Shown here: positions 1-64,000 of the stretch, piece after piece
How positions within the stretch are numbered: position 1 is the stretch's first letter
Layout: each line of letters begins with the position of its first letter
Assembly: GCF_001592225.1 (NCBI RefSeq)
Contig: NZ_BCWN01000016.1
Location: forward strand, 1 to 64,000
Source: Castellaniella caeni NBRC 101664
GTDB taxonomy: Bacteria > Pseudomonadota > Gammaproteobacteria > Burkholderiales > Burkholderiaceae_B
Length of the DNA stretch: 64,000 bases
Direction of reading: 5' to 3'
The notes under the pieces: generated by a model
The model's input: only the letters and a program-made list of their open reading frames with translations
What the model was told of the DNA's origin: nothing
Databases searched by the model: none
Translations under genes and position numbers: made by a program

Positions 1-33
1 TCAACCGAACAGCACACTAGGCGTCCATCTTAA

Positions 34-130
34 CTGAAAGGCCCGGAAACCCCGCCCCCGAAGGGCCTGGATTTCCGGGCCTGAGCCGCATTTCTCGGGA
101 AATCCCCTAGCTTTCAGAGGGCATTTCCCG
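34..130. terminator. Nested inverted repeats downstream of metQ, probable terminator region
   Basis: Three complementary pairs are visible. They are an 11-bp perfect repeat (AGGCCCGGAAA at 39-49 with TTTCCGGGCCT at 72-82), an 8-bp repeat (CGGGAAAT at 96-103 with ATTTCCCG at 123-130, extended inward by CCCT/AGGG), and CTGAAAG at 34-40 with CTTTCAG at 111-117. They begin about 25 nt after the metQ stop, so termination of the met operon is the simplest role. No strong U-tract follows on either strand, so intrinsic termination is not certain. Bases 131-154 hold nothing I recognise. Confidence 0.45.
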
Positions 131-154
131 CCATGGCGTGGGCGACCGCGACAA

Positions 155-940
155 TCAGAATGCCGGGACGATCGCGCCCTTGTACTTGCTCAGGATGAAC
201 TCGCGCACCTGCTCGGTGTGCAGGGCATCGACCAGCTTGCGGATGGCCGGATCGTCCTTGCGGTCTGCGCGCGTGACCACCAGGTTGGCATAGGGCGAAT
301 CCTTGTCTTCGAGGAACAGGGCGTCCTTGATGGGGTTCAGGCCCGCTTCGAGCGCGTAGTTGGTGTTGATGAGCGCCAGATCGACGTCGGGCAGCACGCG
401 CGGCAGCGTGGCGGCTTCAAGTTCGCGGAACTTCAGGTGCTTGGGGTTCTCGACCACGTCGCGCGAGGTGGCGAGGATGTTGGTCGGGTCTTTCAGCTTC
501 AGCAGGCCCTGCTTTTGCAGCAGCAGCAAGGCGCGCGCACCGTTGGACGGATCGTTGGGCAGGGCCACCAATGCGCCGTCCTTCAGGTCCTTGATGTCTT
601 TGATTTTCTGTGAATACGCGCCGAAGGGTTCGACGTGCACGGCACCGACCGACACCAACTTGGTGTCATGTTCTTTGTTGAACGAATCCAGATAGGGCTT
701 GTGCTGGAAGAAATTGGCATCGATCTGCTTGTCGGCCACCTGCAGGTTGGGCTGCACGTAGTCGGTGAACACCTTGATGTCCAGATCGACGCCTTCCTTG
801 GCCAGCTGCGGCTTGACGAATTCGAGCAGCTCGGCGTGCGGCACCGGCGTGGCGGCCACGCTGAGCTTGACGGCATGCGCCGGGGCGGCAAACGCCAGGG
901 GAAGGGCCAGCGCCAGCACTGGAACAAATTTCTTGAACAT
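155..940 (-). CDS. metQ: Methionine ABC transporter substrate-binding protein (MetQ/NlpA family)
   Basis: This 261-aa periplasmic binding protein of the NlpA/MetQ family captures methionine and hands it to MetI-MetN. The start at 940 is chosen because CAGGAG lies about 7 nt upstream and the reading begins with a clear signal peptide (MFKK, then a hydrophobic stretch ending in AHA near residue 23). The open frame continues further upstream but overlaps metI out of frame. The region has no lipobox cysteine, so unlike E. coli MetQ this copy should be a soluble periplasmic protein cleaved by signal peptidase I. Conserved family features include the DANFFQH-type segment and the N-D-P-S-N-G segment. 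It is the last gene of metN-metI-metQ. Confidence 0.93.
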   Translation of the reverse strand: MFKKFVPVLALALPLAFAAPAHAVKLSVAATPVPHAELLEFVKPQLAKEGVDLDIKVFTDYVQPNLQVADKQIDANFFQHKPYLDSFNKEHDTKLVSVGAVHVEPFGAYSQKIKDIKDLKDGALVALPNDPSNGARALLLLQKQGLLKLKDPTNILATSRDVVENPKHLKFRELEAATLPRVLPDVDLALINTNYALEAGLNPIKDALFLEDKDSPYANLVVTRADRKDDPAIRKLVDALHTEQVREFILSKYKGAIVPAF

Positions 941-999
941 GAATGAACTCCTGTGAAATTCTGGAATCGTCGGCGGGCCTTCCCGCCGACGGCACATCA

Positions 1000-1656
1000 T
1001 CAACGCCGATTGAGCCGGGCCACCCAGCGGTCGCCCACCACTTGAAACACCTGCACCATGATGACCAGGATGACCACGGTCACCGCCATCACGTCCGCCT
1101 GATACCGCTGGTAGCCGTAGCGCACGGCCAGATCGCCCAGGCCGCCGCCGCCGATCACCCCCGACATGGCCGAATAGCCCACCAGCGTGATGGCCGTGAC
1201 GACCGTGGCCGCCAGAATGCCGGTCGTGGCTTCGGGCAGCAGCGCCCACAGCACCGTCTGGCGCGAGGTGGCCCCCATCGAGCGGCAGGCTTCGCTGACG
1301 CCCGGGTCGAGCTCGCGCAGCACGTTTTCCACCAGGCGGGCGAAAAACGGCGCGGCGCTCGCCACCAGCGGCGGGATCGAACCCTGCACGCCCAGCGCCG
1401 TGCCGACGATGAGGCGCGACATGGGAATCATGACGATGAGCAGAATGAGAAAGGGCACCGAGCGCAGCACGTTGACGATGAACGCCACGCTTTGGTAGGT
1501 GGCCTTGTTTTCCATCACCTGGCCGGGGCTGGTGAGAAACAACAGCACGCCTACCGGCAGGCCGATGAGCAGCGTGAACAGCAGGGAAAAGCCCGTCATC
1601 AGCAACGTGTCGATCGTGGCTTCGCCGATCATCCACCAGTCTACATTGGCCATCAT
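1000..1656 (-). CDS. metI: Methionine ABC transporter permease
   Basis: This 218-aa inner-membrane permease has the BPD-transport domain and about five to six hydrophobic segments. It forms the channel for D/L-methionine uptake with MetN as ATPase. Its ATG at 1656 overlaps the metN stop by 4 bp (ATGA), showing translational coupling. The expected EAA-type cytoplasmic loop (E-A-C-R-S-M-G) is present near the middle. The 59 bp between it and metQ carry the metQ ribosome binding site. Confidence 0.95.
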   Translation of the reverse strand: MMANVDWWMIGEATIDTLLMTGFSLLFTLLIGLPVGVLLFLTSPGQVMENKATYQSVAFIVNVLRSVPFLILLIVMIPMSRLIVGTALGVQGSIPPLVASAAPFFARLVENVLRELDPGVSEACRSMGATSRQTVLWALLPEATTGILAATVVTAITLVGYSAMSGVIGGGGLGDLAVRYGYQRYQADVMAVTVVILVIMVQVFQVVGDRWVARLNRR

Positions 1657-2666
1657 GTCCGCAATACCTCGTAATGCACTCCGGCCTGATCCAGCGTGCC
1701 GCCCAGCGCGCCCAGGCTGTCTTGCGCGCCCTGCACCGCCACGATCAGCTGCCCGTAGGGCGTGTCCTTGATGCGCCCGACCGTACCCTGCAGGATACTG
1801 AGGTCGAGGTTCAGCTCGCGGCTCAGGTGGCTGAGCAAAGGCTTGGCCGTGGTGTCACCCCGGAAGCTCAGGCGCAGCAGGCGCCCCGGCACCCCTTCGG
1901 CCATCGCCCGCCAGCCTTCACCGCCGTCCATCCCGCTTTCCGACAGCAGCGAGCGGGTGGCATCGTGCCGCGGGTGCAGAAAGACTTCCAGCACCTGCCC
2001 GGCTTCGACGATGCGGCCCGCCTCGATGACGGCCACGCGGTCGCACACGGCGCGGATCACGTCCATGCTGTGCGTGATGAGCACGATGGTGAGCCCCAGG
2101 CGCTGGTTGATGTCGCCCAGCAGGCGCAGGATGGATTGTGTGGTTTCGGGGTCGAGCGCCGAAGTGGCCTCGTCGCACAAGAGCAGGCGCGGCTTGCTGG
2201 CCAGCGCCCGGGCGATGCCCACGCGCTGCTGCTGGCCACCCGAAAGCTGCCCCGGGTATTTGTGCGCGTGGTCGGCCAGCCCGACCAGGTTCAGCACCTC
2301 GCGCGCCCGCGCCATGCGCGCCGCCCGCGCCATGCCCGACAGGCGCAGCGGAAAACAGACGTTGTCCATGACGGTACGCGCGCGCAGCAGGTTGAAGTGC
2401 TGGAACACCATGCCCACCGAACGACGGTATTCACGCAGCTGCGCATCGGAATACGCGGTGATGTCGCGGCCATCGACGCGCACGCTGCCCTCGGTGGGGC
2501 GTTCGAGCAGGTTGAGCATGCGGATGAGCGTGCTTTTGCCCGCCCCCGAGCGCCCGATGATGCCGAACACCTCGCCTTCGCGGATGTTCAGATTGACATC
2601 GGCCAGCGCATTGACCGTGCGGCCCGCCGATGCATAAGTTTTACGGATGTTCTCGAGATCGATCAA
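1653..2666 (-). CDS. metN: Methionine ABC transporter ATP-binding protein
   Basis: This 337-aa ABC ATPase energises methionine uptake. The Walker A motif (GRSGAGKST) is at residues 38-46, followed by the LSGGQQQR signature and the Walker B segment ending in CDEATSALD. The C-terminal ~80 residues match the NIL/ACT-like regulatory domain of MetN, which binds methionine and causes trans-inhibition in characterised relatives. The only start that gives a full N-terminus is TTG at 2666, because an in-frame stop lies four codons upstream. No good Shine-Dalgarno precedes it, which suggests modest translation. It is the first gene of the met operon. Confidence 0.93.
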   Translation of the reverse strand: MIDLENIRKTYASAGRTVNALADVNLNIREGEVFGIIGRSGAGKSTLIRMLNLLERPTEGSVRVDGRDITAYSDAQLREYRRSVGMVFQHFNLLRARTVMDNVCFPLRLSGMARAARMARAREVLNLVGLADHAHKYPGQLSGGQQQRVGIARALASKPRLLLCDEATSALDPETTQSILRLLGDINQRLGLTIVLITHSMDVIRAVCDRVAVIEAGRIVEAGQVLEVFLHPRHDATRSLLSESGMDGGEGWRAMAEGVPGRLLRLSFRGDTTAKPLLSHLSRELNLDLSILQGTVGRIKDTPYGQLIVAVQGAQDSLGALGGTLDQAGVHYEVLRT

Positions 2667-2769
2667 GATGTCAAATCACTTAAAAAACACGATCCCGGAT
2701 CATCAGGATGCAGGGCATGAATTTACCATGCGAATTATCCGGGTTAACCCCGTAGCATATAACGAAAAC
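2667..2769 (-). promoter_or_regulatory. metNIQ upstream region with two symmetric elements
   Basis: This 103-bp AT-richer gap between recD and metN must hold the met promoter. It contains a perfect 10-bp palindrome GGGTTAACCC (2741-2750) and a 5-7-5 inverted repeat GCATG-N7-CATGC (2715-2731). Either could be an operator for a methionine-responsive repressor, or the palindrome could belong to a recD terminator. I could not place a confident -35/-10 pair. Confidence 0.35.
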
Positions 2770-4635
2770 TTATAAATCACCATGCAGCCGGTCACCCAGG
2801 CCCGACTGGCGCTGCGTGCGCACTTGCACGGCCTGCTCGAACAGGCCGGGCCGGCCGTCGAGCAGTACGAACTGCTGGCTGGCGCGGGTGACGGCGGTGT
2901 AGACCAGTTCCTTGCTCAGCAGGCCGCCCGCCTGATCCGACAGCCCCCGGTCGGGCATGTGCAGCAGCACCCGGGCAAACTCCGAGCCCTGCGACTGGTG
3001 CACGCTCAGGGCGTAGGCCGCCTGACTTTGCGTCTCCAGCTGATCCGGCACGATCCAGCGGATGCCGTCCATGTCGGCAAAGGCCACGCGCAGGCCCTTG
3101 CGCGGATGATCCAGCAGCATGCCCAGGTCGCCATTCATGAGCCCGAGGTCGTAGAGGTTGCGCGTGACCAGCACGGGCAGGCCGGCAAAGCGGTTCTCCT
3201 GCCCGACCAGCCCCTGGCGCCGCAATTGGCGGATGACGCGCTCGTTCAGACCTTCGATACCGTCCGGCCCCTGGCGCAGGGGGGTGAGCAGCTGCTGGCG
3301 CCCCTGGCGCCGCAGCAGGGCGTGCGCCCAGGCGTCGATACCGCCCGCGTCGGCCTGCGCCGCGGGCCGCGTGGCGCGCATCTCGTCCAGCAGCCGGGCG
3401 ATGCCCGCCTCGCCGTCGATGAGTTCACGCGTGATCCAGCCCGGCGCCTGCGCCACCCGCCGCAGCTGTGCGGGATGCGCCTGAAACGCCTGCCGCACGG
3501 CGGGCACGTCCTGCCGGTTGATCGCCTGGGCCAGCGCGGCGATGCCGGGGGCATCTTTGGAGCGCCAGTTTTTGCGCAGCTTGACAGTCTGCTGCGCAAG
3601 CGCGGAGCCCGGCTGCGCGGCGGGGGGCAGCGCCAGGCCGGTGGCCGCGCGGATGAAGTCGCAGGTCGGCGCGTCGTAGGCGGCCTGATCCGCCGCGCGG
3701 CACAGCTCGGCCATGACGGCGCCCGCCTCGACCGAGGCCAGCTGGTCTTTGTCGCCGACCAGAATCAGGCGACACGCATCGGGCAGCGCGTCGAGCAACG
3801 CCACCATCAGATCGATGTCCACCATCGAGGCCTCATCCACCACGATCAGGTCGGCCACCAGCCGATGCCGCGCGTCGTGGCGGAAATGGCGGCTGTCGCG
3901 CCGCGTGCCCAGCAGCCGGTGCAAGGTCTTCACCCGCCGGGGCAGCGCCGCCTTCAGCGCATCGGCCAGCGGCAAGTCGTCGATGGCGCGGCCAATGGAC
4001 GTTTCCAGACGATTGGCGGCCTTGCCCGTCGGGGCGGCCAGCTCGATGAGCAGCGGGCGGCCCGCCGCGCACGCCTGCTGCTGCAGCAGCGCCAGCAGCT
4101 TGACCACGGTGGTGGTCTTGCCCGTGCCGGGGCCGCCGGTGACGATGCCAAAGCCGCTGCGCCCGGCCAGCGCGCACGCCACGCGCTGCCAGTCGGGCTG
4201 TTCTGTCGAGCGCTCGAACAGGACGTCCAGCCAGGGCAGCAGGCCGTCGGCCCGCAGGTATTCCCGGGCCAGGCGCGCCCGGATGTGCCCGGCCAGCCGC
4301 GTTTCCAGGCGCCAGTAGCGCAACAGGTACAGGCGCCGCCCCTCCAGCACCAGCGGGCGGGTGCCGTCGGCGGCCAGCAGCGGGTTGTCCGCCAGCAAGT
4401 CGGCCAGCGGCGCGCCGCAGTAGGCCTGCACGAGCGCCGCGCTGTCGGTGGCATCCAGCGCCAGACAGAGATGCCCCTGCGCCAGCTGGCGACTCACCAA
4501 CCCGGCCAGGCGGCACTGGGCTGGCGTGGCCACGGGAAACTCGCGCTGCAAAAAGGCTTCGAGCGCCCGATCGATGGCCCGCGCCACCGGCGGTGCGTCC
4601 TGGGTCGGGCCAAACGGCAATTCGAGTTCGATCAT
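2770..4635 (-). CDS. recD: Exodeoxyribonuclease V alpha subunit RecD
   Basis: This 621-aa SF1B 5'-3' helicase subunit is the fast motor of RecBCD, which processes double-strand breaks. The Walker A motif GGPGTGKT is at residues 167-174. Walker B (VVDEASMVD) and a C-terminal UvrD_C_2-like segment with the SVHQSQGSE motif follow. Length matches the family (about 600-680). Its ATG at 4635 overlaps the recB stop by 4 bp. It is the last gene of recC-recB-recD. Confidence 0.97.
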   Translation of the reverse strand: MIELELPFGPTQDAPPVARAIDRALEAFLQREFPVATPAQCRLAGLVSRQLAQGHLCLALDATDSAALVQAYCGAPLADLLADNPLLAADGTRPLVLEGRRLYLLRYWRLETRLAGHIRARLAREYLRADGLLPWLDVLFERSTEQPDWQRVACALAGRSGFGIVTGGPGTGKTTTVVKLLALLQQQACAAGRPLLIELAAPTGKAANRLETSIGRAIDDLPLADALKAALPRRVKTLHRLLGTRRDSRHFRHDARHRLVADLIVVDEASMVDIDLMVALLDALPDACRLILVGDKDQLASVEAGAVMAELCRAADQAAYDAPTCDFIRAATGLALPPAAQPGSALAQQTVKLRKNWRSKDAPGIAALAQAINRQDVPAVRQAFQAHPAQLRRVAQAPGWITRELIDGEAGIARLLDEMRATRPAAQADAGGIDAWAHALLRRQGRQQLLTPLRQGPDGIEGLNERVIRQLRRQGLVGQENRFAGLPVLVTRNLYDLGLMNGDLGMLLDHPRKGLRVAFADMDGIRWIVPDQLETQSQAAYALSVHQSQGSEFARVLLHMPDRGLSDQAGGLLSKELVYTAVTRASQQFVLLDGRPGLFEQAVQVRTQRQSGLGDRLHGDL

Positions 4636-7600
4636 GTGCTTGCTCCATCAAACAGCGCGTCCACGGCGGTCAGCACGTCGAGATCCGCCAGCAGCGGCAC
4701 GATGCCGCGACTCTCGCTGTCGATGCCGCGCAGAAAAAAGAACAGGCTGCCGCCCAGGTGGCGCGCAGGGTCGTAGCCGGGCAACCGCTCGCGCAGCAAG
4801 CGGTGCAACGCCACCTGATACAGCAGGCCCTGCAGATCGTAGCGATGGTCGAGCATGGCGCGCCGCATGGCGGGCAGGTCGTAGGCGGCGGCGTGCTCGC
4901 CCAGGTGGTTGGATTTGTAGTCCAGCACGTAATAGCGCTCGCCCACGCGAAACAGCAGATCGATGAAGCCCTTGAGCATGCCATTGAGGCGCTGCGCGGG
5001 CAGTTCCTGGCGCGCGCCGGGCAGCAGCCGGGCCGCGCAGGCTTCGAGGGGCTGCAAGGCGGTCTGGCGCAGGCGCAGCCAGAATTCCGTTTCGGCCCGG
5101 CTGCCCTGCGCCTGCGCCAGCGCGCACGTCGTCCCGCCCAGCGGCAGGGGCGTGGTCAGCAGCCTGGGCAGCCATGCGGCCAGCGTGTCCTGGTAGGCCG
5201 ACCAGGGCTCGGCGCGGCACATCCGGCGCGCCAACCGCTCGGCCTCGGGCACCGTGCTCGCGCGCGCAAACCCCAGGGCGCAGGCCTTCTCCAGCAGGCC
5301 GTGCAGCAGGTTGCCGGCCTCGGGCCCGCGGGGAAAACGGTGGATCGAGCCGTCGGCGTCGGGCAGCGGCCCCTGGTCGCCGGCATCGCCGCGCTCCAGT
5401 AGCCGCTCGCTGGCCGGGGTGAAGCCGCCTCGTTCAGCCTGGCTGATCAGGCGCGAATAGCTGGTGACGATCCAGGTCGGCGGCACGCGCGGCATCCGCG
5501 TGCCGGGCGGCGCCAGGGGCGGCAAATCCATCTCGGCGGCGCGGGGCGCGGGGGCCTGCGGGGCCGTCATTTCCAGGCGGATGGCGTCTTCGGCCCCCTG
5601 ACACAACTGTTCGAGCCGCGCCTGCACGGCGTCCAGCTCGACGTGTTGCGCGCCCAGCAGCAGCCGCCCCAAGGGGCTGGTCTCCAGCTGATGCGCCGCG
5701 CTGCGCCCGTGGGCGCAGGGCAGCACGCCCAGCCAGCACGCATGCACGGCCCGCGTCACGCCGACGTAGAGCAGGCGCATTTCCTCGGCGGCCTCGGCCT
5801 CCCAGTCCGGGCCTTGCGCCAGGCAGGTGAACGGCAGCATCACCAGGGGGAATTCCAGCCCCTTGGCGCCGTGCAGGGTCATGATGATGACGCGATCCTG
5901 CTCGTTTTCCAGGCGCAGCAGCAGTTCGGCGTGATCTTCGCCACCGGGGCGCTGGCTGGCGATGGCCGCCTCGAGATAGGCCAGCAGGGCCTGCATGCCA
6001 TCGAGCCCCACACTGGCCTGCTGCAGCAGCTCGGCCAGGTGAAAGAGATCGGTGAGCACCCGTTCGTCGCGCTGGCGCCGAGGCAGGTCGAGCCGCTGCA
6101 CGCAACGGTGCAGCATGGGCAGCACGCCCAGCCGCTGCCAGGTTTCCTGCAACTGGCGGAATGCCAGCAGGTGCTGCTGCCAGCGGTCTTCCTGCGTGAC
6201 CTCCGCCACGAGCGCCTCCGGCGCATAGGCCATCAGATCGCTTGCCAGGGCCGCCCGCACCCGGCCCGCCTCTTGCGGGTGTGCAATGGCATCGAGCAAG
6301 CGAAACAGGTCAATGGCGGTCGGGCTGTCGTAGACGCTGCTTTTCTCGGAGAGAAACACGGCGTCCACCCCGACCCGCTTGAGCGCCGCCTTCAGTTGGT
6401 CGGCCTGGGCGCCCGTGCGCACCAGGCAGGCAATCTGGCGCGGCTCCAGCGCGGCCTGTCGGCCATCCGCGTGGCGCAGCAGCGCGCGCCCTGCCCGGGC
6501 CTCATCCAGCAAGGCCGCCACGCGGGCGGCAAATTGCCCGGCCAGGGCCGCCTCGGCCTGCGTCTTGGTATAGACCGCGCCGTCCGCTGGATAGCTGATC
6601 GTAAGCGCCGCCATGGGCTGACCGTCGGCCAGCAGCTGCCAGTCGCGGCCCCGCGCTTCGATGGGCCGATACTGGATGCTGTCCGTGCCGAACACGCCAC
6701 CGTCGGCCAGCGCCAGGGGCGACTGCAGGAACAGGTGGTTGCAGGCCCGCACCATGTCGCGCGCCGAGCGGTAGTTGGTCTGCAGGGTATAGCGCGCCGC
6801 CGCAGCCTGGCTGGCGGCCGCGTAGGTCTGGATGTCGGCCCCGCGAAAGCCGTAGATGGCCTGCTTGGGGTCGCCGATCATGAGCCAGGCATGCGCATCG
6901 GGGTCGCGCTGCCCGTAGATGTGCTGAAAAATCGCATACTGATGCGGGTCGGTGTCCTGAAATTCGTCGATGAGGGCGGCGGGATACGCGTCGAAAAGCT
7001 GCTGTGCCAGCACTGGACGGCCCTGGCGCGCCTCGCGCCGCAGGGCGTGCGCCAGGGACACCACCATGGTGTCGTAGGTGATCTGGGCCCGATCCCGCAG
7101 GCGCCGCGCTTCTTCGGCGGCAATCCAGCCAGCGGCGTGCCGCAGCAGTTCGTCCAGAGGCAGCTCAGGCACCGCCTCCTGCTTGTCCAGGCAACGCGCC
7201 AGGGCGGCCAGGCAGCCCGCCAGCGCCTCGGGGATCGCCTGCGCGCGCCCCTTGAGCCATTTCAGGCCATCCGGCGTGTAGGCTCGCAGGCCCTCCTTGC
7301 ACTTGCCTTCGTCGAGAAACACCGCCAGCGCCTCGGCGCTTTTCTTGCTGAGCTGTCGGCTGCCCAGGTTGCCAAGCTCGACCTGAGCCGCCAGCCAGTC
7401 GGTGAGCCTGCCCTGCTGCTCGGCGAGCAGCGCGCGCGCCTCGTCGAGCGCGGCCTCGGCGGCCTGCAAGGCGGGGTCGATCTGCGTGAGTCGTGCCGGA
7501 AACGGCACCGCCACGCCGCTTGCATCCGTATCGGTCACGTCCGCCGCGCCCTCGTCCGCCATGGCCCGCAGGGCTTTGGCCAAGCCTGCGGGACTGCTGA

Positions 7601-8228
7601 TCTGGGCGTGCGCCAATTGGCGGCAAACCGCCGTCGGCAGCGGCTGGATGAAGCAGCGCCAGTAATCTTTGAGCACGGTGTCGCGCAAGGCGGCGGCCTC
7701 GGCCTGAAGCTCCTGCTCGAACGCCATGCCCGCCGCGAAGGCAAAGCGCTTGAGTGCCCGCTGGCAGAAACTATGGATGGTGTAGATGGCGGCGAGATCC
7801 ATCTCCTGGGCGGCCTGGCGGCAGCGCCGGGCGCAGAGAGCCAGGTCGGCCTGCGCGGCGCTGTCGGCCAGCAGCGCCCGCAGAAAACCGTCTTGCACCG
7901 TGTCGATCAAGGCCTGCACGGCCTGCGGCCCGGCGTCGAGCTGTTGCTGGCTGGCCTGCTGAAATACGTCGGCGGCCTGCGCCAGGCGTTCGCGGATGCG
8001 CTCGCGCAGCTCTTGCGTGGCGGCGCGGGTGAAGGTGAGCACCAGGATGTCGCGCGGGCTGAGGGCCTGGCCGCGCCCGCCAAAGGTGGCGATGCGGCCA
8101 TGGCCCAGCACCAGGCGCACGTAGAGCGCCGCCAGGGTATAGGTTTTCCCGGTGCCCGCGCTGGCCTCGATGAGGCAGCTGCCCCGCAACGGCAGCCGCA
8201 GGGCATCGAGCAAAGTGAAGTCGCTCAT
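4632..8228 (-). CDS. recB: Exodeoxyribonuclease V beta subunit RecB
   Basis: This 1198-aa UvrD-type SF1A 3'-5' helicase-nuclease is the catalytic core of RecBCD. Walker A (ASAGTGKT) is at residues 22-29. The DEFQDTDPHQ Walker B/motif II, the GDPKQAIYGFRGAD motif III and the TLHGAKGLEFP motif of the 2A domain are readable. The C-terminal nuclease domain has the metal-binding D-Y-K signature near residue 1105 and the downstream QxxxY-type segment, so helicase and nuclease both look intact. Start 8228 overlaps the recC stop (ATGA). In E. coli ptrA separates recC and recB; here they are directly coupled. Confidence 0.97.
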   Translation of the reverse strand: MSDFTLLDALRLPLRGSCLIEASAGTGKTYTLAALYVRLVLGHGRIATFGGRGQALSPRDILVLTFTRAATQELRERIRERLAQAADVFQQASQQQLDAGPQAVQALIDTVQDGFLRALLADSAAQADLALCARRCRQAAQEMDLAAIYTIHSFCQRALKRFAFAAGMAFEQELQAEAAALRDTVLKDYWRCFIQPLPTAVCRQLAHAQISSPAGLAKALRAMADEGAADVTDTDASGVAVPFPARLTQIDPALQAAEAALDEARALLAEQQGRLTDWLAAQVELGNLGSRQLSKKSAEALAVFLDEGKCKEGLRAYTPDGLKWLKGRAQAIPEALAGCLAALARCLDKQEAVPELPLDELLRHAAGWIAAEEARRLRDRAQITYDTMVVSLAHALRREARQGRPVLAQQLFDAYPAALIDEFQDTDPHQYAIFQHIYGQRDPDAHAWLMIGDPKQAIYGFRGADIQTYAAASQAAAARYTLQTNYRSARDMVRACNHLFLQSPLALADGGVFGTDSIQYRPIEARGRDWQLLADGQPMAALTISYPADGAVYTKTQAEAALAGQFAARVAALLDEARAGRALLRHADGRQAALEPRQIACLVRTGAQADQLKAALKRVGVDAVFLSEKSSVYDSPTAIDLFRLLDAIAHPQEAGRVRAALASDLMAYAPEALVAEVTQEDRWQQHLLAFRQLQETWQRLGVLPMLHRCVQRLDLPRRQRDERVLTDLFHLAELLQQASVGLDGMQALLAYLEAAIASQRPGGEDHAELLLRLENEQDRVIIMTLHGAKGLEFPLVMLPFTCLAQGPDWEAEAAEEMRLLYVGVTRAVHACWLGVLPCAHGRSAAHQLETSPLGRLLLGAQHVELDAVQARLEQLCQGAEDAIRLEMTAPQAPAPRAAEMDLPPLAPPGTRMPRVPPTWIVTSYSRLISQAERGGFTPASERLLERGDAGDQGPLPDADGSIHRFPRGPEAGNLLHGLLEKACALGFARASTVPEAERLARRMCRAEPWSAYQDTLAAWLPRLLTTPLPLGGTTCALAQAQGSRAETEFWLRLRQTALQPLEACAARLLPGARQELPAQRLNGMLKGFIDLLFRVGERYYVLDYKSNHLGEHAAAYDLPAMRRAMLDHRYDLQGLLYQVALHRLLRERLPGYDPARHLGGSLFFFLRGIDSESRGIVPLLADLDVLTAVDALFDGAST

Positions 8229-11200
8229 GCGGGGTCTCCCTCAAGGGCCTGCGCCATCGGGCGCCACAGGTACTCGGCAAACCAGGCCTGCGCCGCCTGA
8301 TCGTCCTCGTCGCGCGGCCAGTGCGCCCGCACGGCGGCGGCCAGCGCCGCCGCATCCTCCGGCACCTCCGCGGCATCTTCCGCGGCCAGCCGCAGGGCGG
8401 TAGTGTCCAGCCGCAGGGGCTGGCACCACGCCATCCGGTAGAGCAGGCACAGGCGGTTCAGCGATTGCAGCGCCCTGTCGCGGGCGAGCACCTTGAAGAC
8501 GATCTGCCGGTCGCGGGACACCAGCACCGTGCGCGCGGCGATCCCCGCCGCGTTGGCCAGCAGATGCGGCACCCAGGCCGCCGCCAGCTTGTCATGGCGC
8601 AAGGCCTTGGCATCCTGGACATTGCTGGCCGTGGTGTACACCAGCAACGGCTGCCCCGGCGCTTCCCAGAGTTGATCCAGAACGCCGTCGAGCGTCAGCG
8701 GCACGCCGTCCGCCTGCGGGCGCAGTGCGACGGCGCGCGCAGCCAGCCGCCGCGCACCCTGCACGTGCTGCCGCCAGCGGCGATGAATGGAGGCCGCCGC
8801 GCTTTGCTCGCGCGCGAGAATGGCGGCGGCAAAGCCCCCCGGCGGCAGCGCGCCATTGCGCGCCCAGCGGCTGGCAGCCTGCTCGTCCCCGTGCAACAAG
8901 GCGTCGAGCAGGGCATCGCGCAGCTGCCAGCGCTGCAGGGCATCCAGACCGAAGGGCTCATCATTGTCTTCCTGCGCCTGCGGGTCTACCACCAACGCCG
9001 CCAGTCGATCCCGATAGAACACATCGGCGGGCGATTTGAGCAGGCGCACCAGCGCGGCGCCCTCCAGGGCCGTTGGCGCGTCAGCGACAGCGGCGGCGGG
9101 CACGTCGGCGGCAGCCCCGCCGCGCGTCACCGAAACAGATGCGGGGGCCAACACCGCTGCTGTGGAATCGTCCGCCGCGCGCACCTCGGCGGGCACGTGC
9201 AGCTGCCGCCACTCGCGGCCCCAGGTGCGCGGCGGCGGCTCTGTGGCTGTGTGCGCACCATGCGCCTCGTCCCGCCCAGGCTGCTCAAAGTAGCGGCGGC
9301 TGAAGGGTGCCAGCGGCCAGGCGCGCGTCAAAGCGGCGCTGGCTGGCAGCGGGCGGCCCTCGTCGTCCGTCCGGCCCGAGACCCAGTGGCGATCCAGGTG
9401 ATCGCGCAGCTGGCCCACCAGCGTGCAGGCGGGCTTGTCGCTGTTGCGGTTGATGTCGCGCCCCACCCAGCTGATGGTGAGGCTGTCGCGCACGCTCATG
9501 AGCGCTTCGAGAAACAGGTATTGGTCGTCGTCCCGCCGGTTGCGGTCGCCCGGGCGATAGTCGGCGGCCATCAGGTCGAAATCGGGGGCCTGCTGCTCGC
9601 GCGGATAGTCGCCTTCGTTCATGCCCAGCAGAAAGACGTGGCGAAACGGCAGCGCCCGCATGGGCATGAGCGTGCAGAAGGTGATGCCGCTGAACGACAG
9701 TTGCTGCGTCATGCCGCCTTGCGCCACGAGATCGAGCCAGGCTTCGCGCGCCTGGGCGAGCGGCAGCGTCTCGGTGAAACCGGCCAGGGCGCAATCCTCC
9801 TGCCACTGCAGCAGCGCCTCGCGCAAGCGGCCCAGCAGCAGGCGGTCGTCATCGCTGACGGCGAGAAACAGGGACTCCAGCCAATGGGCGAAGACCTGCC
9901 CCCAGGCGTCCGGCGTGCGCTCGGGCAAGAGCGCGTCGCGGCACTGGCCCAGCGCGTCAATGAAGGCCGCCAGCTGCCCCAGCAGCACGCCCTGGTTGGC
10001 GCTGACCTCATCGAGCGCAACGCAGGAGAAGATGTCCGCGTCACCCGCGCAATAGCCCGCCAGCAGCTGATCCAGCCCGGCCTGCCAGGTGTTGTGGCCG
10101 CGCCAGGCGTCGTTCGGCGCAGGCGTCAACCGCAGTATCTGGCGCTTGTGTGCCGCATCCCGCCCCCAGCGGACGTGGCTGGCCGTGGCCCAATTGAGCA
10201 AGGCATCGAGGTCGTCCTCGGCAAACCCGGCGCACGCGCGAATGGCCGGCAGCTGCAACAGCGCAAAAACCTCGCTCAGGCTCAGGCGCTGGCGGGGCAG
10301 ATCGAGCAGGTATTCCAGCGCCTGGTACAAAGGCACGTCCCGGTCGTGCCGGTCGCTGATGGAAAAGGCCAGGCGCCGGGCGTCCTGCGCGGGATAGCGG
10401 CTGAAGACGGCTTCGATGTGAGGCGCATAGCGGTCGATGTCCGGGGTCATCACCACGATGTCGCCATAGCGCAGGCTGGCGTCGGCGGCGAACAGATCGA
10501 GCAATTGGTCGTGCAGCACCTCGACCTCGCGCTGGCGGCTGTAGGCGGGGCAAAAATACAGGCCGGGATGATCCGGCAGCGGCTGACCGGTCAGTGGCGG
10601 ACGGTTCTCCAGCATCGCCTGCTGCAGCGCGCAGACGAGGGAATCGGCCCGCGTCACCGCGCTGGCGGGCGCATACGGGTTGATTTCCTGCGTATGAGCC
10701 AGCTGCAGCTCGGTGGGCTCGAACGTGCTCATGAGCCGAAGAAAATCGCGCCCCCGCGCGCCCCAGTGTTCCAGCAGGGCATTGCCCGCCTCGAAGGCCT
10801 CGAGATCGGCCACCCCGCGGTCGGCCCAGTATTCTTCGCAGGGGCTGAGGATCATGAGCAGCACCTGGCAGTGGCGCGACAGCGCGTAGAGGGCTTCCAG
10901 CAGCTGGGCCGGCATCGAGTTGATGCCAAAGAGAAACACGCGCTCGGGCAGGCCCGCCGGGGTGTCGCCGTCCAGCCGCCGCAAAAAGGCCCGGTGCAGG
11001 TGGGCGCGCGAGCGCGTGCGGTCGGCGGGCGGCAGGCTGGCCACCAGGGCGCGCCACAAGGTGGCCTGCCAGGCTTCGTCGCGCCCCAGCCCCCGGGCCT
11101 CGCCGGTTTCCCAGGCCTGTATCCAGTCGGCGCGGTACAGCTGGTACTGATCGTAGAGATCAGCCATTTTGCGCGCCAGCTGGAAGCGCTTGGTGTGATC

Positions 11201-11569
11201 GGCGTCCTGGCTGAGAAACTGGCGCGGGCGCTCGAAGCCGGCCTCGTCCAACAGCGTGGGCAGCAGGCGCAGCACGCGCCACTGCAGGCTGTCTTTGTCG
11301 AAAGGCGAGCGCTCGGCCAGCGACGCGGGATCGAGCACCTGGCGGTAGAGTTCCCACAGAAAACTGGCCGGCATGGGATAGCGCACCCCGGCGCTGACGC
11401 CCAGCGCCTGGGCCTGCCGCAGCTTGAGCCAATCGGCCATGCCATTGGATTGCACCAGGATGACGTCGTCTTCCAGCGGCGCCAACGGCACCGCCCGCCG
11501 ATGCTCGATCATCAGCGTGGCTAAGGTTTCAAGGTGGTTGGCATGGATGATGCAAAAACCGGGCTGCAT
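8225..11569 (-). CDS. recC: Exodeoxyribonuclease V gamma subunit RecC
   Basis: RecC is the 1114-aa Chi-recognition scaffold of RecBCD, with degenerate helicase-like domains. I place the start at the ATG at 11569, because the following residues (F-C-I-I-H-A-N-H-L-E) correspond to the N-terminus of characterised RecC (strand, then N-R-L-E/D). Open codons continue upstream to 11686, including another ATG at 11617, but that extension has no family resemblance. No clear Shine-Dalgarno is present at either position. The FLFGINSMPAQ and PLVSxA-like helicase relic segments are recognisable. It heads the recCBD operon and is divergent from the TerC-family gene. Confidence 0.93.
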   Translation of the reverse strand: MQPGFCIIHANHLETLATLMIEHRRAVPLAPLEDDVILVQSNGMADWLKLRQAQALGVSAGVRYPMPASFLWELYRQVLDPASLAERSPFDKDSLQWRVLRLLPTLLDEAGFERPRQFLSQDADHTKRFQLARKMADLYDQYQLYRADWIQAWETGEARGLGRDEAWQATLWRALVASLPPADRTRSRAHLHRAFLRRLDGDTPAGLPERVFLFGINSMPAQLLEALYALSRHCQVLLMILSPCEEYWADRGVADLEAFEAGNALLEHWGARGRDFLRLMSTFEPTELQLAHTQEINPYAPASAVTRADSLVCALQQAMLENRPPLTGQPLPDHPGLYFCPAYSRQREVEVLHDQLLDLFAADASLRYGDIVVMTPDIDRYAPHIEAVFSRYPAQDARRLAFSISDRHDRDVPLYQALEYLLDLPRQRLSLSEVFALLQLPAIRACAGFAEDDLDALLNWATASHVRWGRDAAHKRQILRLTPAPNDAWRGHNTWQAGLDQLLAGYCAGDADIFSCVALDEVSANQGVLLGQLAAFIDALGQCRDALLPERTPDAWGQVFAHWLESLFLAVSDDDRLLLGRLREALLQWQEDCALAGFTETLPLAQAREAWLDLVAQGGMTQQLSFSGITFCTLMPMRALPFRHVFLLGMNEGDYPREQQAPDFDLMAADYRPGDRNRRDDDQYLFLEALMSVRDSLTISWVGRDINRNSDKPACTLVGQLRDHLDRHWVSGRTDDEGRPLPASAALTRAWPLAPFSRRYFEQPGRDEAHGAHTATEPPPRTWGREWRQLHVPAEVRAADDSTAAVLAPASVSVTRGGAAADVPAAAVADAPTALEGAALVRLLKSPADVFYRDRLAALVVDPQAQEDNDEPFGLDALQRWQLRDALLDALLHGDEQAASRWARNGALPPGGFAAAILAREQSAAASIHRRWRQHVQGARRLAARAVALRPQADGVPLTLDGVLDQLWEAPGQPLLVYTTASNVQDAKALRHDKLAAAWVPHLLANAAGIAARTVLVSRDRQIVFKVLARDRALQSLNRLCLLYRMAWCQPLRLDTTALRLAAEDAAEVPEDAAALAAAVRAHWPRDEDDQAAQAWFAEYLWRPMAQALEGDPA

Positions 11570-11661
11570 GGCGGATACGGGAAAGGGAAAAGGCGGAAAC
11601 CAGCGGGTGCGGGACATAGTACCCAAACCACAGGCTGCGTCGGGCCTCCAGCGGGCTACGC

Positions 11662-11667
11662 TATACT
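11662..11667 (+). promoter_or_regulatory. Candidate -10 element for the TerC-family gene
   Basis: TATACT (5 of 6 match to the sigma-70 -10) sits 7 nt before the structured leader that begins at 11674, which would make the leader start at or near +1. No convincing -35 hexamer is found 16-18 bp upstream, so the promoter may depend on an activator or be weak. Confidence 0.4.
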
Positions 11668-11673
11668 CAAAAA

Positions 11674-11758
11674 GGTAGCGCGCCAAGCCCCCCCTTGGCC
11701 ATCAGCCGCCGTCCCTGGCGGCACCCCTTGCGTCCATAACGGACTCACACTTCGTACC
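11674..11758 (+). ncRNA. Structured leader RNA upstream of TerC-family gene, candidate metal riboswitch
   Basis: The transcribed leader can fold into a closed multi-helix junction. GGTAgCG (11674-11680) pairs with CGTACC (11753-11758) to close it. Inside lie GCCAAG/CTTGGC (11682-11687 with 11694-11699), GCCGCC/GGCGGC (11705-11710 with 11717-11722) and GTCC/GGAC (11732-11735 with 11741-11744). TerC-family genes are often controlled by the yybP-ykoY manganese riboswitch. The order TAGCG, hairpin, then a CATCA segment recalls that class, but the canonical GGGGAGTAG and GCAAGACC blocks are not exact here. The assignment is therefore tentative. Confidence 0.35.
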
Positions 11759-11795
11759 CCGCCCGATCTTCACGCTTCTCGATACGGACTTCTCT

Positions 11796-13331
11796 ATGGA
11801 ATGGCTTTGGGATCCCACCGTCTGGGCCGGCCTGCTGACCCTGGTGGTGCTGGAAATCGTTCTCGGCATCGACAATCTGATCTTCATCGCGATTCTGGCC
11901 GACAAGCTGCCGCCCGCGCAGCGCGACCGCGCCCGTCTCATCGGTCTGTCGCTCGCGCTCGTCATGCGTCTGGGGCTGCTGTCCATCGTCTCGTGGCTGG
12001 TGACGCTTACCACGCCCCTGTTTGCCCTGGGCCCGCTGTCCTTCTCGGGCCGCGACCTGATCCTGCTGCTGGGCGGCCTCTTCCTGCTCGTCAAGGCCAC
12101 GTCCGAGCTGCACGAACGCCTGGAGGGCGGCAGCCACGAAGCGGGCCAGCACAGCGCCTTTGCCAGCTTTGCCGTGGTGGTGACGCAGATCGTGGTGCTG
12201 GACGCGGTGTTTTCGCTGGACGCCGTCATCACCGCCGTGGGGATGGTGGACGAGCTGCTCATCATGATGGCCGCCGTGGTGATCTCGATGGGCATGATGA
12301 TGTGGGCCTCCAGGCCGCTGACGCGCTTCGTGAACGCCCACCCGACGGTCGTCGTGCTGTGCCTGAGCTTTCTGCTGATGATCGGCTTCAGCCTGAGCGC
12401 CGAGGGCCTGGGCTTCAAGATACCCAAGGGCTACCTGTACGCCGCCATCGGTTTTTCGATTCTCATCGAGTTCTTCAACCAGGTGGCCAGCCGCAGCCTG
12501 CAACGGAAAGAAGCGCACCTGCCGCTGCGCGAGCGCACGGCCCGCACCGTGCTGCGCCTGATGGGCAAAAAGGCGCACGCGCCGGATGCCGCAGCGCCGC
12601 TTCCGGCCACGCCCGAGGCGGGCGACATCACGTTCGGCGCGGAAGAGCGCAGCATGGTGAGCGGCGTACTGACGCTGGGCACACGCAGCGTGCAATCGAT
12701 CATGACGCCGCGCCCGCAGATTTCCTGGGTGAACCTGGACGATACCGCCGAGACCATCCTGCGGCAGCTGCGCACCATGCCGCACAGCTTTCTGCCCGCC
12801 TGCCGTGGCCAGCTGGATCAAATCGTGGGCGTGGTGCGCGCCAAAGATCTCATGGCCTGTCTGATGGACGGCAGCGACCTCGCCGGCCCGCTGCTGCGCG
12901 AACCGGTGATTCTGCCGGACACGACCAGGGTGCTGGATGTGCTGGACACCCTGCGCAGGCCCGACGGGCAGCTGGTGCTGATCGCCGACGAGTACGGCAC
13001 CATCGAAGGTCTGATCACGCCCATCGACATTCTCGAAGCCATCGCGGGCGAGTTCCCCGACGAGGACGAGCAAAAGACCATCCAGCAGCTGGCGCCGGGG
13101 CACTGGCGCGTGGACGGCGCCGCCGACCTCTACCACCTGGCCCAGGCGCTGGACACCGAGGCGCTGCCCACGGGCGACCCCAACTACACCTCGATTGCCG
13201 GGCTGCTGCTGGCGCAGTTTGGTGCCCTGCCCGAGGTGGGGGCCACCATCGAACGATATGGCCTGCGCTTCGAGGTGCTGGAAATCAGCCAGCGGCGCAT
13301 CTCGATGCTGGACGTGACCCGTGTGGACTGA
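11796..13331 (+). CDS. TerC-family integral membrane protein with CBS pair and CorC/HlyC C-terminal domain
   Basis: This 511-aa protein is built like E. coli YoaE/YegH. The N-terminal ~240 residues form a TerC domain with about seven hydrophobic segments and the conserved acidic motif E-I-V-L-G-I-D-N (around residues 18-25) plus a second [10 protein letters not shown] motif. A pair of CBS domains follows (about 285-405), then a CorC_HlyC domain (about 420-510). TerC proteins are implicated in manganese or other metal efflux, including metal loading of exported enzymes. The substrate here is inferred, not shown. It stands alone, divergent from recC, behind the leader at 11674-11758. Confidence 0.88.
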
Positions 13332-13400
13332 TCACGCCGCACCCGCCCGACGGACGGCGGCGTACGGGTGCCACGGACAGCCAAGCGCCCCGGCGCTCGT

Positions 13401-14255
13401 TCAGGCATGCGCCAGCGCGTCGGCCACGACGGCGGACAACGGTGTCGTCGGACGGCCAATCAGCCGGGAGAGCTGGTGGCCCTCGTCAAACAGCCCGCCA
13501 GCGGCCGCACCGACGTCCCAGGAGGCGATCGCCGCGGCGAACCCCGCGGGCAGGCCGAACTCCCGCAGCTTGGCGGCATACTCGGCCTCGCTCAGGTTCT
13601 GATAACGGATGGCCTTGCCCGTCTGGCGGGCAATTTCAGCAGCCAGATCGGCCAGCGTATAGGCCGCGTCGCCGGCCAACTCGTAGGTCTTGCCCTCGTG
13701 GCCGGGCTGCGTCAGGACGGCCAGGGCCGCCGCGGCGTAATCCGCCCGCGCCGCCGAGGCGATGCGCCCCTGGCCCGCCGCGCCCAACACGGCGCCTTGC
13801 GCCAGCACCCCTTGCAGCGCGCCCAGGTAATTTTCGGTATACCAGCCGTTGCGCAAAACGGTGTGCGCAATGCCGGACGCCCGGAGCATCTGCTCGGTCT
13901 GCACGTGCTCGACGGCGAGCGAGGCCAGCGGCGAGGTGTCGGCCCGCAAGAGGCTGGTATAGACGATGCGGCGCACCCCCGCCTGCCGGGCCGCCTCAAT
14001 GAGGTTGCGGTGCTGCCCGACGCGCTGGCCCACCTCGCTGGCGGAAATCATCATCAGGGTATCGACCCCGGCCAGCGCCGGGCCCAGGGTGTCGGGCCGG
14101 GTGTAATCCGCCTCGCGCGCGGCAACGCCCAGGTCGGCCGCCTTGGCCGGTGTGCGTGCCAGGGCGATGATTTCGCTGGCCGGGCGGGCGGCCTTCAGGC
14201 CGCCGATCAGGATGCGCCCCAGGTGGCCGGTGGCGCCGCTGACTGCAATGGTCAT
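13401..14255 (-). CDS. qorB: NAD(P)H:quinone oxidoreductase of the NmrA/atypical SDR family (QorB/YtfG-like)
   Basis: This 284-aa Rossmann-fold protein begins with the NAD(P)-binding motif GATGHLG (residues 7-13) and has the N-G-W-Y-T-E-N segment typical of QorB/YtfG. That enzyme reduces quinones with NADPH and lacks the classical SDR Tyr-Lys pair. It is divergently paired with an HxlR-family regulator, the same arrangement as ytfG-ytfH in E. coli, which supports the assignment. Regulation is probably through the shared 91-bp intergenic region. Confidence 0.85.
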   Translation of the reverse strand: MTIAVSGATGHLGRILIGGLKAARPASEIIALARTPAKAADLGVAAREADYTRPDTLGPALAGVDTLMMISASEVGQRVGQHRNLIEAARQAGVRRIVYTSLLRADTSPLASLAVEHVQTEQMLRASGIAHTVLRNGWYTENYLGALQGVLAQGAVLGAAGQGRIASAARADYAAAALAVLTQPGHEGKTYELAGDAAYTLADLAAEIARQTGKAIRYQNLSEAEYAAKLREFGLPAGFAAAIASWDVGAAAGGLFDEGHQLSRLIGRPTTPLSAVVADALAHA

Positions 14256-14277
14256 GATGTGTGTTCCTTATTGAAGG

Positions 14278-14347
14278 TTGAATGGATCGACGAACACACT
14301 ATAAAATAGCTGCTTATTAATTGTAAGTACGCACATCAAGGTAAGTA
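14278..14347. promoter_or_regulatory. Overlapping divergent promoters and direct-repeat operator between qorB and hxlR gene
   Basis: On the plus strand TTGAAT (14278-14283), 16 bp, TATAAA (14300-14305) forms a promoter for the regulator. On the minus strand TTACAA (14321-14326), 17 bp, TATAGT (14298-14303) forms one for qorB. The two -10 elements overlap, so the promoters compete. The heptamer GTAAGTA occurs twice in direct orientation (14323-14329 and 14341-14347). One copy covers the qorB -35 and the other reaches the regulator start codon. This is the best candidate for the HxlR binding site. Confidence 0.5.
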
Positions 14348-14763
14348 TGAAATCAGCCTCTTCCCCGGCGGCGCCCGGCACACCGCTGTCCGAACACCTG
14401 CTGCGCGGCAACCTGCTGGCCGCCGCCTGTCCCTCGCGCGACGTGCTGCGCCACGTCACCAGCCGCTGGGGCGTGCTGGTGCTGATGGTGCTGGAAACCG
14501 GCACCCACCGCTTCAGCGCGCTGCGCCGCGCCATCGGCGGCGTCAGCGAACGCATGCTGGCTCAGACCCTGCAATGGCTGGAAGAAGACGGCCTGGTGCG
14601 GCGCACCGCTTACAATGAAGTGCCGCCGCGCGTGGAATACGCCCTCACGCCCCTGGGGCGCGAGGCCGCCGGGCACGTCCGCCGCCTGGCCGACTGGATC
14701 GAGGTCAAGCTGCCCGACATCCTGGCCGCCAGGCCGGACGCCGCCGACACCCAAGCTCACTGA
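14347..14763 (+). CDS. HxlR-family winged-helix transcriptional regulator (YtfH/QorR-like)
   Basis: This 138-aa HxlR/DUF24 protein has a winged-helix core from about residue 28 to 115, including the S-E-R-M-L-A-Q-T-L-Q recognition-helix segment. Cys28, just before the first core helix, matches the redox-sensing cysteine of YodB/HypR/QorR-type members, which respond to quinones and diamide. The divergent quinone reductase gene fits that role. The downstream arsC starts 16 nt after its stop, so the regulator and arsenic genes may be cotranscribed. Confidence 0.86.
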   Translation: MKSASSPAAPGTPLSEHLLRGNLLAAACPSRDVLRHVTSRWGVLVLMVLETGTHRFSALRRAIGGVSERMLAQTLQWLEEDGLVRRTAYNEVPPRVEYALTPLGREAAGHVRRLADWIEVKLPDILAARPDAADTQAH

Positions 14764-14779
14764 TACGACCACACTACCC

Positions 14780-15190
14780 ATGAATCCGACCATCTACCAC
14801 AACCCGTCGTGCGGCACCTCCCGCAACACCCTGGCCATGATGCGCGCCTCGGGCGAAACGCCCGATGTCGTCGAATACCTGAAAACCCCGCCCAGCCACG
14901 CACAGCTGCGCGACCTGATCCAGCGCATGGGCAGCACGCCGCGCGCGCTGCTGCGGCGCAAAGAGGCCATCTACGGCACGCTCGGGCTGGACGACCCCAG
15001 CCTCACCGACGCCCAGCTGATCGACGCCATGCTGGCGCACCCCATCCTCATCGAACGCCCCATTGTGGTCACCGACAAGGGCGTGCGGCTGTGCCGCCCC
15101 GCCGAGCAAGTACTCGAACTGCTGGCGCAGCCGGTGGCCTCCTTTACCAAAGAAAACGGCGACATCGTGCGGCACACTGCGGCACGCTGA
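14780..15190 (+). CDS. arsC: Arsenate reductase (glutaredoxin-dependent ArsC)
   Basis: This 136-aa ArsC of the plasmid R773/E. coli type reduces arsenate to arsenite using glutathione and glutaredoxin. The catalytic cysteine lies in the N-P-S-C-G-T-S-R-N motif at residues 8-16 (Cys11). The downstream arginines in R-A-L-L-R-R, P-I-V-V-T and R-L-C-R-P segments match the oxyanion-binding positions of the family. Start 14780 is the only ATG that gives the normal N-terminus. It lies between an HxlR regulator and arsB, with no arsR gene in sight. Confidence 0.94.
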   Translation: MNPTIYHNPSCGTSRNTLAMMRASGETPDVVEYLKTPPSHAQLRDLIQRMGSTPRALLRRKEAIYGTLGLDDPSLTDAQLIDAMLAHPILIERPIVVTDKGVRLCRPAEQVLELLAQPVASFTKENGDIVRHTAAR

Positions 15191-15284
15191 CATCCCACCC
15201 CGACACAGCCCCCGGTTGCCACGTCCCCTGCGGCCATCCGGGGTGCGGCCGACATCCGCCCCAACACGCACCGTACACCCCCAC

Positions 15285-16586
<1,302 letters not shown>

Positions 16587-16695
16587 AACAGACGGGTCGC
16601 TCAGACCGCGACGGCACCACTATCATTATTTCCCCGCTTGCAGTTGAACAGCAATGGGTGTGTTGGCGGCAACCACTGGTTTCAAGGTCGTTCTC

Positions 16696-17517
16696 CTACT
16701 GTTGTGTGGATCGGGGCTCGCCGGCAAAGACGACCGACTGGCATTTCAGGTGCACCATTTCCAGCCCATCCATCAGGAAAAAACCGGCTTCCCAAGGGTT
16801 CTTGAGTACGAAGGCCGTGCGCACTTGCTCATAGAGCGGCAGAGTCGGCGGCACCTGGAAGGCCTGCATTTCAAGGATGGTGTAGTTCCAGTCGATGGCC
16901 TGCTCGAAGGTGAACTTGGCGCGCTCATCGATGATGAAGAAACAGTGCGGATCGCGCCTGAGCTGGTGCAGTTTGAACGTGTCTGGCACGGATATCAGAA
17001 ACACGTCGTCGATTTCGGTGTTGAGAAAAGCCAGCACTGTCGTGTGCGGCTGATTGGCGGCCAGCGTGGTGAGAATGCCTACCTTGTTGTGATGTTCACG
17101 CGCTTGCACCGGCCCCAACTGCCGCAACGGCGTGATGGGCAAAGTGCATTCCGGGCGGGCGTCCGGCGGAAACGCATACCCCGGCTCACGGTGCTGCTCG
17201 ACGACCTGCAGGCCATGGATCAGCATGTACTCTACCGGCTGCAGCGTGACCCAGCCCTCGTCGGTGGCCACGACGCGTCCCTTGTACGAGGTGCGGTAGA
17301 CCCGCAGCTCGGCATCCAATTCGTCCACCCCGGTGCGGTTGTCCAGATGCAGGGTGACCAGCGACCCCATGGCGAGGGCGTGACCCTTGGGGATGAACAC
17401 CCGCAGGACGTTGTCCGCGCGAGGATACACCACTCCCACGTGGTGCACGAGCCCTTGCAGCTGGTAGGACGCGAGCACCCCCAGCAGCTGCTCACCCAGG
17501 TAATTTTTCAGAGCCAT
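16696..17517 (-). CDS. Split-barrel (pyridoxamine-phosphate-oxidase-like) domain protein
   Basis: This 273-aa soluble protein has an N-terminal ~120-residue domain that I do not recognise. A C-terminal ~140 residues resemble the FMN-binding split barrel of pyridoxamine 5'-phosphate oxidase relatives (K-V-G-I-L-T-T-L segment, then V-F-L-I-S and Y-T-I-L-E-M strands). Start 17517 is fixed by a strong GGAGGGG 3-4 nt upstream, although codons are open as far as 17847. It is divergent from msrP. A redox or flavin role would fit that neighbour, but the substrate is unknown. Confidence 0.7.
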
Positions 17518-17534
17518 CCGCCCCTCCGGCGCGT

Positions 17535-17548
17535 TGCACATGTGTGCA
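17535..17548. promoter_or_regulatory. 6-2-6 inverted repeat in the msrP divergent region
   Basis: TGCACA-TG-TGTGCA lies in the 97-bp gap between the split-barrel gene and msrP, 66 nt before the msrP start codon. Its symmetry and position suggest an operator for a dimeric regulator acting on one or both genes. No matching regulator gene is adjacent. Confidence 0.35.
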
Positions 17549-17614
17549 GATTCTACAGGCCGACGCCACGGCTCAGGGAAAAGGCAGAAAATGTCTCTTG
17601 CGGAGGTACGCATC

Positions 17615-18577
<963 letters not shown>

Positions 18578-18587
18578 GGCGGCGTTC

Positions 18588-19316
18588 ATGCGCGGTACAG
18601 CCCCCGATGCCCCCGCCCACCTGGACAGCCAGGACGACCGCCGCGCGCAACCCAAACCGCCCAGGCCGCCCCAGCCACTCCGCCACGGCCAGCGGCTGCT
18701 GGGCCTGGGCTTGCACGCCCTGGGGCTCTTCCCTCTGATCCGCTGGATCGTGCTGGGCTACAGCGCGGGCCTGAGCGCCAACCCGCAAGAATTCCTCACG
18801 CGCTCGTCGGGCACCTGGGCGCTGGTGCTGCTCTGGGCCACCCTGTCGATCACTCCCCTGCGACGGATCGGCGGCTGGAACACGCTGGTGCGCCAACGCC
18901 GCAAACTGGGCCTGTACGCCTTCTTCTACACCGTGCTGCACGTGATTGCCTGGGGGCTCTGGGATCGCGGCGGCGTGCCGCGGGCGATGTGGGCCGACCT
19001 CTGGCAGCGCGACTTCATCGGCATCGGCGCCGTGGCCACGCTGTGCCTCATCCCACTGGCCCTCACCTCGACACACGGCTGGATGCGGCGCCTGGGTCCC
19101 TGGTGGGGCCGCCTGCACGCGCTGATCTATCCGGCGGCCATCCTCTCGGTCTGGCACTTTTTCTGGATGCGTGCCGGGAAGAACGACTACTTCGAGCCAC
19201 GGCTGTACGCCGTGACGCTGGCGCTGTTGCTGGGACTGCGGTTGTGGTGGTGGACCAGTCGCCGCTTCAGGCGGGCACCTGGCCGCACCGCCCGCGGCAG
19301 TGGCGGACTGGGCTGA
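18588..19316 (+). CDS. msrQ: Heme-binding membrane subunit MsrQ (YedZ)
   Basis: This 242-aa ferric-reductase-like transmembrane protein transfers electrons from the quinone pool to MsrP. It has six hydrophobic segments with histidines spaced for b-heme binding (L-H-V-I-A-W, R-L-H-A-L-I-Y and V-W-H-F-F-W). The first ~35 residues form an unusually proline-rich, charged cytoplasmic extension compared with E. coli YedZ. Start 18588 is the first ATG after msrP and gives the expected topology. Confidence 0.93.
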   Translation: MRGTAPDAPAHLDSQDDRRAQPKPPRPPQPLRHGQRLLGLGLHALGLFPLIRWIVLGYSAGLSANPQEFLTRSSGTWALVLLWATLSITPLRRIGGWNTLVRQRRKLGLYAFFYTVLHVIAWGLWDRGGVPRAMWADLWQRDFIGIGAVATLCLIPLALTSTHGWMRRLGPWWGRLHALIYPAAILSVWHFFWMRAGKNDYFEPRLYAVTLALLLGLRLWWWTSRRFRRAPGRTARGSGGLG

Positions 19317-19360
19317 CGACCGGTGTACGGACACGGCATCGGGCGCTGGCGCCGCCTTGG

Positions 19361-19822
19361 CTACAGCAACCGGAACAGGCCACGCGCCAGACCGTAGCCG
19401 ATGCCGCCCACCAACAGCGCCCAGACGATGGCCCCGATGAAATTGAAGAGGGCAAACCGCCGCCAGGACACGCCGCTTGCGCCCATGGCGATGGGGCCTG
19501 CCATGCGCAGTCCATACAAAAAACGGATCACCAGAATCAGCCGTGCATCGTAGCGCCGCAGCAAGGCCTGGGCGCGCGCCACACGCGGCTGCAGCGCCGG
19601 AAAACGCGCGACCAGCCGTGTGCCGTAGCGGTGCCCGAGAAAAAAGAAACACTGATCGCCCAGCGAGCCGAACACCGCGGCCAGCGCCACGACGACGGGC
19701 AGCTGCAGATAGCCCCGGGCAGCCGCCGCCGACGCGGCCAGCAGCACCGTCTCGCCTTCCAGAAACGTGCCGACGGCCACCGCCCAGTAGCCATAGGCAT
19801 GGATGAGGTCGGCGACATCCAT
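19361..19822 (-). CDS. DedA-family membrane protein (short form)
   Basis: This 153-aa protein has three to four hydrophobic segments and the DedA/SNARE-associated (VTT) pattern. The motifs are F-L-E-G-E-T near the N-terminus, G-D-Q-C-F-F-F-L-G followed by R-Y-G, and a later R-F-L-Y-G-L-R segment that includes the conserved arginine-glycine pair. DedA proteins are linked to undecaprenyl-phosphate or lipid flipping and membrane-potential homeostasis. At 153 aa it is shorter than the usual ~200. It is 12 bp downstream of the MFS gene on the same strand, so they are probably cotranscribed. Confidence 0.8.
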   Translation of the reverse strand: MDVADLIHAYGYWAVAVGTFLEGETVLLAASAAAARGYLQLPVVVALAAVFGSLGDQCFFFLGHRYGTRLVARFPALQPRVARAQALLRRYDARLILVIRFLYGLRMAGPIAMGASGVSWRRFALFNFIGAIVWALLVGGIGYGLARGLFRLL

Positions 19823-19834
19823 GGGGCGGGCGGA

Positions 19835-21139
19835 TCAGGCCGCGGCAGCGCGGCAGGAGGCCCCCACCCGCTGGCGGCTGATCAGCAGCGCGATCAGCGC
19901 GGCGACCAGACCCGTGACGCCCGACACCACGAAGGCCGTCAGGTAGCTGCCGGTCACGTCGCGCACGACGCCGCCCATCCAGGCCGCCGTGGCGGCGCCG
20001 AGTTGATGGCCGGCAACGATCCAGCCGAACACCACCGGCGCCTCGCGCTCGCCAAAGACATCGGTGGCCAGGCGCAGCGTGGGCGGCACGGTGGCGATCC
20101 AGTCCAGGCCATAAAACACGGCAAAAATGGCCAGGCTGTAGAACGAAAAATCGGTATAGGGCAGCACGATCAACGAGAGGCCGCGCAGGCCGTAATAAAC
20201 GAAGAGCAGCTTGCGCGGATCGTAGCGGTCGGTGAGCCAGCCCGAGGCCGTGGTGCCGACCAGGTCGAACACCCCCATCAGCGCGAGCAGGCCCGCCGCC
20301 TGGACAGGAAGGATGCCGTGATCGCCGCACAGCGCGATCATGTGCGTGCCGACCAGGCCGTTGGTGGTGAAACCGCAGACCCAGAAGGTGGCAAACAGAA
20401 ACCAGAAGGCGGGGACGCGGCTGGCGCGCCCGAGCGTACCAAAAGTGGCGGCCAGCAGGCCGACGCCCGGCGCGGCGGCCACGGGCGGCCTGGCCGGGTC
20501 GCCGCCATAAGGCAGCAGGCCCATGTCGGCGGGCTGGTCGGGCACCAGCCGCCAGACCAGCGGCACCATGAACACCATGGCGGCGGCCACGACCCAGACG
20601 ACGCGCCGCCAGTCTCCCGACGACGCCAGGCTGGCGAGCACGGGCAGGAAGACGAGATTGCCGGTGGCCGTGCTGGCCGTGAGGATGCCCATGGCCAGGC
20701 CTCGATGCCTGACGAACCAGCGATTGGCGACGGTGGCGGCAAGCACGGCGGCCACGGCCCCCGAGCCGATACCCGAAAAGAACCCCCACAAGGCGATGAG
20801 ATGCCAGGCCTGGGTCATGTAGGCGCTGGCGGCGGACGAGGCCGCCATGACGGCCAGCGCCGTCAGCAGCACGCGGCGCAGGCCGAAATGATCCATGGCC
20901 GCCGCGGCAAAGGGGCCCGCCATCCCGTAGAAGAAGATGCCGATGGCCGCAGCCAGCGAGGTCGTGGCCCGGCTCCAGCCGAAGGATTGCTCCAGCGGAT
21001 CCAGCAGCACGCTGGGCGTGGCGCGCAGCCCCGCCGAGAACAGCAGGCAGAGAAAGATGACGGCAACCACCACGAAGGCGTAGCGCTGGCCCAGACGGGA
21101 AAAAAGAGTCGTACTCGCGAAACGCGCGGAAAATCGCAT
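19835..21139 (-). CDS. Major facilitator superfamily transporter (oxalate/formate-antiporter-like)
   Basis: This 434-aa inner-membrane transporter has twelve predicted helices. It shows the MFS loop signature G-W-L-T-D-R-Y-D-P-R-K between helices 8 and 9, and a F-G-W-S-R pattern near helix 1-2 typical of monocarboxylate/OFA-type members. Start 21139 begins a basic N-terminus just before helix 1; the open frame upstream is not typical of the family. The substrate cannot be read from sequence. The 270 bp between this gene and the tRNA contain the tRNA terminator hairpin and no other gene I can support. Confidence 0.82.
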   Translation of the reverse strand: MRFSARFASTTLFSRLGQRYAFVVVAVIFLCLLFSAGLRATPSVLLDPLEQSFGWSRATTSLAAAIGIFFYGMAGPFAAAAMDHFGLRRVLLTALAVMAASSAASAYMTQAWHLIALWGFFSGIGSGAVAAVLAATVANRWFVRHRGLAMGILTASTATGNLVFLPVLASLASSGDWRRVVWVVAAAMVFMVPLVWRLVPDQPADMGLLPYGGDPARPPVAAAPGVGLLAATFGTLGRASRVPAFWFLFATFWVCGFTTNGLVGTHMIALCGDHGILPVQAAGLLALMGVFDLVGTTASGWLTDRYDPRKLLFVYYGLRGLSLIVLPYTDFSFYSLAIFAVFYGLDWIATVPPTLRLATDVFGEREAPVVFGWIVAGHQLGAATAAWMGGVVRDVTGSYLTAFVVSGVTGLVAALIALLISRQRVGASCRAAAA

Positions 21140-21373
21140 GATGGGGAACCGCCGATAGACGCAGACAGGTGTCAGGGCCGTGTGTTGAAGGGTGCCGTCT
21201 ATATTACCCACGAAATGCCCGCGACGAGACACCCGCGCCATCCGCTCGTGCGGCACACGCGCCCAGGCCGCAAGCGCCGCCGCATGCGAACAAACACGGA
21301 TACCCAAGACGCGTTCTGCGTCTCAGAATAGTCTTCGACCGACGCTTGGCAGATGCGGGGGGCGGAAACGACA

Positions 21374-21398
21374 ATGCCCAGGCAAGCAGCCTGGGCAT
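21374..21398 (-). terminator. Terminator hairpin after tRNA-Lys
   Basis: A perfect 10-bp stem (ATGCCCAGGC at 21374-21383 and GCCTGGGCAT at 21389-21398) with a 5-nt loop begins 11 nt beyond the tRNA 3' end. On the minus strand it is followed by TGTCGTTTCC, a weak T-tract. It fits as the intrinsic terminator of the single-gene tRNA unit. Confidence 0.65.
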
Positions 21399-21409
21399 CT
21401 GAAAGGGGC

Positions 21410-21485
21410 TGGTGGGTCGTGCGCGGCTCGAACGCGCGACCAACGGATTAAAAGTCCGGTGCTCTACCGACTGAGCTAACGACCC
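21410..21485 (-). tRNA. tRNA-Lys (anticodon UUU)
   Basis: This 76-nt gene has the 3' CCA encoded. The acceptor stem GGGTCGT pairs with ACGACCC. The D-arm reads GCTCAGTCGGTAGAGC and the anticodon loop reads CTTTTAA, giving anticodon TTT for lysine codons AAA/AAG. The T-loop contains GTTCGAG. It stands alone on the minus strand between the MFS and metallophosphoesterase genes, with its own promoter and terminator. Confidence 0.97.
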
Positions 21486-21499
21486 AACCTAAGCCCTAA

Positions 21500-21528
21500 A
21501 TTCTGACATCATATAGACCAATCGTCAA
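21500..21528 (-). promoter_or_regulatory. Promoter of tRNA-Lys
   Basis: On the minus strand TTGACG (21523-21528, 5/6 to consensus) is separated by 17 bp from CAGAAT (21500-21505, 4/6). Transcription would start near 21493, about 8 nt before the mature tRNA 5' end, which is typical for tRNA genes. Confidence 0.65.
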
Positions 21529-21556
21529 GCAATACAAGAACGGAGACCGTATCGCC

Positions 21557-22354
21557 ATGCCTGATACTCACGATTCCGCGGCACTGCGGCTGCACATTCT
21601 GTCCGATTTGCACCTGAGCGTGCAGGGTCTGGCGCTGCCTGCCATCCAGGCCGACGTCACCATCCTGGCCGGCGACATCGCCCGCCCCCAGGCGGCCATG
21701 CAGTGGGCCAGCCAGATCGACCGCCCGGTGCTGTACGTACCGGGCAACCACGAATTCTACGGCGGCAGCATCCCCGGCGTGCGCGCGCAGCTGGCCGATG
21801 CCGCCCGCCAGCACGGCATCCGGCTGCTCGACCAGCAGGCCGCCGTCATCCAGGGCGTGCGCTTTCTGGGCACCACACTCTGGACGGACTTTGAACTCTT
21901 CGGCACCGAACAACGGCAAAAGGCCATGGAACAGACCGGCGCCTTCATGCGCGACTTCCAGGTCATCAAGAACGGCGACGGCACAGTCTTCTCGCCGCAA
22001 GATTCCATCGATCTGTTTCGCGCCCAATACGACTGGCTGGACGCCATGCTCGACGAACCCTTCGACGGCCCCACGGTGGTCATCACCCACCACGCCCCCA
22101 GCCTGCGCAGCGTACACCCGCGCTTTGAAGACTCGCTCGTCAGCGCCGGTTTCGTGTCCGACTGCACGGGCCTCATGGGGCGCGCCAGCCTGTGGATACA
22201 CGGCCACACGCACGACAGCTTCGACTACACCGTGCGCGGCACGCGCGTGCTGTGCAATCCGCGCGGCTACTGCCGCGACGGGGTCAACGAGAACCCGATG
22301 TTCAACCCCGGGTTCTGCGTGGACGTGCCCATCGCCGTGTCATCGAGCCCTTGA
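21557..22354 (+). CDS. Calcineurin-like metallophosphoesterase
   Basis: This 265-aa metal-dependent phosphoesterase has the canonical motif series. D-L-H (S-D-L-H-L-S, residues ~16-21), G-D (L-A-G-D-I-A), G-N-H-E, H-H-A-P and G-H-T-H supply the two-metal site. The substrate is not evident; related proteins are often annotated simply as metallophosphoesterase. A Shine-Dalgarno-like CGGAGA precedes the ATG. The gene ends 15 nt inside the convergent GH31 reading frame, so the two share their 3' ends. Confidence 0.9.
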   Translation: MPDTHDSAALRLHILSDLHLSVQGLALPAIQADVTILAGDIARPQAAMQWASQIDRPVLYVPGNHEFYGGSIPGVRAQLADAARQHGIRLLDQQAAVIQGVRFLGTTLWTDFELFGTEQRQKAMEQTGAFMRDFQVIKNGDGTVFSPQDSIDLFRAQYDWLDAMLDEPFDGPTVVITHHAPSLRSVHPRFEDSLVSAGFVSDCTGLMGRASLWIHGHTHDSFDYTVRGTRVLCNPRGYCRDGVNENPMFNPGFCVDVPIAVSSSP

Positions 22355-24559
22355 AATACGCACTTCGGCGCCACGGCGTTTTACTTCAAGGCCCTCGGAC
22401 GGCAGGATTTTCAGCCCTTCGAGCCCCTTGATGTAGCTGGAACCCTGCATCTGCATGACGCGAATCTTGTTGCGCATCACCACGGGGTTGTGCTCGGGCA
22501 TGCCGAACATCCAGACTTCTTCGAGGATGCGGGCGGAATTGATCTCGCCCGTGTGCTGGGCCACGGGCCCCAGGCACAGCATGTGGCCTTCGCGGCCAAA
22601 CACGGGGATGGCGTCCAGCCCCGGCTGCAGCGTCCAACGGGTGCCGCCTTCGTAGCGCCAGCCGGTGGCGAGATCCCACCAGGCATCGCCCTTGGGCAGA
22701 TAGACCTCGGTGCTGCCGCCCGCCTGCATCACGGGTGCCACCAGCAAGGCGGGGCCCAAGAGATACTGGGTGTCCCAGACATGGGCGTCGGGGTCGGCCG
22801 GATACGCCTGGGCCATCGAGCGCTGCACGGGCAGGCCGGTGCGCACGGCGTCGTCGATGATGCCTGCCACGTAGGGCAGCAGGCGATAGCGCCACTGCAG
22901 CCAGTGCTTGACCAACGCGCGGGTGGCGTCATCAAAGGCATCGGGCATCAGGTCGGGATGTCCCTGGAAGCTGAAATTGGCCGAAAACACGCACATGGCC
23001 AGCCAGCGCAGGTACAGCTCGGGGTTCATGCCACTGGCGGGTTGCCCGGCATTGCCCAGGCGATGCGTCTGCACCGCCACGCCGCTGTTGCCCACCGACA
23101 GCGCGGCACGCAGGGTGTCGGCATAGCCTTGCCAGCTGTTTTCCACTGCGGGCCCCTGCTGCCAGGCGAAGCGCTGCACGCCGGGGAACAGATCGCGGCT
23201 GAGCATGACGCCCTCTTGGGGCGTACGTGGCGCCGCCACGGCATCGAACAATGCGCGGCGCGCCAGATGCGGATACGCCGTGCGCAGGGTGGCGCCGGTT
23301 TCGCCGCCACGCGCCTCGACGTCGTCCGGAAAATCGAACTGAGCCTGACAGATGGGGGCATCGAGCCCTTCTTCGAGCGCCTGCTGATGGCGTTCGGTGA
23401 ACAGGCGGGCCGCGTCTTTGTGGGTGAGATCGAGCAGGCCGAAAGGCTGGCCGCCCGAGGCCGGGGTGCCGGGACACACCCAGACGTCGCCCTCGGCATC
23501 GCACAGCAGCCAGCCGCGGTCTTCCCATTCGTCGAAGAGCGGCGTGCCCTGCAAGACGCCCGGGATGCAGCTGCCCGCCAGGTGCACGTCGAGCGCCTGA
23601 GCGGCCTGGCTGAAGGCACGCCAGTTGGGCACACGCGCGGCCCATTCGAAGACCGGCTTGTCGGCCTGAAAGCCGACGATGGCCGGGTCGGCCAGCTGCA
23701 GAACGTCGAGCGCCAGGCCCTGCTCGCGCAGACTGCGGATCTGTCGCAGGCTGTCTTCGGTGCTTTGACCCGGCGCCTGGTCGAGCCACACCCCCATGGG
23801 CCAGAGGTTGGGCTGCCCGGCGCGCCCGGTGAGGGCCGTGTATTGATTGAGGATTTCGCCGGGCTCGCCCACGAACAGGAACAGGTCGAGCCCCGCGCCG
23901 CGCGCCTGCACGACGTAAGCCCCGGCTTCTTCGAGCCCGTGCTCGACCCGATCCAGCGTGTTGACGCAGGCACCCCAGCCACGCGGGCTCCAGGCCAGCG
24001 GCAGGCAGCGATCCGCGGGGACGTCGGACACCAGGCGCGCGGCGCGGCGATCGAGGTCGCCCTGCGTTTCACCCAGGCCGAAAATGCCTTCGTCTTCGCC
24101 CAGCGACCAGCGCAGCTGCCAGCACGCGTCGTCTTCGGTCGAGGACGCGGGACGCGCCGACAGATGGATCTGCGCGATGCAGTGATCCTGGCGCAGCAAG
24201 CGCAAGGTGGGTTCGGGGCCGCCAACGGCCAGACAGGTGTCACCGTGGGTCAGGTGCCAGTGGCCGGGGGCGGGCGACTGGCATTCGAACTCGCCCACGG
24301 CCTCGTCGCGCGCCAGCAGCATCTGCGCGTGACGCTGCAGGCGCAGGCTGGGCTTGGCGGGTTGCAGCCACGTGCGTGGGCCGCAGCGCAGGCGAAAGAC
24401 GCCCGGCGCATGGGCTTCGATGCGCAGGCACCATTCGTCCGAATGGTAGGCCCATTCGACGCAGGACGACGTCGTGGTGACCGGGCCAGTCTCGAAAAGT
24501 TGGTCCGCCAATTCGATGGTGGGCGACACAGCGTGATCCTCTGGGCGACTTGCCCACAT
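22340..24559 (-). CDS. Glycoside hydrolase family 31-like protein with degenerate active site
   Basis: This 739-aa protein has the GH31 layout: N-terminal beta-sandwich (~1-230), TIM barrel (~240-590) and C-terminal sandwich. The nucleophile region reads Q-F-D-F-P-D, so an aspartate is kept. The acid/base region (G-V-Q-R-F-A-W-Q-Q-G-P-A-V) aligns without gaps to the W-G-G-D motif of E. coli YicI with Asp replaced by Ala, and the usual H-D-I-G-G is H-R-L-G-N. Hydrolase activity is therefore doubtful. An alternative GTG start at 24529 has a better upstream AGAGGA than the ATG at 24559. It follows mnmC by 57 bp on the same strand. Confidence 0.75.
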   Translation of the reverse strand: MWASRPEDHAVSPTIELADQLFETGPVTTTSSCVEWAYHSDEWCLRIEAHAPGVFRLRCGPRTWLQPAKPSLRLQRHAQMLLARDEAVGEFECQSPAPGHWHLTHGDTCLAVGGPEPTLRLLRQDHCIAQIHLSARPASSTEDDACWQLRWSLGEDEGIFGLGETQGDLDRRAARLVSDVPADRCLPLAWSPRGWGACVNTLDRVEHGLEEAGAYVVQARGAGLDLFLFVGEPGEILNQYTALTGRAGQPNLWPMGVWLDQAPGQSTEDSLRQIRSLREQGLALDVLQLADPAIVGFQADKPVFEWAARVPNWRAFSQAAQALDVHLAGSCIPGVLQGTPLFDEWEDRGWLLCDAEGDVWVCPGTPASGGQPFGLLDLTHKDAARLFTERHQQALEEGLDAPICQAQFDFPDDVEARGGETGATLRTAYPHLARRALFDAVAAPRTPQEGVMLSRDLFPGVQRFAWQQGPAVENSWQGYADTLRAALSVGNSGVAVQTHRLGNAGQPASGMNPELYLRWLAMCVFSANFSFQGHPDLMPDAFDDATRALVKHWLQWRYRLLPYVAGIIDDAVRTGLPVQRSMAQAYPADPDAHVWDTQYLLGPALLVAPVMQAGGSTEVYLPKGDAWWDLATGWRYEGGTRWTLQPGLDAIPVFGREGHMLCLGPVAQHTGEINSARILEEVWMFGMPEHNPVVMRNKIRVMQMQGSSYIKGLEGLKILPSEGLEVKRRGAEVRISRAR

Positions 24560-24616
24560 GAGTCTTGTAAAAGGTATTATTCTGACGGATTTACGCCATA
24601 AAATAAAATCGGATTT

Positions 24617-26482
24617 TCAGCGCAGACGAATCCGTCGCTGCAATTCGCGCTCGATGGGCCAGGGTTCTGCCGCCAAACGGGCGGCAATCAGGTCGCCCGC
24701 CAGCGCCGACCACGTCAGGCCGCGCGAACCGTACGCGCAGGCCAGCCACAAGCCAGGGTGCCGCGGCACGGCATCGATCACCGGCAGATGATCCCGGGTG
24801 GCCGCGCGCCAGCCCGCCCAGCCGTCGGGGGCCGCCCGCCCCAGCCAGGGCAGCGCCCCGTCCGGCAGCCAGCGCCCCAGCTGCGCCAATATGTCTTGAT
24901 GCCCCGCCGCGTCGGCCACGCTCTCGGCCACGTGCGGGCGATACGTGCTGCCCGCCACCGCCCAGCCGTGGCGCGGCGGCAGGCAATAGCCCTTGCCCGA
25001 CAGTACACAACGAGGCACCGCATCCGCGCCGTCCGGCACGGGGTACAGGCTGACCTGCCCGGCCAGTGGCGTCAGACCCACCAGCACGGGCCAGTCTGAC
25101 AGCAGGCCGCTGGCCGCCAGCAGCGCCGGGGCATGGCGGGCGTTGGCCAGCACCAGTTGATCCGCCTGGCCAAGCTCGCCACCCTGTGCGTCCAGCAGCT
25201 GCCACGCCCCAGAGGGCAGCGCCCGCAGCCGTTCGACGCGCGCCGCGCGGCGCACGATGCCGTCGCCCGACAGCAGCGCCGCCACCAGTTCGCCCGGACA
25301 GACCCGCAAGGCTTGCGCAAACCACAGGCCGCCGCGCGCCAGCCCCAGGCCGGCCCGGGCACTGGCCTGGGCGGCGTCCAGCCACTGCACCCACCCGGCC
25401 GGAAACCGCAATCGCGCCAGAGCCCGCTGTTGCGCATGGGCCTGTGCATCGTCCTGCGCGCAGACCAGGGCGCCGCAGGCCTCGGGGCGGGCGTCGGCCA
25501 GCAGATCGCGCCAACGGGCGCGGGCGCGCTGCAGCCCGACCCGGCTCAGGCGCGAACGCGTATCGTCGTCCGGACTCAAGGCGGGCACCAGGGCCGCCGC
25601 GCCACGTTGACGAAACGCGCGCGGCACATCCAGCGCGCAGGCCGGGTCCCAGACCTCGATGGCGTGGCCGCGCAAGGCCAGTGCCTGAGCAATGCCCGCC
25701 CCGGCCACCCCGCCGCCCACGATGGCGATCCGCTGCGGCTGGCCGGACGGCGGCGGCGTCCCCAACCCCGGGCGCAGCACGGCCACCGTCATGTCCCGCT
25801 TGTCGGCGAAGCCCGGCGCCCGGCTGACGAGAAAACCGGCATCGCGCAAGTCGCGGCGCACCTGCCCCGCAGCGCACCAGCTGGCCGCCGTGGCACCCAC
25901 CGCCGCCAGGCGCCGCAGCTGGCCAAAGAGCGCGGGCGACCACATGTCGGGATTGACGCGCGGCGCAAAGCCATCGAGCAGAAAGGCATCGACGCAGGCC
26001 TGGGCCTGGCGCGCCGTACGGCGCACGTCGCCAAACAGCAGCGTCAGGCTCAGGCGCCCGTCGGCCAGATCGAGGCGGTGCACGCCCGGCAGCAGGGGCG
26101 GCCAGGCCGCCGCCAGCGCATCGGCCAGGGGCTGCAGCGCGTCGGGCAACCGCCGCCAGCAGCGGCGCAGATCATCCAGCGAAAACGGATGCGCCTCGAA
26201 CGCCAGATAGTGCAGGTGCTGGCTACGCCGGGGGTCGTCTTGCCAGGCCTGCCAGGCGGCCAGAAAATTCTGTCCCAGGCCAAAGCCGGTTTCGCACAGG
26301 GTGAAGGCCGCGCGCCCCCGCCAGCGGGCCGGCAGGCCGTTGCCCTGCAAAAAGACGTGGCGCGCCTGGGCCAGCGCCCCCGCCGCCCCATGGTAGATAT
26401 CGCCATAGCGCGCGCTGCGGGGCACGCCCCGCGCGTCTTCGCTCCAGACGGCGGGTTCGAGAACTTCATAGGGACCAGACAT
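24617..26482 (-). CDS. mnmC: tRNA 5-methylaminomethyl-2-thiouridine biosynthesis bifunctional protein MnmC
   Basis: This 621-aa bifunctional enzyme completes mnm5s2U at the wobble position of tRNAs such as tRNA-Lys(UUU). The N-terminal methyltransferase domain (~1-235) contains E-T-G-F-G-L-G-Q-N-F (SAM binding) and the F-L-D-G-F motif. The C-terminal FAD-dependent oxidase starts at about residue 252 with the dinucleotide-binding G-G-G-V-A-G-A-G. Length is close to the family (about 620-670). An MnmC substrate tRNA gene lies 3 kb away, probably by coincidence. Confidence 0.95.
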   Translation of the reverse strand: MSGPYEVLEPAVWSEDARGVPRSARYGDIYHGAAGALAQARHVFLQGNGLPARWRGRAAFTLCETGFGLGQNFLAAWQAWQDDPRRSQHLHYLAFEAHPFSLDDLRRCWRRLPDALQPLADALAAAWPPLLPGVHRLDLADGRLSLTLLFGDVRRTARQAQACVDAFLLDGFAPRVNPDMWSPALFGQLRRLAAVGATAASWCAAGQVRRDLRDAGFLVSRAPGFADKRDMTVAVLRPGLGTPPPSGQPQRIAIVGGGVAGAGIAQALALRGHAIEVWDPACALDVPRAFRQRGAAALVPALSPDDDTRSRLSRVGLQRARARWRDLLADARPEACGALVCAQDDAQAHAQQRALARLRFPAGWVQWLDAAQASARAGLGLARGGLWFAQALRVCPGELVAALLSGDGIVRRAARVERLRALPSGAWQLLDAQGGELGQADQLVLANARHAPALLAASGLLSDWPVLVGLTPLAGQVSLYPVPDGADAVPRCVLSGKGYCLPPRHGWAVAGSTYRPHVAESVADAAGHQDILAQLGRWLPDGALPWLGRAAPDGWAGWRAATRDHLPVIDAVPRHPGLWLACAYGSRGLTWSALAGDLIAARLAAEPWPIERELQRRIRLR

Positions 26483-26485
26483 GCG

Positions 26486-26514
26486 GGGACACTCGCTAGC
26501 AGCTCACGTACAAT
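26486..26514 (+). promoter_or_regulatory. Candidate promoter for the inositol-monophosphatase-family gene
   Basis: GGGACA (26486-26491) and TACAAT (26509-26514) are separated by 17 bp on the plus strand, matching sigma-70 at 4/6 and 5/6. It lies in the 94-bp divergent gap with mnmC, about 62 nt before the start codon at 26577. Confidence 0.42.
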
Positions 26515-26576
26515 GAAACAAACGCCGCGCGGGCCGGCTGATGGCCTCATAGGCGCAGCACAGGAACGATACCGTC

Positions 26577-27416
26577 ATGTTGAACCCGCACCTTCTGTCG
26601 GCCGACTATCTCGACGCAGCCGTCACAGCCGCCCACGCCGCGGCAGCCATTTTACAAACTCACGCCCTGCACCGTTCCGACCTCGTCATCGACACCAAAC
26701 AGCGCAACGATCTGGTCTCGCAAGCCGACCGCGAAGCCGAGGCAGCCATCATCGACATCCTGCAGGCGCGCACGCCCAGCGTGGGCATCATCGCCGAAGA
26801 ATCCGGCGGCCAGGCGGGCGCGCAGGCTACCTGGTGCATCGACCCGCTCGACGGCACCACCAACTTTCTCAGCGGCATCCCGCACTACGCGGTCTCGATC
26901 GCCCTCATCGGCCACGCTGGCTGCCAGCCCGATGGCCGCGCGCCGCTGCCACAAGACACGCCGCTCATCGGGGTCATCTACGACCCCAACCGCGAAGAGC
27001 TCTTCTCGTCGCTGTACGGCATCGGCGCCTGGCTCAACGGGCGGCGCATCCAGTGCTCGACCACGCGCACCCTCGACGACGCCGTGCTGGCCACGGGGTT
27101 TCCCTTCCGCGATTTTTCCTTCGAGCCGCAATACATGCCGGGGTTCCTGGACGCGATGCACCAGACGCGCGGCGTGCGGCGCTTTGGCTCGGCGGCCCTC
27201 GATCTGGCCTGGACGGCTTGCGGGCGTTACGATGGCTACTGGGAAATGGGCCTGGCCCCCTGGGACGTCGCCGCAGGCACGGCGCTGGTGCGCGCGGCGG
27301 GCGGGGTCTGCGAAGACCTGTACCACCAGGCCCCCTGGCCCCGAGGCGGCTACGTCATCGCAGCCAACGCGCACATCGCCTCGGCCCTCGACGCCATGAT
27401 CACGAGGCACTTATGA
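26577..27416 (+). CDS. Inositol-1-monophosphatase family protein (SuhB-like)
   Basis: This 279-aa Mg-dependent phosphatase has the metal-binding motifs E-E-S (I-A-E-E-S-G), D-P-L-D-G-T-T-N-F (residues ~91-99) and W-D-V-A-A-G. A ~15-residue insertion lies after the central H-Y-A-V-S-I-A-L strand relative to E. coli SuhB. The substrate could be inositol phosphate, another sugar phosphate or a nucleotide derivative. Its stop overlaps the next start by 4 bp (ATGA), so the M20 hydrolase is translationally coupled to it. Confidence 0.88.
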   Translation: MLNPHLLSADYLDAAVTAAHAAAAILQTHALHRSDLVIDTKQRNDLVSQADREAEAAIIDILQARTPSVGIIAEESGGQAGAQATWCIDPLDGTTNFLSGIPHYAVSIALIGHAGCQPDGRAPLPQDTPLIGVIYDPNREELFSSLYGIGAWLNGRRIQCSTTRTLDDAVLATGFPFRDFSFEPQYMPGFLDAMHQTRGVRRFGSAALDLAWTACGRYDGYWEMGLAPWDVAAGTALVRAAGGVCEDLYHQAPWPRGGYVIAANAHIASALDAMITRHL

Positions 27417-28612
27417 AACAGGCTCTGCTCGATACCCTGGGCCACTGGTTGCCCGACATGACCGACATCCGGCGCTCGATCCACGCCTGGCCAGAACTGG
27501 CGTTCCAAGAGGTACGTACCGCCGACACCGTGGCGCGCCTGCTCGAATCCTGGGGCATCGCGGTGCATCGCGGCCTGGGCACGACCGGCGTGGTCGGCAG
27601 CATCGTCGGGCGCGGGCCGGGGCGCGCGGTCGGCCTGCGCGCCGACATGGACGCCCTGCCCATGCCCGAAGCCAACACCTTCGCCCACGCCAGCCAGAAC
27701 CCCGGCGTCATGCATGCCTGCGGCCACGACGGCCACACCACCATGCTGCTGGCCGCCGCCCGCTACCTGGCCGAACAGCGCGATTTCAACGGCACGGTGC
27801 ACGTGCTCTTCCAGCCCGCCGAAGAAGGCGGCGGCGGGGCCCGGCGCATGATCGAAGACGGCCTCTTCACGCAGTTTCCCATGGATGCCGTCTTCGGCAT
27901 GCACAACTGGCCGGGGCTGCCGGTGGGCACCTTCGGGCTCACCGAAGGCCCCATCATGGCCTCCAGCAACCGCTTCAACATCACCCTGCAGGGCAAGGGC
28001 GCGCACGGCGCCATGCCGCACCTGGGGGTCGATCCGGTCGTGGCGGCCGCGCAGCTCACCCTGGCCTTCCAGACCATTCTCACGCGCAACAAAGACCCGC
28101 TGGACGCCGGCGTCATCAGCGTGACGCAAATCCACACGGGCTCGGCCGACAACGTCATCCCCGACCAGGCGGTGCTGCGCGGCACCGTGCGCACACTCGA
28201 CGACGCCGTGCTCGATCTCATCGAGGCGCGCATGCGCGCACTCAGCACGCAGCTGGCCGCAGCCATGGGCTGCACGGCCGACTTCCACTTCAGCCGCGAA
28301 TACCCGGCCACGCTCAACCATCCCGCCGAGACCGCGCTGTGCACCGAAGTATTGACGGGGCTGGTGGGGACCGAACACGTACAAACGGCGGTACGCCCCT
28401 CGATGGGCGCCGAAGACTTCGCCTTCATGCTGCAGCAGCGGCCCGGCTGCTACGTCTGGATCGGCAACGGCACTGGAGATCACCGCACGCCGGGCCACGG
28501 TGCGGGCCCCTGCACGCTGCACAACAGCAGCTACGACTTCAACGACGCACTCATTCCACTGGGCGCGGCCTACTGGGTCTTGCTGGCACAGCGAGCCCTG
28601 CAAGCCGACTAA
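27413..28612 (+). CDS. M20-family amidohydrolase (hippurate hydrolase/N-acyl amino acid hydrolase type)
   Basis: This 399-aa cytoplasmic metallohydrolase of the M20D group cleaves N-acyl amino acids or similar amides in known relatives. Metal-binding segments M-H-A-C-G-H-D-G-H (residues ~101-109), Q-P-A-E-E-G (~138-143) and the late M-G-A-E-D-F are intact, with a dimerisation lid domain in the middle. It is coupled to the upstream phosphatase gene by an ATGA overlap. Confidence 0.91.
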   Translation: MKQALLDTLGHWLPDMTDIRRSIHAWPELAFQEVRTADTVARLLESWGIAVHRGLGTTGVVGSIVGRGPGRAVGLRADMDALPMPEANTFAHASQNPGVMHACGHDGHTTMLLAAARYLAEQRDFNGTVHVLFQPAEEGGGGARRMIEDGLFTQFPMDAVFGMHNWPGLPVGTFGLTEGPIMASSNRFNITLQGKGAHGAMPHLGVDPVVAAAQLTLAFQTILTRNKDPLDAGVISVTQIHTGSADNVIPDQAVLRGTVRTLDDAVLDLIEARMRALSTQLAAAMGCTADFHFSREYPATLNHPAETALCTEVLTGLVGTEHVQTAVRPSMGAEDFAFMLQQRPGCYVWIGNGTGDHRTPGHGAGPCTLHNSSYDFNDALIPLGAAYWVLLAQRALQAD

Positions 28613-28673
28613 GCCGGCCACGCGCACCGGACAGCGCCGCCGGGGCGGTCGGCCAACAGCCGCCTCGCGCTGA

Positions 28674-28688
28674 CGGGTAAAATACCCG
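28674..28688. promoter_or_regulatory. Inverted repeat enclosing a -10-like sequence upstream of yciA
   Basis: CGGGTA-AAA-TACCCG (6-3-6) contains TAAAAT at 28678-28683, a good -10 match, 68 nt before the yciA start. No -35 match lies at the usual distance. The 138-bp gap after the M20 gene otherwise holds only GC-rich sequence. It may be a promoter with an overlapping operator or a small hairpin. Confidence 0.35.
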
Positions 28689-28750
28689 GATTCGCCGGGC
28701 GCCCCTCACCAGAGGTGCCCTTGATTTTTAATCGTCCTGCGCCAAGCCTC

Positions 28751-29143
28751 ATGCCCACCACGCTACCCACCCACAATCATCCGGCCGTCCTGCGCGTCAT
28801 GCCCATGCCCGCCGATGCCAACATCCACGGCGACGTGTTCGGCGGCTGGATCATGTCCCAGGTCGACATCGCCGGCTCGATTCCCGCCGCGCGCCGCGCG
28901 GGGGGGCGCGTGGCCACGGTGGCCGTCAACGCCTTCACCTTCAAGCAGCCCGTCTTCGTCGGCGACCTGCTCAGCTTCTACGCCGAAATCATCCAGACGG
29001 GGCGCACGTCCATCACGGTGGCGGTCGAGGTCTACGCCGAACGCCAGCGTCTCGAAGCCGACGTCGTGAAAGTGACCGAAGCCACCCTCACCTACGTCGC
29101 CACCGACGAAAACCGCCACAGCCGCCCGCTGCCCCCGATCTGA
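28751..29143 (+). CDS. yciA: Acyl-CoA thioesterase YciA
   Basis: This 130-aa single hotdog-domain thioesterase hydrolyses short- to medium-chain acyl-CoA. The family signature A-N-I-H-G-D-V-F-G-G-W near residues 20-30 contains the catalytic Asp, and length matches E. coli YciA (about 132). The ATG at 28751 is preferred over an upstream GTG at 28715 because the extra residues are not conserved. mgtE follows after 13 bp. Confidence 0.9.
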   Translation: MPTTLPTHNHPAVLRVMPMPADANIHGDVFGGWIMSQVDIAGSIPAARRAGGRVATVAVNAFTFKQPVFVGDLLSFYAEIIQTGRTSITVAVEVYAERQRLEADVVKVTEATLTYVATDENRHSRPLPPI

Positions 29144-29156
29144 AGAGGCCGTGCCC

Positions 29157-30653
29157 ATGGCTGAACCCACCATCGAGCAGACCAACCCGGACGCGCCCGC
29201 CGCCGTGGTCATCCCGCGGCGGCTCGACCCCGAAGACGCACAGCTTGCGCTGCAAGAACTGCAGTCCATCCTGAAGCGCCAAGAAGTTGTCGAAGCGTTG
29301 GCCGAACGGCAGAACGAAACCGACGACGAAGACGCGTCCAATCTGCTCGAAGGCATGCTGCAGCGCCAGCACGAAGAAGAAATCCGGCAGATCGTCAACG
29401 CGCTGCACCCGGCCGACATCGCCTTCATCCTCGAATCGCTGCCCGTGGCGCACCGGCAGGCCGTCTGGCGGCTGGTCAGCCAGGAATACGACGCCGACGT
29501 GCTGCTCGAGGTCGAGGACTGGGTGCGCGAGTCGCTGATCCAGTCGATGGATCACGAAGACCTGATCGCGGCCACCGGCACCATGGATGCCGACGAGATC
29601 GCCGATCTGGCGCCCGACCTGCCCGCCGACGTCATCGCCGAGGTGCAGAAGGGCCTCACCGACGCCGAGCGCGCGCAGCTGGTCGCGGCCATGGGCTACC
29701 CCGAAGACACGGTCGGGGCCATCATGGATTTCGACATGGTGCGCGTGCGCGAAGACGTCACGCTCGAAGTGGTGCTGCGCTATTTGCGCCGCCTGCACGA
29801 ACTGCCCGACCACACCGACCAGATTTTCGTGGTGGATCGCGCCGACCAGCTGCGCGGCACGCTGTCGCTGTCGCGCCTGCTGGTCAGCGAGCCCGACACG
29901 CTGGTCAACGCGGTGATGGAACCCGACGTCCTCAGCCTCAACCCCATGGATTCCGACGCGGACGCGGCGGGGGCCTTCGAGCGCTACGACCTGGTGTCGG
30001 CGCCGGTGGTGGACGAACAGGGCCGCCTGATCGGCCGCGTCACCATCGACGAGGTGGTGGACGTGCTGCAGGAAGACTCGCAAGAGCAAGAGCTGTCGCG
30101 CGCGGGCTTGCAGGAAGAAGACATCTTCGCCCCGGTGCTGGCCGCCCTGCGCAACCGCGCCCCATGGCTGCTGGTGAACCTGTGCACGGCCTCGATCGCC
30201 TCGCTGGTGGCCTCACGCTTCGAGGACACCGTCAGCCACATCGTGATCCTGGCGTTTCTGATGTCCATCGTCGCCGGGATCGGCGGCAATTCGGGCAACC
30301 AGACGATGACGATGATCATCCGCGCCATGGCCACGGGCCGGGTCACCGGCGCCAACATCTGGCAGCTGGTCAAGCGCGAACTGCAGGTGACGTTTCTGGT
30401 CGGCGCCTGCGGCAGCCTGGTGGCCGCCACCTTCGCCTGGGTGATTTCCGATTCTTACGCCATCGCCGCCGTGATGATGGCCGCCATGGTGGGCAATATG
30501 CTCATCGGCGCCGCCCTGGGTGTGCTCATCCCGCTGCTGCGCGACCGCTTCGGCAAAGACCCGGCGGTCGGCTCGTCGGTGCTGCTGACCTTCGCCACCG
30601 ATTCGCTGGGCTTTTTCCTTTTCCTGGGGCTGGCAACCGTGTTCCTGCTGTAG
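29157..30653 (+). CDS. mgtE: Magnesium transporter MgtE
   Basis: This 498-aa Mg2+ channel has an N-terminal helical MgtE_N domain (~25-150), two CBS domains (~155-285) and a C-terminal five-helix pore. The pore contains the selectivity motif G-I-G-G-N-S-G-N-Q (around residue 380). In characterised MgtE, Mg2+ bound at the cytosolic domains closes the channel. The ATG at 29157 has AAGAGG about 8 nt upstream and is preferred to the GTG at 29151. It is probably cotranscribed with yciA. Its 3' end converges with the last gene of the aryl polyene operon, 7 bp away. Confidence 0.96.
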   Translation: MAEPTIEQTNPDAPAAVVIPRRLDPEDAQLALQELQSILKRQEVVEALAERQNETDDEDASNLLEGMLQRQHEEEIRQIVNALHPADIAFILESLPVAHRQAVWRLVSQEYDADVLLEVEDWVRESLIQSMDHEDLIAATGTMDADEIADLAPDLPADVIAEVQKGLTDAERAQLVAAMGYPEDTVGAIMDFDMVRVREDVTLEVVLRYLRRLHELPDHTDQIFVVDRADQLRGTLSLSRLLVSEPDTLVNAVMEPDVLSLNPMDSDADAAGAFERYDLVSAPVVDEQGRLIGRVTIDEVVDVLQEDSQEQELSRAGLQEEDIFAPVLAALRNRAPWLLVNLCTASIASLVASRFEDTVSHIVILAFLMSIVAGIGGNSGNQTMTMIIRAMATGRVTGANIWQLVKRELQVTFLVGACGSLVAATFAWVISDSYAIAAVMMAAMVGNMLIGAALGVLIPLLRDRFGKDPAVGSSVLLTFATDSLGFFLFLGLATVFLL

Positions 30654-30660
30654 ATGGCGA

Positions 30661-31095
30661 TCAGCGGTAAGACGCCAGCAACTGATCGATGACCGGATCC
30701 ATTTTTGACTTCGTGCCGGCCCATTTGTTCAACGCAAAGCCGCCCTTGCCTTTCAAGTGATACTGAGCATACGCCACCTGTCTGCCATCCTGTCGAATCC
30801 AGAGCTCGGCATCTACCAGATAGGTTACAAAATCCCAGGAGCGCCGGGCGGTATACGTCATCACATACTCACAGTGCTCCATGACGTCTCCCGAAAAGAC
30901 CTCTGTAGTGATGCCATGCCGATCAAACCCAGAACGCACAACGTCTACAAAATCGCTCACCTGCACTTTCGGATTCAACTGAATGCAGACGTGCCGCAAA
31001 TTTGCTGCTCGATCTACCGGCGTGACCGTGATTGCAGTACATGCCGTCAGGCTGGCGACGGCACATCCGGCCACAAGAAGGTGCATATTGGCCAT
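30661..31095 (-). CDS. Sbal_3080-like lipoprotein at the distal end of the APE operon
   Basis: This 144-aa predicted outer-membrane lipoprotein has a signal peptide and lipobox L-T-A-C with Cys19. It resembles the Sbal_3080 family (conserved P-V-D, C-I-Q-L-N-P-K-V and R-H-G-I-T-T-E-V segments), whose function is unknown. A good AGGAG precedes the ATG. The 12-bp gap from the PPTase stop makes it the last gene of the operon. Its base composition looks less GC-rich than its neighbours, so recent acquisition is possible. Confidence 0.75.
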   Translation of the reverse strand: MANMHLLVAGCAVASLTACTAITVTPVDRAANLRHVCIQLNPKVQVSDFVDVVRSGFDRHGITTEVFSGDVMEHCEYVMTYTARRSWDFVTYLVDAELWIRQDGRQVAYAQYHLKGKGGFALNKWAGTKSKMDPVIDQLLASYR

Positions 31096-31107
31096 TGAAA
31101 CTCCTTT

Positions 31108-31809
31108 TTAGACAATGAGAGAAAGACGGACGATGGGCGTAGCCAACCTGGCCAGGCAGCAGGCGATGGAGAGGCCTTGCGCCAGCTGGTGCTGCACGGC
31201 ATGAGTGCGGCTATAGGGGGGGTGCGGCTGCACGGCAAGGTTGGCCATGTCCCAGACGCTGTGGCCTTGCCGCTTCAGCAGGGCTTCACGCACCGTCCAG
31301 AGCGTCCAGAAGGCATCGGCCTGGGCGGGGGTGCCGTGCAGAGATTCCAGGTGCACAGTCTCCGCCTGCGAAAAGTACTGCCGGGCGATGGTCATGAGGC
31401 CCGCGCGCGGACGCAGCAGCTCGATGTCGCAGCCGACGGGCTGCTGGTCGGGGCCCAGCAGCACGGCGATGAAGCCGCCGCTGTGGCTGATGCTGAAAGC
31501 GGGCATGGTCGGGCTCGCGGGCAGCGGCTTGCCCGATGGCCCCACAGGCAAAGCGGGCAGCCGACCCTGGCCCAGCAGGCACGCCAGCAGCACGCGACCA
31601 GCCAACCAGGCCGCGCGCCGCGCCGCGGGCTGCTGCGGCGCCTGCGCCAGCAACGCCGCGGACAAGTGTTCGCGCGCCAATGCCTCCGACGCGCAGGCGT
31701 CGATGCGTGCCAGTACAAGACGGGCTGGCACGCCGGGGCGGCCAGCATGCTCAGACCCCGGCGCAGGCACGATCCCGGCAACGGACAACGAGGGCGCGAA
31801 CACCGGCAT
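31108..31809 (-). CDS. 4'-phosphopantetheinyl transferase dedicated to the APE carrier proteins
   Basis: This 233-aa Sfp/AcpT-type PPTase would transfer phosphopantetheine from CoA to the two ACPs encoded in the same operon. Motifs S-I-S-H-S-G, V-G-C-D-I-E (Mg-binding) and W-T-V-R-E-A-L-L-K are intact. The start at 31809 is chosen because GAGGGG lies 8 nt upstream; an earlier ATG at 31863 would lie inside apeR. Start and apeR stop are 4 nt apart. Confidence 0.9.
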   Translation of the reverse strand: MPVFAPSLSVAGIVPAPGSEHAGRPGVPARLVLARIDACASEALAREHLSAALLAQAPQQPAARRAAWLAGRVLLACLLGQGRLPALPVGPSGKPLPASPTMPAFSISHSGGFIAVLLGPDQQPVGCDIELLRPRAGLMTIARQYFSQAETVHLESLHGTPAQADAFWTLWTVREALLKRQGHSVWDMANLAVQPHPPYSRTHAVQHQLAQGLSIACCLARLATPIVRLSLIV

Positions 31810-31813
31810 CCGT

Positions 31814-33040
31814 CTATGCCCCTCGGCGAATGACCAGCGAAGTATTGATGCCGCCAAAGGCAAAGTTGTTGCTCTGAAAAAATTCGGTCTGAACCGGGCG
31901 CGCTTCGCTCACGATGTGGTCAAGCGCAGCGCATTCCGGGTCGGGCTGGCGGAGGTTGAGCGTGGGGGCGAACCAGCCCTCGCGCATCATCTCCAGCCCC
32001 AGCCAGACTTCCAGCGCACCGCAAGCGCCCAGGGTGTGGCCAAAGTAGCTCTTCAGGGAAGAAATCGGCGTGTCGGCGCCAAAGACATTAGCCGTGGCGC
32101 GGCTCTCGGCCACGTCGCCCCGGCTGGTGGCCGTACCATGCGCGCTGATATAGCCGATGTCGGGCGCGGCCAGGCCGCTCATATCCAGCGACTGCTGCAG
32201 GCATGCCTGCATGGTTTCCCAATTGGGCTGCGTGATGTGCGTGGCATCGCAGTTGGTGGCGAAACCCAGCACCTCGCCGTAGATGTGCGCGCCGCGCGCC
32301 TTGGCGTGATCCATGTTTTCCAGCACCAGCGTGCCCGCACCCTCGCCGATCACCAGGCCGTCGCGCTGCGTATCGAACGGCGCGGGCGTGAGCTGTGGCG
32401 CATCGTTGCGCTGGCTGGTGGCAAACAGAGTGTCGAACACCGCCACTTCAGTCGGGCACAGCTCTTCGGCGCCGCCCGCCACCATCACCGTCTGCAGGCC
32501 GTGGCGGATGGCCTCGAAGGCATAGCCGATGCCCTGGCTGCCCGAAGTGCAGGCGCTGGACGTGGGAATGACGCGCCCGCGCAGGCCGAAGAACAGGCCG
32601 ACATTGACCGCTGCCGTATGCGGCATCATCTGCACGTACGTGGTGCCGGTGATGTTGCGCGTGTGCTTTTCCACCAGCATGACGGCAAAGTCGCTGATCG
32701 GGCCCGTGCTGCCGGTAGACGAGCCATAGGCGATACCCGTGGCACCGTTGGTGAGCACCGGATCGTCCACCAGGCCAGCCATGGTCAAGGCATGCTCGGT
32801 GGCCCGGGTGGCCAACAGGGACACCCGCCCCATCGAGCGGATCTTCTTGCGCGTGTAGTGCCCAGGCAGCGCAAAATCCACCACTGGCGCCCCCAGGCGT
32901 GACCCCAGGCCATCGTAGACATCCCACTCAGGCATCCGGCGCACGGCATTGCGGCCCTCGCGGATGCGCGCCGAGATGCTGGCCCAGTCTTCGCCAAACG
33001 CGGTCACCCCGCCCATCCCCGTAATCGCCACGCGGTTCAT
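31814..33040 (-). CDS. apeR: Beta-ketoacyl-ACP synthase ApeR (KS of the aryl polyene system)
   Basis: This 408-aa FabF-type condensing enzyme has a catalytic Cys in S-S-A-C-T-S-G-S and His residues in G-T-A-T-S-R-G-D and F-G-H-T-L-G-A. In the studied Xenorhabdus/E. coli system ApeR is a stand-alone homodimeric KS acting in early elongation. It overlaps apeQ by 4 bp (ATGA) and is the last core APE gene before the PPTase, the standard order of APE clusters. Confidence 0.92.
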   Translation of the reverse strand: MNRVAITGMGGVTAFGEDWASISARIREGRNAVRRMPEWDVYDGLGSRLGAPVVDFALPGHYTRKKIRSMGRVSLLATRATEHALTMAGLVDDPVLTNGATGIAYGSSTGSTGPISDFAVMLVEKHTRNITGTTYVQMMPHTAAVNVGLFFGLRGRVIPTSSACTSGSQGIGYAFEAIRHGLQTVMVAGGAEELCPTEVAVFDTLFATSQRNDAPQLTPAPFDTQRDGLVIGEGAGTLVLENMDHAKARGAHIYGEVLGFATNCDATHITQPNWETMQACLQQSLDMSGLAAPDIGYISAHGTATSRGDVAESRATANVFGADTPISSLKSYFGHTLGACGALEVWLGLEMMREGWFAPTLNLRQPDPECAALDHIVSEARPVQTEFFQSNNFAFGGINTSLVIRRGA

Positions 33041-33774
33041 GCCATCCCCCCATTGATTGAAATGACTTGCCGCGTGACGTAGGCGGCAATGTCGGACATC
33101 AGATACGCGGCCAGGCCGGCCACTTCGTCAGCCGTGCCCATGCGCTGTGCCGGAATCAGGCCCATAGCCTGCTTGAGCGCCTCAGGTTCGATTTGCACCA
33201 TGGCCGTGTCGATGAGGCCCGGCGCAATGCAGTTGACGGTGATGCGCCGCTTAGCCAGCTCGATGGCCAGCGCCTTGGTGGCGCCGATGAGCCCCGCCTT
33301 GGCCGCGCTGTAGTTGACCTGCCCGCGATTTCCCATCAGGCCGGACACGGACGACAAGGTCAGGATCCGGCCTCCCTGGCGCAGGCCGATCATGGGCATG
33401 ACGCACGGCTGCACCACGTTGAAAAAGCCATCCAGGTTGGTCTGTATGACCTGATCCCAGTCGCCATCCGTCAACGCCGGAAAAGCGGCATCGCGTGCCA
33501 GGCCTGCATTGCAGACCACGCCATACCAGGCGCCGTGCGCATCCATGTCGCGCTCCAGCGCCGCGCGGCAGGCGGCGCGGTCGGCCTGATCAAACTGGAT
33601 CAGACGCCCCTGCCCACCCGCCTCGCGGAGGCGCGCCAGCGTGACGGTAGCCCCGGCCAGATCACGGTGATAGTGCACGCCCACCCGAAAACCATCGGCT
33701 GCCAGACGGCAGGCAATGGCCTGGCCGATCCCCTTGCTGGCCCCCGTGACCAGCACCGAACGCAGTTGCGTCAT
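33037..33774 (-). CDS. apeQ: 3-ketoacyl-ACP reductase ApeQ
   Basis: This 245-aa FabG-type short-chain dehydrogenase reduces the beta-keto group after each condensation in aryl polyene assembly. The NADPH motif T-G-A-S-K-G-I-G is at residues 10-17, and the catalytic Ser-Tyr-Lys set is in S-S-V-S-G and Y-S-A-A-K. Coupled by 4-bp overlaps to apeP upstream and apeR downstream. Confidence 0.94.
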   Translation of the reverse strand: MTQLRSVLVTGASKGIGQAIACRLAADGFRVGVHYHRDLAGATVTLARLREAGGQGRLIQFDQADRAACRAALERDMDAHGAWYGVVCNAGLARDAAFPALTDGDWDQVIQTNLDGFFNVVQPCVMPMIGLRQGGRILTLSSVSGLMGNRGQVNYSAAKAGLIGATKALAIELAKRRITVNCIAPGLIDTAMVQIEPEALKQAMGLIPAQRMGTADEVAGLAAYLMSDIAAYVTRQVISINGGMA

Positions 33775-34244
33775 GATGAACCTCTTTCAAACAGCGCCGC
33801 CAGCTCGTGGGCGGCAACCTGACAGGTGCTGAGTCGCGCCTGGGCCAGAAGCACGTCTCCCTGGCGAATATCGGCCTCGAAGCCGCCAATGCGCTCATCG
33901 CGCGCCAGCAGCGTGACGTGCACGTCCAGCACGACTCCCGCAGCAAATGCGGGCACCTTGGCGGAAAAGCGCCGCGCCCCCAGCAGCATGCCCAGAGCGA
34001 TGTCCTGGGCGCCGGCCTGACGCTGATGCCAGCCCGACCACACAGCCACGGCCTGCGCCATGATTTCCAGGCCGAACCAGGCGGGTACGGCACCCGCCGC
34101 GTTCAGGAACGGCGCCAGCACCCCGGTGCGGCTGACCGTCACGCGGCAATGGCAGGTCTCGGCATCCACCGCCCGCAGTTCGTCGAGCAGCAGCATGGGC
34201 GCCCGGTGCGGCAGGTAATGATGTACCGGCAGAAAATCGCTCAT
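33771..34244 (-). CDS. apeP: Hotdog-fold dehydratase ApeP
   Basis: This 157-aa FabA/FabZ-like hotdog protein has the N-terminal L-P-H-R-A-P-M-L-L-L-D segment. In the characterised APE system ApeP forms a heteromeric dehydratase with ApeI, which in this window is encoded at 41136-41510. Start 34244 overlaps the apeO stop (ATGA); open codons upstream to 34430 lie inside apeO. Confidence 0.87.
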   Translation of the reverse strand: MSDFLPVHHYLPHRAPMLLLDELRAVDAETCHCRVTVSRTGVLAPFLNAAGAVPAWFGLEIMAQAVAVWSGWHQRQAGAQDIALGMLLGARRFSAKVPAFAAGVVLDVHVTLLARDERIGGFEADIRQGDVLLAQARLSTCQVAAHELAALFERGSS

Positions 34245-35434
34245 GCGGCCGCCCCCAGAATCAGGCTGGTATTGTTGCCGCCAAAGGCAAAGGCGTTCGA
34301 CATGACGAGCGGTCGCCGCAGGCGGCCCGGCGCCTGCAACAGGCCAAAGGGCGGCAGGCGCGCATCGAGCGGACTGTGACTGAAGTCCTGCGCGGGCAAG
34401 GCCAGCGGCTGCGTCAGCAGCAGCCAGCACAAGGTGGCTTCGCAGGCCCCCGCCGCGCCCAGGGTGTGGCCCAGCAGATGCTTGACCGAGCTGCAGGGCA
34501 CCTGCTCGCCGAACACCTGCGCCACGGCCTGCGCCTCGACTTGGTCGTTGGCCTGCGTGGCCGTGCCGTGCAGATTAATGTAGGCGACGTCCGCGGCCCG
34601 CACGTCGGCATCCTGCAGCGCCATCCGCATGGCCCGCACAGCCCCGGCACCCTCCGGGTGCGGTGCCGACATGTGCCAGGCATCGCTGGATTCACCCACA
34701 CCCAGCAGCGCCAATGGCTGCGGTTCGCGCGTGAGCAGCAGCAGGGCCGCGCCTTCGCCGATGTTGATGCCCCGGCGGTCGCGGGCAAACGGCTGGCAGC
34801 GCTCGGGCGACAACAGCTCCAGGCTGTCGAAGCCGTTGATCGGCATGCGGCTCAAGGTGTCGGCCCCGCCCACGAGGGCGGCATCAGCCAGGCCCGCGGC
34901 AATCAGGCGGCGGCCACTGATGATGGCTCGAGCGCTGGACGAACAGGCCGTCGAAACGGTGTACGCCGGGCCCGTGAGTCCCAGAAAACTGGCCAGAAAA
35001 CGCGCTGGGTCACCCAGTTCCTGTTGTTCGTAGTGATAGCCGTCCGGCCCGGCAGCGGGCCCTTCGCCGCCCGCCGCGCCCTGGACGCGGCTGTAGTGTC
35101 GATCGGATTCGTCCAGCCCGGACGTGCTGGTGCCCAGGACGACGGCCACCCGATCCGGGCCAAAACGCAGCACATCGGCATCGACCTGGGCGCGCACCTG
35201 TTCCAGCGCCAGCAGCAGCAAGCGGTTGTTGCGCGAGTCGTGGCGGGCCCAGGCCACAGGAGTCGACGGCAGCTCGCCCCCCACTGCGCCCAACATGGCG
35301 CGGCGGCCGCCCTGCAGCCAACCGTCACGCAGCTGCATGCCGGGCGCGCGGCCCGCGGCCAGATGGGTGGCGGTTTCTCGCAGATCGCGCCCCAAGGCGC
35401 TGCAAAGCCCCGCGGCAGCACAATAAATCATCAC
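34241..35434 (-). CDS. apeO: Beta-ketoacyl synthase ApeO (catalytic partner of the chain-length factor)
   Basis: This 397-aa ketosynthase carries a Cys in S-T-A-C-S-S-S, His in H-G-T-A-T-Q and His in L-L-G-H-T-L-G-A. By analogy with the known ApeO:ApeC heterodimer it would perform chain elongation together with the chain-length factor encoded at 44822-45574. ATG codons at 35434 and 35431 are both possible starts. It follows the DUF3261 lipoprotein gene after 13 bp, and its stop overlaps apeP. Confidence 0.9.
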   Translation of the reverse strand: MMIYCAAAGLCSALGRDLRETATHLAAGRAPGMQLRDGWLQGGRRAMLGAVGGELPSTPVAWARHDSRNNRLLLLALEQVRAQVDADVLRFGPDRVAVVLGTSTSGLDESDRHYSRVQGAAGGEGPAAGPDGYHYEQQELGDPARFLASFLGLTGPAYTVSTACSSSARAIISGRRLIAAGLADAALVGGADTLSRMPINGFDSLELLSPERCQPFARDRRGINIGEGAALLLLTREPQPLALLGVGESSDAWHMSAPHPEGAGAVRAMRMALQDADVRAADVAYINLHGTATQANDQVEAQAVAQVFGEQVPCSSVKHLLGHTLGAAGACEATLCWLLLTQPLALPAQDFSHSPLDARLPPFGLLQAPGRLRRPLVMSNAFAFGGNNTSLILGAAA

Positions 35435-35447
35435 AGCATTATCTCAA

Positions 35448-36014
35448 TCAATCGTCCAGGTTCTGGATGTGAATGTCGTAGCCAAAGGCGCGCTGCTGCA
35501 CCTGTACGGGCCGACGTCCGCCGGGGGCTGCATCATAGTCGATGCGCGTGACAATCTCGCCCCGCTCGTCCAGCAGCCGACGCTGCAGGCCTGCGTCCAC
35601 CAGCTGCCAGCCCGTCGGCAGGACGGCCTGCCAGGCAGCCACCGGCCAGTAGCTCAACATGATGTCGGAGAGCACCTGCGCCGCGGGCGGCAGGCCCGGC
35701 GCCGCAACGTGCTGGCGCGCCTGCAGGCCGTGCGCATCATACTGAAGCGTGAAGAGCCGTATGCCCACCATCGAAAGCCCCACGAGCGACAGGCGGCGGG
35801 CATCCGCATCGAGCACGACCGTGAGCGCATGTTCACGCCCGCGATAGCGGCTGGTGAGCAGTTGATGGGCCTGAACGGCGGGTGTCAGCCCCGGCTGCGG
35901 CAGGAACACACGCACGCCGGGCCGCAGCCAGGCGCTGGGCCGCGCGCCATCGGGCACGCTGGCGCAAGACGACAGCACCAGCAGACACAGCAGAGCGAGC
36001 AGGCGTTTCAACAT
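35448..36014 (-). CDS. apeN: DUF3261 lipoprotein ApeN
   Basis: This 188-aa predicted lipoprotein has a hydrophobic leader and lipobox L-S-S-C (Cys17). The body matches the DUF3261 proteins found next to the MMPL exporter in APE clusters, where an outer-membrane role in pigment placement is presumed. The symbol is assigned by position in the conserved order. Its start lies 7 nt inside the apeM 3' end. Confidence 0.82.
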   Translation of the reverse strand: MLKRLLALLCLLVLSSCASVPDGARPSAWLRPGVRVFLPQPGLTPAVQAHQLLTSRYRGREHALTVVLDADARRLSLVGLSMVGIRLFTLQYDAHGLQARQHVAAPGLPPAAQVLSDIMLSYWPVAAWQAVLPTGWQLVDAGLQRRLLDERGEIVTRIDYDAAPGGRRPVQVQQRAFGYDIHIQNLDD

Positions 36015-38329
36015 GAGGGTTCCGTCACGGGAGGGTCTGAATCGGGCAGTGCCAGGGGGGCCAGCAGAAAGGCCGTCAGAATGCCAACGCTGAGCACGAT
36101 GCCAAAACTGCTGATGGCCCGCGTGCTGCTGAAAACCAGCACGCCCAGCGTCAGCAACGTGGTCAGCATGGCCAGCAGCACGGCAAACAGCGAGGTTCTG
36201 GGCGTGCCCCTGGGGTTGCCGAAGAAAATGGTGTAGTTGATGCCGATGCCCAGCACCAGCACCAGGGCCAGTAGCGAGAACAGATTGGCACTGCGCCCGA
36301 AAAGCGTCAGGGCGCCCAGCCCCAGAGCCAGCGACAGCAGTGAGGGCACGCTGGTGCGCAGGCCACGGCGCCAGCCCAGCCGGGCCACCGACACGGCACA
36401 GACCACGCCCAGGGCCAGGATCAGCAGTCCGCCGAGCATCCGCCGGTAACGGGCAAAGAGCTGATCGAAAGCCGCCTTGCGATCGATCCAGTGGATGCCG
36501 TCAGCGGGCTGCGCCAGCGCCGCCAGCGCGGTCGTCTGGCTGACGCCCGCCACAGGCACGAGTACGGCGCTGCGGCCATCGGGCAGACTCAACCACAGCA
36601 GGCGCCAACCCTGGCTGGCCGGGCTTGCCAGCCAGGCCTGCGGCTCCAGCGGCACCAGGCGGGTGTCGGCCGGGGGCAGATCCAGGCCAACGGCGGTCAG
36701 CGCCTGCCGCACCCCGGCGGCAGCCGCCCGCAGCAGGCGCTGATCCTCCACCTGGCGCTGCAGGGAATGCAGGGGTAAGGCGCGGTACGATCGCAACCAG
36801 CCCGCCGCCTGCGCCCGGGCCAGCCGAGGCACGAACGCATCCAGGCGTTCGAGCGCCTGCTGAGGCGAGCGCCCCACGATCAGAAACCACTTCTGATCCA
36901 TACTCTGCCCCGTCAGCCCGGTGATGCGCCGATCCTGCGCCTGGATGCGGGCGGGCGGTTCCTGCAGCTGGGCGATGTCGTCGCTGAAAGGCAGGCGACC
37001 GAGCGCCAAGGCTGCCAGCCCGGCTAGCAGCAGGGGGACGCCCACGCGCACCAAGCGCCGGGTGCGCCAGAGCCGCAGCCAAGCGTCCAGCTGTGACAGG
37101 CAGGGCACTGGCGCGGCGCGCAGGGAATGAGTCAGCAGCGGATGCCAGAGCACGACCGTGAGACAGGCCGCACACAGCCCCGCCGCCGCGAAGATCGCCA
37201 GCTGGCGGATGCCGGGGAACGGTGCCAGGGTCAGCAGCAGGTACGCCACGGCGCTGGTGCCCAGCGCCATGAACAGCGCCGGGCGCACGCGCCCCATGCT
37301 GCGCCAGGGCGATTCCTCATAAGGCCGCGCGCGGCGCTCGACCAGGTAATACAGGGCGTAGTCCACCGAAATCCCCACCACGCTCAGACTCATCGCCAGG
37401 GTCATCAGGTGTACTTCGCCAAACAGGGCCACCGTGAGCGCCGTCCCCCACAGGGCACCCATGCCCACCGACAGGACGCACAGCAGCAGCGGCAAGAGGC
37501 TGCGAAAGGCCACCAAGATCAGCAGCACCACGCCGAGTATCGTCACACTGCCGATCACCGTCACGTCGTGCCCGGCCTGACGCGCCGCGTGCGCGCTGTA
37601 GAACAAGCTGCCACGCGAGAGCACGCTGGCCTGGGGATGGGCCGCCAGGAAGGCGGCTTCTTCCCGGCGAAACACCGCCACCAGCGCGCGCGTGCGGCTC
37701 ATGTCGAAACTGGAAGCCTGCAACTGGGCGGGCAGAAAATACCAGAAACGCCCCTGGGCGTCGCGCGTGCTCAACCAGCCATCGTTCAGGCTCAACGCGC
37801 CCGCTCCCTGCATGAGCGCCATCTGCGCGCCACGCACCAGCATCAGGGGGTCGTGCGCAAGCTCTTGTTGCCCCACGCCCGCGAAGGCCGAATACAACTG
37901 CCCCAGCACCCACTGCGCCTGGACATCGCTGCCCGCCTGCAGGCGGGCACGCGTCTGGGCATCCAGCAGGCTGTTGCGATAAGTATGGAAGAACTGCAGC
38001 CACTGCCGCTGCAGCTGCGGGGTCATCGGCCCCTGCACCTCGGCCACGCCTGGCAGCGCCAGCATGCGCGTGCGCCACTGGGCCGCCAACCGCGCATCGG
38101 GCTGCGTGCCCGGTGACACCATCCAGACCACCTGGCGATCCAGTCGGCGCGTGAAGGCCCTCTCAAGATCGGCTGCCGTTGCGTCCTGCGACTGTACGGG
38201 CAGCAGCGCCAGCACGCTGGCGTTGACGGGCACCGCCGCCCAGCGACTCAGCAGCCAAGCGGCGGCCACCAGGCACGCCACCAGCCAAATCAGCGCCGCC
38301 TTAGAATTGAAAGTATCGAGCTTCGGCAT
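36008..38329 (-). CDS. apeM: MMPL/RND-family exporter ApeM
   Basis: This 773-aa membrane protein of the MMPL/HAE-3 type has two repeats, each with one leading helix, a large periplasmic loop and about five clustered helices (roughly 12-30, 240-400, 415-435 and 615-750). Such transporters move lipids or lipid-linked products out of the inner membrane. The neighbouring LolA-like and lipoprotein genes suggest delivery of the polyene lipid to the outer membrane. It overlaps the apeL 3' end by 29 nt, an unusually long overlap for this operon. Confidence 0.9.
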   Translation of the reverse strand: MPKLDTFNSKAALIWLVACLVAAAWLLSRWAAVPVNASVLALLPVQSQDATAADLERAFTRRLDRQVVWMVSPGTQPDARLAAQWRTRMLALPGVAEVQGPMTPQLQRQWLQFFHTYRNSLLDAQTRARLQAGSDVQAQWVLGQLYSAFAGVGQQELAHDPLMLVRGAQMALMQGAGALSLNDGWLSTRDAQGRFWYFLPAQLQASSFDMSRTRALVAVFRREEAAFLAAHPQASVLSRGSLFYSAHAARQAGHDVTVIGSVTILGVVLLILVAFRSLLPLLLCVLSVGMGALWGTALTVALFGEVHLMTLAMSLSVVGISVDYALYYLVERRARPYEESPWRSMGRVRPALFMALGTSAVAYLLLTLAPFPGIRQLAIFAAAGLCAACLTVVLWHPLLTHSLRAAPVPCLSQLDAWLRLWRTRRLVRVGVPLLLAGLAALALGRLPFSDDIAQLQEPPARIQAQDRRITGLTGQSMDQKWFLIVGRSPQQALERLDAFVPRLARAQAAGWLRSYRALPLHSLQRQVEDQRLLRAAAAGVRQALTAVGLDLPPADTRLVPLEPQAWLASPASQGWRLLWLSLPDGRSAVLVPVAGVSQTTALAALAQPADGIHWIDRKAAFDQLFARYRRMLGGLLILALGVVCAVSVARLGWRRGLRTSVPSLLSLALGLGALTLFGRSANLFSLLALVLVLGIGINYTIFFGNPRGTPRTSLFAVLLAMLTTLLTLGVLVFSSTRAISSFGIVLSVGILTAFLLAPLALPDSDPPVTEPSC

Positions 38330-38987
38330 CGCTTAAGACATCGGCCCCTGGAAGCGGATCACTGAAATGGATTTCCGTGCGGTCGCCCTGGCGGTCGCGC
38401 AAGACGACCGTGCGCAGATGCGCCGCCCCACCCAGATCGATAGACTCGAACAAGCGATCCAGGGGCGAGGTACGCGGCTGCAAATGTAGGCGCCAGCCCG
38501 CTTCGACGGTTTGGAAATCCAGCTGAAAATTCTGCTGCAAAGAGGCCTGATCCGCCTGCAGCACCGCCCGTAACAGGCGCACCACGTCAAACATCTGCGG
38601 GCTGGAGACTGCTGTCAACACCTCGGGGGCCTGTCCGGCCACCTGCTGCATCATGCGGGTATCGGTCAGCACCAGCGTGAGGCCGAACGGCTGTTCCTGC
38701 TGCCACCACAGGCCCTGGTCGCGCACCATCAGCAGCTGCCCGCTGGACTTCAGCGGCTTGGGCAACGCACCGAGCCAGCGCGCCTGCTCGAACCGCGCCC
38801 GCACAACCGGATGGCTGGCCAGCTGTTGCTGCACTTGCGCCAGCGTCCAGGCCCGCGCCGACGCGGGCGCGGACGCAAGCCACAGCAGACCGAAGCACAG
38901 ACCCGCAAGCCAGGCGCGCGCCAGAACCACACTCTCACCCGCGCCCGCGCACCGAACCCGCAATCGCCAGATACGCGCCAACATCAC
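38301..38987 (-). CDS. apeL: LolA-like outer-membrane lipoprotein carrier ApeL
   Basis: This 228-aa secreted protein has an N-terminal hydrophobic signal ending near A-S-A-R-A (residue ~44) and a LolA/LolB-like fold pattern (F-E-Q-A-R-W-L-G, then S-S-G-Q-L-L and D-T-R-M-M). In APE clusters it is thought to carry the hydrophobic product or its lipoprotein partner across the periplasm. Start 38987 overlaps apeK (ATGA). Confidence 0.82.
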   Translation of the reverse strand: MMLARIWRLRVRCAGAGESVVLARAWLAGLCFGLLWLASAPASARAWTLAQVQQQLASHPVVRARFEQARWLGALPKPLKSSGQLLMVRDQGLWWQQEQPFGLTLVLTDTRMMQQVAGQAPEVLTAVSSPQMFDVVRLLRAVLQADQASLQQNFQLDFQTVEAGWRLHLQPRTSPLDRLFESIDLGGAAHLRTVVLRDRQGDRTEIHFSDPLPGADVLSDAEARYFQF

Positions 38988-39400
38988 AACCCCACCATCC
39001 GGTCGAGCAGCGCCTGGGGGCTGGCCAGGCAGATTTCGCCCGTGGCCATGTCCACCGCCACCTGCCGGGTCTGAGCCGTCGTCAGGCGCTGGTTGCTGGC
39101 GGCATCACGGATTTCGTATTCGATGCAAAGGTGGTTCTCGTAGTCGCCGATTCGCGCGCTCACCAGCACCTTCTGCTCGTGGTGCAGGGCGTGCCGGTAG
39201 CGCACCTGGAAGTCGATGATAGGCCAGGCGTAGCCCGTGTCACGCATGGTCTTGTAGCCGAAACCGATCTGATTGAGCACCGCCTCGCGCGCCAGCTCGA
39301 AATAGCGCGCATAGTGGCCGTGCCAGGCCACGCCCATCATATCGACATCATGAAACGGAATGGTCAGCTCGACCCGAGCCTGTCTGCGATCGCCACTCAT
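38984..39400 (-). CDS. apeK: 4HBT-type thioesterase ApeK
   Basis: This 138-aa hotdog acyl-CoA/ACP thioesterase of the 4-hydroxybenzoyl-CoA thioesterase family has the signature F-H-D-V-D-M-M-G followed by the H-Y-A-R-Y-F-E helix. It could release a finished or stalled chain from the ACP. Coupled by 4-bp overlaps on both sides. Confidence 0.87.
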   Translation of the reverse strand: MSGDRRQARVELTIPFHDVDMMGVAWHGHYARYFELAREAVLNQIGFGYKTMRDTGYAWPIIDFQVRYRHALHHEQKVLVSARIGDYENHLCIEYEIRDAASNQRLTTAQTRQVAVDMATGEICLASPQALLDRMVGL

Positions 39401-41139
39401 GGCGCCTCCTTGACGGCGTCCACCGGGGGCGGCGCCTGCCAGAAATCATAGAAATTGAACCAGTCCAGTGGCGACATCAGCGCATGCTGCTCCAGTCGCC
39501 GGGCATATCGATCCACCATGGCCTGCAGGCGCTGTGGGCGCTCGGCGCGCGGCGCCAGGGGCGGGGCCTCGAAGGGCTCACAGTGGATCACGCGCTGCCG
39601 CCCAACGCGCAAGGCGAACATCAGCACCACCGGCGCCCGCAAGGTGGCGGCCAGAATGAAGGGGCCCGCTGAAAAGGGGGCCGGACGCCCCATGAACGGG
39701 CTGTACACGATGCGCAGGGCCCGATCCCGCGCATGGCCGACGGACAGCCGATCGCCCAGGATCGCCACCCACTCGCCAGCATCCAGCTTCTGCTGCAGCA
39801 CGAGCGCCGTCTCCGGCCCCAGCTCGCGCACCGACAGCAGGTGTACGGTCGCCCGCGGCGAAAATTCCTGCAATATCTGGTTGTAGCGCCGGGCGTGATC
39901 CGTGAAGACCAGGGCCGTGATGACCTGGCCCGCGGACTGCTCGGCCAATGCGCGGCAGACCTCGAGATCCCCCAGGTGCGCGCCCAGGATCAGGGTGCCG
40001 CGCCGCGCAACGGGCGACAGCACGGCCTGCGCTCCGGGGGCCAGCACCACATCGCGCCCCAACACCAGGTCGCCGCGCCAGCCGGCAATTTTGTCGAGCA
40101 TGGCCTGCGCGAAGCGGCGAAAGTGCCGATAACTGTTCAAACCGCGCGGCAACACCGTACCAGTGGCGTCGGCGTGGCGGCGCACCACTGCCAGCCACTG
40201 GCGGGACGCCCGCCGCGCCGCCCCGGCGCTGCACCAGTATGCCGCCACCACCGGATACAGGGCCAGCTCGAAGGCGGTGCGTCCCAGGGCCTGGTACAGG
40301 CGCATCATGATGCGCATGCCCAGCAGGCCGCGCAGCTCTTCCTGCTGCGCCCAGTGGCGTATCCGGCGTCCGGCCAGCAGTCGCGGCAGGCGGCGCAGCA
40401 TGCCGAAGAACAGCCGCGCGTGCATCCAGCTGATGCGCACGTTGTCGCGCAAGGCATCAAAATTGGACAACCCACCTTCGGGATAGATCACGCGTGTAGG
40501 CACGAAGCGCACCGGTGTGCCCGCCCAGTACAGGCGCACCATCACCTCGGGGTCGAAATCCATGTAGCGCCCCAGAAGGGGCACCTGCCGCGCCAGGCTC
40601 AACACCGGCGCCAGCGGATAGACCCGAAAGCCGCACATGGCATCGTGGATCTGCAGGGACAGGGTTTCGATCCACACCCAGATATGCGTGAGGTAGCGGC
40701 CATAGCGGCGCACTGCGGGGATGGATGCGTCATACACCGGCCGCCCGGAAATCAGAGCGTCGGGATGGCGTCGGGCTTCGGCCAGCAGCTGCGGGACATC
40801 ACCGACGTCGTGCTGACCGTCAGCATCGATCTGCAGAGCGTGCCAATAGCCCGCCTGCCGCGCGGCCTGAAACCCTGCCAGCACCGCCCCACCCTTACCC
40901 TGATTGCCGGACAGGCGCACAACCGTCACCCAGGCATACTGCTGCGCCAGGGCGTCGATCTGCACGCGGGTGGGCGGCGCGCTGCCGTCATCGACGATGA
41001 AGCAGTGCAGGCCAAATGCAGCCAGGCGTTGCAGGACGCCCGACAGGCTGGCGCCGTGGTTGTAGCAGGGGATAACGAGGCAACACTGCAGATCGCCCGC
41101 GGCGGCCTGCGCCGCGCCGTTCACAACCCCGGTATTCAC
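39397..41139 (-). CDS. apeJ: Glycosyltransferase family 2 / lipid A acyltransferase-like fusion ApeJ
   Basis: This 580-aa two-domain protein has an N-terminal GT2 glycosyltransferase (~15-250) with V-D-D-G-S and the D-A-D-G-Q-H metal motif. A C-terminal LpxL/LpxM-type acyltransferase domain (~290-560) has the H-x4-D/E motif in A-H-L-G-D-L-E. Both motifs look intact. The combination suggests building an acylated glycolipid anchor to which the polyene chain is joined, consistent with APEs being cell-envelope lipids. The exact acceptor is inferred. Coupled to apeI and apeK by ATGA overlaps. Confidence 0.87.
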   Translation of the reverse strand: MNTGVVNGAAQAAAGDLQCCLVIPCYNHGASLSGVLQRLAAFGLHCFIVDDGSAPPTRVQIDALAQQYAWVTVVRLSGNQGKGGAVLAGFQAARQAGYWHALQIDADGQHDVGDVPQLLAEARRHPDALISGRPVYDASIPAVRRYGRYLTHIWVWIETLSLQIHDAMCGFRVYPLAPVLSLARQVPLLGRYMDFDPEVMVRLYWAGTPVRFVPTRVIYPEGGLSNFDALRDNVRISWMHARLFFGMLRRLPRLLAGRRIRHWAQQEELRGLLGMRIMMRLYQALGRTAFELALYPVVAAYWCSAGAARRASRQWLAVVRRHADATGTVLPRGLNSYRHFRRFAQAMLDKIAGWRGDLVLGRDVVLAPGAQAVLSPVARRGTLILGAHLGDLEVCRALAEQSAGQVITALVFTDHARRYNQILQEFSPRATVHLLSVRELGPETALVLQQKLDAGEWVAILGDRLSVGHARDRALRIVYSPFMGRPAPFSAGPFILAATLRAPVVLMFALRVGRQRVIHCEPFEAPPLAPRAERPQRLQAMVDRYARRLEQHALMSPLDWFNFYDFWQAPPPVDAVKEAP

Positions 41140-41510
41140 GCTCCCTCCGGGTCGAGGAAACGCACGCGCCCCCGGCTGAGCGGGCGGCGCGCGCCGTCGG
41201 CTTCCTGCTCATAGGTGAAATCCAGCCGGTGAAGATCGGCCAGCCAGTGCAGAGATAACCACAGCGTGTCACCGGGCCGGGCCGGCGACTGAAACTTCAC
41301 CTGATCCAGACCACCAAAGGCTGCCGTGATGCCGAACAAGGCCTGCGCGTAACCCAGCGCCCAATCCACCTGCACCACGCCCGGCAGGATCGGACACTGC
41401 TCAAAGTGCCCCTGAAACCAGAACGCATCCTCGGGCAGCCGCACGCACAACGCCACCTGGTCGGGCGCCCGCCACTGGCGCTGCAGCTCGGTCGGTTTCA
41501 TGCGCCTCAT
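41136..41510 (-). CDS. apeI: Hotdog-fold dehydratase ApeI
   Basis: This 124-aa FabA/FabZ-like protein has F-Q-G-H-F-E-Q-C-P-I-L-P-G-V-V-Q, where H-F and L-P-G-V form the active-site loop. It would pair with ApeP as the dehydratase that creates each double bond. The ATG at 41510 overlaps the apeH stop (ATGA); another in-frame ATG at 41501 cannot be excluded. Confidence 0.88.
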   Translation of the reverse strand: MRRMKPTELQRQWRAPDQVALCVRLPEDAFWFQGHFEQCPILPGVVQVDWALGYAQALFGITAAFGGLDQVKFQSPARPGDTLWLSLHWLADLHRLDFTYEQEADGARRPLSRGRVRFLDPEGA

Positions 41511-42916
41511 GAAAAAAGCTCCCGCAGCTGCGGCTGCACGCACTTGCCCATGCTGTTGCAGGGGATGCTGGCAACGACCCGCCAATGCCGGGGAATCGCC
41601 ACCGGCTCGAGCCACCGACGCAACTGCTGGCGCCAAGCGGCCTGCAGGCGTGGCAGCCCGTCGGGCGCCGCGGGCGCGGCCAGCGTCAGCACCACCCCCA
41701 GCCCCTGCCGCCCGGCCCGGTCGAGATAGACCGCCACGGCGTCCTGTACGCCGTCCAAGGCGCGCACCCGGGCCTCGACTTCATCGAGCGACACCCGCTT
41801 CTCTTCGATCTTCACGATACGATCCCGCCGTCCCAGCAGCTGGAACCGGCCATCGGCGTCAAATTCGAGTTGATCGTCCAGCGCCTGGCCCGCGGGGGCA
41901 TCGATCAGGGGCGAGCGCACTTGCCAGCCGCCCGACACAGCCCGAAAGCGGACATCGGCAAAGGCCTGCCAGCGGGCCCCCGGCGAATCGCGCAGGCGCC
42001 AGGCCAGCACGCCGGTTTCCGTGCTGCCGTAGATTTCATGGGCTGCCACACCCAGCCAGGCCGCCGCCTGTCGGGCAGGCGCCTCGGCCAGCGCGCCGCC
42101 CGCGGAGAGCAGCCAGCGCACGCTCGGAGCTGACAGGCGCGTATCCAGGCGCTTGAGAAATGCCGGGCTGCTAACGAAGGCCAGCGGCTGGCCCGGCGGC
42201 AACGCACCCAATGCCTCCGGATACGGAATCTGCCCGGCATGCAGGGTCAGCCCCAGCGCCATCGGCAGAAAAATGCGGAAAGTGAGCCCATACAGGTGCT
42301 GATGCGTCACCGACGCCACGACCATGCAGCCTGCCAGTTGCGCGCCGAACTGAGCGGCTAGCCAGGCGGCTTCGAGATCCATGGCGGCCACGGTCTTCAC
42401 GACGCGGCGCGGCGTCCCTGTCGAGCCCGAGGTGAACAGCTCCAGCGTGGCCTGCGGCGGCAGCGCGGCCAGGGTAGCCACCGGATCATCCAGGCCCACT
42501 GGGGATACTGCGGCGGGCCCGACCTGCGCGGGGCCTGACGCGTTCGCGGCACGCGCGGTCACTGCCAGCACGGTTCGCTCCAGCCCGCCCAGGGCCTGCC
42601 GCAAGGCGGGCCGGTCGGTCAGCACGGCATCGAAGCACGCGCCCTGCTCGCGCAAGGCGGCCTCTTGCAAGTTGCCGGGGATGACGGGCGTACGCCCCGC
42701 GTGCAAGGTGGCCAGCAAAGCGGCCAGAAACGCGCCGCTGTCGTCAAAACACAGGGCCCAGCGCCGCTCGGGCCGGGCAGCCAGCTGCCGAGCGAGCATG
42801 GCTACCCACGCCCGCAGGGCGCCACGCGTCAAGGGCTGCACCCGCTCGCGTGCGATCACTGGGTCGGACGCCCGATCCGGCGCCAGCCAGTCTGCCATAG
42901 GCAATGTCCGCATCAC
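41507..42916 (-). CDS. apeH: AMP-dependent aryl-acid:ACP/CoA ligase ApeH
   Basis: This 469-aa adenylate-forming enzyme has the P-loop F-T-S-G-S-T-G-T-P (residues ~165-173), the Y-G-S-T-E-T-G motif and the C-terminal G-R-R-D hinge and N-S-M-G-K lysine. It is presumed to activate the aromatic starter acid (4-hydroxybenzoate or a cinnamate in known APEs) and load it on an ACP. Length is shorter than typical acyl-CoA ligases (~550), as usual for ApeH. No ammonia-lyase is present in the operon, so the acid must come from elsewhere. Confidence 0.88.
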   Translation of the reverse strand: MMRTLPMADWLAPDRASDPVIARERVQPLTRGALRAWVAMLARQLAARPERRWALCFDDSGAFLAALLATLHAGRTPVIPGNLQEAALREQGACFDAVLTDRPALRQALGGLERTVLAVTARAANASGPAQVGPAAVSPVGLDDPVATLAALPPQATLELFTSGSTGTPRRVVKTVAAMDLEAAWLAAQFGAQLAGCMVVASVTHQHLYGLTFRIFLPMALGLTLHAGQIPYPEALGALPPGQPLAFVSSPAFLKRLDTRLSAPSVRWLLSAGGALAEAPARQAAAWLGVAAHEIYGSTETGVLAWRLRDSPGARWQAFADVRFRAVSGGWQVRSPLIDAPAGQALDDQLEFDADGRFQLLGRRDRIVKIEEKRVSLDEVEARVRALDGVQDAVAVYLDRAGRQGLGVVLTLAAPAAPDGLPRLQAAWRQQLRRWLEPVAIPRHWRVVASIPCNSMGKCVQPQLRELFS

Positions 42917-43500
42917 GCCCCCGCCCGCCGGATCACCCGTCGGCGCACGGCATATTCAAGCACCATCAGCCCTCCCATCAGGCCATAGGCGATACCGCCG
43001 TTCCACAAGGCCCACCAGTCGAGATCGCCCGCCAGGCAACTGTGCAGAGCCACGGCGCCATTGCAGGCAAAAAAGACCGTCCACACCTGCGTGACCCGCC
43101 GGGTATAGGCAACCGCAGCCGTCGGCAGATCGGGCGTGCGCAACCGCGCGATGCGCTCTACGAGTGACGGGCCTTGCCACAGCGACAGGCCGAACAGCGC
43201 CAGCAGCACCCCATTGATCACCACGGGGTAGTACAGCAGCCAGCCCTGCTGGCGCAGCAACAGGCTGGCCAGCACCAGCGCGGCGGCACCCACCGTGCCG
43301 GGCAGCGCCAGTACGCGCAAGGGTGATGCCCCCGCAGCCGCGCCACGCAGGCACCACAGGCGCACGAGCAACAGCAGGCCCAGGGCAGGAGCCAGCCACG
43401 ACATCTGGCCGCGGGTGATGCCCAGCCAGACGAGGACGGGCCACGCGACCAGCACGACGCCGCTCGCCCACGCAATCGACATGGACTTGATCAAGCTCAC
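42913..43500 (-). CDS. apeG: APE-cluster integral membrane protein (COG4648 type) ApeG
   Basis: This 195-aa protein has about six hydrophobic segments and no recognised enzyme motif. Proteins of this kind sit between the ACP and ligase genes in most APE clusters and have no established biochemical role. The symbol is positional. It overlaps apeF and apeH by 4 bp each. Confidence 0.78.
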   Translation of the reverse strand: MSLIKSMSIAWASGVVLVAWPVLVWLGITRGQMSWLAPALGLLLLVRLWCLRGAAAGASPLRVLALPGTVGAAALVLASLLLRQQGWLLYYPVVINGVLLALFGLSLWQGPSLVERIARLRTPDLPTAAVAYTRRVTQVWTVFFACNGAVALHSCLAGDLDWWALWNGGIAYGLMGGLMVLEYAVRRRVIRRAGA

Positions 43501-43781
43501 GCGGCCCCAGCGGCGGGGGCTTCCTGCAGTAGCGCCTGAACGACCCGCACGACGTCCTGCACCGTGCGCACTGACTTGAACACTTCCGGGCGCACACGGC
43601 GGCCCGTCTTTTTCTGCAGGTGCACTACCATATCCACGGCGTCGATGCTGTCGAGCTCGAGGTCTTCATACAACCGGGCCTCGGGGGTGACCTGCTCGGG
43701 CGTGAGGTCGAAGAGCTGCACCAGCAGGGCCGACACTTCGTCCAGCAGCGCGGCGGAGTCCAGCGTGCTCAACGTATTCAT
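43497..43781 (-). CDS. apeF: Acyl carrier protein ApeF
   Basis: This 94-aa four-helix carrier protein has the phosphopantetheine attachment motif E-L-D-S-I-D-A-V-D (Ser about residue 44). It is one of two ACPs; in the characterised system one receives the aryl starter and extender units. The in-operon PPTase is its likely activator. ATGA overlaps on both sides keep it stoichiometrically linked to apeE and apeG. Confidence 0.92.
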   Translation of the reverse strand: MNTLSTLDSAALLDEVSALLVQLFDLTPEQVTPEARLYEDLELDSIDAVDMVVHLQKKTGRRVRPEVFKSVRTVQDVVRVVQALLQEAPAAGAA

Positions 43782-44035
43782 GCCGTCTGCCCCTCAATGA
43801 ACTGCGCCAGACTCGCCACCGAATGAAAGTGGCGGCGGGTGTCTTCCGCCTCGGCGGCCAGCACGATGCCGAAGCGGTTCTTCACCGCCAGGCCCAGTTC
43901 GAGCGCGTCGATGGAATCGAGCCCCAGCCCGTCCCCGAACAGGGGGGCCTGCGCATCGATGTCGTCGGCAGACATGCCTTCGAGGTTCAAGGTCTCGATG
44001 ATGAGCATCTTGATTTGTTGAATCAGGTCTTGCAT
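43778..44035 (-). CDS. apeE: Acyl carrier protein ApeE
   Basis: This 85-aa carrier protein has the motif G-L-D-S-I-D-A-L-E (Ser about residue 41). The sequence differs clearly from the second ACP, so the two probably have separate partners. It starts 10 nt after the apeD stop, the only small gap in this half of the operon besides apeA-apeB. Confidence 0.92.
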   Translation of the reverse strand: MQDLIQQIKMLIIETLNLEGMSADDIDAQAPLFGDGLGLDSIDALELGLAVKNRFGIVLAAEAEDTRRHFHSVASLAQFIEGQTA

Positions 44036-44045
44036 GGAACGATCT

Positions 44046-44825
44046 CTAAGAGAGACCCTGTAGGCCCTGCGTCAGACGTTCGGCCAGCACGCGTGTCAAA
44101 CGGCGGGCGGCCACCGAGGGCTCGGGTCGGGTATCGGAAAACAGCACGCCGGGACTCAGGCGGTCGCCGACGGAAACAGTGAAGACGGGCTTGCGGGCGG
44201 GCACATCGTACCAGTGGCTGTGTTTAGCCAAAATGGCTTCGCTGCAATGAATCGCAACCAGGCGTACGTCGCTGGGGCAACGCACGGCCACCTGGGCCGC
44301 CCCGCGCTGCAGGCTGATCGCTTGTCCGGGGCGAGTGCGCGTGCCTTCGGGAAAAATCAGGATACAGGCGCCTTGCGCCAGCCGCGCCCGGCAGTCATCC
44401 AGGAAGGTCTCGGCCCGATTGTTGACCAGATAGCCGGCGGCACGGATGACGCCGCCAAAAAACGGGTTAGACAACACTTCGGCCTTGACGACGCAGTCGA
44501 GCGTCGGCACGACCGCCGCCAGCATGACGTAATCGATGAGCGTGGGGTGATTGGCCACCACCAGGCAGCCCCGGTCGGCCCGCAGCTTTTCGGCCCCCCG
44601 CAGGCGAAACTCCAGCACCCCCAGGCGTGCGGCGGCCCAGAGGAAAAAACGGAAGGCGCCGGAAATCAGGTGCCGGGCGATCCACTGGCGGCGCGCGCCA
44701 CGGCGCAGCAACAGTACGGCGGACAGCAGCAGCGTGAGCAGCAGCCCGCCCACGCCGAACATCAGGAAGCAAAACCCGGTCATGATCAGGCGCCAGCACC
44801 AGCCAAGAGTCTGTGCGGGCGTCAT
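44046..44825 (-). CDS. apeD: 1-acylglycerol-3-phosphate-type acyltransferase ApeD
   Basis: This 259-aa PlsC-fold enzyme has an N-terminal membrane segment and motifs N-H-P-T-L-I-D (HX4D) and F-P-E-G-T-R-T. It probably transfers an acyl or polyenoyl chain to a lipid-type acceptor. Start 44825 is fixed by the ATGA overlap with the chain-length-factor gene; open codons upstream lie inside that gene. The symbol is assigned by conserved order. Confidence 0.84.
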   Translation of the reverse strand: MTPAQTLGWCWRLIMTGFCFLMFGVGGLLLTLLLSAVLLLRRGARRQWIARHLISGAFRFFLWAAARLGVLEFRLRGAEKLRADRGCLVVANHPTLIDYVMLAAVVPTLDCVVKAEVLSNPFFGGVIRAAGYLVNNRAETFLDDCRARLAQGACILIFPEGTRTRPGQAISLQRGAAQVAVRCPSDVRLVAIHCSEAILAKHSHWYDVPARKPVFTVSVGDRLSPGVLFSDTRPEPSVAARRLTRVLAERLTQGLQGLS

Positions 44826-45574
44826 GGCGTATGACTCCAGTGCCATTCGTGCGACTGGCCTTGCACCGCGTGCGCATCGCGCCCCTGCACCAGGGCCCGT
44901 AGCCACTGCAGGCTTTGCGGCAGGACGCCTGGCGTCGATACGCGCACAGCCGACGCCGGGCCCAGGGGCCGGGGCTGGCAGCGCCAATCGGTGCCGGGGA
45001 CAAGCAACAGGCACACAGCATAGGGCGCCACCGGCAGAACCACGCCAGCCTGCCGCTGGTAGAACGCCGGAATGTGTCCCTCGAAATCAGCCAGGATGAC
45101 CCGCCGATGGCCCGCCTGAAAGAAACCCATCACCTCGAACAGCGCCTGCTGGAAGGTATCAGCCCCGGCGGACAGGGACGTACTGACCAGCGGCTGGCCC
45201 GCCACGATCGTGCAGGTGCCTGCCGCCGCGTTATGCACCGACATGGTGAAATCGGTGGGCGACACCGGTTGGTCGGCGGCCAGCGACTGCAGGATGCGAT
45301 CGTTGCGCTCGAGCTCGCCGTGCTGGCTACACAGCACCAGGGCGTCCGCCGCCTGATCGGCCAGCAGGCTCAACACCCCATCGACCACCAGCCGGTCGCC
45401 CACCCCCAGGCGCCGCGCCGTCATCATGGGCAGGTGCCGCATGGCTGCGGCCGCATCCACGAGGTTGCCAGGCCGGGCCTGCGACGGGGGCAGCCACTTG
45501 GCGCAGCTGGCCAACGGCACGCGCGCGTGCCAGGCCAACAGACGAAAGTGAATGCCCTCCATTTCGATCCTCAC
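44822..45574 (-). CDS. apeC: Chain-length factor ApeC (truncated ketosynthase-like)
   Basis: This 250-aa protein matches only the N-terminal half of a ketosynthase. The segment S-P-T-D-F-T-M-S-V-H-N-A-A-A-G is preserved, but the region following it has no Cys-containing active site. In the studied APE system such a protein, ApeC, forms a heterodimer with ApeO and sets chain length. The short length is normal for this family and not a frameshift. Coupled to the methyltransferase gene by ATGA. Confidence 0.87.
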   Translation of the reverse strand: MRIEMEGIHFRLLAWHARVPLASCAKWLPPSQARPGNLVDAAAAMRHLPMMTARRLGVGDRLVVDGVLSLLADQAADALVLCSQHGELERNDRILQSLAADQPVSPTDFTMSVHNAAAGTCTIVAGQPLVSTSLSAGADTFQQALFEVMGFFQAGHRRVILADFEGHIPAFYQRQAGVVLPVAPYAVCLLLVPGTDWRCQPRPLGPASAVRVSTPGVLPQSLQWLRALVQGRDAHAVQGQSHEWHWSHTP

Positions 45575-46662
45575 TCAAAATCAGAAGCCGCCTTGCGGCA
45601 CACCAGCAACGTATGCCCCACCCCCAAGCCATCGACCTGCGACTCGATCTCGAGCCCCGCCTGTTGCACGAGCGCGACAAACTGCTCGGCACCATAAAAG
45701 CGGCTGGTGCCATTGGCCAGACAAGTGAAATACAGGGATGATGCATTCAGGCTGAAGGCACCGGCCTCGTAGGGCTGCCGATCCCAGAACAGTTCCATGA
45801 TGCACAACCGTGCCTGTGGCTGCATGGCGGCCGCCGTCTTGCACAAGATGGCCACGATCTGTGCCTCGGAAAAGCAGTCCAGAAACTGGCTCATCCACCA
45901 GACGTCGGCCTCGCCCGGCAGCGTCGCGTCGCAGAGCAGATCGACGGCGTGCAAGTGGATGCGCCCGGCCATGCCATGCGCGGCGACATTGTCGCGCGCC
46001 AGAGCAATCTGCTCGGGCAGATCCAGAATCGTCACCTGGACGTCACTATCGTACTCGCAACAGCGCAAGGCCCACTTGCCGGTATTGCCCCCCACGTCGT
46101 ACACGTGCTTGGGACCCAGGGCAAAAACCCGAGGCAAGGCCGCCTTGAAGGCGCCGTCCGAATAGAAGTGGTCAAAACCGAACCAGCTGTCCCGGGCCTT
46201 TTGCGGCAAGCGGCCGAGCAGCGGGTAAATGGTCTTGCCCTCGCCAAACCCGGACAGGCCTGCGGGGCGCCCTTCGCGCAGCGAGGTCGTCAGCTCGGCC
46301 AGCCCCTGGTAGCAGACATCCCGCGTGAAATGCAGGTTGACGCGGGTCATGGGGTCGTGCGTGAGGAAATGGCCGATCTTGCCCAGGTGGTACTGCTCGC
46401 CCTGGCGATACAGGATGCGGGCACTGAGCGCCAGATCCAGCAACACCCCTGCGGCGTAGCGATCCAGCGAGCACTGCGCGCAAATTTCATCCTGGGTAGC
46501 CCCCTGGCGGCAGCCCGACAGGAAGTCGAGCACGCCTAGCTCGCACAGACTGCTGGCGGCCTGAAACACCATGGGAGCAAAGGCGATCTTCTGCGCTTCG
46601 GTAATGGCTTCCAGCGCCGTCAGCGAATCGGCATCGTAGCCGTACCGTGAAGAGTCCGTCAT
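45571..46662 (-). CDS. apeB: SAM-dependent methyltransferase ApeB
   Basis: This 363-aa protein has an N-terminal winged-helix dimerisation domain (~20-110) and a C-terminal Rossmann methyltransferase with D-V-G-G-N-T-G-K-W (motif I). The layout is that of plant-type/AcnA-like O- or C-methyltransferases. It would methylate the aryl head group or the chain of the polyene. The symbol is positional. It starts 1 nt after the stop of the upstream lipoprotein gene. Confidence 0.84.
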   Translation of the reverse strand: MTDSSRYGYDADSLTALEAITEAQKIAFAPMVFQAASSLCELGVLDFLSGCRQGATQDEICAQCSLDRYAAGVLLDLALSARILYRQGEQYHLGKIGHFLTHDPMTRVNLHFTRDVCYQGLAELTTSLREGRPAGLSGFGEGKTIYPLLGRLPQKARDSWFGFDHFYSDGAFKAALPRVFALGPKHVYDVGGNTGKWALRCCEYDSDVQVTILDLPEQIALARDNVAAHGMAGRIHLHAVDLLCDATLPGEADVWWMSQFLDCFSEAQIVAILCKTAAAMQPQARLCIMELFWDRQPYEAGAFSLNASSLYFTCLANGTSRFYGAEQFVALVQQAGLEIESQVDGLGVGHTLLVCRKAASDFE

Positions 46663-46663
46663 T

Positions 46664-47053
46664 TCAGTTGGAATTGCTCAAGGCCAGGCGGCGCTGGATG
46701 TCGATGTCCAGATTGCGCACCCACTGGCCATACTTGCGGTGGATCTTGCCGTTGGCCGCCTTCATGTTGCGGCTATCCACGTAGTCGATCTGGTAACTGC
46801 TCGTACCGTAGGCGATGCGCACCTGCACCTCGTGGTCGCGCGTCAACAGCTTGCCGTCGATGACGCCCGAGGACACCGGCTTCATCATCCAGCCGCGCTC
46901 CAGCCCAGCCTGGATAATGGCGTCCTTCACCACCGTGAGGCTGCGCGCATGAATAGTGGCGGTTTGCGTCTGCTGCAGCGGCACAGTCTGCTGGCAAGCG
47001 GCCAAACCCAGGGCGCAGACCACCACGGCCAAAATACGATAGATGCGTTTCAT
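46664..47053 (-). CDS. First gene of the APE operon: small lipoprotein (apeA position)
   Basis: This 129-aa predicted lipoprotein has lipobox L-A-A-C (Cys20) and a ~105-residue periplasmic or outer-membrane domain of unknown function. Similar small proteins head many APE clusters, so it occupies the apeA position; my recall of that naming is not certain enough to give the symbol. GAGGGG lies 5 nt before the ATG, deciding the start over an upstream frame to 47140. It follows the promoter and leader at 47079-47168. Confidence 0.78.
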   Translation of the reverse strand: MKRIYRILAVVVCALGLAACQQTVPLQQTQTATIHARSLTVVKDAIIQAGLERGWMMKPVSSGVIDGKLLTRDHEVQVRIAYGTSSYQIDYVDSRNMKAANGKIHRKYGQWVRNLDIDIQRRLALSNSN

Positions 47054-47078
47054 GAAATCCCCTCGTAAGACGTAAGAA

Positions 47079-47117
47079 CGCCGTGCGTGCCCTGGATTCA
47101 GGGTTGGACACACGGCG
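47079..47117 (-). promoter_or_regulatory. Stem-loop in the 5' leader of the APE operon
   Basis: CGCCGTG (47079-47085) pairs with CACGGCG (47111-47117). Inside it CCCTG (47090-47094) pairs with CAGGG (47099-47103) around a GATT tetraloop. The structure lies between the inferred transcription start near 47133 and the first ribosome binding site. It could stabilise the long mRNA or act in attenuation. No following U-tract is seen. Confidence 0.45.
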
Positions 47118-47139
47118 TGCGTAATGGCAAAGCGGGGCA

Positions 47140-47168
47140 ATTATAACAACTCGTAAATATCGTGTTAT
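47140..47168 (-). promoter_or_regulatory. Main promoter of the APE operon (extended -10)
   Basis: On the minus strand a perfect TATAAT (47140-47145) is preceded by TGT, giving an extended -10 TGTTATAAT. It is separated by 17 bp from ATAACA (47163-47168, 4/6 to TTGACA). The surrounding 60 bp are strikingly AT-rich in a GC-rich genome. This should be a strong sigma-70 promoter, start near 47133, unless an AT-binding repressor silences it. Confidence 0.65.
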
Positions 47169-47209
47169 TAATATTTCAAATGTGACGATGCATATGATGC
47201 CTATAAGGC

Positions 47210-47236
47210 TGATAAGACAATGCCCGCCCTGGCGGG
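47210..47236 (-). terminator. Probable secA terminator
   Basis: The palindrome CCCGCC-CT-GGCGGG (47223-47236) lies 46 nt beyond the secA stop. On the minus strand CATTGTCTTATC follows, a moderately T-rich run. If inefficient, secA transcripts would read into the APE operon. The remainder of the 229-bp gap holds the APE promoter and leader. Confidence 0.45.
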
Positions 47237-47282
47237 ACACCAGCCTGCGCCGAACGGCGGTCGAGCCGGTGCCACCCTTGGA

Positions 47283-50036
47283 TCACACCAGCTTCCCGTG
47301 GCAGTGCTTGTACTTCTTGCCGCTGCCGCACGGGCACGGATCGTTGCGCCCCACGCGCGGCACCGCGCCAGCGGGCGCCGCACCCGCCGCGGGCGGGTTG
47401 CCCGCCTGATCGAGGCCGGGGTCTTCGCCGCGCAGGGCGGCGTCGTAGTCCGCATGGTGGTAGCGCACGTTTTCCAGTGCGGGCGCGGCGGGTTCTTCGA
47501 CCTCGACCTGCTCGGCGGACTGCACACGCACCGTCATGAGCACGCGCACCGTTTCATTGCGGATGCGGTCGAGCATGTCGGAGAACAGCGTAAAGGCTTC
47601 GCGCTTGTAGGCCTGCTTGGGATCGACCTGGGCATAGCCGCGCAGGTGAATGCCCTGGCGCAGGTGGTCGAGCGAGGCCAGGTGCGAGCGCCAGTTGGTG
47701 TCCAGCGCCTGCAGCAGCACCGAGCGCTCGAAGGGCTCCCAGCCCTCGCGGCCCACCAGCGCCACCTTCTCGTCGTACAGCCGCTTGGATTCGGCCAGCA
47801 CGCGTTCGAGCAGGTCGTCGTCGGTGAGGTTGGGCTCTTTTTCGAGCATCTCGGCCAGCGGCATGGGCATGGCCCAATCGGATTCGAGCGCCGTCTGCAG
47901 GCTGGGCACGTCCCACTGCTCTTCCATCGTTTCTTCAGGGATGTAGCGCCGGAAGACCGCCGTGATCTCGGCCTCGCGCAGATTGGCGATGGTATCGGCC
48001 ACCGAGGCGGATTCGAGCACCTCGTTGCGCTGACCGTAGAGCACCTTGCGCTGGTCGTTGGCCACGTCGTCGTATTCGAGCAGCTGCTTGCGGATGTCGA
48101 AGTTGCGACCCTCGACCTTGCGCTGGGCCGACTCGATGGAACGCGACACCATGCGCGCCTCGATAGGCTCGCCCTCGGGCAGCTTCAGGCGTTCCATGAT
48201 GGCGCGCACGCGGTCGCCCGCGAAAATGCGCATCAGGGAATCGTCCAGCGACAGATAGAAGCGCGATGAGCCCGGATCGCCCTGGCGCCCGGCGCGCCCG
48301 CGCAGCTGATTGTCGATGCGCCGCGACTCGTGACGCTCGGTGCCGATGATGCGCAGGCCCCCGGCCTTTTTCACGGCCTCGTTGGCCGGCGCCCATTCGG
48401 CGCGGATGGCGGCCACGCGCGCTTCTTTTGCCTCGGGGCTGAGGTCGGGGTCGGCACGCACGAGGTCGATCTGTTTGTCGACGCTGCCGCCCAGCACGAT
48501 GTCGGTGCCGCGGCCCGCCATGTTGGTGGCGATGGTGATGTGGCCCGGCTTGCCCGCCTCGGCCACGATTTCCGCCTCGCGCGCGTGCTGCTTGGCGTTG
48601 AGCACGTCGTGCGGCAGGCCGTCGCGGGTCAGCGCCGCCGACAGGCGTTCGGAGTTCTCGATGCTGGTGGTGCCCACCAGCACCGGCTGGCCGCGCTTGT
48701 GGCAGTCGATGATGTCGGCCAGGATGGCCTGATATTTTTCGGCGTCGGTCTTGAAGACCTGATCGTTCTGGTCTTTGCGCGCCATGGGCCGGTTGGTCGG
48801 GACGATGACCGTTTCAAGCCCGTAGATTTCCTGGAACTCGTAGGCCTCGGTATCGGCCGTGCCCGTCATGCCCGACAGCTTGTCGTACATGCGGAAATAG
48901 TTCTGGAACGTGATCGAGGCCAGCGTCTGGTTCTCGTTCTGGATGCGCACGCCTTCCTTGGCCTCGACGGCCTGGTGCAGGCCCTCGGACCAGCGCCGCC
49001 CCGCCATGAGGCGCCCCGTGAATTCGTCCACGATGACGACTTCACCGTTTTGCACGACGTACTGCTGGTCGCGGTGGAACAGATTGTGGGCGCGCAAGGC
49101 CACCATCAGGTGGTGCATCAGCAGGATGTGGCGCGGATCGTACAGCGACTCGCCCTCGGGCAAAATGCCCTGCTGCACCATGACTTGCTCGGCCTTGATC
49201 TGCCCGGCTTCGGACATGTGCACCTGCTGCGCCTTTTCGTCCACCCAGAAGTCGCCTTCGGGTTCGGGCTCGTGCGGCTTGGGTTCTTCGGCCATGCGGC
49301 TGAGCAGCGGCGGCACGGCGTTCATGCGCACGTAGAGTTCGGTGTTGTCTTCTGCCTGGCCGGAGATGATGAGCGGTGTGCGCGCCTCGTCGATGAGGAT
49401 GGAATCGACCTCATCGACGATGGCGTAGGCCAGGCTGCGCTGACGGCGGTCTTCCGGGCGGAATTCCATGTTGTCGCGCAGGTAGTCGAAGCCGTATTCG
49501 TTGTTGGTGCCGTAGGTGATGTCGGCCTGATAGGCGGCGCGCTTTTCTTCGTTTTCCTGTTGCGGCACCACGACGCCGGTCGTCATGCCCAGGAAACTGT
49601 ACAGCCGCCCCATCCACTCGGCGTCGCGCCGGGCGAGGTAATCGTTGACCGTGACCACGTGCACGCCACGCCCCGGTAAAGCGTTGAGATACACCGCCAG
49701 CGTGGCCATGAGCGTCTTGCCCTCGCCCGTGCGCATTTCGGCGATCTTGCCGTTGTGCAAGGCAATGGCGCCCAGCATCTGCACGTCGAAGTGGCGCATG
49801 CCGAAGACGCGCTTGCTGGCCTCGCGCACCACGGCGAAGGCCTCGGGCAGCAGCGAATTGAGCGATTTGCCATCGGCCAGCCGCTGGCGGAATTCTTGCG
49901 TCTTGGCCTGCAGCTCGTCGTCGGACAAGGCCTGTATTGAGGATTCGAGCGCATTGATCTGTGCGACCTGCTTGCGGTACTGCTTCAGCAGCCGGTCGTT
50001 ACGGCTGCCAATGATTTTTTTGAGCAGAGAAACCAT
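47283..50036 (-). CDS. secA: Preprotein translocase ATPase SecA
   Basis: This 917-aa motor of Sec export has DEAD-type nucleotide-binding domains with M-R-T-G-E-G-K-T (Walker A, about residue 102-109) and V-D-E-V-D-S-I-L. It has the preprotein-crosslinking domain, the G-R-A-G-R-Q-G-D motif, and a C-terminal zinc tail [13 protein letters not shown] that binds SecB. Start 50036 gives the canonical N-terminus ([10 protein letters not shown]); an upstream ATG at 50060 is unlikely. No secM-like gene precedes it. Confidence 0.98.
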
Positions 50037-50103
50037 AGTGTGTCGTCGCTGCGGGCCCATCCCGCATCTGGCGGGGTGGACAACCGGGTGATTGATTCAG
50101 GCA

Positions 50104-50123
50104 CGGCCACCGAGCGGTGGCCG
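50104..50123. repeat. Perfect inverted repeat between the M23 gene and secA
   Basis: CGGCCACCG-AG-CGGTGGCCG is a 9-bp perfect repeat 17 nt after the M23 stop and 67 nt before the secA start. It lacks a U-tract on either strand. It could be a weak terminator of the peptidase gene or an attenuator/mRNA-stability element in front of secA. Confidence 0.45.
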
Positions 50124-50140
50124 CAGGTAAACGATGCAGT

Positions 50141-51202
50141 TTAACGCAGCGCGGCAGGCCCCGCTCTGGCGGGCGCATCGTTCAAGGCCAGCGACGACGA
50201 GCCCGCGGCCTGCAAAGAGCCGTCCCGAGCGGGCTGCAGGAACAGCGTGGGGTCGAGCGGATACCCGGCCATGCGGATTTCAAAATGCAGATGCGCCCCG
50301 GTGGAGCGGCCCGTGCTGCCCACCTTGGCCACCAGCTGGCCCTGGCGCACCAGGTCGCCCACCTTGACGAGCAGGCTGGAGGCATGAGCGTAGCGGGTAT
50401 GCAGGCCGTTGCCGTGGTCGATCTCGACCATCTTGCCGTAGCCCGGCTGGAACCCGGCGCTCACCACCAGCCCGCCGGACGCGGCCCGGATCGGCGTGCC
50501 GCGCGGCGCGGCGAAATCCAGCCCCTCGTGCATGGCATGGCGCCCACTGACCGGATTGCGCCGCCAGCCGAACGAAGAACTGAGCGCGGGGTAATCGACC
50601 GGCGCCAGCGTGGGCAAGCTGGCCTGGAAGCCCGTTTGCCGCGACAAGGCAGCACCCACCAGGGTGTAGGCATCTTCCTGGATGGCCAGGCGCTGCTCGA
50701 GCGCATCGATGTGGCGCCCGAGTTGCTCGGCAGAGCCAATGGGGGTGATGGCGGGGGTGCTGGCCGGAATATCATCCATCACCTGATCCGCCTGCCATGC
50801 GGCAGAGCGCGAAGCCGTGCCTGGTGTGCTGTGCTGCTGCGCGGCGGCGTCGAGGGCGGGCTCATCGGTGACCAGTTCGGGCGAGGTGTAGCTCAGGCCC
50901 GCGGCCTCGGCCACCTGGCGGCGCACGGCCTCCATGGCCAGCACACGGCCCTGCAGCTCGCCCACTTTGTCGGCCAGCCCCGCAAGGCTGCCCTGCAGGC
51001 GCGCGGCTTCCTGCCGGGCCTGGCCATCCAGCGCCTGGCGCTGCCCGGCGTCCAGGCCAGGTTTCTGCCAGGCCTGCCACTGGGCGCCACCCCAGGCCGC
51101 CAGCCCCAAGGCCAGCAGCAGGCCCAGCCAGCGCACGACCCGCACGTTAGAATGCAAACAGCACGCAGCACCATTCATCCATTTCGTCACTCTTTTCTGC
51201 AT
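50141..51202 (-). CDS. M23-family peptidoglycan peptidase (LytM domain), membrane anchored
   Basis: This 353-aa protein has one N-terminal membrane anchor (V-V-R-W-L-G-L-L-L segment), a coiled-coil/alanine-rich stretch (~60-180) and a C-terminal M23 domain (~230-330). The zinc motifs are H-E-G-L-D (HxxxD) and H-L-H-F-E. Such proteins cleave peptidoglycan crosslinks or, if catalytically idle, activate amidases in division. The start at 51202 is favoured by AGGA 8 nt upstream; ATGs at 51178 and 51229 are alternatives. Its 5' end lies only 14 nt from the divergent dciA start. Confidence 0.87.
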   Translation of the reverse strand: MQKRVTKWMNGAACCLHSNVRVVRWLGLLLALGLAAWGGAQWQAWQKPGLDAGQRQALDGQARQEAARLQGSLAGLADKVGELQGRVLAMEAVRRQVAEAAGLSYTSPELVTDEPALDAAAQQHSTPGTASRSAAWQADQVMDDIPASTPAITPIGSAEQLGRHIDALEQRLAIQEDAYTLVGAALSRQTGFQASLPTLAPVDYPALSSSFGWRRNPVSGRHAMHEGLDFAAPRGTPIRAASGGLVVSAGFQPGYGKMVEIDHGNGLHTRYAHASSLLVKVGDLVRQGQLVAKVGSTGRSTGAHLHFEIRMAGYPLDPTLFLQPARDGSLQAAGSSSLALNDAPARAGPAALR

Positions 51203-51216
51203 CCATTCATTCCTGT

Positions 51217-51684
51217 ATGTCAGGGGCATCCCACCGTCGCAGCCGTTCGTCCGCGGTTCCCGCGCTGAACTGGCTCAGCCACACACCCGAAGGCGCGCAT
51301 CTGCTGCAGACCGTCCACGAACTGCTGGCGGCGCAAGCCGCGCTGAGCGGCGCCCTGCCCCCGGCAGTGGCACGCCAGGTGCGGGTGGCCCGTATCGATG
51401 GACAGCGCATGACGGTGTTGGTTCCCGGCCCGGCCCATGCCGCCCGCCTGCGCCAGCTCACCACCCAGGCCGCCCGTCACCTGCAGCAGCAGGGCTGGCC
51501 GATCGACAGCATTGTCGTCCGGATCGACGCCGCCATGGGCCGCACCTGGACACAAAAGCCCCACAAAGAAGCCGAACCGCTGGGTACGCAAGCCCTGCAG
51601 TCGTTTGCGGAATTGCAGCACCAGGTCAGCCCCGGCCCGCTGGCCGACGCGATCGGCCGACTGCTGCGCCACCACCGGCAGTAG
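51217..51684 (+). CDS. dciA: DciA-family (DUF721) protein, replicative-helicase loader candidate
   Basis: This 155-aa protein of the DUF721 family is known in many bacteria without DnaC as DciA, which helps load DnaB at origins. The N-terminal L-L-x-x-V-H-E-L core and the beta-strand region around V-R-V-A-R-I-D-G-Q-R-M-T-V-L-V match the KH-like domain. It is the only plus-strand gene in the right third of the window. No Shine-Dalgarno is visible, and the divergent peptidase start is 14 nt away. Confidence 0.78.
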   Translation: MSGASHRRSRSSAVPALNWLSHTPEGAHLLQTVHELLAAQAALSGALPPAVARQVRVARIDGQRMTVLVPGPAHAARLRQLTTQAARHLQQQGWPIDSIVVRIDAAMGRTWTQKPHKEAEPLGTQALQSFAELQHQVSPGPLADAIGRLLRHHRQ

Positions 51685-51717
51685 GGGCGGCTGGCCCCGC
51701 CGCCAGGCGCGCGGCCA

Positions 51718-52641
51718 TCAGGCCATCTGCCAGTCGCGCGTGAAAGCGGCGGGCGCCGTTTCGCGCGACTCGTAGCTGATGAGTTCCCAGCATTCTTGCT
51801 GGGCCAGCAAGGCCCGCACCAGCTGGTTGTTGAGCCCGTGGCCCGATTTGCAGGCCACGTAGCGGGCCACCAGCGGCTTGCCCGCCAGATAAAGGTCGCC
51901 GATGGCGTCGAGTATCTTGTGCTTGACGAACTCGTCGTCGTAGCGCAGGCCATCGGCGTTGAGCACGCGATATTCGTCCATGACGATGGCGTTGTCCAGG
52001 CTGCCGCCCCGGGCCAGCCCCATCGAGCGCAAGGCCTCGACCTCGCTGGCAAAGCCGAAGGTGCGCGCGCGGGCGATGGTCTTGACGTAGGAGTCGCGGG
52101 CGAAATCGACCTCGGCCACGTTGGCGGTGGAATTGATGGCCGGGTGATGAAAGTCGATGGAAAACGACAGCGCAAAGCCGTCGTAGGGTTCGAGCCGGGC
52201 CCACTTGGCCCCCGGCCCTTCGCCTTCGCGAACCTCGACGGGCTTGAGCACGCGCAGGAAACGCTTGGGGGCGGCCTGCTCCTGCAGGCCGGCGCTGCGC
52301 AGCAGGTACACGAAAGTACCGGCGCTGCCGTCCATGATGGGCACTTCTTCGGCGTCGAGATCGACGTGCAGGTTGTCGATACCCAGGCCCGCCAGGGCCG
52401 ACATCAGGTGCTCGACGGTGGACACGCGCACCGCGCCCTGCTGCAGCACGGAAGCCATGCGGGTGTCGCCCACGGCATCGGCGCGCGCCGACAGATCGAC
52501 GATGGGGTTCAGATCGACGCGGTGAAACACGATACCCGTGTTGGGTTCTGCCGGACGCAGGGTGATTTCGACCCGGCGGCCCGAGTGCAGGCCCACGCCC
52601 TTGGTGGAAATCGACTGTTTGAGGGTGCGCTGTAAAAGCAT
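51718..52641 (-). CDS. lpxC: UDP-3-O-acyl-N-acetylglucosamine deacetylase LpxC
   Basis: This 307-aa zinc enzyme performs the committed step of lipid A synthesis. Zinc ligands are in V-E-H-L-M-S-A and the [10 protein letters not shown] segment, and the substrate-tunnel region is normal. Start 52641 (M-L-L-Q-R-T-L-K) gives the usual N-terminus; open codons further upstream are not conserved. It follows ftsZ on the same strand after a 230-bp gap with its own promoter-like element. Confidence 0.97.
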
Positions 52642-52706
52642 GAGTATTCTTCTGTATCGCCAACAGGGGCTGCGCAAAGACTGACGACGCAAAGCCAAAC
52701 TTCCCT

Positions 52707-52712
52707 ATTGTA
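52707..52712 (-). promoter_or_regulatory. Candidate -10 of the lpxC promoter
   Basis: TACAAT on the minus strand (5/6 to consensus) lies 66 nt before the lpxC start. The upstream sequence has no good -35 at 16-18 bp, so this is only a weak call. It would allow lpxC to be expressed separately from ftsZ. Confidence 0.33.
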
Positions 52713-52772
52713 CCCAGTCTACGGGTTTTCCACGATATTTAATTGCCGACGTCTCTAGTATTGACGTGCGAA

Positions 52773-52808
52773 GGCGCGCCCACCCCCAGGGGCAGGGGTG
52801 AACGCGCC
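52773..52808 (-). terminator. Long GC-rich hairpin after ftsZ
   Basis: GGCGCG/CGCGCC outer arms (52773-52778 with 52803-52808) enclose CACCCC/GGGGTG. Together they make a stem of about 12 bp with a small internal loop, beginning 64 nt after the ftsZ stop. No T-run follows on the minus strand, so it may pause polymerase, protect the ftsZ mRNA 3' end, or assist Rho-dependent termination. Confidence 0.5.
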
Positions 52809-52871
52809 AGGCGCCGCGATCTGCGTCACAGCAGCCGCGATGTGAGGTCAGGCGTACCGATCAGCGCTCGA

Positions 52872-54044
52872 TCAGTCGGCCTGTTTGCGCAGGAAGGCCG
52901 GGATGTCGAAGTGATCCATCCCGGCGGTTTCGAGCGCGCGCACCTGGGCCGAGGCATCGGCGCGCGGGCCGCGGCGGATGACCGACGGCACGTCCGTGCT
53001 GGAAAAATCGTGCGTCAGGTGCACCGGCTGGTTGTCCGTGCCCGTGCGCTGCGCTTCGACGTTCGTCGCCACCAGCTGCGGGCGCGAGATGTTCGAGCCC
53101 AGGCCGGTTGCCACGACCGTGACGCGCAGGTTTTCGCCCATGGATTCATCGTAGGCCGTGCCGAAGATGACGGTCGCGTCTTCAGAGGCATAGCTGCGGA
53201 TGGTTTCCATGATCTCACGCGTTTCGCGCATCTTCAGCGAGCGGCTGGCGGTGATGTTCACCAGGATGCCGCGCGCGCCATGCAGATCAACGCCTTCGAG
53301 CAGCGGGCAGGCGATGGCCTGCTCGGCGGCGATGCGCGCGCGATCCAAGCCCGCGGCCACGGCGGTGCCCATCATGGCCTGACCTTGCTCGCCCATGATG
53401 GTCTTCACGTCTTCGAAATCGACGTTCACATTGCCTTCGACGTTGATGATTTCGGCAATGCCCGCGCAGGCATTGTGCAAGACATCGTCGGCGGCGCGGA
53501 AGCAGTCTTCCTGCGTGGCATCCTCATCCATCAACTCGTAGAGGTTTTCGTTGAGGACGACCACCAGCGAATGCACGTGGCGCGAGAGTTCGCGGATGCC
53601 TTCCTCGGCCAGGCGCATGCGCTTGTTGCCTTCGAAGACGAAGGGCTTGGTGACCACGCCCACGGTCAGGATGCCCAGTTCTTTGGCCACTTCGGCCACG
53701 ACGGGGCCGGCGCCCGTGCCGGTGCCCCCGCCCATGCCGGCGGTGATGAACACCATGTGCGCGCCGGTGAGGGCCGCGCGGATTTCCTCGCGCGCCGACT
53801 CGGCCGCCGTGCGGCCCTGGTCGGGCTTGGCGCCCGCGCCCAGGCCGGTGCGGCCCAGGCGAATCTGCACCGGCGCTTCGCTCGTGGCCAGTGCCTGCGA
53901 ATCGGTGTTGGCGCAGATGAACTCCACGCCCTGCACCCCCGCGTGGATCATGTGGGCGACGGCGTTGCCACCGGCCCCCCCCACGCCCACGACCTTGATC
54001 ACGGTTCCATTCCTGCTGGTATCCAGCATTTCGAAATTCATCAT
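52872..54044 (-). CDS. ftsZ: Cell division protein FtsZ
   Basis: This 390-aa tubulin-like GTPase forms the Z ring. The GTP motif G-G-G-T-G-T-G (residues ~106-112), the N-terminal V-G-V-G-G-A-G-G-N-A and the T7 loop N-V-D-F-E-D are intact. The C-terminal conserved peptide D-I-P-A-F-L-R-K-Q-A-D binds FtsA/ZipA. The ATG at 54044 is chosen because GGGAG lies 6 nt upstream; a second ATG follows directly. Confidence 0.98.
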   Translation of the reverse strand: MMNFEMLDTSRNGTVIKVVGVGGAGGNAVAHMIHAGVQGVEFICANTDSQALATSEAPVQIRLGRTGLGAGAKPDQGRTAAESAREEIRAALTGAHMVFITAGMGGGTGTGAGPVVAEVAKELGILTVGVVTKPFVFEGNKRMRLAEEGIRELSRHVHSLVVVLNENLYELMDEDATQEDCFRAADDVLHNACAGIAEIINVEGNVNVDFEDVKTIMGEQGQAMMGTAVAAGLDRARIAAEQAIACPLLEGVDLHGARGILVNITASRSLKMRETREIMETIRSYASEDATVIFGTAYDESMGENLRVTVVATGLGSNISRPQLVATNVEAQRTGTDNQPVHLTHDFSSTDVPSVIRRGPRADASAQVRALETAGMDHFDIPAFLRKQAD

Positions 54045-54125
54045 GTTTGACTCCCTCACATACGGAATAACAGAACAATCCCCTGAAAATCCACGACTTG
54101 CCCGACGGGTCATGAGCCCGGCGGA

Positions 54126-55352
54126 TCAATTCATGAACCACTCCTTCATGCGCGTCAGAACGGACTTGACGGTGCCCTTCTGCTGCGCAACCTTGCGACC
54201 GCGGGCACGCTGCGTGCGCGCCTCGGTCAACAAACCCATGACTGTGGCAAAGCGCGGATTGCGCATGACATCAGCCAGACTGCCGTCGTAGACGGGCACG
54301 GCCACGCGCACCGGCTTGAGAAACACGTCCTCGGCCAGCTCGACCATGCCCGGCATGAGCGCGGTGCCCCCGGTGAGCACCACGCCGGACGACAGCAATT
54401 CTTCATACCCGGATTCGCGCACCACCTGCTGCACGAATCCGAACAACTCTTCCATGCGCGGCTCGATCACCGCGCCCAGGGCCTGGCGCTTGACGCTGCG
54501 GTTGGGCCGGTCGCCCAGGCCCGGCACTTCGATCACTTCCTCGGCGTCCACCAGCACCTGCTTGGCCACGCCGTAGCGCAGTTTGATTTCCTCGGCATCC
54601 GGCGTGGGCGTGCGCAACATGGCGGCGATATCGCTCGTGACCTGGTCGCCCGCGATGGGAATGACCGAGGTGTGGCGGATGGCCCCGCCGGTGTAGATGG
54701 CGATGTCGGTCGTGCCACCGCCGATGTCCACCAGCACCACGCCCAGCTCTTTTTCGTCCGCCGTCAGGCAGGCCAGACTGGAGGCGAGCGGCTGCAGGAT
54801 GAGATCCTGCACTTCCAGACCGCAGCGGCGCACGCACTTGACGATGTTCTGCGCCGCGCTGATCGCGCCGGTGACGATGTGCACGCGCACTTCCAGGCGC
54901 ATGCCGCTCATGCCGATCGGCTCGCGGATGTCTTCCTGGGCATCGACGATGAACTCCTGCGTGAGCACGTGCAACACTTTCTGGTCGGTGGGAATGTTCA
55001 CCGCCTTGGCCGTCTCGATCACGCGCTCGACGTCGGTGGCCGTCACTTCCTTGTCCTTGACCGCCACCATGCCGCTGGAATTGAAGCTGGTGATGTGACT
55101 GCCGGCGATGCCGGTGTAGACCTCGCGGATCTTGCAGTCGGCCATCAGTTCGGCTTCTTCAAGCGCGCGCTGGATGGAGTTGACGGTCGATTCGATGTTG
55201 ACGACCACGCCCTTGCGCATGCCTTCGGACTCATGCTGGCCCAGGCCGATGACCTCGAAGCCGCCATCGGGCAATATCTCGGCCACAACGGCCACCACCT
55301 TGCTGGTGCCGATATCGAGTGCAACGATCAGATCTTTGATGTCACGGGTCAT
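54126..55352 (-). CDS. ftsA: Cell division protein FtsA
   Basis: This 408-aa actin-like ATPase anchors FtsZ to the membrane. The phosphate-1 motif A-L-D-I-G-T-S-K, the phosphate-2 motif V-D-I-G-G-G-T-T-D-I-A and the adenosine motif V-L-T-G-G-T-A are readable. The C-terminal amphipathic helix (T-R-M-K-E-W-F-M) is the membrane-targeting sequence. It overlaps ftsQ by 4 bp. Confidence 0.98.
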   Translation of the reverse strand: MTRDIKDLIVALDIGTSKVVAVVAEILPDGGFEVIGLGQHESEGMRKGVVVNIESTVNSIQRALEEAELMADCKIREVYTGIAGSHITSFNSSGMVAVKDKEVTATDVERVIETAKAVNIPTDQKVLHVLTQEFIVDAQEDIREPIGMSGMRLEVRVHIVTGAISAAQNIVKCVRRCGLEVQDLILQPLASSLACLTADEKELGVVLVDIGGGTTDIAIYTGGAIRHTSVIPIAGDQVTSDIAAMLRTPTPDAEEIKLRYGVAKQVLVDAEEVIEVPGLGDRPNRSVKRQALGAVIEPRMEELFGFVQQVVRESGYEELLSSGVVLTGGTALMPGMVELAEDVFLKPVRVAVPVYDGSLADVMRNPRFATVMGLLTEARTQRARGRKVAQQKGTVKSVLTRMKEWFMN

Positions 55353-56152
55353 GGTTTGGAGGGTCGGGAAGTCGCAGTGGTTTCAGGGGCCAGCGTGATG
55401 GCGAATCCGTTGGGATAGCGCAAGTCGGCACTGGCAATCAGTCGGCCGCCCAGGCGCCGGGACAAATCCGGCCAAGCCTGAACGAAGCGTTGGATGCGGG
55501 CGGCAAAGGGCAGCGCCCCAGGGCGCCCGTGGGGGTCGGTGGCGTCGGCCGCCGGGTCGCGGCCCAGCGTCAGGTGCACGCCATCGGACAGGGACACCTC
55601 CCAGGCGTAGCGCGGCGAAAGCGTCGCCTCGCGCACGCTCAGGCCCAGCGGCGCGAACCAGCGGGCGATCTCGGCATAGCGCTGCACCACCAGCCGCTCG
55701 GAGCTGGCCGGGCCGTTGAGCTGCGGCAAATGCAGATCGTCGGGCAGTTCGCCCGGGTTGGCGGTGAACGCCTCGCCCCAGGTATTGATCATCTGGTTCT
55801 CGTTCCACAGCGCCAGCGGCTGCTGCTCTTCGATCTTCACCAGCAGGGTCGCGGGCCACACGCGGCGGATGGCGGCGTGGCGCACCCAGGGGGCTGTCTC
55901 GATGCGGTGGCGTACCTGGTCGAGGTTGAGCAGGAAGAAATTGCCATGCACCTGCCCGGCCAGCGCCGTCTGCAGGTTCAGCGGCGTGACGTATTGCAGG
56001 CTGCTGCCCGCCATGGGTTCGATCTCGATGCGGCTGATGGCGAAATACGGCCGCCGGATCACCCAGCTCACGAGCGCCGCCACCATGGCCAACACCGCCA
56101 GCAAAGCCAGCAGGTTGGCAATCAGGTTGGTGAGGCGGGCATCGGCAAACAC
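55349..56152 (-). CDS. ftsQ: Cell division protein FtsQ
   Basis: This 267-aa single-pass membrane protein recruits FtsL/FtsB to the divisome. It has a short cytoplasmic N-terminus, one transmembrane helix (~12-32) and a POTRA domain (~38-110, beginning F-A-I-S-R-I-E-I) before the FtsQ beta domain. It lies between ddl (16-bp gap) and ftsA (ATGA overlap). Confidence 0.94.
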   Translation of the reverse strand: MFADARLTNLIANLLALLAVLAMVAALVSWVIRRPYFAISRIEIEPMAGSSLQYVTPLNLQTALAGQVHGNFFLLNLDQVRHRIETAPWVRHAAIRRVWPATLLVKIEEQQPLALWNENQMINTWGEAFTANPGELPDDLHLPQLNGPASSERLVVQRYAEIARWFAPLGLSVREATLSPRYAWEVSLSDGVHLTLGRDPAADATDPHGRPGALPFAARIQRFVQAWPDLSRRLGGRLIASADLRYPNGFAITLAPETTATSRPSKP

Positions 56153-56167
56153 GTCGGTCTCTCTATC

Positions 56168-57111
56168 TCAATGGGCCAGGGGCGCGCGCACTTTACACCG
56201 GGCGGTGGCCAGAATGGCGACACACAGCTCGGCATAGCTCATGCCGTTGGCCTTGGCGCCCATGGGCACCAGCGAATGGCCGGTCATACCGGGCGACGTG
56301 TTCATCTCCAGCAGCCAGGGGCGGTTTTGCGCATCGAGCATGACGTCGGCGCGGCCCCAGCCCTCGCAGCCGAGGATGCGGTACGCCTGCACGCACAGCG
56401 CCTGCACCTGCCGCGCCAGGCTGTCGGGCAGCTGGGCGGGGCAGATGTACTGCGTCTCGTCGGAAACGTACTTGTGTTCGTAGTCGTAGTTGCCCTGGGG
56501 CGCGATGATCTCGATGACGGGCAAGGCACGCGCGTCGTCCCCTGTGCCCAGGATCGGCACCGTCAGCTCGCGCCCGCGGATGAACTGTTCCGCCAGGGCG
56601 CAATCGTCGTGCTGGCAGGCCAGAGCCAGCGCCTGCGGCAGCTGGGCCGCGGACTCGACCCGCGTCAGGCCCAGGGTCGAGCCTTCGTGGGCGGGCTTGA
56701 CGATGAGCGGCAAGCCCAGGTCGTCCGCCAGGCCATCCAGAGGCGACTGGCTGTTCAGCATGGCAAAGCGCGGCGTGGGCAGGCCATGCTGCAGCCACAG
56801 GTGCTTGGTGGCAATCTTGTCCATGGCCAGCCCCGAGGCCAGCGGGCCGCTGCCGGTGTAGGGGATGCGCAGCAGTTCAAGCGCCCCCTGCACCGTGCCG
56901 TCCTCGCCAAAGCGCCCGTGCAGGGCGATGAAGACGCGCTCGAAATCCGCCGCCGCCAGCTCGGCCAGCGACTGGCGCCCCGTGTCGAACAGATGCGCAT
57001 CCACGCCCGCTTCACGCAGGGCGGCGCATACCCCGGCGCCGGACATGAGCGACACCTCGCGCTCGGCGGAGACCCCGCCGTAGAGCACGCCGACGCGGCC
57101 AAAAGATGTGG

Positions 57112-57115
<4 letters not shown>
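56168..57115 (-). CDS. ddl: D-alanine--D-alanine ligase
   Basis: This 315-aa ATP-grasp enzyme makes the D-Ala-D-Ala dipeptide for MurF. It has the N-terminal [11 protein letters not shown] loop, H-G-R-F-G-E-D-G, the K-P-A-H-E-G-S ATP loop and the late E-M-N-T-S-P-G-M-T motif. The DdlB-type position inside the dcw cluster is standard. Its start overlaps the murC stop by 4 bp. Confidence 0.97.
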
Positions 57116-58514
<1,399 letters not shown>

Positions 58515-58518
<4 letters not shown>

Positions 58519-59588
58519 GCCGATTCCTCTTTGCTGTGGACGCAGGCTTCGGCGATGAGCTGCGCAGCGTTCAGACTTGAATGTTCGTGGGCGTGGGCCG
58601 CCACCTGGGCCAGTTCGGCTCGCGTGCGCGCCGCCAGCCACTGCGCCAGCCCGGCGGCGTCGAGTGTGGCCTGAGGCATCATCCAGCCGCCCCCGCACTC
58701 CGACAGATAGCGGGCGTTGGCGGTCTGGTGGTCGTCGATGGCGCCGGGCAGCGGGATGAACAGCGCGGCCACGCCGACCGCGGCCACCTCGGCCACCGTC
58801 ATGGCGCCCGCCCGGCAGACCACGAGATCGGCGTCGGCCAGGGCCTGCGCCATGTCGTCGATGAAGGCCGACACCTGGGCACGCAGGCCCAGGCGGGCAT
58901 AGTGTGCCCGCACCTTGTCGGCATGGCGCTCACCCGCCTGATGGTGCACATCGATGCGCGCCTCGGCGGGCAGGCGGGCCAGCGCCTCGGGCACCAGATC
59001 ATTGATGCTGGCCGCCCCCTGGCTGCCGCCCAGCACCAGCAGACGCAGCGGCCCCTGGCGTCCGGCGTAGCGCTGCGCGGCGGGCGTCACCGCCGTCAGG
59101 GCGGCGCGCACCGGATTGCCCACCATCAGTGCCCCCGGCAGCGTCCCTGGAAAGCCGGTGAGCGCGCGGCGGGCAAAGCGCGCCAGCAGGCGGTTGGCCG
59201 TGCCCGCCACGGCATTCTGCTCGTGGATGACCATGGGGATACCGCTCAGACGGGCCATGAGCCCGCCGGGCACGGCGGCATAACCGCCCATGCCCAGGAC
59301 GACGTCGGGCCGCCGCGCGCGCAGCAGGCGGCGCACCTGCAGGCAGGCGGCGCCCAGCGTGAACGGCAGCTTGAGCAAGGCCGACAGGCCCTTGCCGCGC
59401 ACGCCGCCGAAACGCAGCGGCAGCAGCTCGATGCCGCGGGCCGGCACCAGGCGGCCTTCCATGCGCTCTGGGTTGCCCAGCCACAGCACCTGCCAGCCTT
59501 GGCCGCGCAGGACTTCAGCCACTGCCAGGCCGGGCATGATGTGCCCGCCCGTGCCGCCCGCCATGATGAGGATCACAGGCTGTGTCAT
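58515..59588 (-). CDS. murG: Undecaprenyl-PP-MurNAc-pentapeptide GlcNAc transferase MurG
   Basis: This 357-aa GT28 enzyme converts lipid I to lipid II on the inner face of the membrane. The N-terminal G-G-T-G-G-H-I loop and the C-terminal UDP-GlcNAc site (G-G-S-Q-G-A and [10 protein letters not shown]) are clear. Start 59588 overlaps the ftsW stop (ATGA). Confidence 0.98.
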
Positions 59589-60778
59589 CGCCGTTTCCCC
59601 CGCATCATGCAGCGCGTCTCGTAGTCCACGCGCAACAGCAAGGCGATCGCCATCAGATTGAGCACGATCCCCGACCCCCCGTAGCTGACCAGCGGCAGCG
59701 TGAGCCCCTTGGTGGGCAGCAGGCCCACGCAGACCCCCACGTTGATGAAGGCCTGCACGCCCATCCACAGCGCCACGCCCTGGGCCACCAGGCCGTCGAA
59801 AACGCGTTCGAGCACCATGGCCTGACGCGCGATCTCGAAGCCGCGCAGCACCAGGAAGGCGAAGACGGCGATCAAGCACAGCACGCCCACGAAGCCCAGC
59901 TCTTCGCCGATCACGGCGACGATGAAGTCGGTGTGCGCCTCGGGCAGGTAGTGCAGTTTCTCGATGCTCGAGCCCAGTCCCACACCGAACCATTCGCCGC
60001 GCCCCAGGGCGATGAGGGAGTGCGAGAGCTGGTAGGCGCTGCCGTAGGCATTGTCCGGATTCCAGGGGTCGAGATAGACGAAAAGCCGCTCGCGGCGCCA
60101 GGGCGACAGCCAGATGAGCAGCAGAAAGGCCGACATCACGATGCCCAGCAGGGTGGAGAACAGCTTCAGATTGATGCCGCCAATGAAGAGAATGCCCACG
60201 GCAATGGCGCCGATGACGATGGACGCGCCCAGGTCGGGCTCCATCAGCAGCAGCAGGCCCGAGGCGCCCAGGGCCAGGGCCATCGGCATGAAGCCGCGCC
60301 AGAAGCCTTGCAGGTGTGCGCGCTTGCGTACGACGTAGTCGGCGGCGTACAGGATGACGGCCAGCTTCATGAGCTCGGACGGCTGGAAGTTGATCGGCCC
60401 CAGCGGCAGCCAGCGGCGCGCGCCGTTGACCTCGCGGCCGATGCCCGGCACCAGCACCACCAGCAGCAGGAACAGCGAGACGATGAACAGCGGCAGGGCA
60501 AGCTTTCCCCAGACGCGCATCGGCATGCTCGCCGCGCACAGCGCCGCCAGCAGGCCGATGAGGATGAAGACCGCATGGCGTCCGACGAAGTAGAAGCGGC
60601 CATAGCTTTCATAGCGCGGGCCGTCGGCCAGCGCGATCGAGGCCGAATACACCATCAGCAGGCCGAACAGCACCAGCGCCGTCACCGCCACGATGAGGCC
60701 GACGTCCACGCTGGGCATGGTCGTGCGCCCGGGGCGTACGGCGTTCAGGCTGGCGCTGAGTTCACCGAGCATGCTCAT
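59585..60778 (-). CDS. ftsW: Septal peptidoglycan glycosyltransferase FtsW
   Basis: This 397-aa SEDS-family polymerase has about ten transmembrane helices. It shows the family motifs [15 protein letters not shown], the catalytic-region E-P-D-L-G and P-L-V-S-Y-G-G-S. It polymerises lipid II at the septum with FtsI. Start 60778 gives ~40 cytoplasmic residues before helix 1 and overlaps the murD stop (ATGA). Confidence 0.97.
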
Positions 60779-62304
60779 GCGACCTCCCCCTGATCCGCCG
60801 CCAACTCGCGCACCGCCTCGACGAAGCAGGCGCTGCGGTGGGCGTAGTTGCGAAACATGTCCATGCTGGCGCAGGCGGGCGACAGCAGCACGGCATCGCC
60901 CGCCTGCGCCAAGGCGAACCCCCGGCGCACGGCGTCTTCCAGCGTCGGGCACGCCTCGAGCGGCACATCGCAGGCCGACAGGGCCTGGCCAATGCGCGGG
61001 CCGTCCTGGCCGATGAGCAGCACGGCGCGCGCATGGGCGCGCACCGCGGGTGCCAGCGGCGAAAAATCCTGGCCTTTGCCCAGGCCGCCCGCGATCAGCA
61101 CGACGCGGCGCCCCAGGCCCTGCAGGGCCGCCAGCGTGGCGCCCACGTTGGTGCCCTTGCTGTCATCGATGAAATCAACCTCGGCGACCGTGCGCACCAG
61201 TTCGGTGCGGTGGGCCTCGCCGCGATACGTACGCAAGGCGTGCAGCATCCGCGCCCAGTCCAGGCCGATGGCCGCACCCAGGGCCAGGGCCGCCAGGGCG
61301 TTCAGGGCGTTGTGCTGCCCGCGGATCAGCAGCGCCTCGGCGGGCATCAGGGCCTGCGCCGGCGCCGCCGGGCACGTAGCCACGTGCCCGGCTTGCGCGG
61401 CCTTGCGGCGCGACCCGCCGACGGGCGGCGCCGTCTCTGCCTCGGGTGCCCAGGCCAGCCAGGACAGGCCGTTTTGCACGAGCAGTCCCAGGTCGCCGGC
61501 CAAAACAGGCGCGTCCTGGCCAAAGCTGCGCACGCGCACGTCCGCCACGTCATCGACCATGGCGCGCACCCAGGCGTCGTCGCGGTTAATGACCTGTACC
61601 CGCGTCATCCCCAGCAGCCGCGCCTTGGCGGCGGCATACGCCTGCATCGAACCATGCCAGTCCAGGTGATCCTGCGTCAGGTTGAGCACCACGGCGGCAT
61701 CGGCCTGCAGCGAACGGGTGGTTTCCAGCTGGAAGCTGGAGAGTTCCAGCACCCAGACCTCGGGCAGATCGTCTTGTTCGAGGGCCTCGCGCAGGCTGAG
61801 CAGGGCCGCCGGGCTGATGTTGCCCGCCGCGCGCACACGCCGCCCGCAGCCCTGTGCCAGATGGCGCACGAGCGACGTGACGGTGGTCTTGCCGTTGGTG
61901 CCCGTGACGGCCACCACGGCAGGCGCATAGCCCTGCGCGCGCAGATCGGCCAGGGCGCGCGCAAAAAGCTCGATCTCGCCGATGACATCGATGCCGCGCG
62001 CGCGCGCCGCCGCCAGCAGGGCGGCCACCGGCGCCTCGTGGGGGTTGAGCCCGGGGCTGAGCACCAGCGTGTGTACACCTTCCAGGGCCGCGGCTTGCAG
62101 CGCATCCGGCCCCAGGTGCAGCTCGGCCTCGACGCCCTGCGCCTGCAAGGTGGCCAGCCCGCCCGGCTGCGTCCGGGTGTCGAGCACACGCAGGCGCGCG
62201 CCTCGGGCCGCGCACCAGCAAGCGGCGGCCACGCCGGTCTCGCCCAGCCCCATGATCAGGGTCAGGCCGTCCTGGCGCAGCGAGGGGAAGGTCGTCGTAT
62301 TCAT
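60775..62304 (-). CDS. murD: UDP-N-acetylmuramoyl-L-alanine--D-glutamate ligase MurD
   Basis: This 509-aa Mur ligase adds D-Glu. The ATP motif T-G-T-N-G-K-T-T is at residues 134-141 and D-S-K-G-T-N-V appears later. It is longer than E. coli MurD (438) mainly through an Ala/Pro-rich, low-complexity insertion at about residues 285-320 in the central domain. Coupled to mraY and ftsW by 4-bp overlaps. Confidence 0.97.
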
Positions 62305-63473
62305 CGCAGTTTCAGACTCGACAGGCCGATCAGCACCAGCATCATGGTGATGATCCAGAAGCGCACCACGACCTGGGTTTCTTTCCAGCCACTGACCTCG
62401 AAATGATGATGCAAGGGTGCCATGCGGAAAATCCGCCGCCCCTCGCCGTAACGTTTCTTGGTGTATTTGAACCAGCTCACCTGCAACATCACCGACAGGG
62501 TCTCGACGACGAATACCCCGCCCATGATGAAGAGCACGATTTCCTGGCGCACGATGACGGCAATGGCGCCCAGCGCACCGCCCAGGGCCAGCGCCCCCAC
62601 GTCGCCCATGAACACCTGGGCCGGATACGTGTTGAACCACAGAAAAGCCAGACCGGCCCCGGCGATGGCCGCGCACAGCACCATCAGCTCGGAGGCGCCG
62701 GGAATGTACGGAAACAGCAGATACTTCGAGTAATCGACGCGCCCCACCACGTAGGCGAAGATCCCCAGTGCGGAGCCGATCATCACCGTGGGCATGATGG
62801 CCAGGCCATCGAGCCCATCGGTGAGATTGACGGCATTGCTGGTGCCGACGATGACCAGCCACGTCAGGGTGAAAAAGCCCAGCACCCCCAGCGGATAGCT
62901 GACGGTCTTGAAAAACGGCACGATCAGGTCGGCGCGCGCGGGCAGCGGCTGGGTGAAGCCGCTGAAGACCCAGTCGCGGAACAGCGGCCATAGTTCGGTA
63001 TTGGCGGGCACCGAGACGGCAAAACTGAGATAGATGGCGGCCACGGCGCCGATCAGGGCCTGCCAGAAGAATTTCTGCCGGGCGGGCATGCCTTCGGGGT
63101 CGTGATGCACCACCTTGCGATAGTCGTCGGCCCAGCCGATCCAGCCAAAGCCGAACGTGACTAGCAGCACGACCCAGACGAAGCGGTTCGTCCAGTCGGC
63201 CCACAGCAGCGTGCTGATGCCGATGGCGATCAGGATGAGCGCCCCGCCCATGGTGGGCGTGCCGTTCTTGGCCAGGTGGGTTTGCGGGCCATAGCTGCGC
63301 ACGGCCTGGCCGATCTTCAGCTCGGTCAGGCGACGGATCAGCCAAGGCCCGGCCAGCAGCCCGATGGCCAGTGCCGTGGCGCTGGCCAGCAGCGCACGGA
63401 AGGTGATGTACTCCACCACGCCAAAGGCGCGGAAGTGATGGTCTGCCAGCCAGCGCGCCAGTTCAAGCAGCAT
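62301..63473 (-). CDS. mraY: Phospho-MurNAc-pentapeptide transferase MraY
   Basis: This 390-aa ten-helix membrane enzyme forms lipid I. Catalytic aspartates lie in G-W-I-G-W-A-D-D-Y and N-L-T-D-G-L-D-G-L, and the H-H-H-F-E motif is near the C-terminus. The ATG at 63473 is preceded by AGAGG at 6 nt and gives the family N-terminus M-L-L-E-L; an ATG at 63479 is less likely. It overlaps the murF 3' end by 11 nt. Confidence 0.97.
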
Positions 63474-64000
63474 GATCATCCTCTCCGCAGGCGCCATTGG
63501 CATGCAGGGCGTCCACCACGCGCTCCATGCGCATGCTGCGCGAACCCTTGACCAGGATGTGGCCCGGACGCGCGGCCAGCAGCACGGGCAGCAAGGCGTC
63601 GAGCGTCTCGAAGGCCTGGGCCGAGGCTCCGAAGGCGCGCGCGGCCTGCGCCGACGCCGCCCCCAGGCTCAGCAGCAAATCGATGCCGCATTGGCGCGCG
63701 TAGGCTCCGACCTCGGCGTGCATGGCCGGGCCCTGGTCGCCTACCTCGCCCATGTCGCCCAGCACCAGAATCCGCCGCCCGTCCAGTCCGGCCAGCACGT
63801 CGATGGCGGCCCGGACGGAATCCGGGTTGGCGTTGTAGGTGTCGTTGATGAGCTGGAAGCCGTCGGGCAGGGTCTCGGGCTGCATGCGGCCGCCCACGGG
63901 CCGGAAGGCTTCCAGTCCGCGGACGATGACGCCCAGCGAGGCCCCCGCCGCCCAGGCGCTGGCGGCGGCGGCCAGGGCGTTGCGCAGGTTGTGGCGCCCG
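63463..64000 (-). CDS. murF: MurF (UDP-MurNAc-tripeptide--D-Ala-D-Ala ligase), C-terminal part, cut by the window edge
   Basis: Only the last ~178 codons are inside the window. The visible part starts in the [11 protein letters not shown] segment that begins the C-terminal half of the central domain. It continues through [11 protein letters not shown] and L-G-D-M-G-E-V-G to G-S-R-S-M-R-M-E, all typical of MurF. The N-terminus and P-loop lie beyond position 64000. mraY starts inside its last codons. Confidence 0.95.

Follow-up and report, generated by a model that had tools for sequence, protein, structure and literature searches.

The window, a 64,000-nucleotide stretch of the Castellaniella caeni genome, almost certainly carries a functional operon for aryl polyene (APE) synthesis that is of the E. 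coli/Enterobacterales type, comprising apeA to apeR and a PPTase gene, in a high-GC host outside the Enterobacterales. The complete operon occupies positions 31108-47053 on the minus strand, with the PPTase gene following apeR. As had been proposed in a preliminary description of this DNA, 20 consecutive genes lie on the minus strand from 47053 down to 30661; all are open frames with no internal stops. The gene order given there was borne out by profile searches and gene-by-gene comparison with E. coli: lipoprotein, methyltransferase, chain length factor (CLF), acyltransferase, two acyl carrier proteins (ACPs), membrane protein, ligase, dehydratase, GT-acyltransferase, thioesterase, LolA, MMPL, DUF3261, ketosynthase, dehydratase, ketoreductase, ketosynthase, PPTase and lipoprotein. 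The features are listed below from upstream to downstream; percentages are identities to the E. coli APE counterparts.

47140..47168, minus strand: promoter-like site upstream of apeA; ATAACA, 17 nt, TATAAT preceded by TG
46664..47053, minus strand: apeA-like lipoprotein, 129 aa; LAAC lipobox-like motif; 44% to the first gene of the E. coli cluster
45571..46662, minus strand: apeB, SAM methyltransferase (head group); GGNTG motif; 61%
44822..45574, minus strand: apeC, CLF, N-terminal ketosynthase domain only; PDB 6qsp_B, E 3.8e-55; Ketoacyl-synt_2; alternative start ATG at 45562
44046..44825, minus strand: apeD, lysophospholipid-type acyltransferase; PF01553; HPTLID, FPEGTR; 56%
43778..44035, minus strand: apeE, ACP; NF006617 above cut-off; DSI; 69%
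43497..43781, minus strand: apeF, ACP; NF003757 above cut-off; DSI; 68%
42913..43500, minus strand: apeG, membrane protein; 47% to E. coli apeG; no match in the Pfam search
41507..42916, minus strand: apeH, aryl-ACP ligase (AMP-binding); PF00501; TSGSTG, YGSTE; 45-48% in two pieces
41136..41510, minus strand: apeI, dehydratase; PF22818 ApeI-like, 3e-22; PDB 6qsr_A
39397..41139, minus strand: apeJ, GT2 fused to an LpxL-like acyltransferase; PF00535; HLGDLE; weak lysophospholipid acyltransferase match, below cut-off, at residues 378-548
38984..39400, minus strand: apeK, 4HBT thioesterase; PF13279; 56%
38301..38987, minus strand: apeL, LolA-like carrier; PF19574; flexirubin LolA2 model below cut-off
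36008..38329, minus strand: apeM, MMPL/RND exporter; PF03176; 53%
35448..36014, minus strand: apeN, DUF3261 LolB-like lipoprotein; PF11659, 3.1e-36; LSSC lipobox-like motif
34241..35434, minus strand: apeO, ketosynthase, ApeC partner; PDB 6qsp_A, 1.4e-160; NF006618 above cut-off; TACSS, HGT, KHLLGH
33771..34244, minus strand: apeP, dehydratase; PF22817 ApeP-like, 5.9e-37; PDB 6qsr_B
33037..33774, minus strand: apeQ, ketoreductase FabG2; TIGR01831 above cut-off; 76%
31814..33040, minus strand: apeR, ketosynthase; NF006587 above cut-off; PDB 4ewg, 7f27
31108..31809, minus strand: AcpT-like PPTase; PF01648 above cut-off; NF007676, 1.3e-39, below cut-off
30661..31095, minus strand: Sbal_3080-family lipoprotein; NF040519, 127 bits (cut-off 80)

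The APE assignment, already made in the preliminary description, held in both family models and solved structures: the two ketosynthases, the CLF and both dehydratases group with APE proteins, and in profile and structure matching neither ketosynthase nor CLF fell outside the APE group. The best PDB matches of ApeI, ApeP, ApeO and ApeC are the APE structures 6qsp and 6qsr, which are from APE_Xd of Xenorhabdus doucetiae; the likeness to APE_Xd is drawn from these structures. The APE-specific families PF22818 (ApeI) and PF22817 (ApeP) both scored above cut-off, and the ACPs ApeE and ApeF match general carrier-protein models with 68-69% identity to their E. coli counterparts. ApeR keeps Tyr135, Phe202, Leu229 and Cys164, so that Tyr135 and Phe202 of the aryl pocket are present. 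Two ACPs, an aryl ligase, a thioesterase, two acyltransferases and a LolA/MMPL/DUF3261 export set are all in place, as is an ApeO-ApeC ketosynthase-CLF pair (6qsp_A and 6qsp_B matches) with a one-domain CLF of 250 aa; a single thiolase domain has been described for the APE CLF (PMC8358021). All 18 genes from apeA to apeR are colinear with the E. coli APE cluster at 34-76% identity each, as measured against the STEC639 copy and not CFT073. The 18-gene order is published for E. coli CFT073 (PMC8253772, Table 1), whose APE_Ec cluster (c1204-c1186, apeA-R) has the same genes, order and predicted functions, methyltransferase included, and, like the operon here, has no dedicated precursor gene. APE_Ec differs in having no PPTase of its own (PMC8253772), whereas one follows apeR here, and in residing in a host within the Enterobacterales.

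Counting against the APE reading, several models stayed under their curated cut-offs (FlxJ, AcpT and LolA2). We also considered whether the locus could be an APE relative making another aryl lipid, for example one of flexirubin type (a dialkylresorcinol ester) or of xanthomonadin type. The best match of ApeB is the FlxJ-family methyltransferase model (1.7e-134, under the model's own cut-off), ApeL weakly matches flexirubin LolA2 and ApeQ also matches FlxB, yet all three matches are below cut-off. In flexirubin clusters the polyene genes are accompanied by DarA/DarB, the genes for dialkylresorcinol; neither was found within the operon, where DarB models touch ApeR only at ~3e-4, weaker matches of ApeH, ApeO and ApeQ being taken from the best 25 of each list. 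Moreover, the first 18 genes pair in order with the E. coli APE cluster and the 19th with that of Cedecea neteri (below), and therefore no gene is spare for another pathway. We regard a different aryl lipid as exceedingly improbable.

The genes of the APE operon are tightly packed. Twelve ATGA overlaps had been described at first; the number stands but not the kind, because seven are ATGA (C-D, E-F, H-I, J-K, O-P, P-Q and Q-R) and five are GTGA (B-C, F-G, G-H, I-J and K-L), with an ATG overlapping by one base as the alternative start at G-H and K-L. The remaining ape junctions are a gap of 1 (A-B), a gap of 10 (D-E), overlaps of 29 (L-M) and 7 (M-N), and a gap of 13 or 16 (N-O), followed by gaps of 4 between apeR and the PPTase gene and 12 between the latter and the lipoprotein gene. 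Position 47168, previously taken as the upper limit of the operon, is not a coding end but the first base of the promoter-like site at 47168-47140. This was the one site in a consensus scan of 46900-47300, compared to a mean of 0.3 in shuffles; it is promoter-like by sequence, which is no evidence of function.

The operon is under purifying selection. Across 19 genes, dS between the host and its congener G002, the second carrier, is 0.736 and dN is 0.103 (our own Nei-Gojobori count), giving a dN/dS of ~0.14; therefore, the operon has been maintained. A silent or decaying operon without a product would agree with carriage by only two of the genus's ten genomes, the host being one of the two; nevertheless, the 20 open frames, this dN/dS, the promoter-like site and the intact motifs that were checked argue against it, and we consider it very unlikely. 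The active-site motifs had been reported as intact, which holds for those checked but does not cover every enzyme at every catalytic residue. The apeA-like lipoprotein, which has no match among Pfam or NCBIfam models, is 84% identical to its G002 counterpart.

Elsewhere in the window, a 1159-aa frame at 25133-28612 was considered as a fusion and rejected, as only the part from approximately residue 775 onward is amidohydrolase. The front of this frame is arginine/proline-rich and by eye not gene-like.

The two genes after apeR, both described earlier as additions to the operon, are indeed present but differ in their likely membership. The AcpT-like PPTase probably belongs to the APE system: in G002, too, apeR is followed by a gene related to it, in 23 of 80 Enterobacterales/Aeromonas loci such a gene comes within 500 nt after apeR, and the APE locus on a Cedecea neteri plasmid (NZ_CP023526), which has the same order, carries a PPTase annotated as acpT immediately downstream of its final ketosynthase, although unlike the operon here it has no methyltransferase match. 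By contrast, the 20th gene, encoding the Sbal_3080-family lipoprotein, probably lies outside the APE system and is likely a later neighbour, because its G+C content is lower (GC 53.6% and GC3 61% versus 67% and 82% for the operon), because it is absent from the nine congeners (one of ten genomes of the genus, the host only) and because tblastn found none in the 80 Enterobacterales/Aeromonas loci, nor in 11 other APE-bearing loci. We also considered whether this lipoprotein might be a novel anchor or a new component of transport, and rejected the idea owing to its poor co-occurrence with ApeR in a 369-genome class sample: the family was found in 11 genomes at E 0.001 (8 above cut-off) and ApeR in 32 at E 1e-120, and both occur together in three including the host, on different contigs in the other two (G587 and G626). 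A link to APE may remain because in the APE cluster of G023 apeP and apeQ flank a below-cut-off Sbal_3080 match (30.6 bits).

Because a methyltransferase is encoded in the operon and a UbiC-family chorismate lyase elsewhere in the genome (G000:C1:9871-10344; PF04345, 39 bits, cut-off 23.6), the gene content points to a methylated 4-hydroxyphenyl polyene with an E. coli-type head group, leaving the head group less open than the preliminary description had stated. If the chemistry of every step is modelled on the systems of E. coli and Xenorhabdus, the PPTase would arm ApeE and ApeF, and 4-hydroxybenzoate from the chorismate lyase would be loaded onto an ACP by ApeH. ApeR and ApeO-ApeC would then extend the chain with malonyl units, reduction by ApeQ and dehydration by ApeI/ApeP in each round yielding the conjugated polyene, while ApeB would methylate the ring. 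ApeK is predicted to release the acid, which ApeD and ApeJ would couple to a lipid; transport of the product to the outer membrane would fall to ApeL, ApeM and ApeN. Aryl polyenes are yellow, membrane-bound antioxidant pigments, and a similar pigment with an antioxidant role would be expected here.

The kinship of the operon suggests an old horizontal acquisition by the host lineage. All 80 ApeR loci kept (of 346 from the genome contig collection) are from Enterobacterales or Aeromonas, with 71-78% identity, whereas ApeR identity reaches no more than 65% in the other genomes of a sample of 399 from the host's order, a sample that does not include G002. Similarly, ApeR shows 76% identity to its E. 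coli counterpart while SecA is only 58.8% identical to its E. coli homolog; because the best named SecA matches in the plasmid collection are ~60% or lower (Neisseria 60%, Aeromonas 59.1%, E. coli 58.8%), the host is placed outside the Enterobacterales. APE clusters in the host's order (stretches of G012, G014, G042 and G048) have most of the same gene set but are more distant (ApeR 58-65%), and none of these four 19-kb stretches yielded a match to ApeB. Together with this enterobacterial kinship, the two carriers have the operon at different sites, and the secA-mgtE gap, which it occupies in the host, is empty in each of the seven congeners examined.

In both trees the operons of the host and G002 fall inside the Enterobacterales/Aeromonas group; in the ten-protein tree, which used no mixture model and in which the window row was flagged for odd letter make-up, the two carriers sit on a long branch of 0.62. 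The operon may belong either within the Enterobacterales or next to them, as the AU tests disagree: keeping 25 Enterobacterales rows together without the operon gave p 0.066, and 0.00012 with Limnobaculum omitted, both values coming from quick searches in poor mutual agreement. Holding Enterobacterales and Aeromonas together without the operon was rejected (p 0.00019), as was grouping it with seven loci of its own order (p 1.7e-51, a value that overstates the case because those loci are not one clade in the free tree). Vertical descent within the host's order, with mere resemblance to the enterobacterial form, would account for a base composition near that of the host (operon GC3 82% versus 87-89% in three flanking genes) and for an APE dS between the two carriers close to the core dS of 0.640, but runs counter to the ApeR and SecA identities and to both of these rejections, and we give it very little credence. 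The same dS and host-like G+C count against transfer in that an operon inherited within the genus, then relocated and in places lost, could show them too, and no mobile element was noticed in passing. On balance, we lean toward a scenario in which an enterobacterial-type APE operon, its PPTase included, moved between orders as a single block and later relocated at least once within the genus, which would leave two congeners with it at different sites and others with an empty one. Among the titles listed on aryl polyenes and horizontal transfer, none concerned such a transfer, though one may still be in print; the literature searched gave no paper on aryl polyenes in Castellaniella and nothing useful on them in Alcaligenaceae.

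We conclude that the APE operon is ordinary in kind and that its enterobacterial-type kinship and the empty site in sister species set this copy apart. A transferred-looking copy, empty sites and a congener with the operon elsewhere provide a natural contrast, between genomes that have the operon and genomes that lack it, in which pigment and survival of oxidative stress can be compared, and this copy shows the PPTase travelling with the pathway. If the proposed transfer is true, APE operons would travel as self-sufficient units.

Twenty open frames, consecutive as the preliminary description had stated, run along the minus strand between 47053 and 30661; none contains an internal stop. Matches to Pfam and NCBIfam families cover most of the twenty. 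Of note, the longest mechanical frame served as the query for several genes in these searches, and the listed gene starts derive from the later junction analysis.

Genes with Pfam/NCBIfam matches in and next to the aryl polyene (APE) operon
minus strand, FlxJ-like methyltransferase
minus strand, one-domain chain length factor
minus strand, acyltransferase
minus strand, two ACPs
minus strand, AMP-binding ligase
minus strand, ApeI-like and ApeP-like dehydratases
minus strand, GT2 protein, weakly matching an acyltransferase model as well
minus strand, 4HBT thioesterase
minus strand, LolA-like, MMPL, and DUF3261 proteins
minus strand, two ketosynthases
minus strand, FabG2 reductase
minus strand, AcpT-like PPTase
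30661-31095, minus strand, Sbal_3080-family lipoprotein

In the Pfam search, no model matched the first lipoprotein or the membrane protein; these are 44% and 47% identical, respectively, to their counterparts in an E. coli APE cluster. A four-base overlap is possible at 12 junctions and the proposed close coupling is real, but only seven of these overlaps are ATGA, as had been suggested for all twelve, while the other five are GTGA. A single promoter-like site lies at 47168-47140. Elsewhere in the window, a 1159-aa frame (25133-28612) matches M20 amidohydrolases only at about residues 775-1153, and its front part reads like a non-gene frame; the DNA at 15276-16562 shares ~76% identity with a Roseomonas mucosa plasmid gene annotated as an arsenic transporter.

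Per gene, identity to the APE copy of E. coli STEC639 ranges from 34% (ApeI) to 76% (ApeQ and ApeR); in that copy, H, J, L, and P each matched in two pieces, as if mutation or sequencing error had broken the frames. Among PDB structures, ApeO and ApeC matched 6qsp, ApeI and ApeP matched 6qsr, which we take to be the X. doucetiae ApeI-ApeP pair, and ApeR matched 4ewg and 7f27, the latter presumably A. baumannii ApeR. In PMC8358021, 6qsp is the X. doucetiae ApeO-ApeC complex, 4ewg is likely a Paraburkholderia ApeR, and Tyr135, Phe202, and Leu229 are described for A. baumannii ApeR; window ApeR retains all three as well as Cys164. The suggested APE gene order also held, with A-R matching the E. 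coli CFT073 order in Table 1 of PMC8253772. We conclude that this is a well-identified APE operon of an ordinary kind. In another genome of the host's order (L147, G266:C11), a methyltransferase 56% identical to ApeB sits downstream of apeR rather than near the cluster start.

Using the pathway as outlined in PMC8253772 as a model, we infer the following chemistry: ApeH would activate 4-hydroxybenzoate, the ketosynthases would extend the chain, ApeQ would reduce and ApeI/ApeP dehydrate it, ApeB would methylate, ApeK would release the product, ApeD/ApeJ would attach it, and ApeL/M/N would export it. The host genome encodes a chorismate lyase away from the operon. In the E. coli APE cluster as described in PMC8253772, there is no dedicated PPTase and AcpT can activate ApeE/F homologues, whereas the window has an AcpT-like gene after apeR, as do Cedecea and the second carrier in the genus, G002. 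An AcpT-like gene lies ≤500 nt after apeR in 23 of 80 Enterobacterales/Aeromonas loci. Because all ten genus genomes (host included) encode one to three PPTase domains, PPTases other than the operon's own might also be able to act.

The terminal lipoprotein gene had been described as an addition to the operon, which its composition (GC 53.6%, GC3 61% versus 67% and 82% for the operon) and distribution do not support: the Sbal_3080 family matched in one of ten genus genomes, the host, and exceeded the cut-off in 2 of 61 relatives, and tblastn did not find the protein in the 80 loci or 11 further loci. Most simply, it arrived separately. A weak, below-cut-off family match between apeP and apeQ in the APE cluster of a relative (L227, G023:C1:1835783-1836139) speaks a little for a link to APE.

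The 80 ApeR loci, kept from 346 relatives found, all belong to Enterobacterales or Aeromonas and are 71-78% identical to window ApeR. Within the host's order, 43 of 399 genomes (drawn without G002) matched ApeR at E 1e-120, all except the host at ≤65%; in a class sample that its identities suggest is thin in Enterobacterales, 32 of 369 matched, all except the host at ≤63%. ApeR sequences in 79 rows, drawn from the 80 loci (43), the class sample (15 of 29 loci), and the order sample (15 of 29 loci) plus six more with the window among them, gave a tree that nests the window and G002 among the enterobacterial sequences (SH-aLRT 96). The same placement came from a tree built on ten concatenated proteins of 36 loci plus the window; in that tree some rows lack certain genes, no mixture model was applied, and the window row was flagged for its sequence composition. 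AU tests, run as quick searches on groups named after the tree was seen, gave p 1.7e-51 when the operon was forced with seven loci of its order; forcing it outside all 25 Enterobacterales rows, outside Enterobacterales plus Aeromonas, or outside Enterobacterales with Limnobaculum excluded gave p 0.066, 0.00019, and 0.00012, values in poor mutual agreement. By these sequence comparisons, grouping with Enterobacterales/Aeromonas is well supported; the donor may lie either inside or beside Enterobacterales.

Between the window and G002, dS is 0.736 and dN 0.103 over 19 genes, which places these genes under purifying selection. Because this dS is close to that of the core (0.640), either the transfer was not recent or the two operon copies diverged along with their host genomes and one of the copies relocated. 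ApeR at >90% identity occurs in two of the ten genus genomes, the host and G002 (94%), and ApeI exceeds the cut-off in the same two. In the window the operon is flanked by convergent secA and mgtE, which are adjacent in all seven congeners compared (G001-G006 and G009; 20-585 nt between alignment ends), with no APE match in the gap. G002 is among these seven; its operon lies elsewhere, between an L,D-transpeptidase/DUF882 pair and, by eye, an arsenite transporter-like gene. Inspection by eye revealed no mobile element or duplication at the operon junctions. In G009, which is close to G002 (dS 0.03-0.06, three genes), neither ApeR nor ApeI was found, an uncertain absence because the assembly is 89% complete. 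What is new is the operon's probable origin together with its changing place within the genus.
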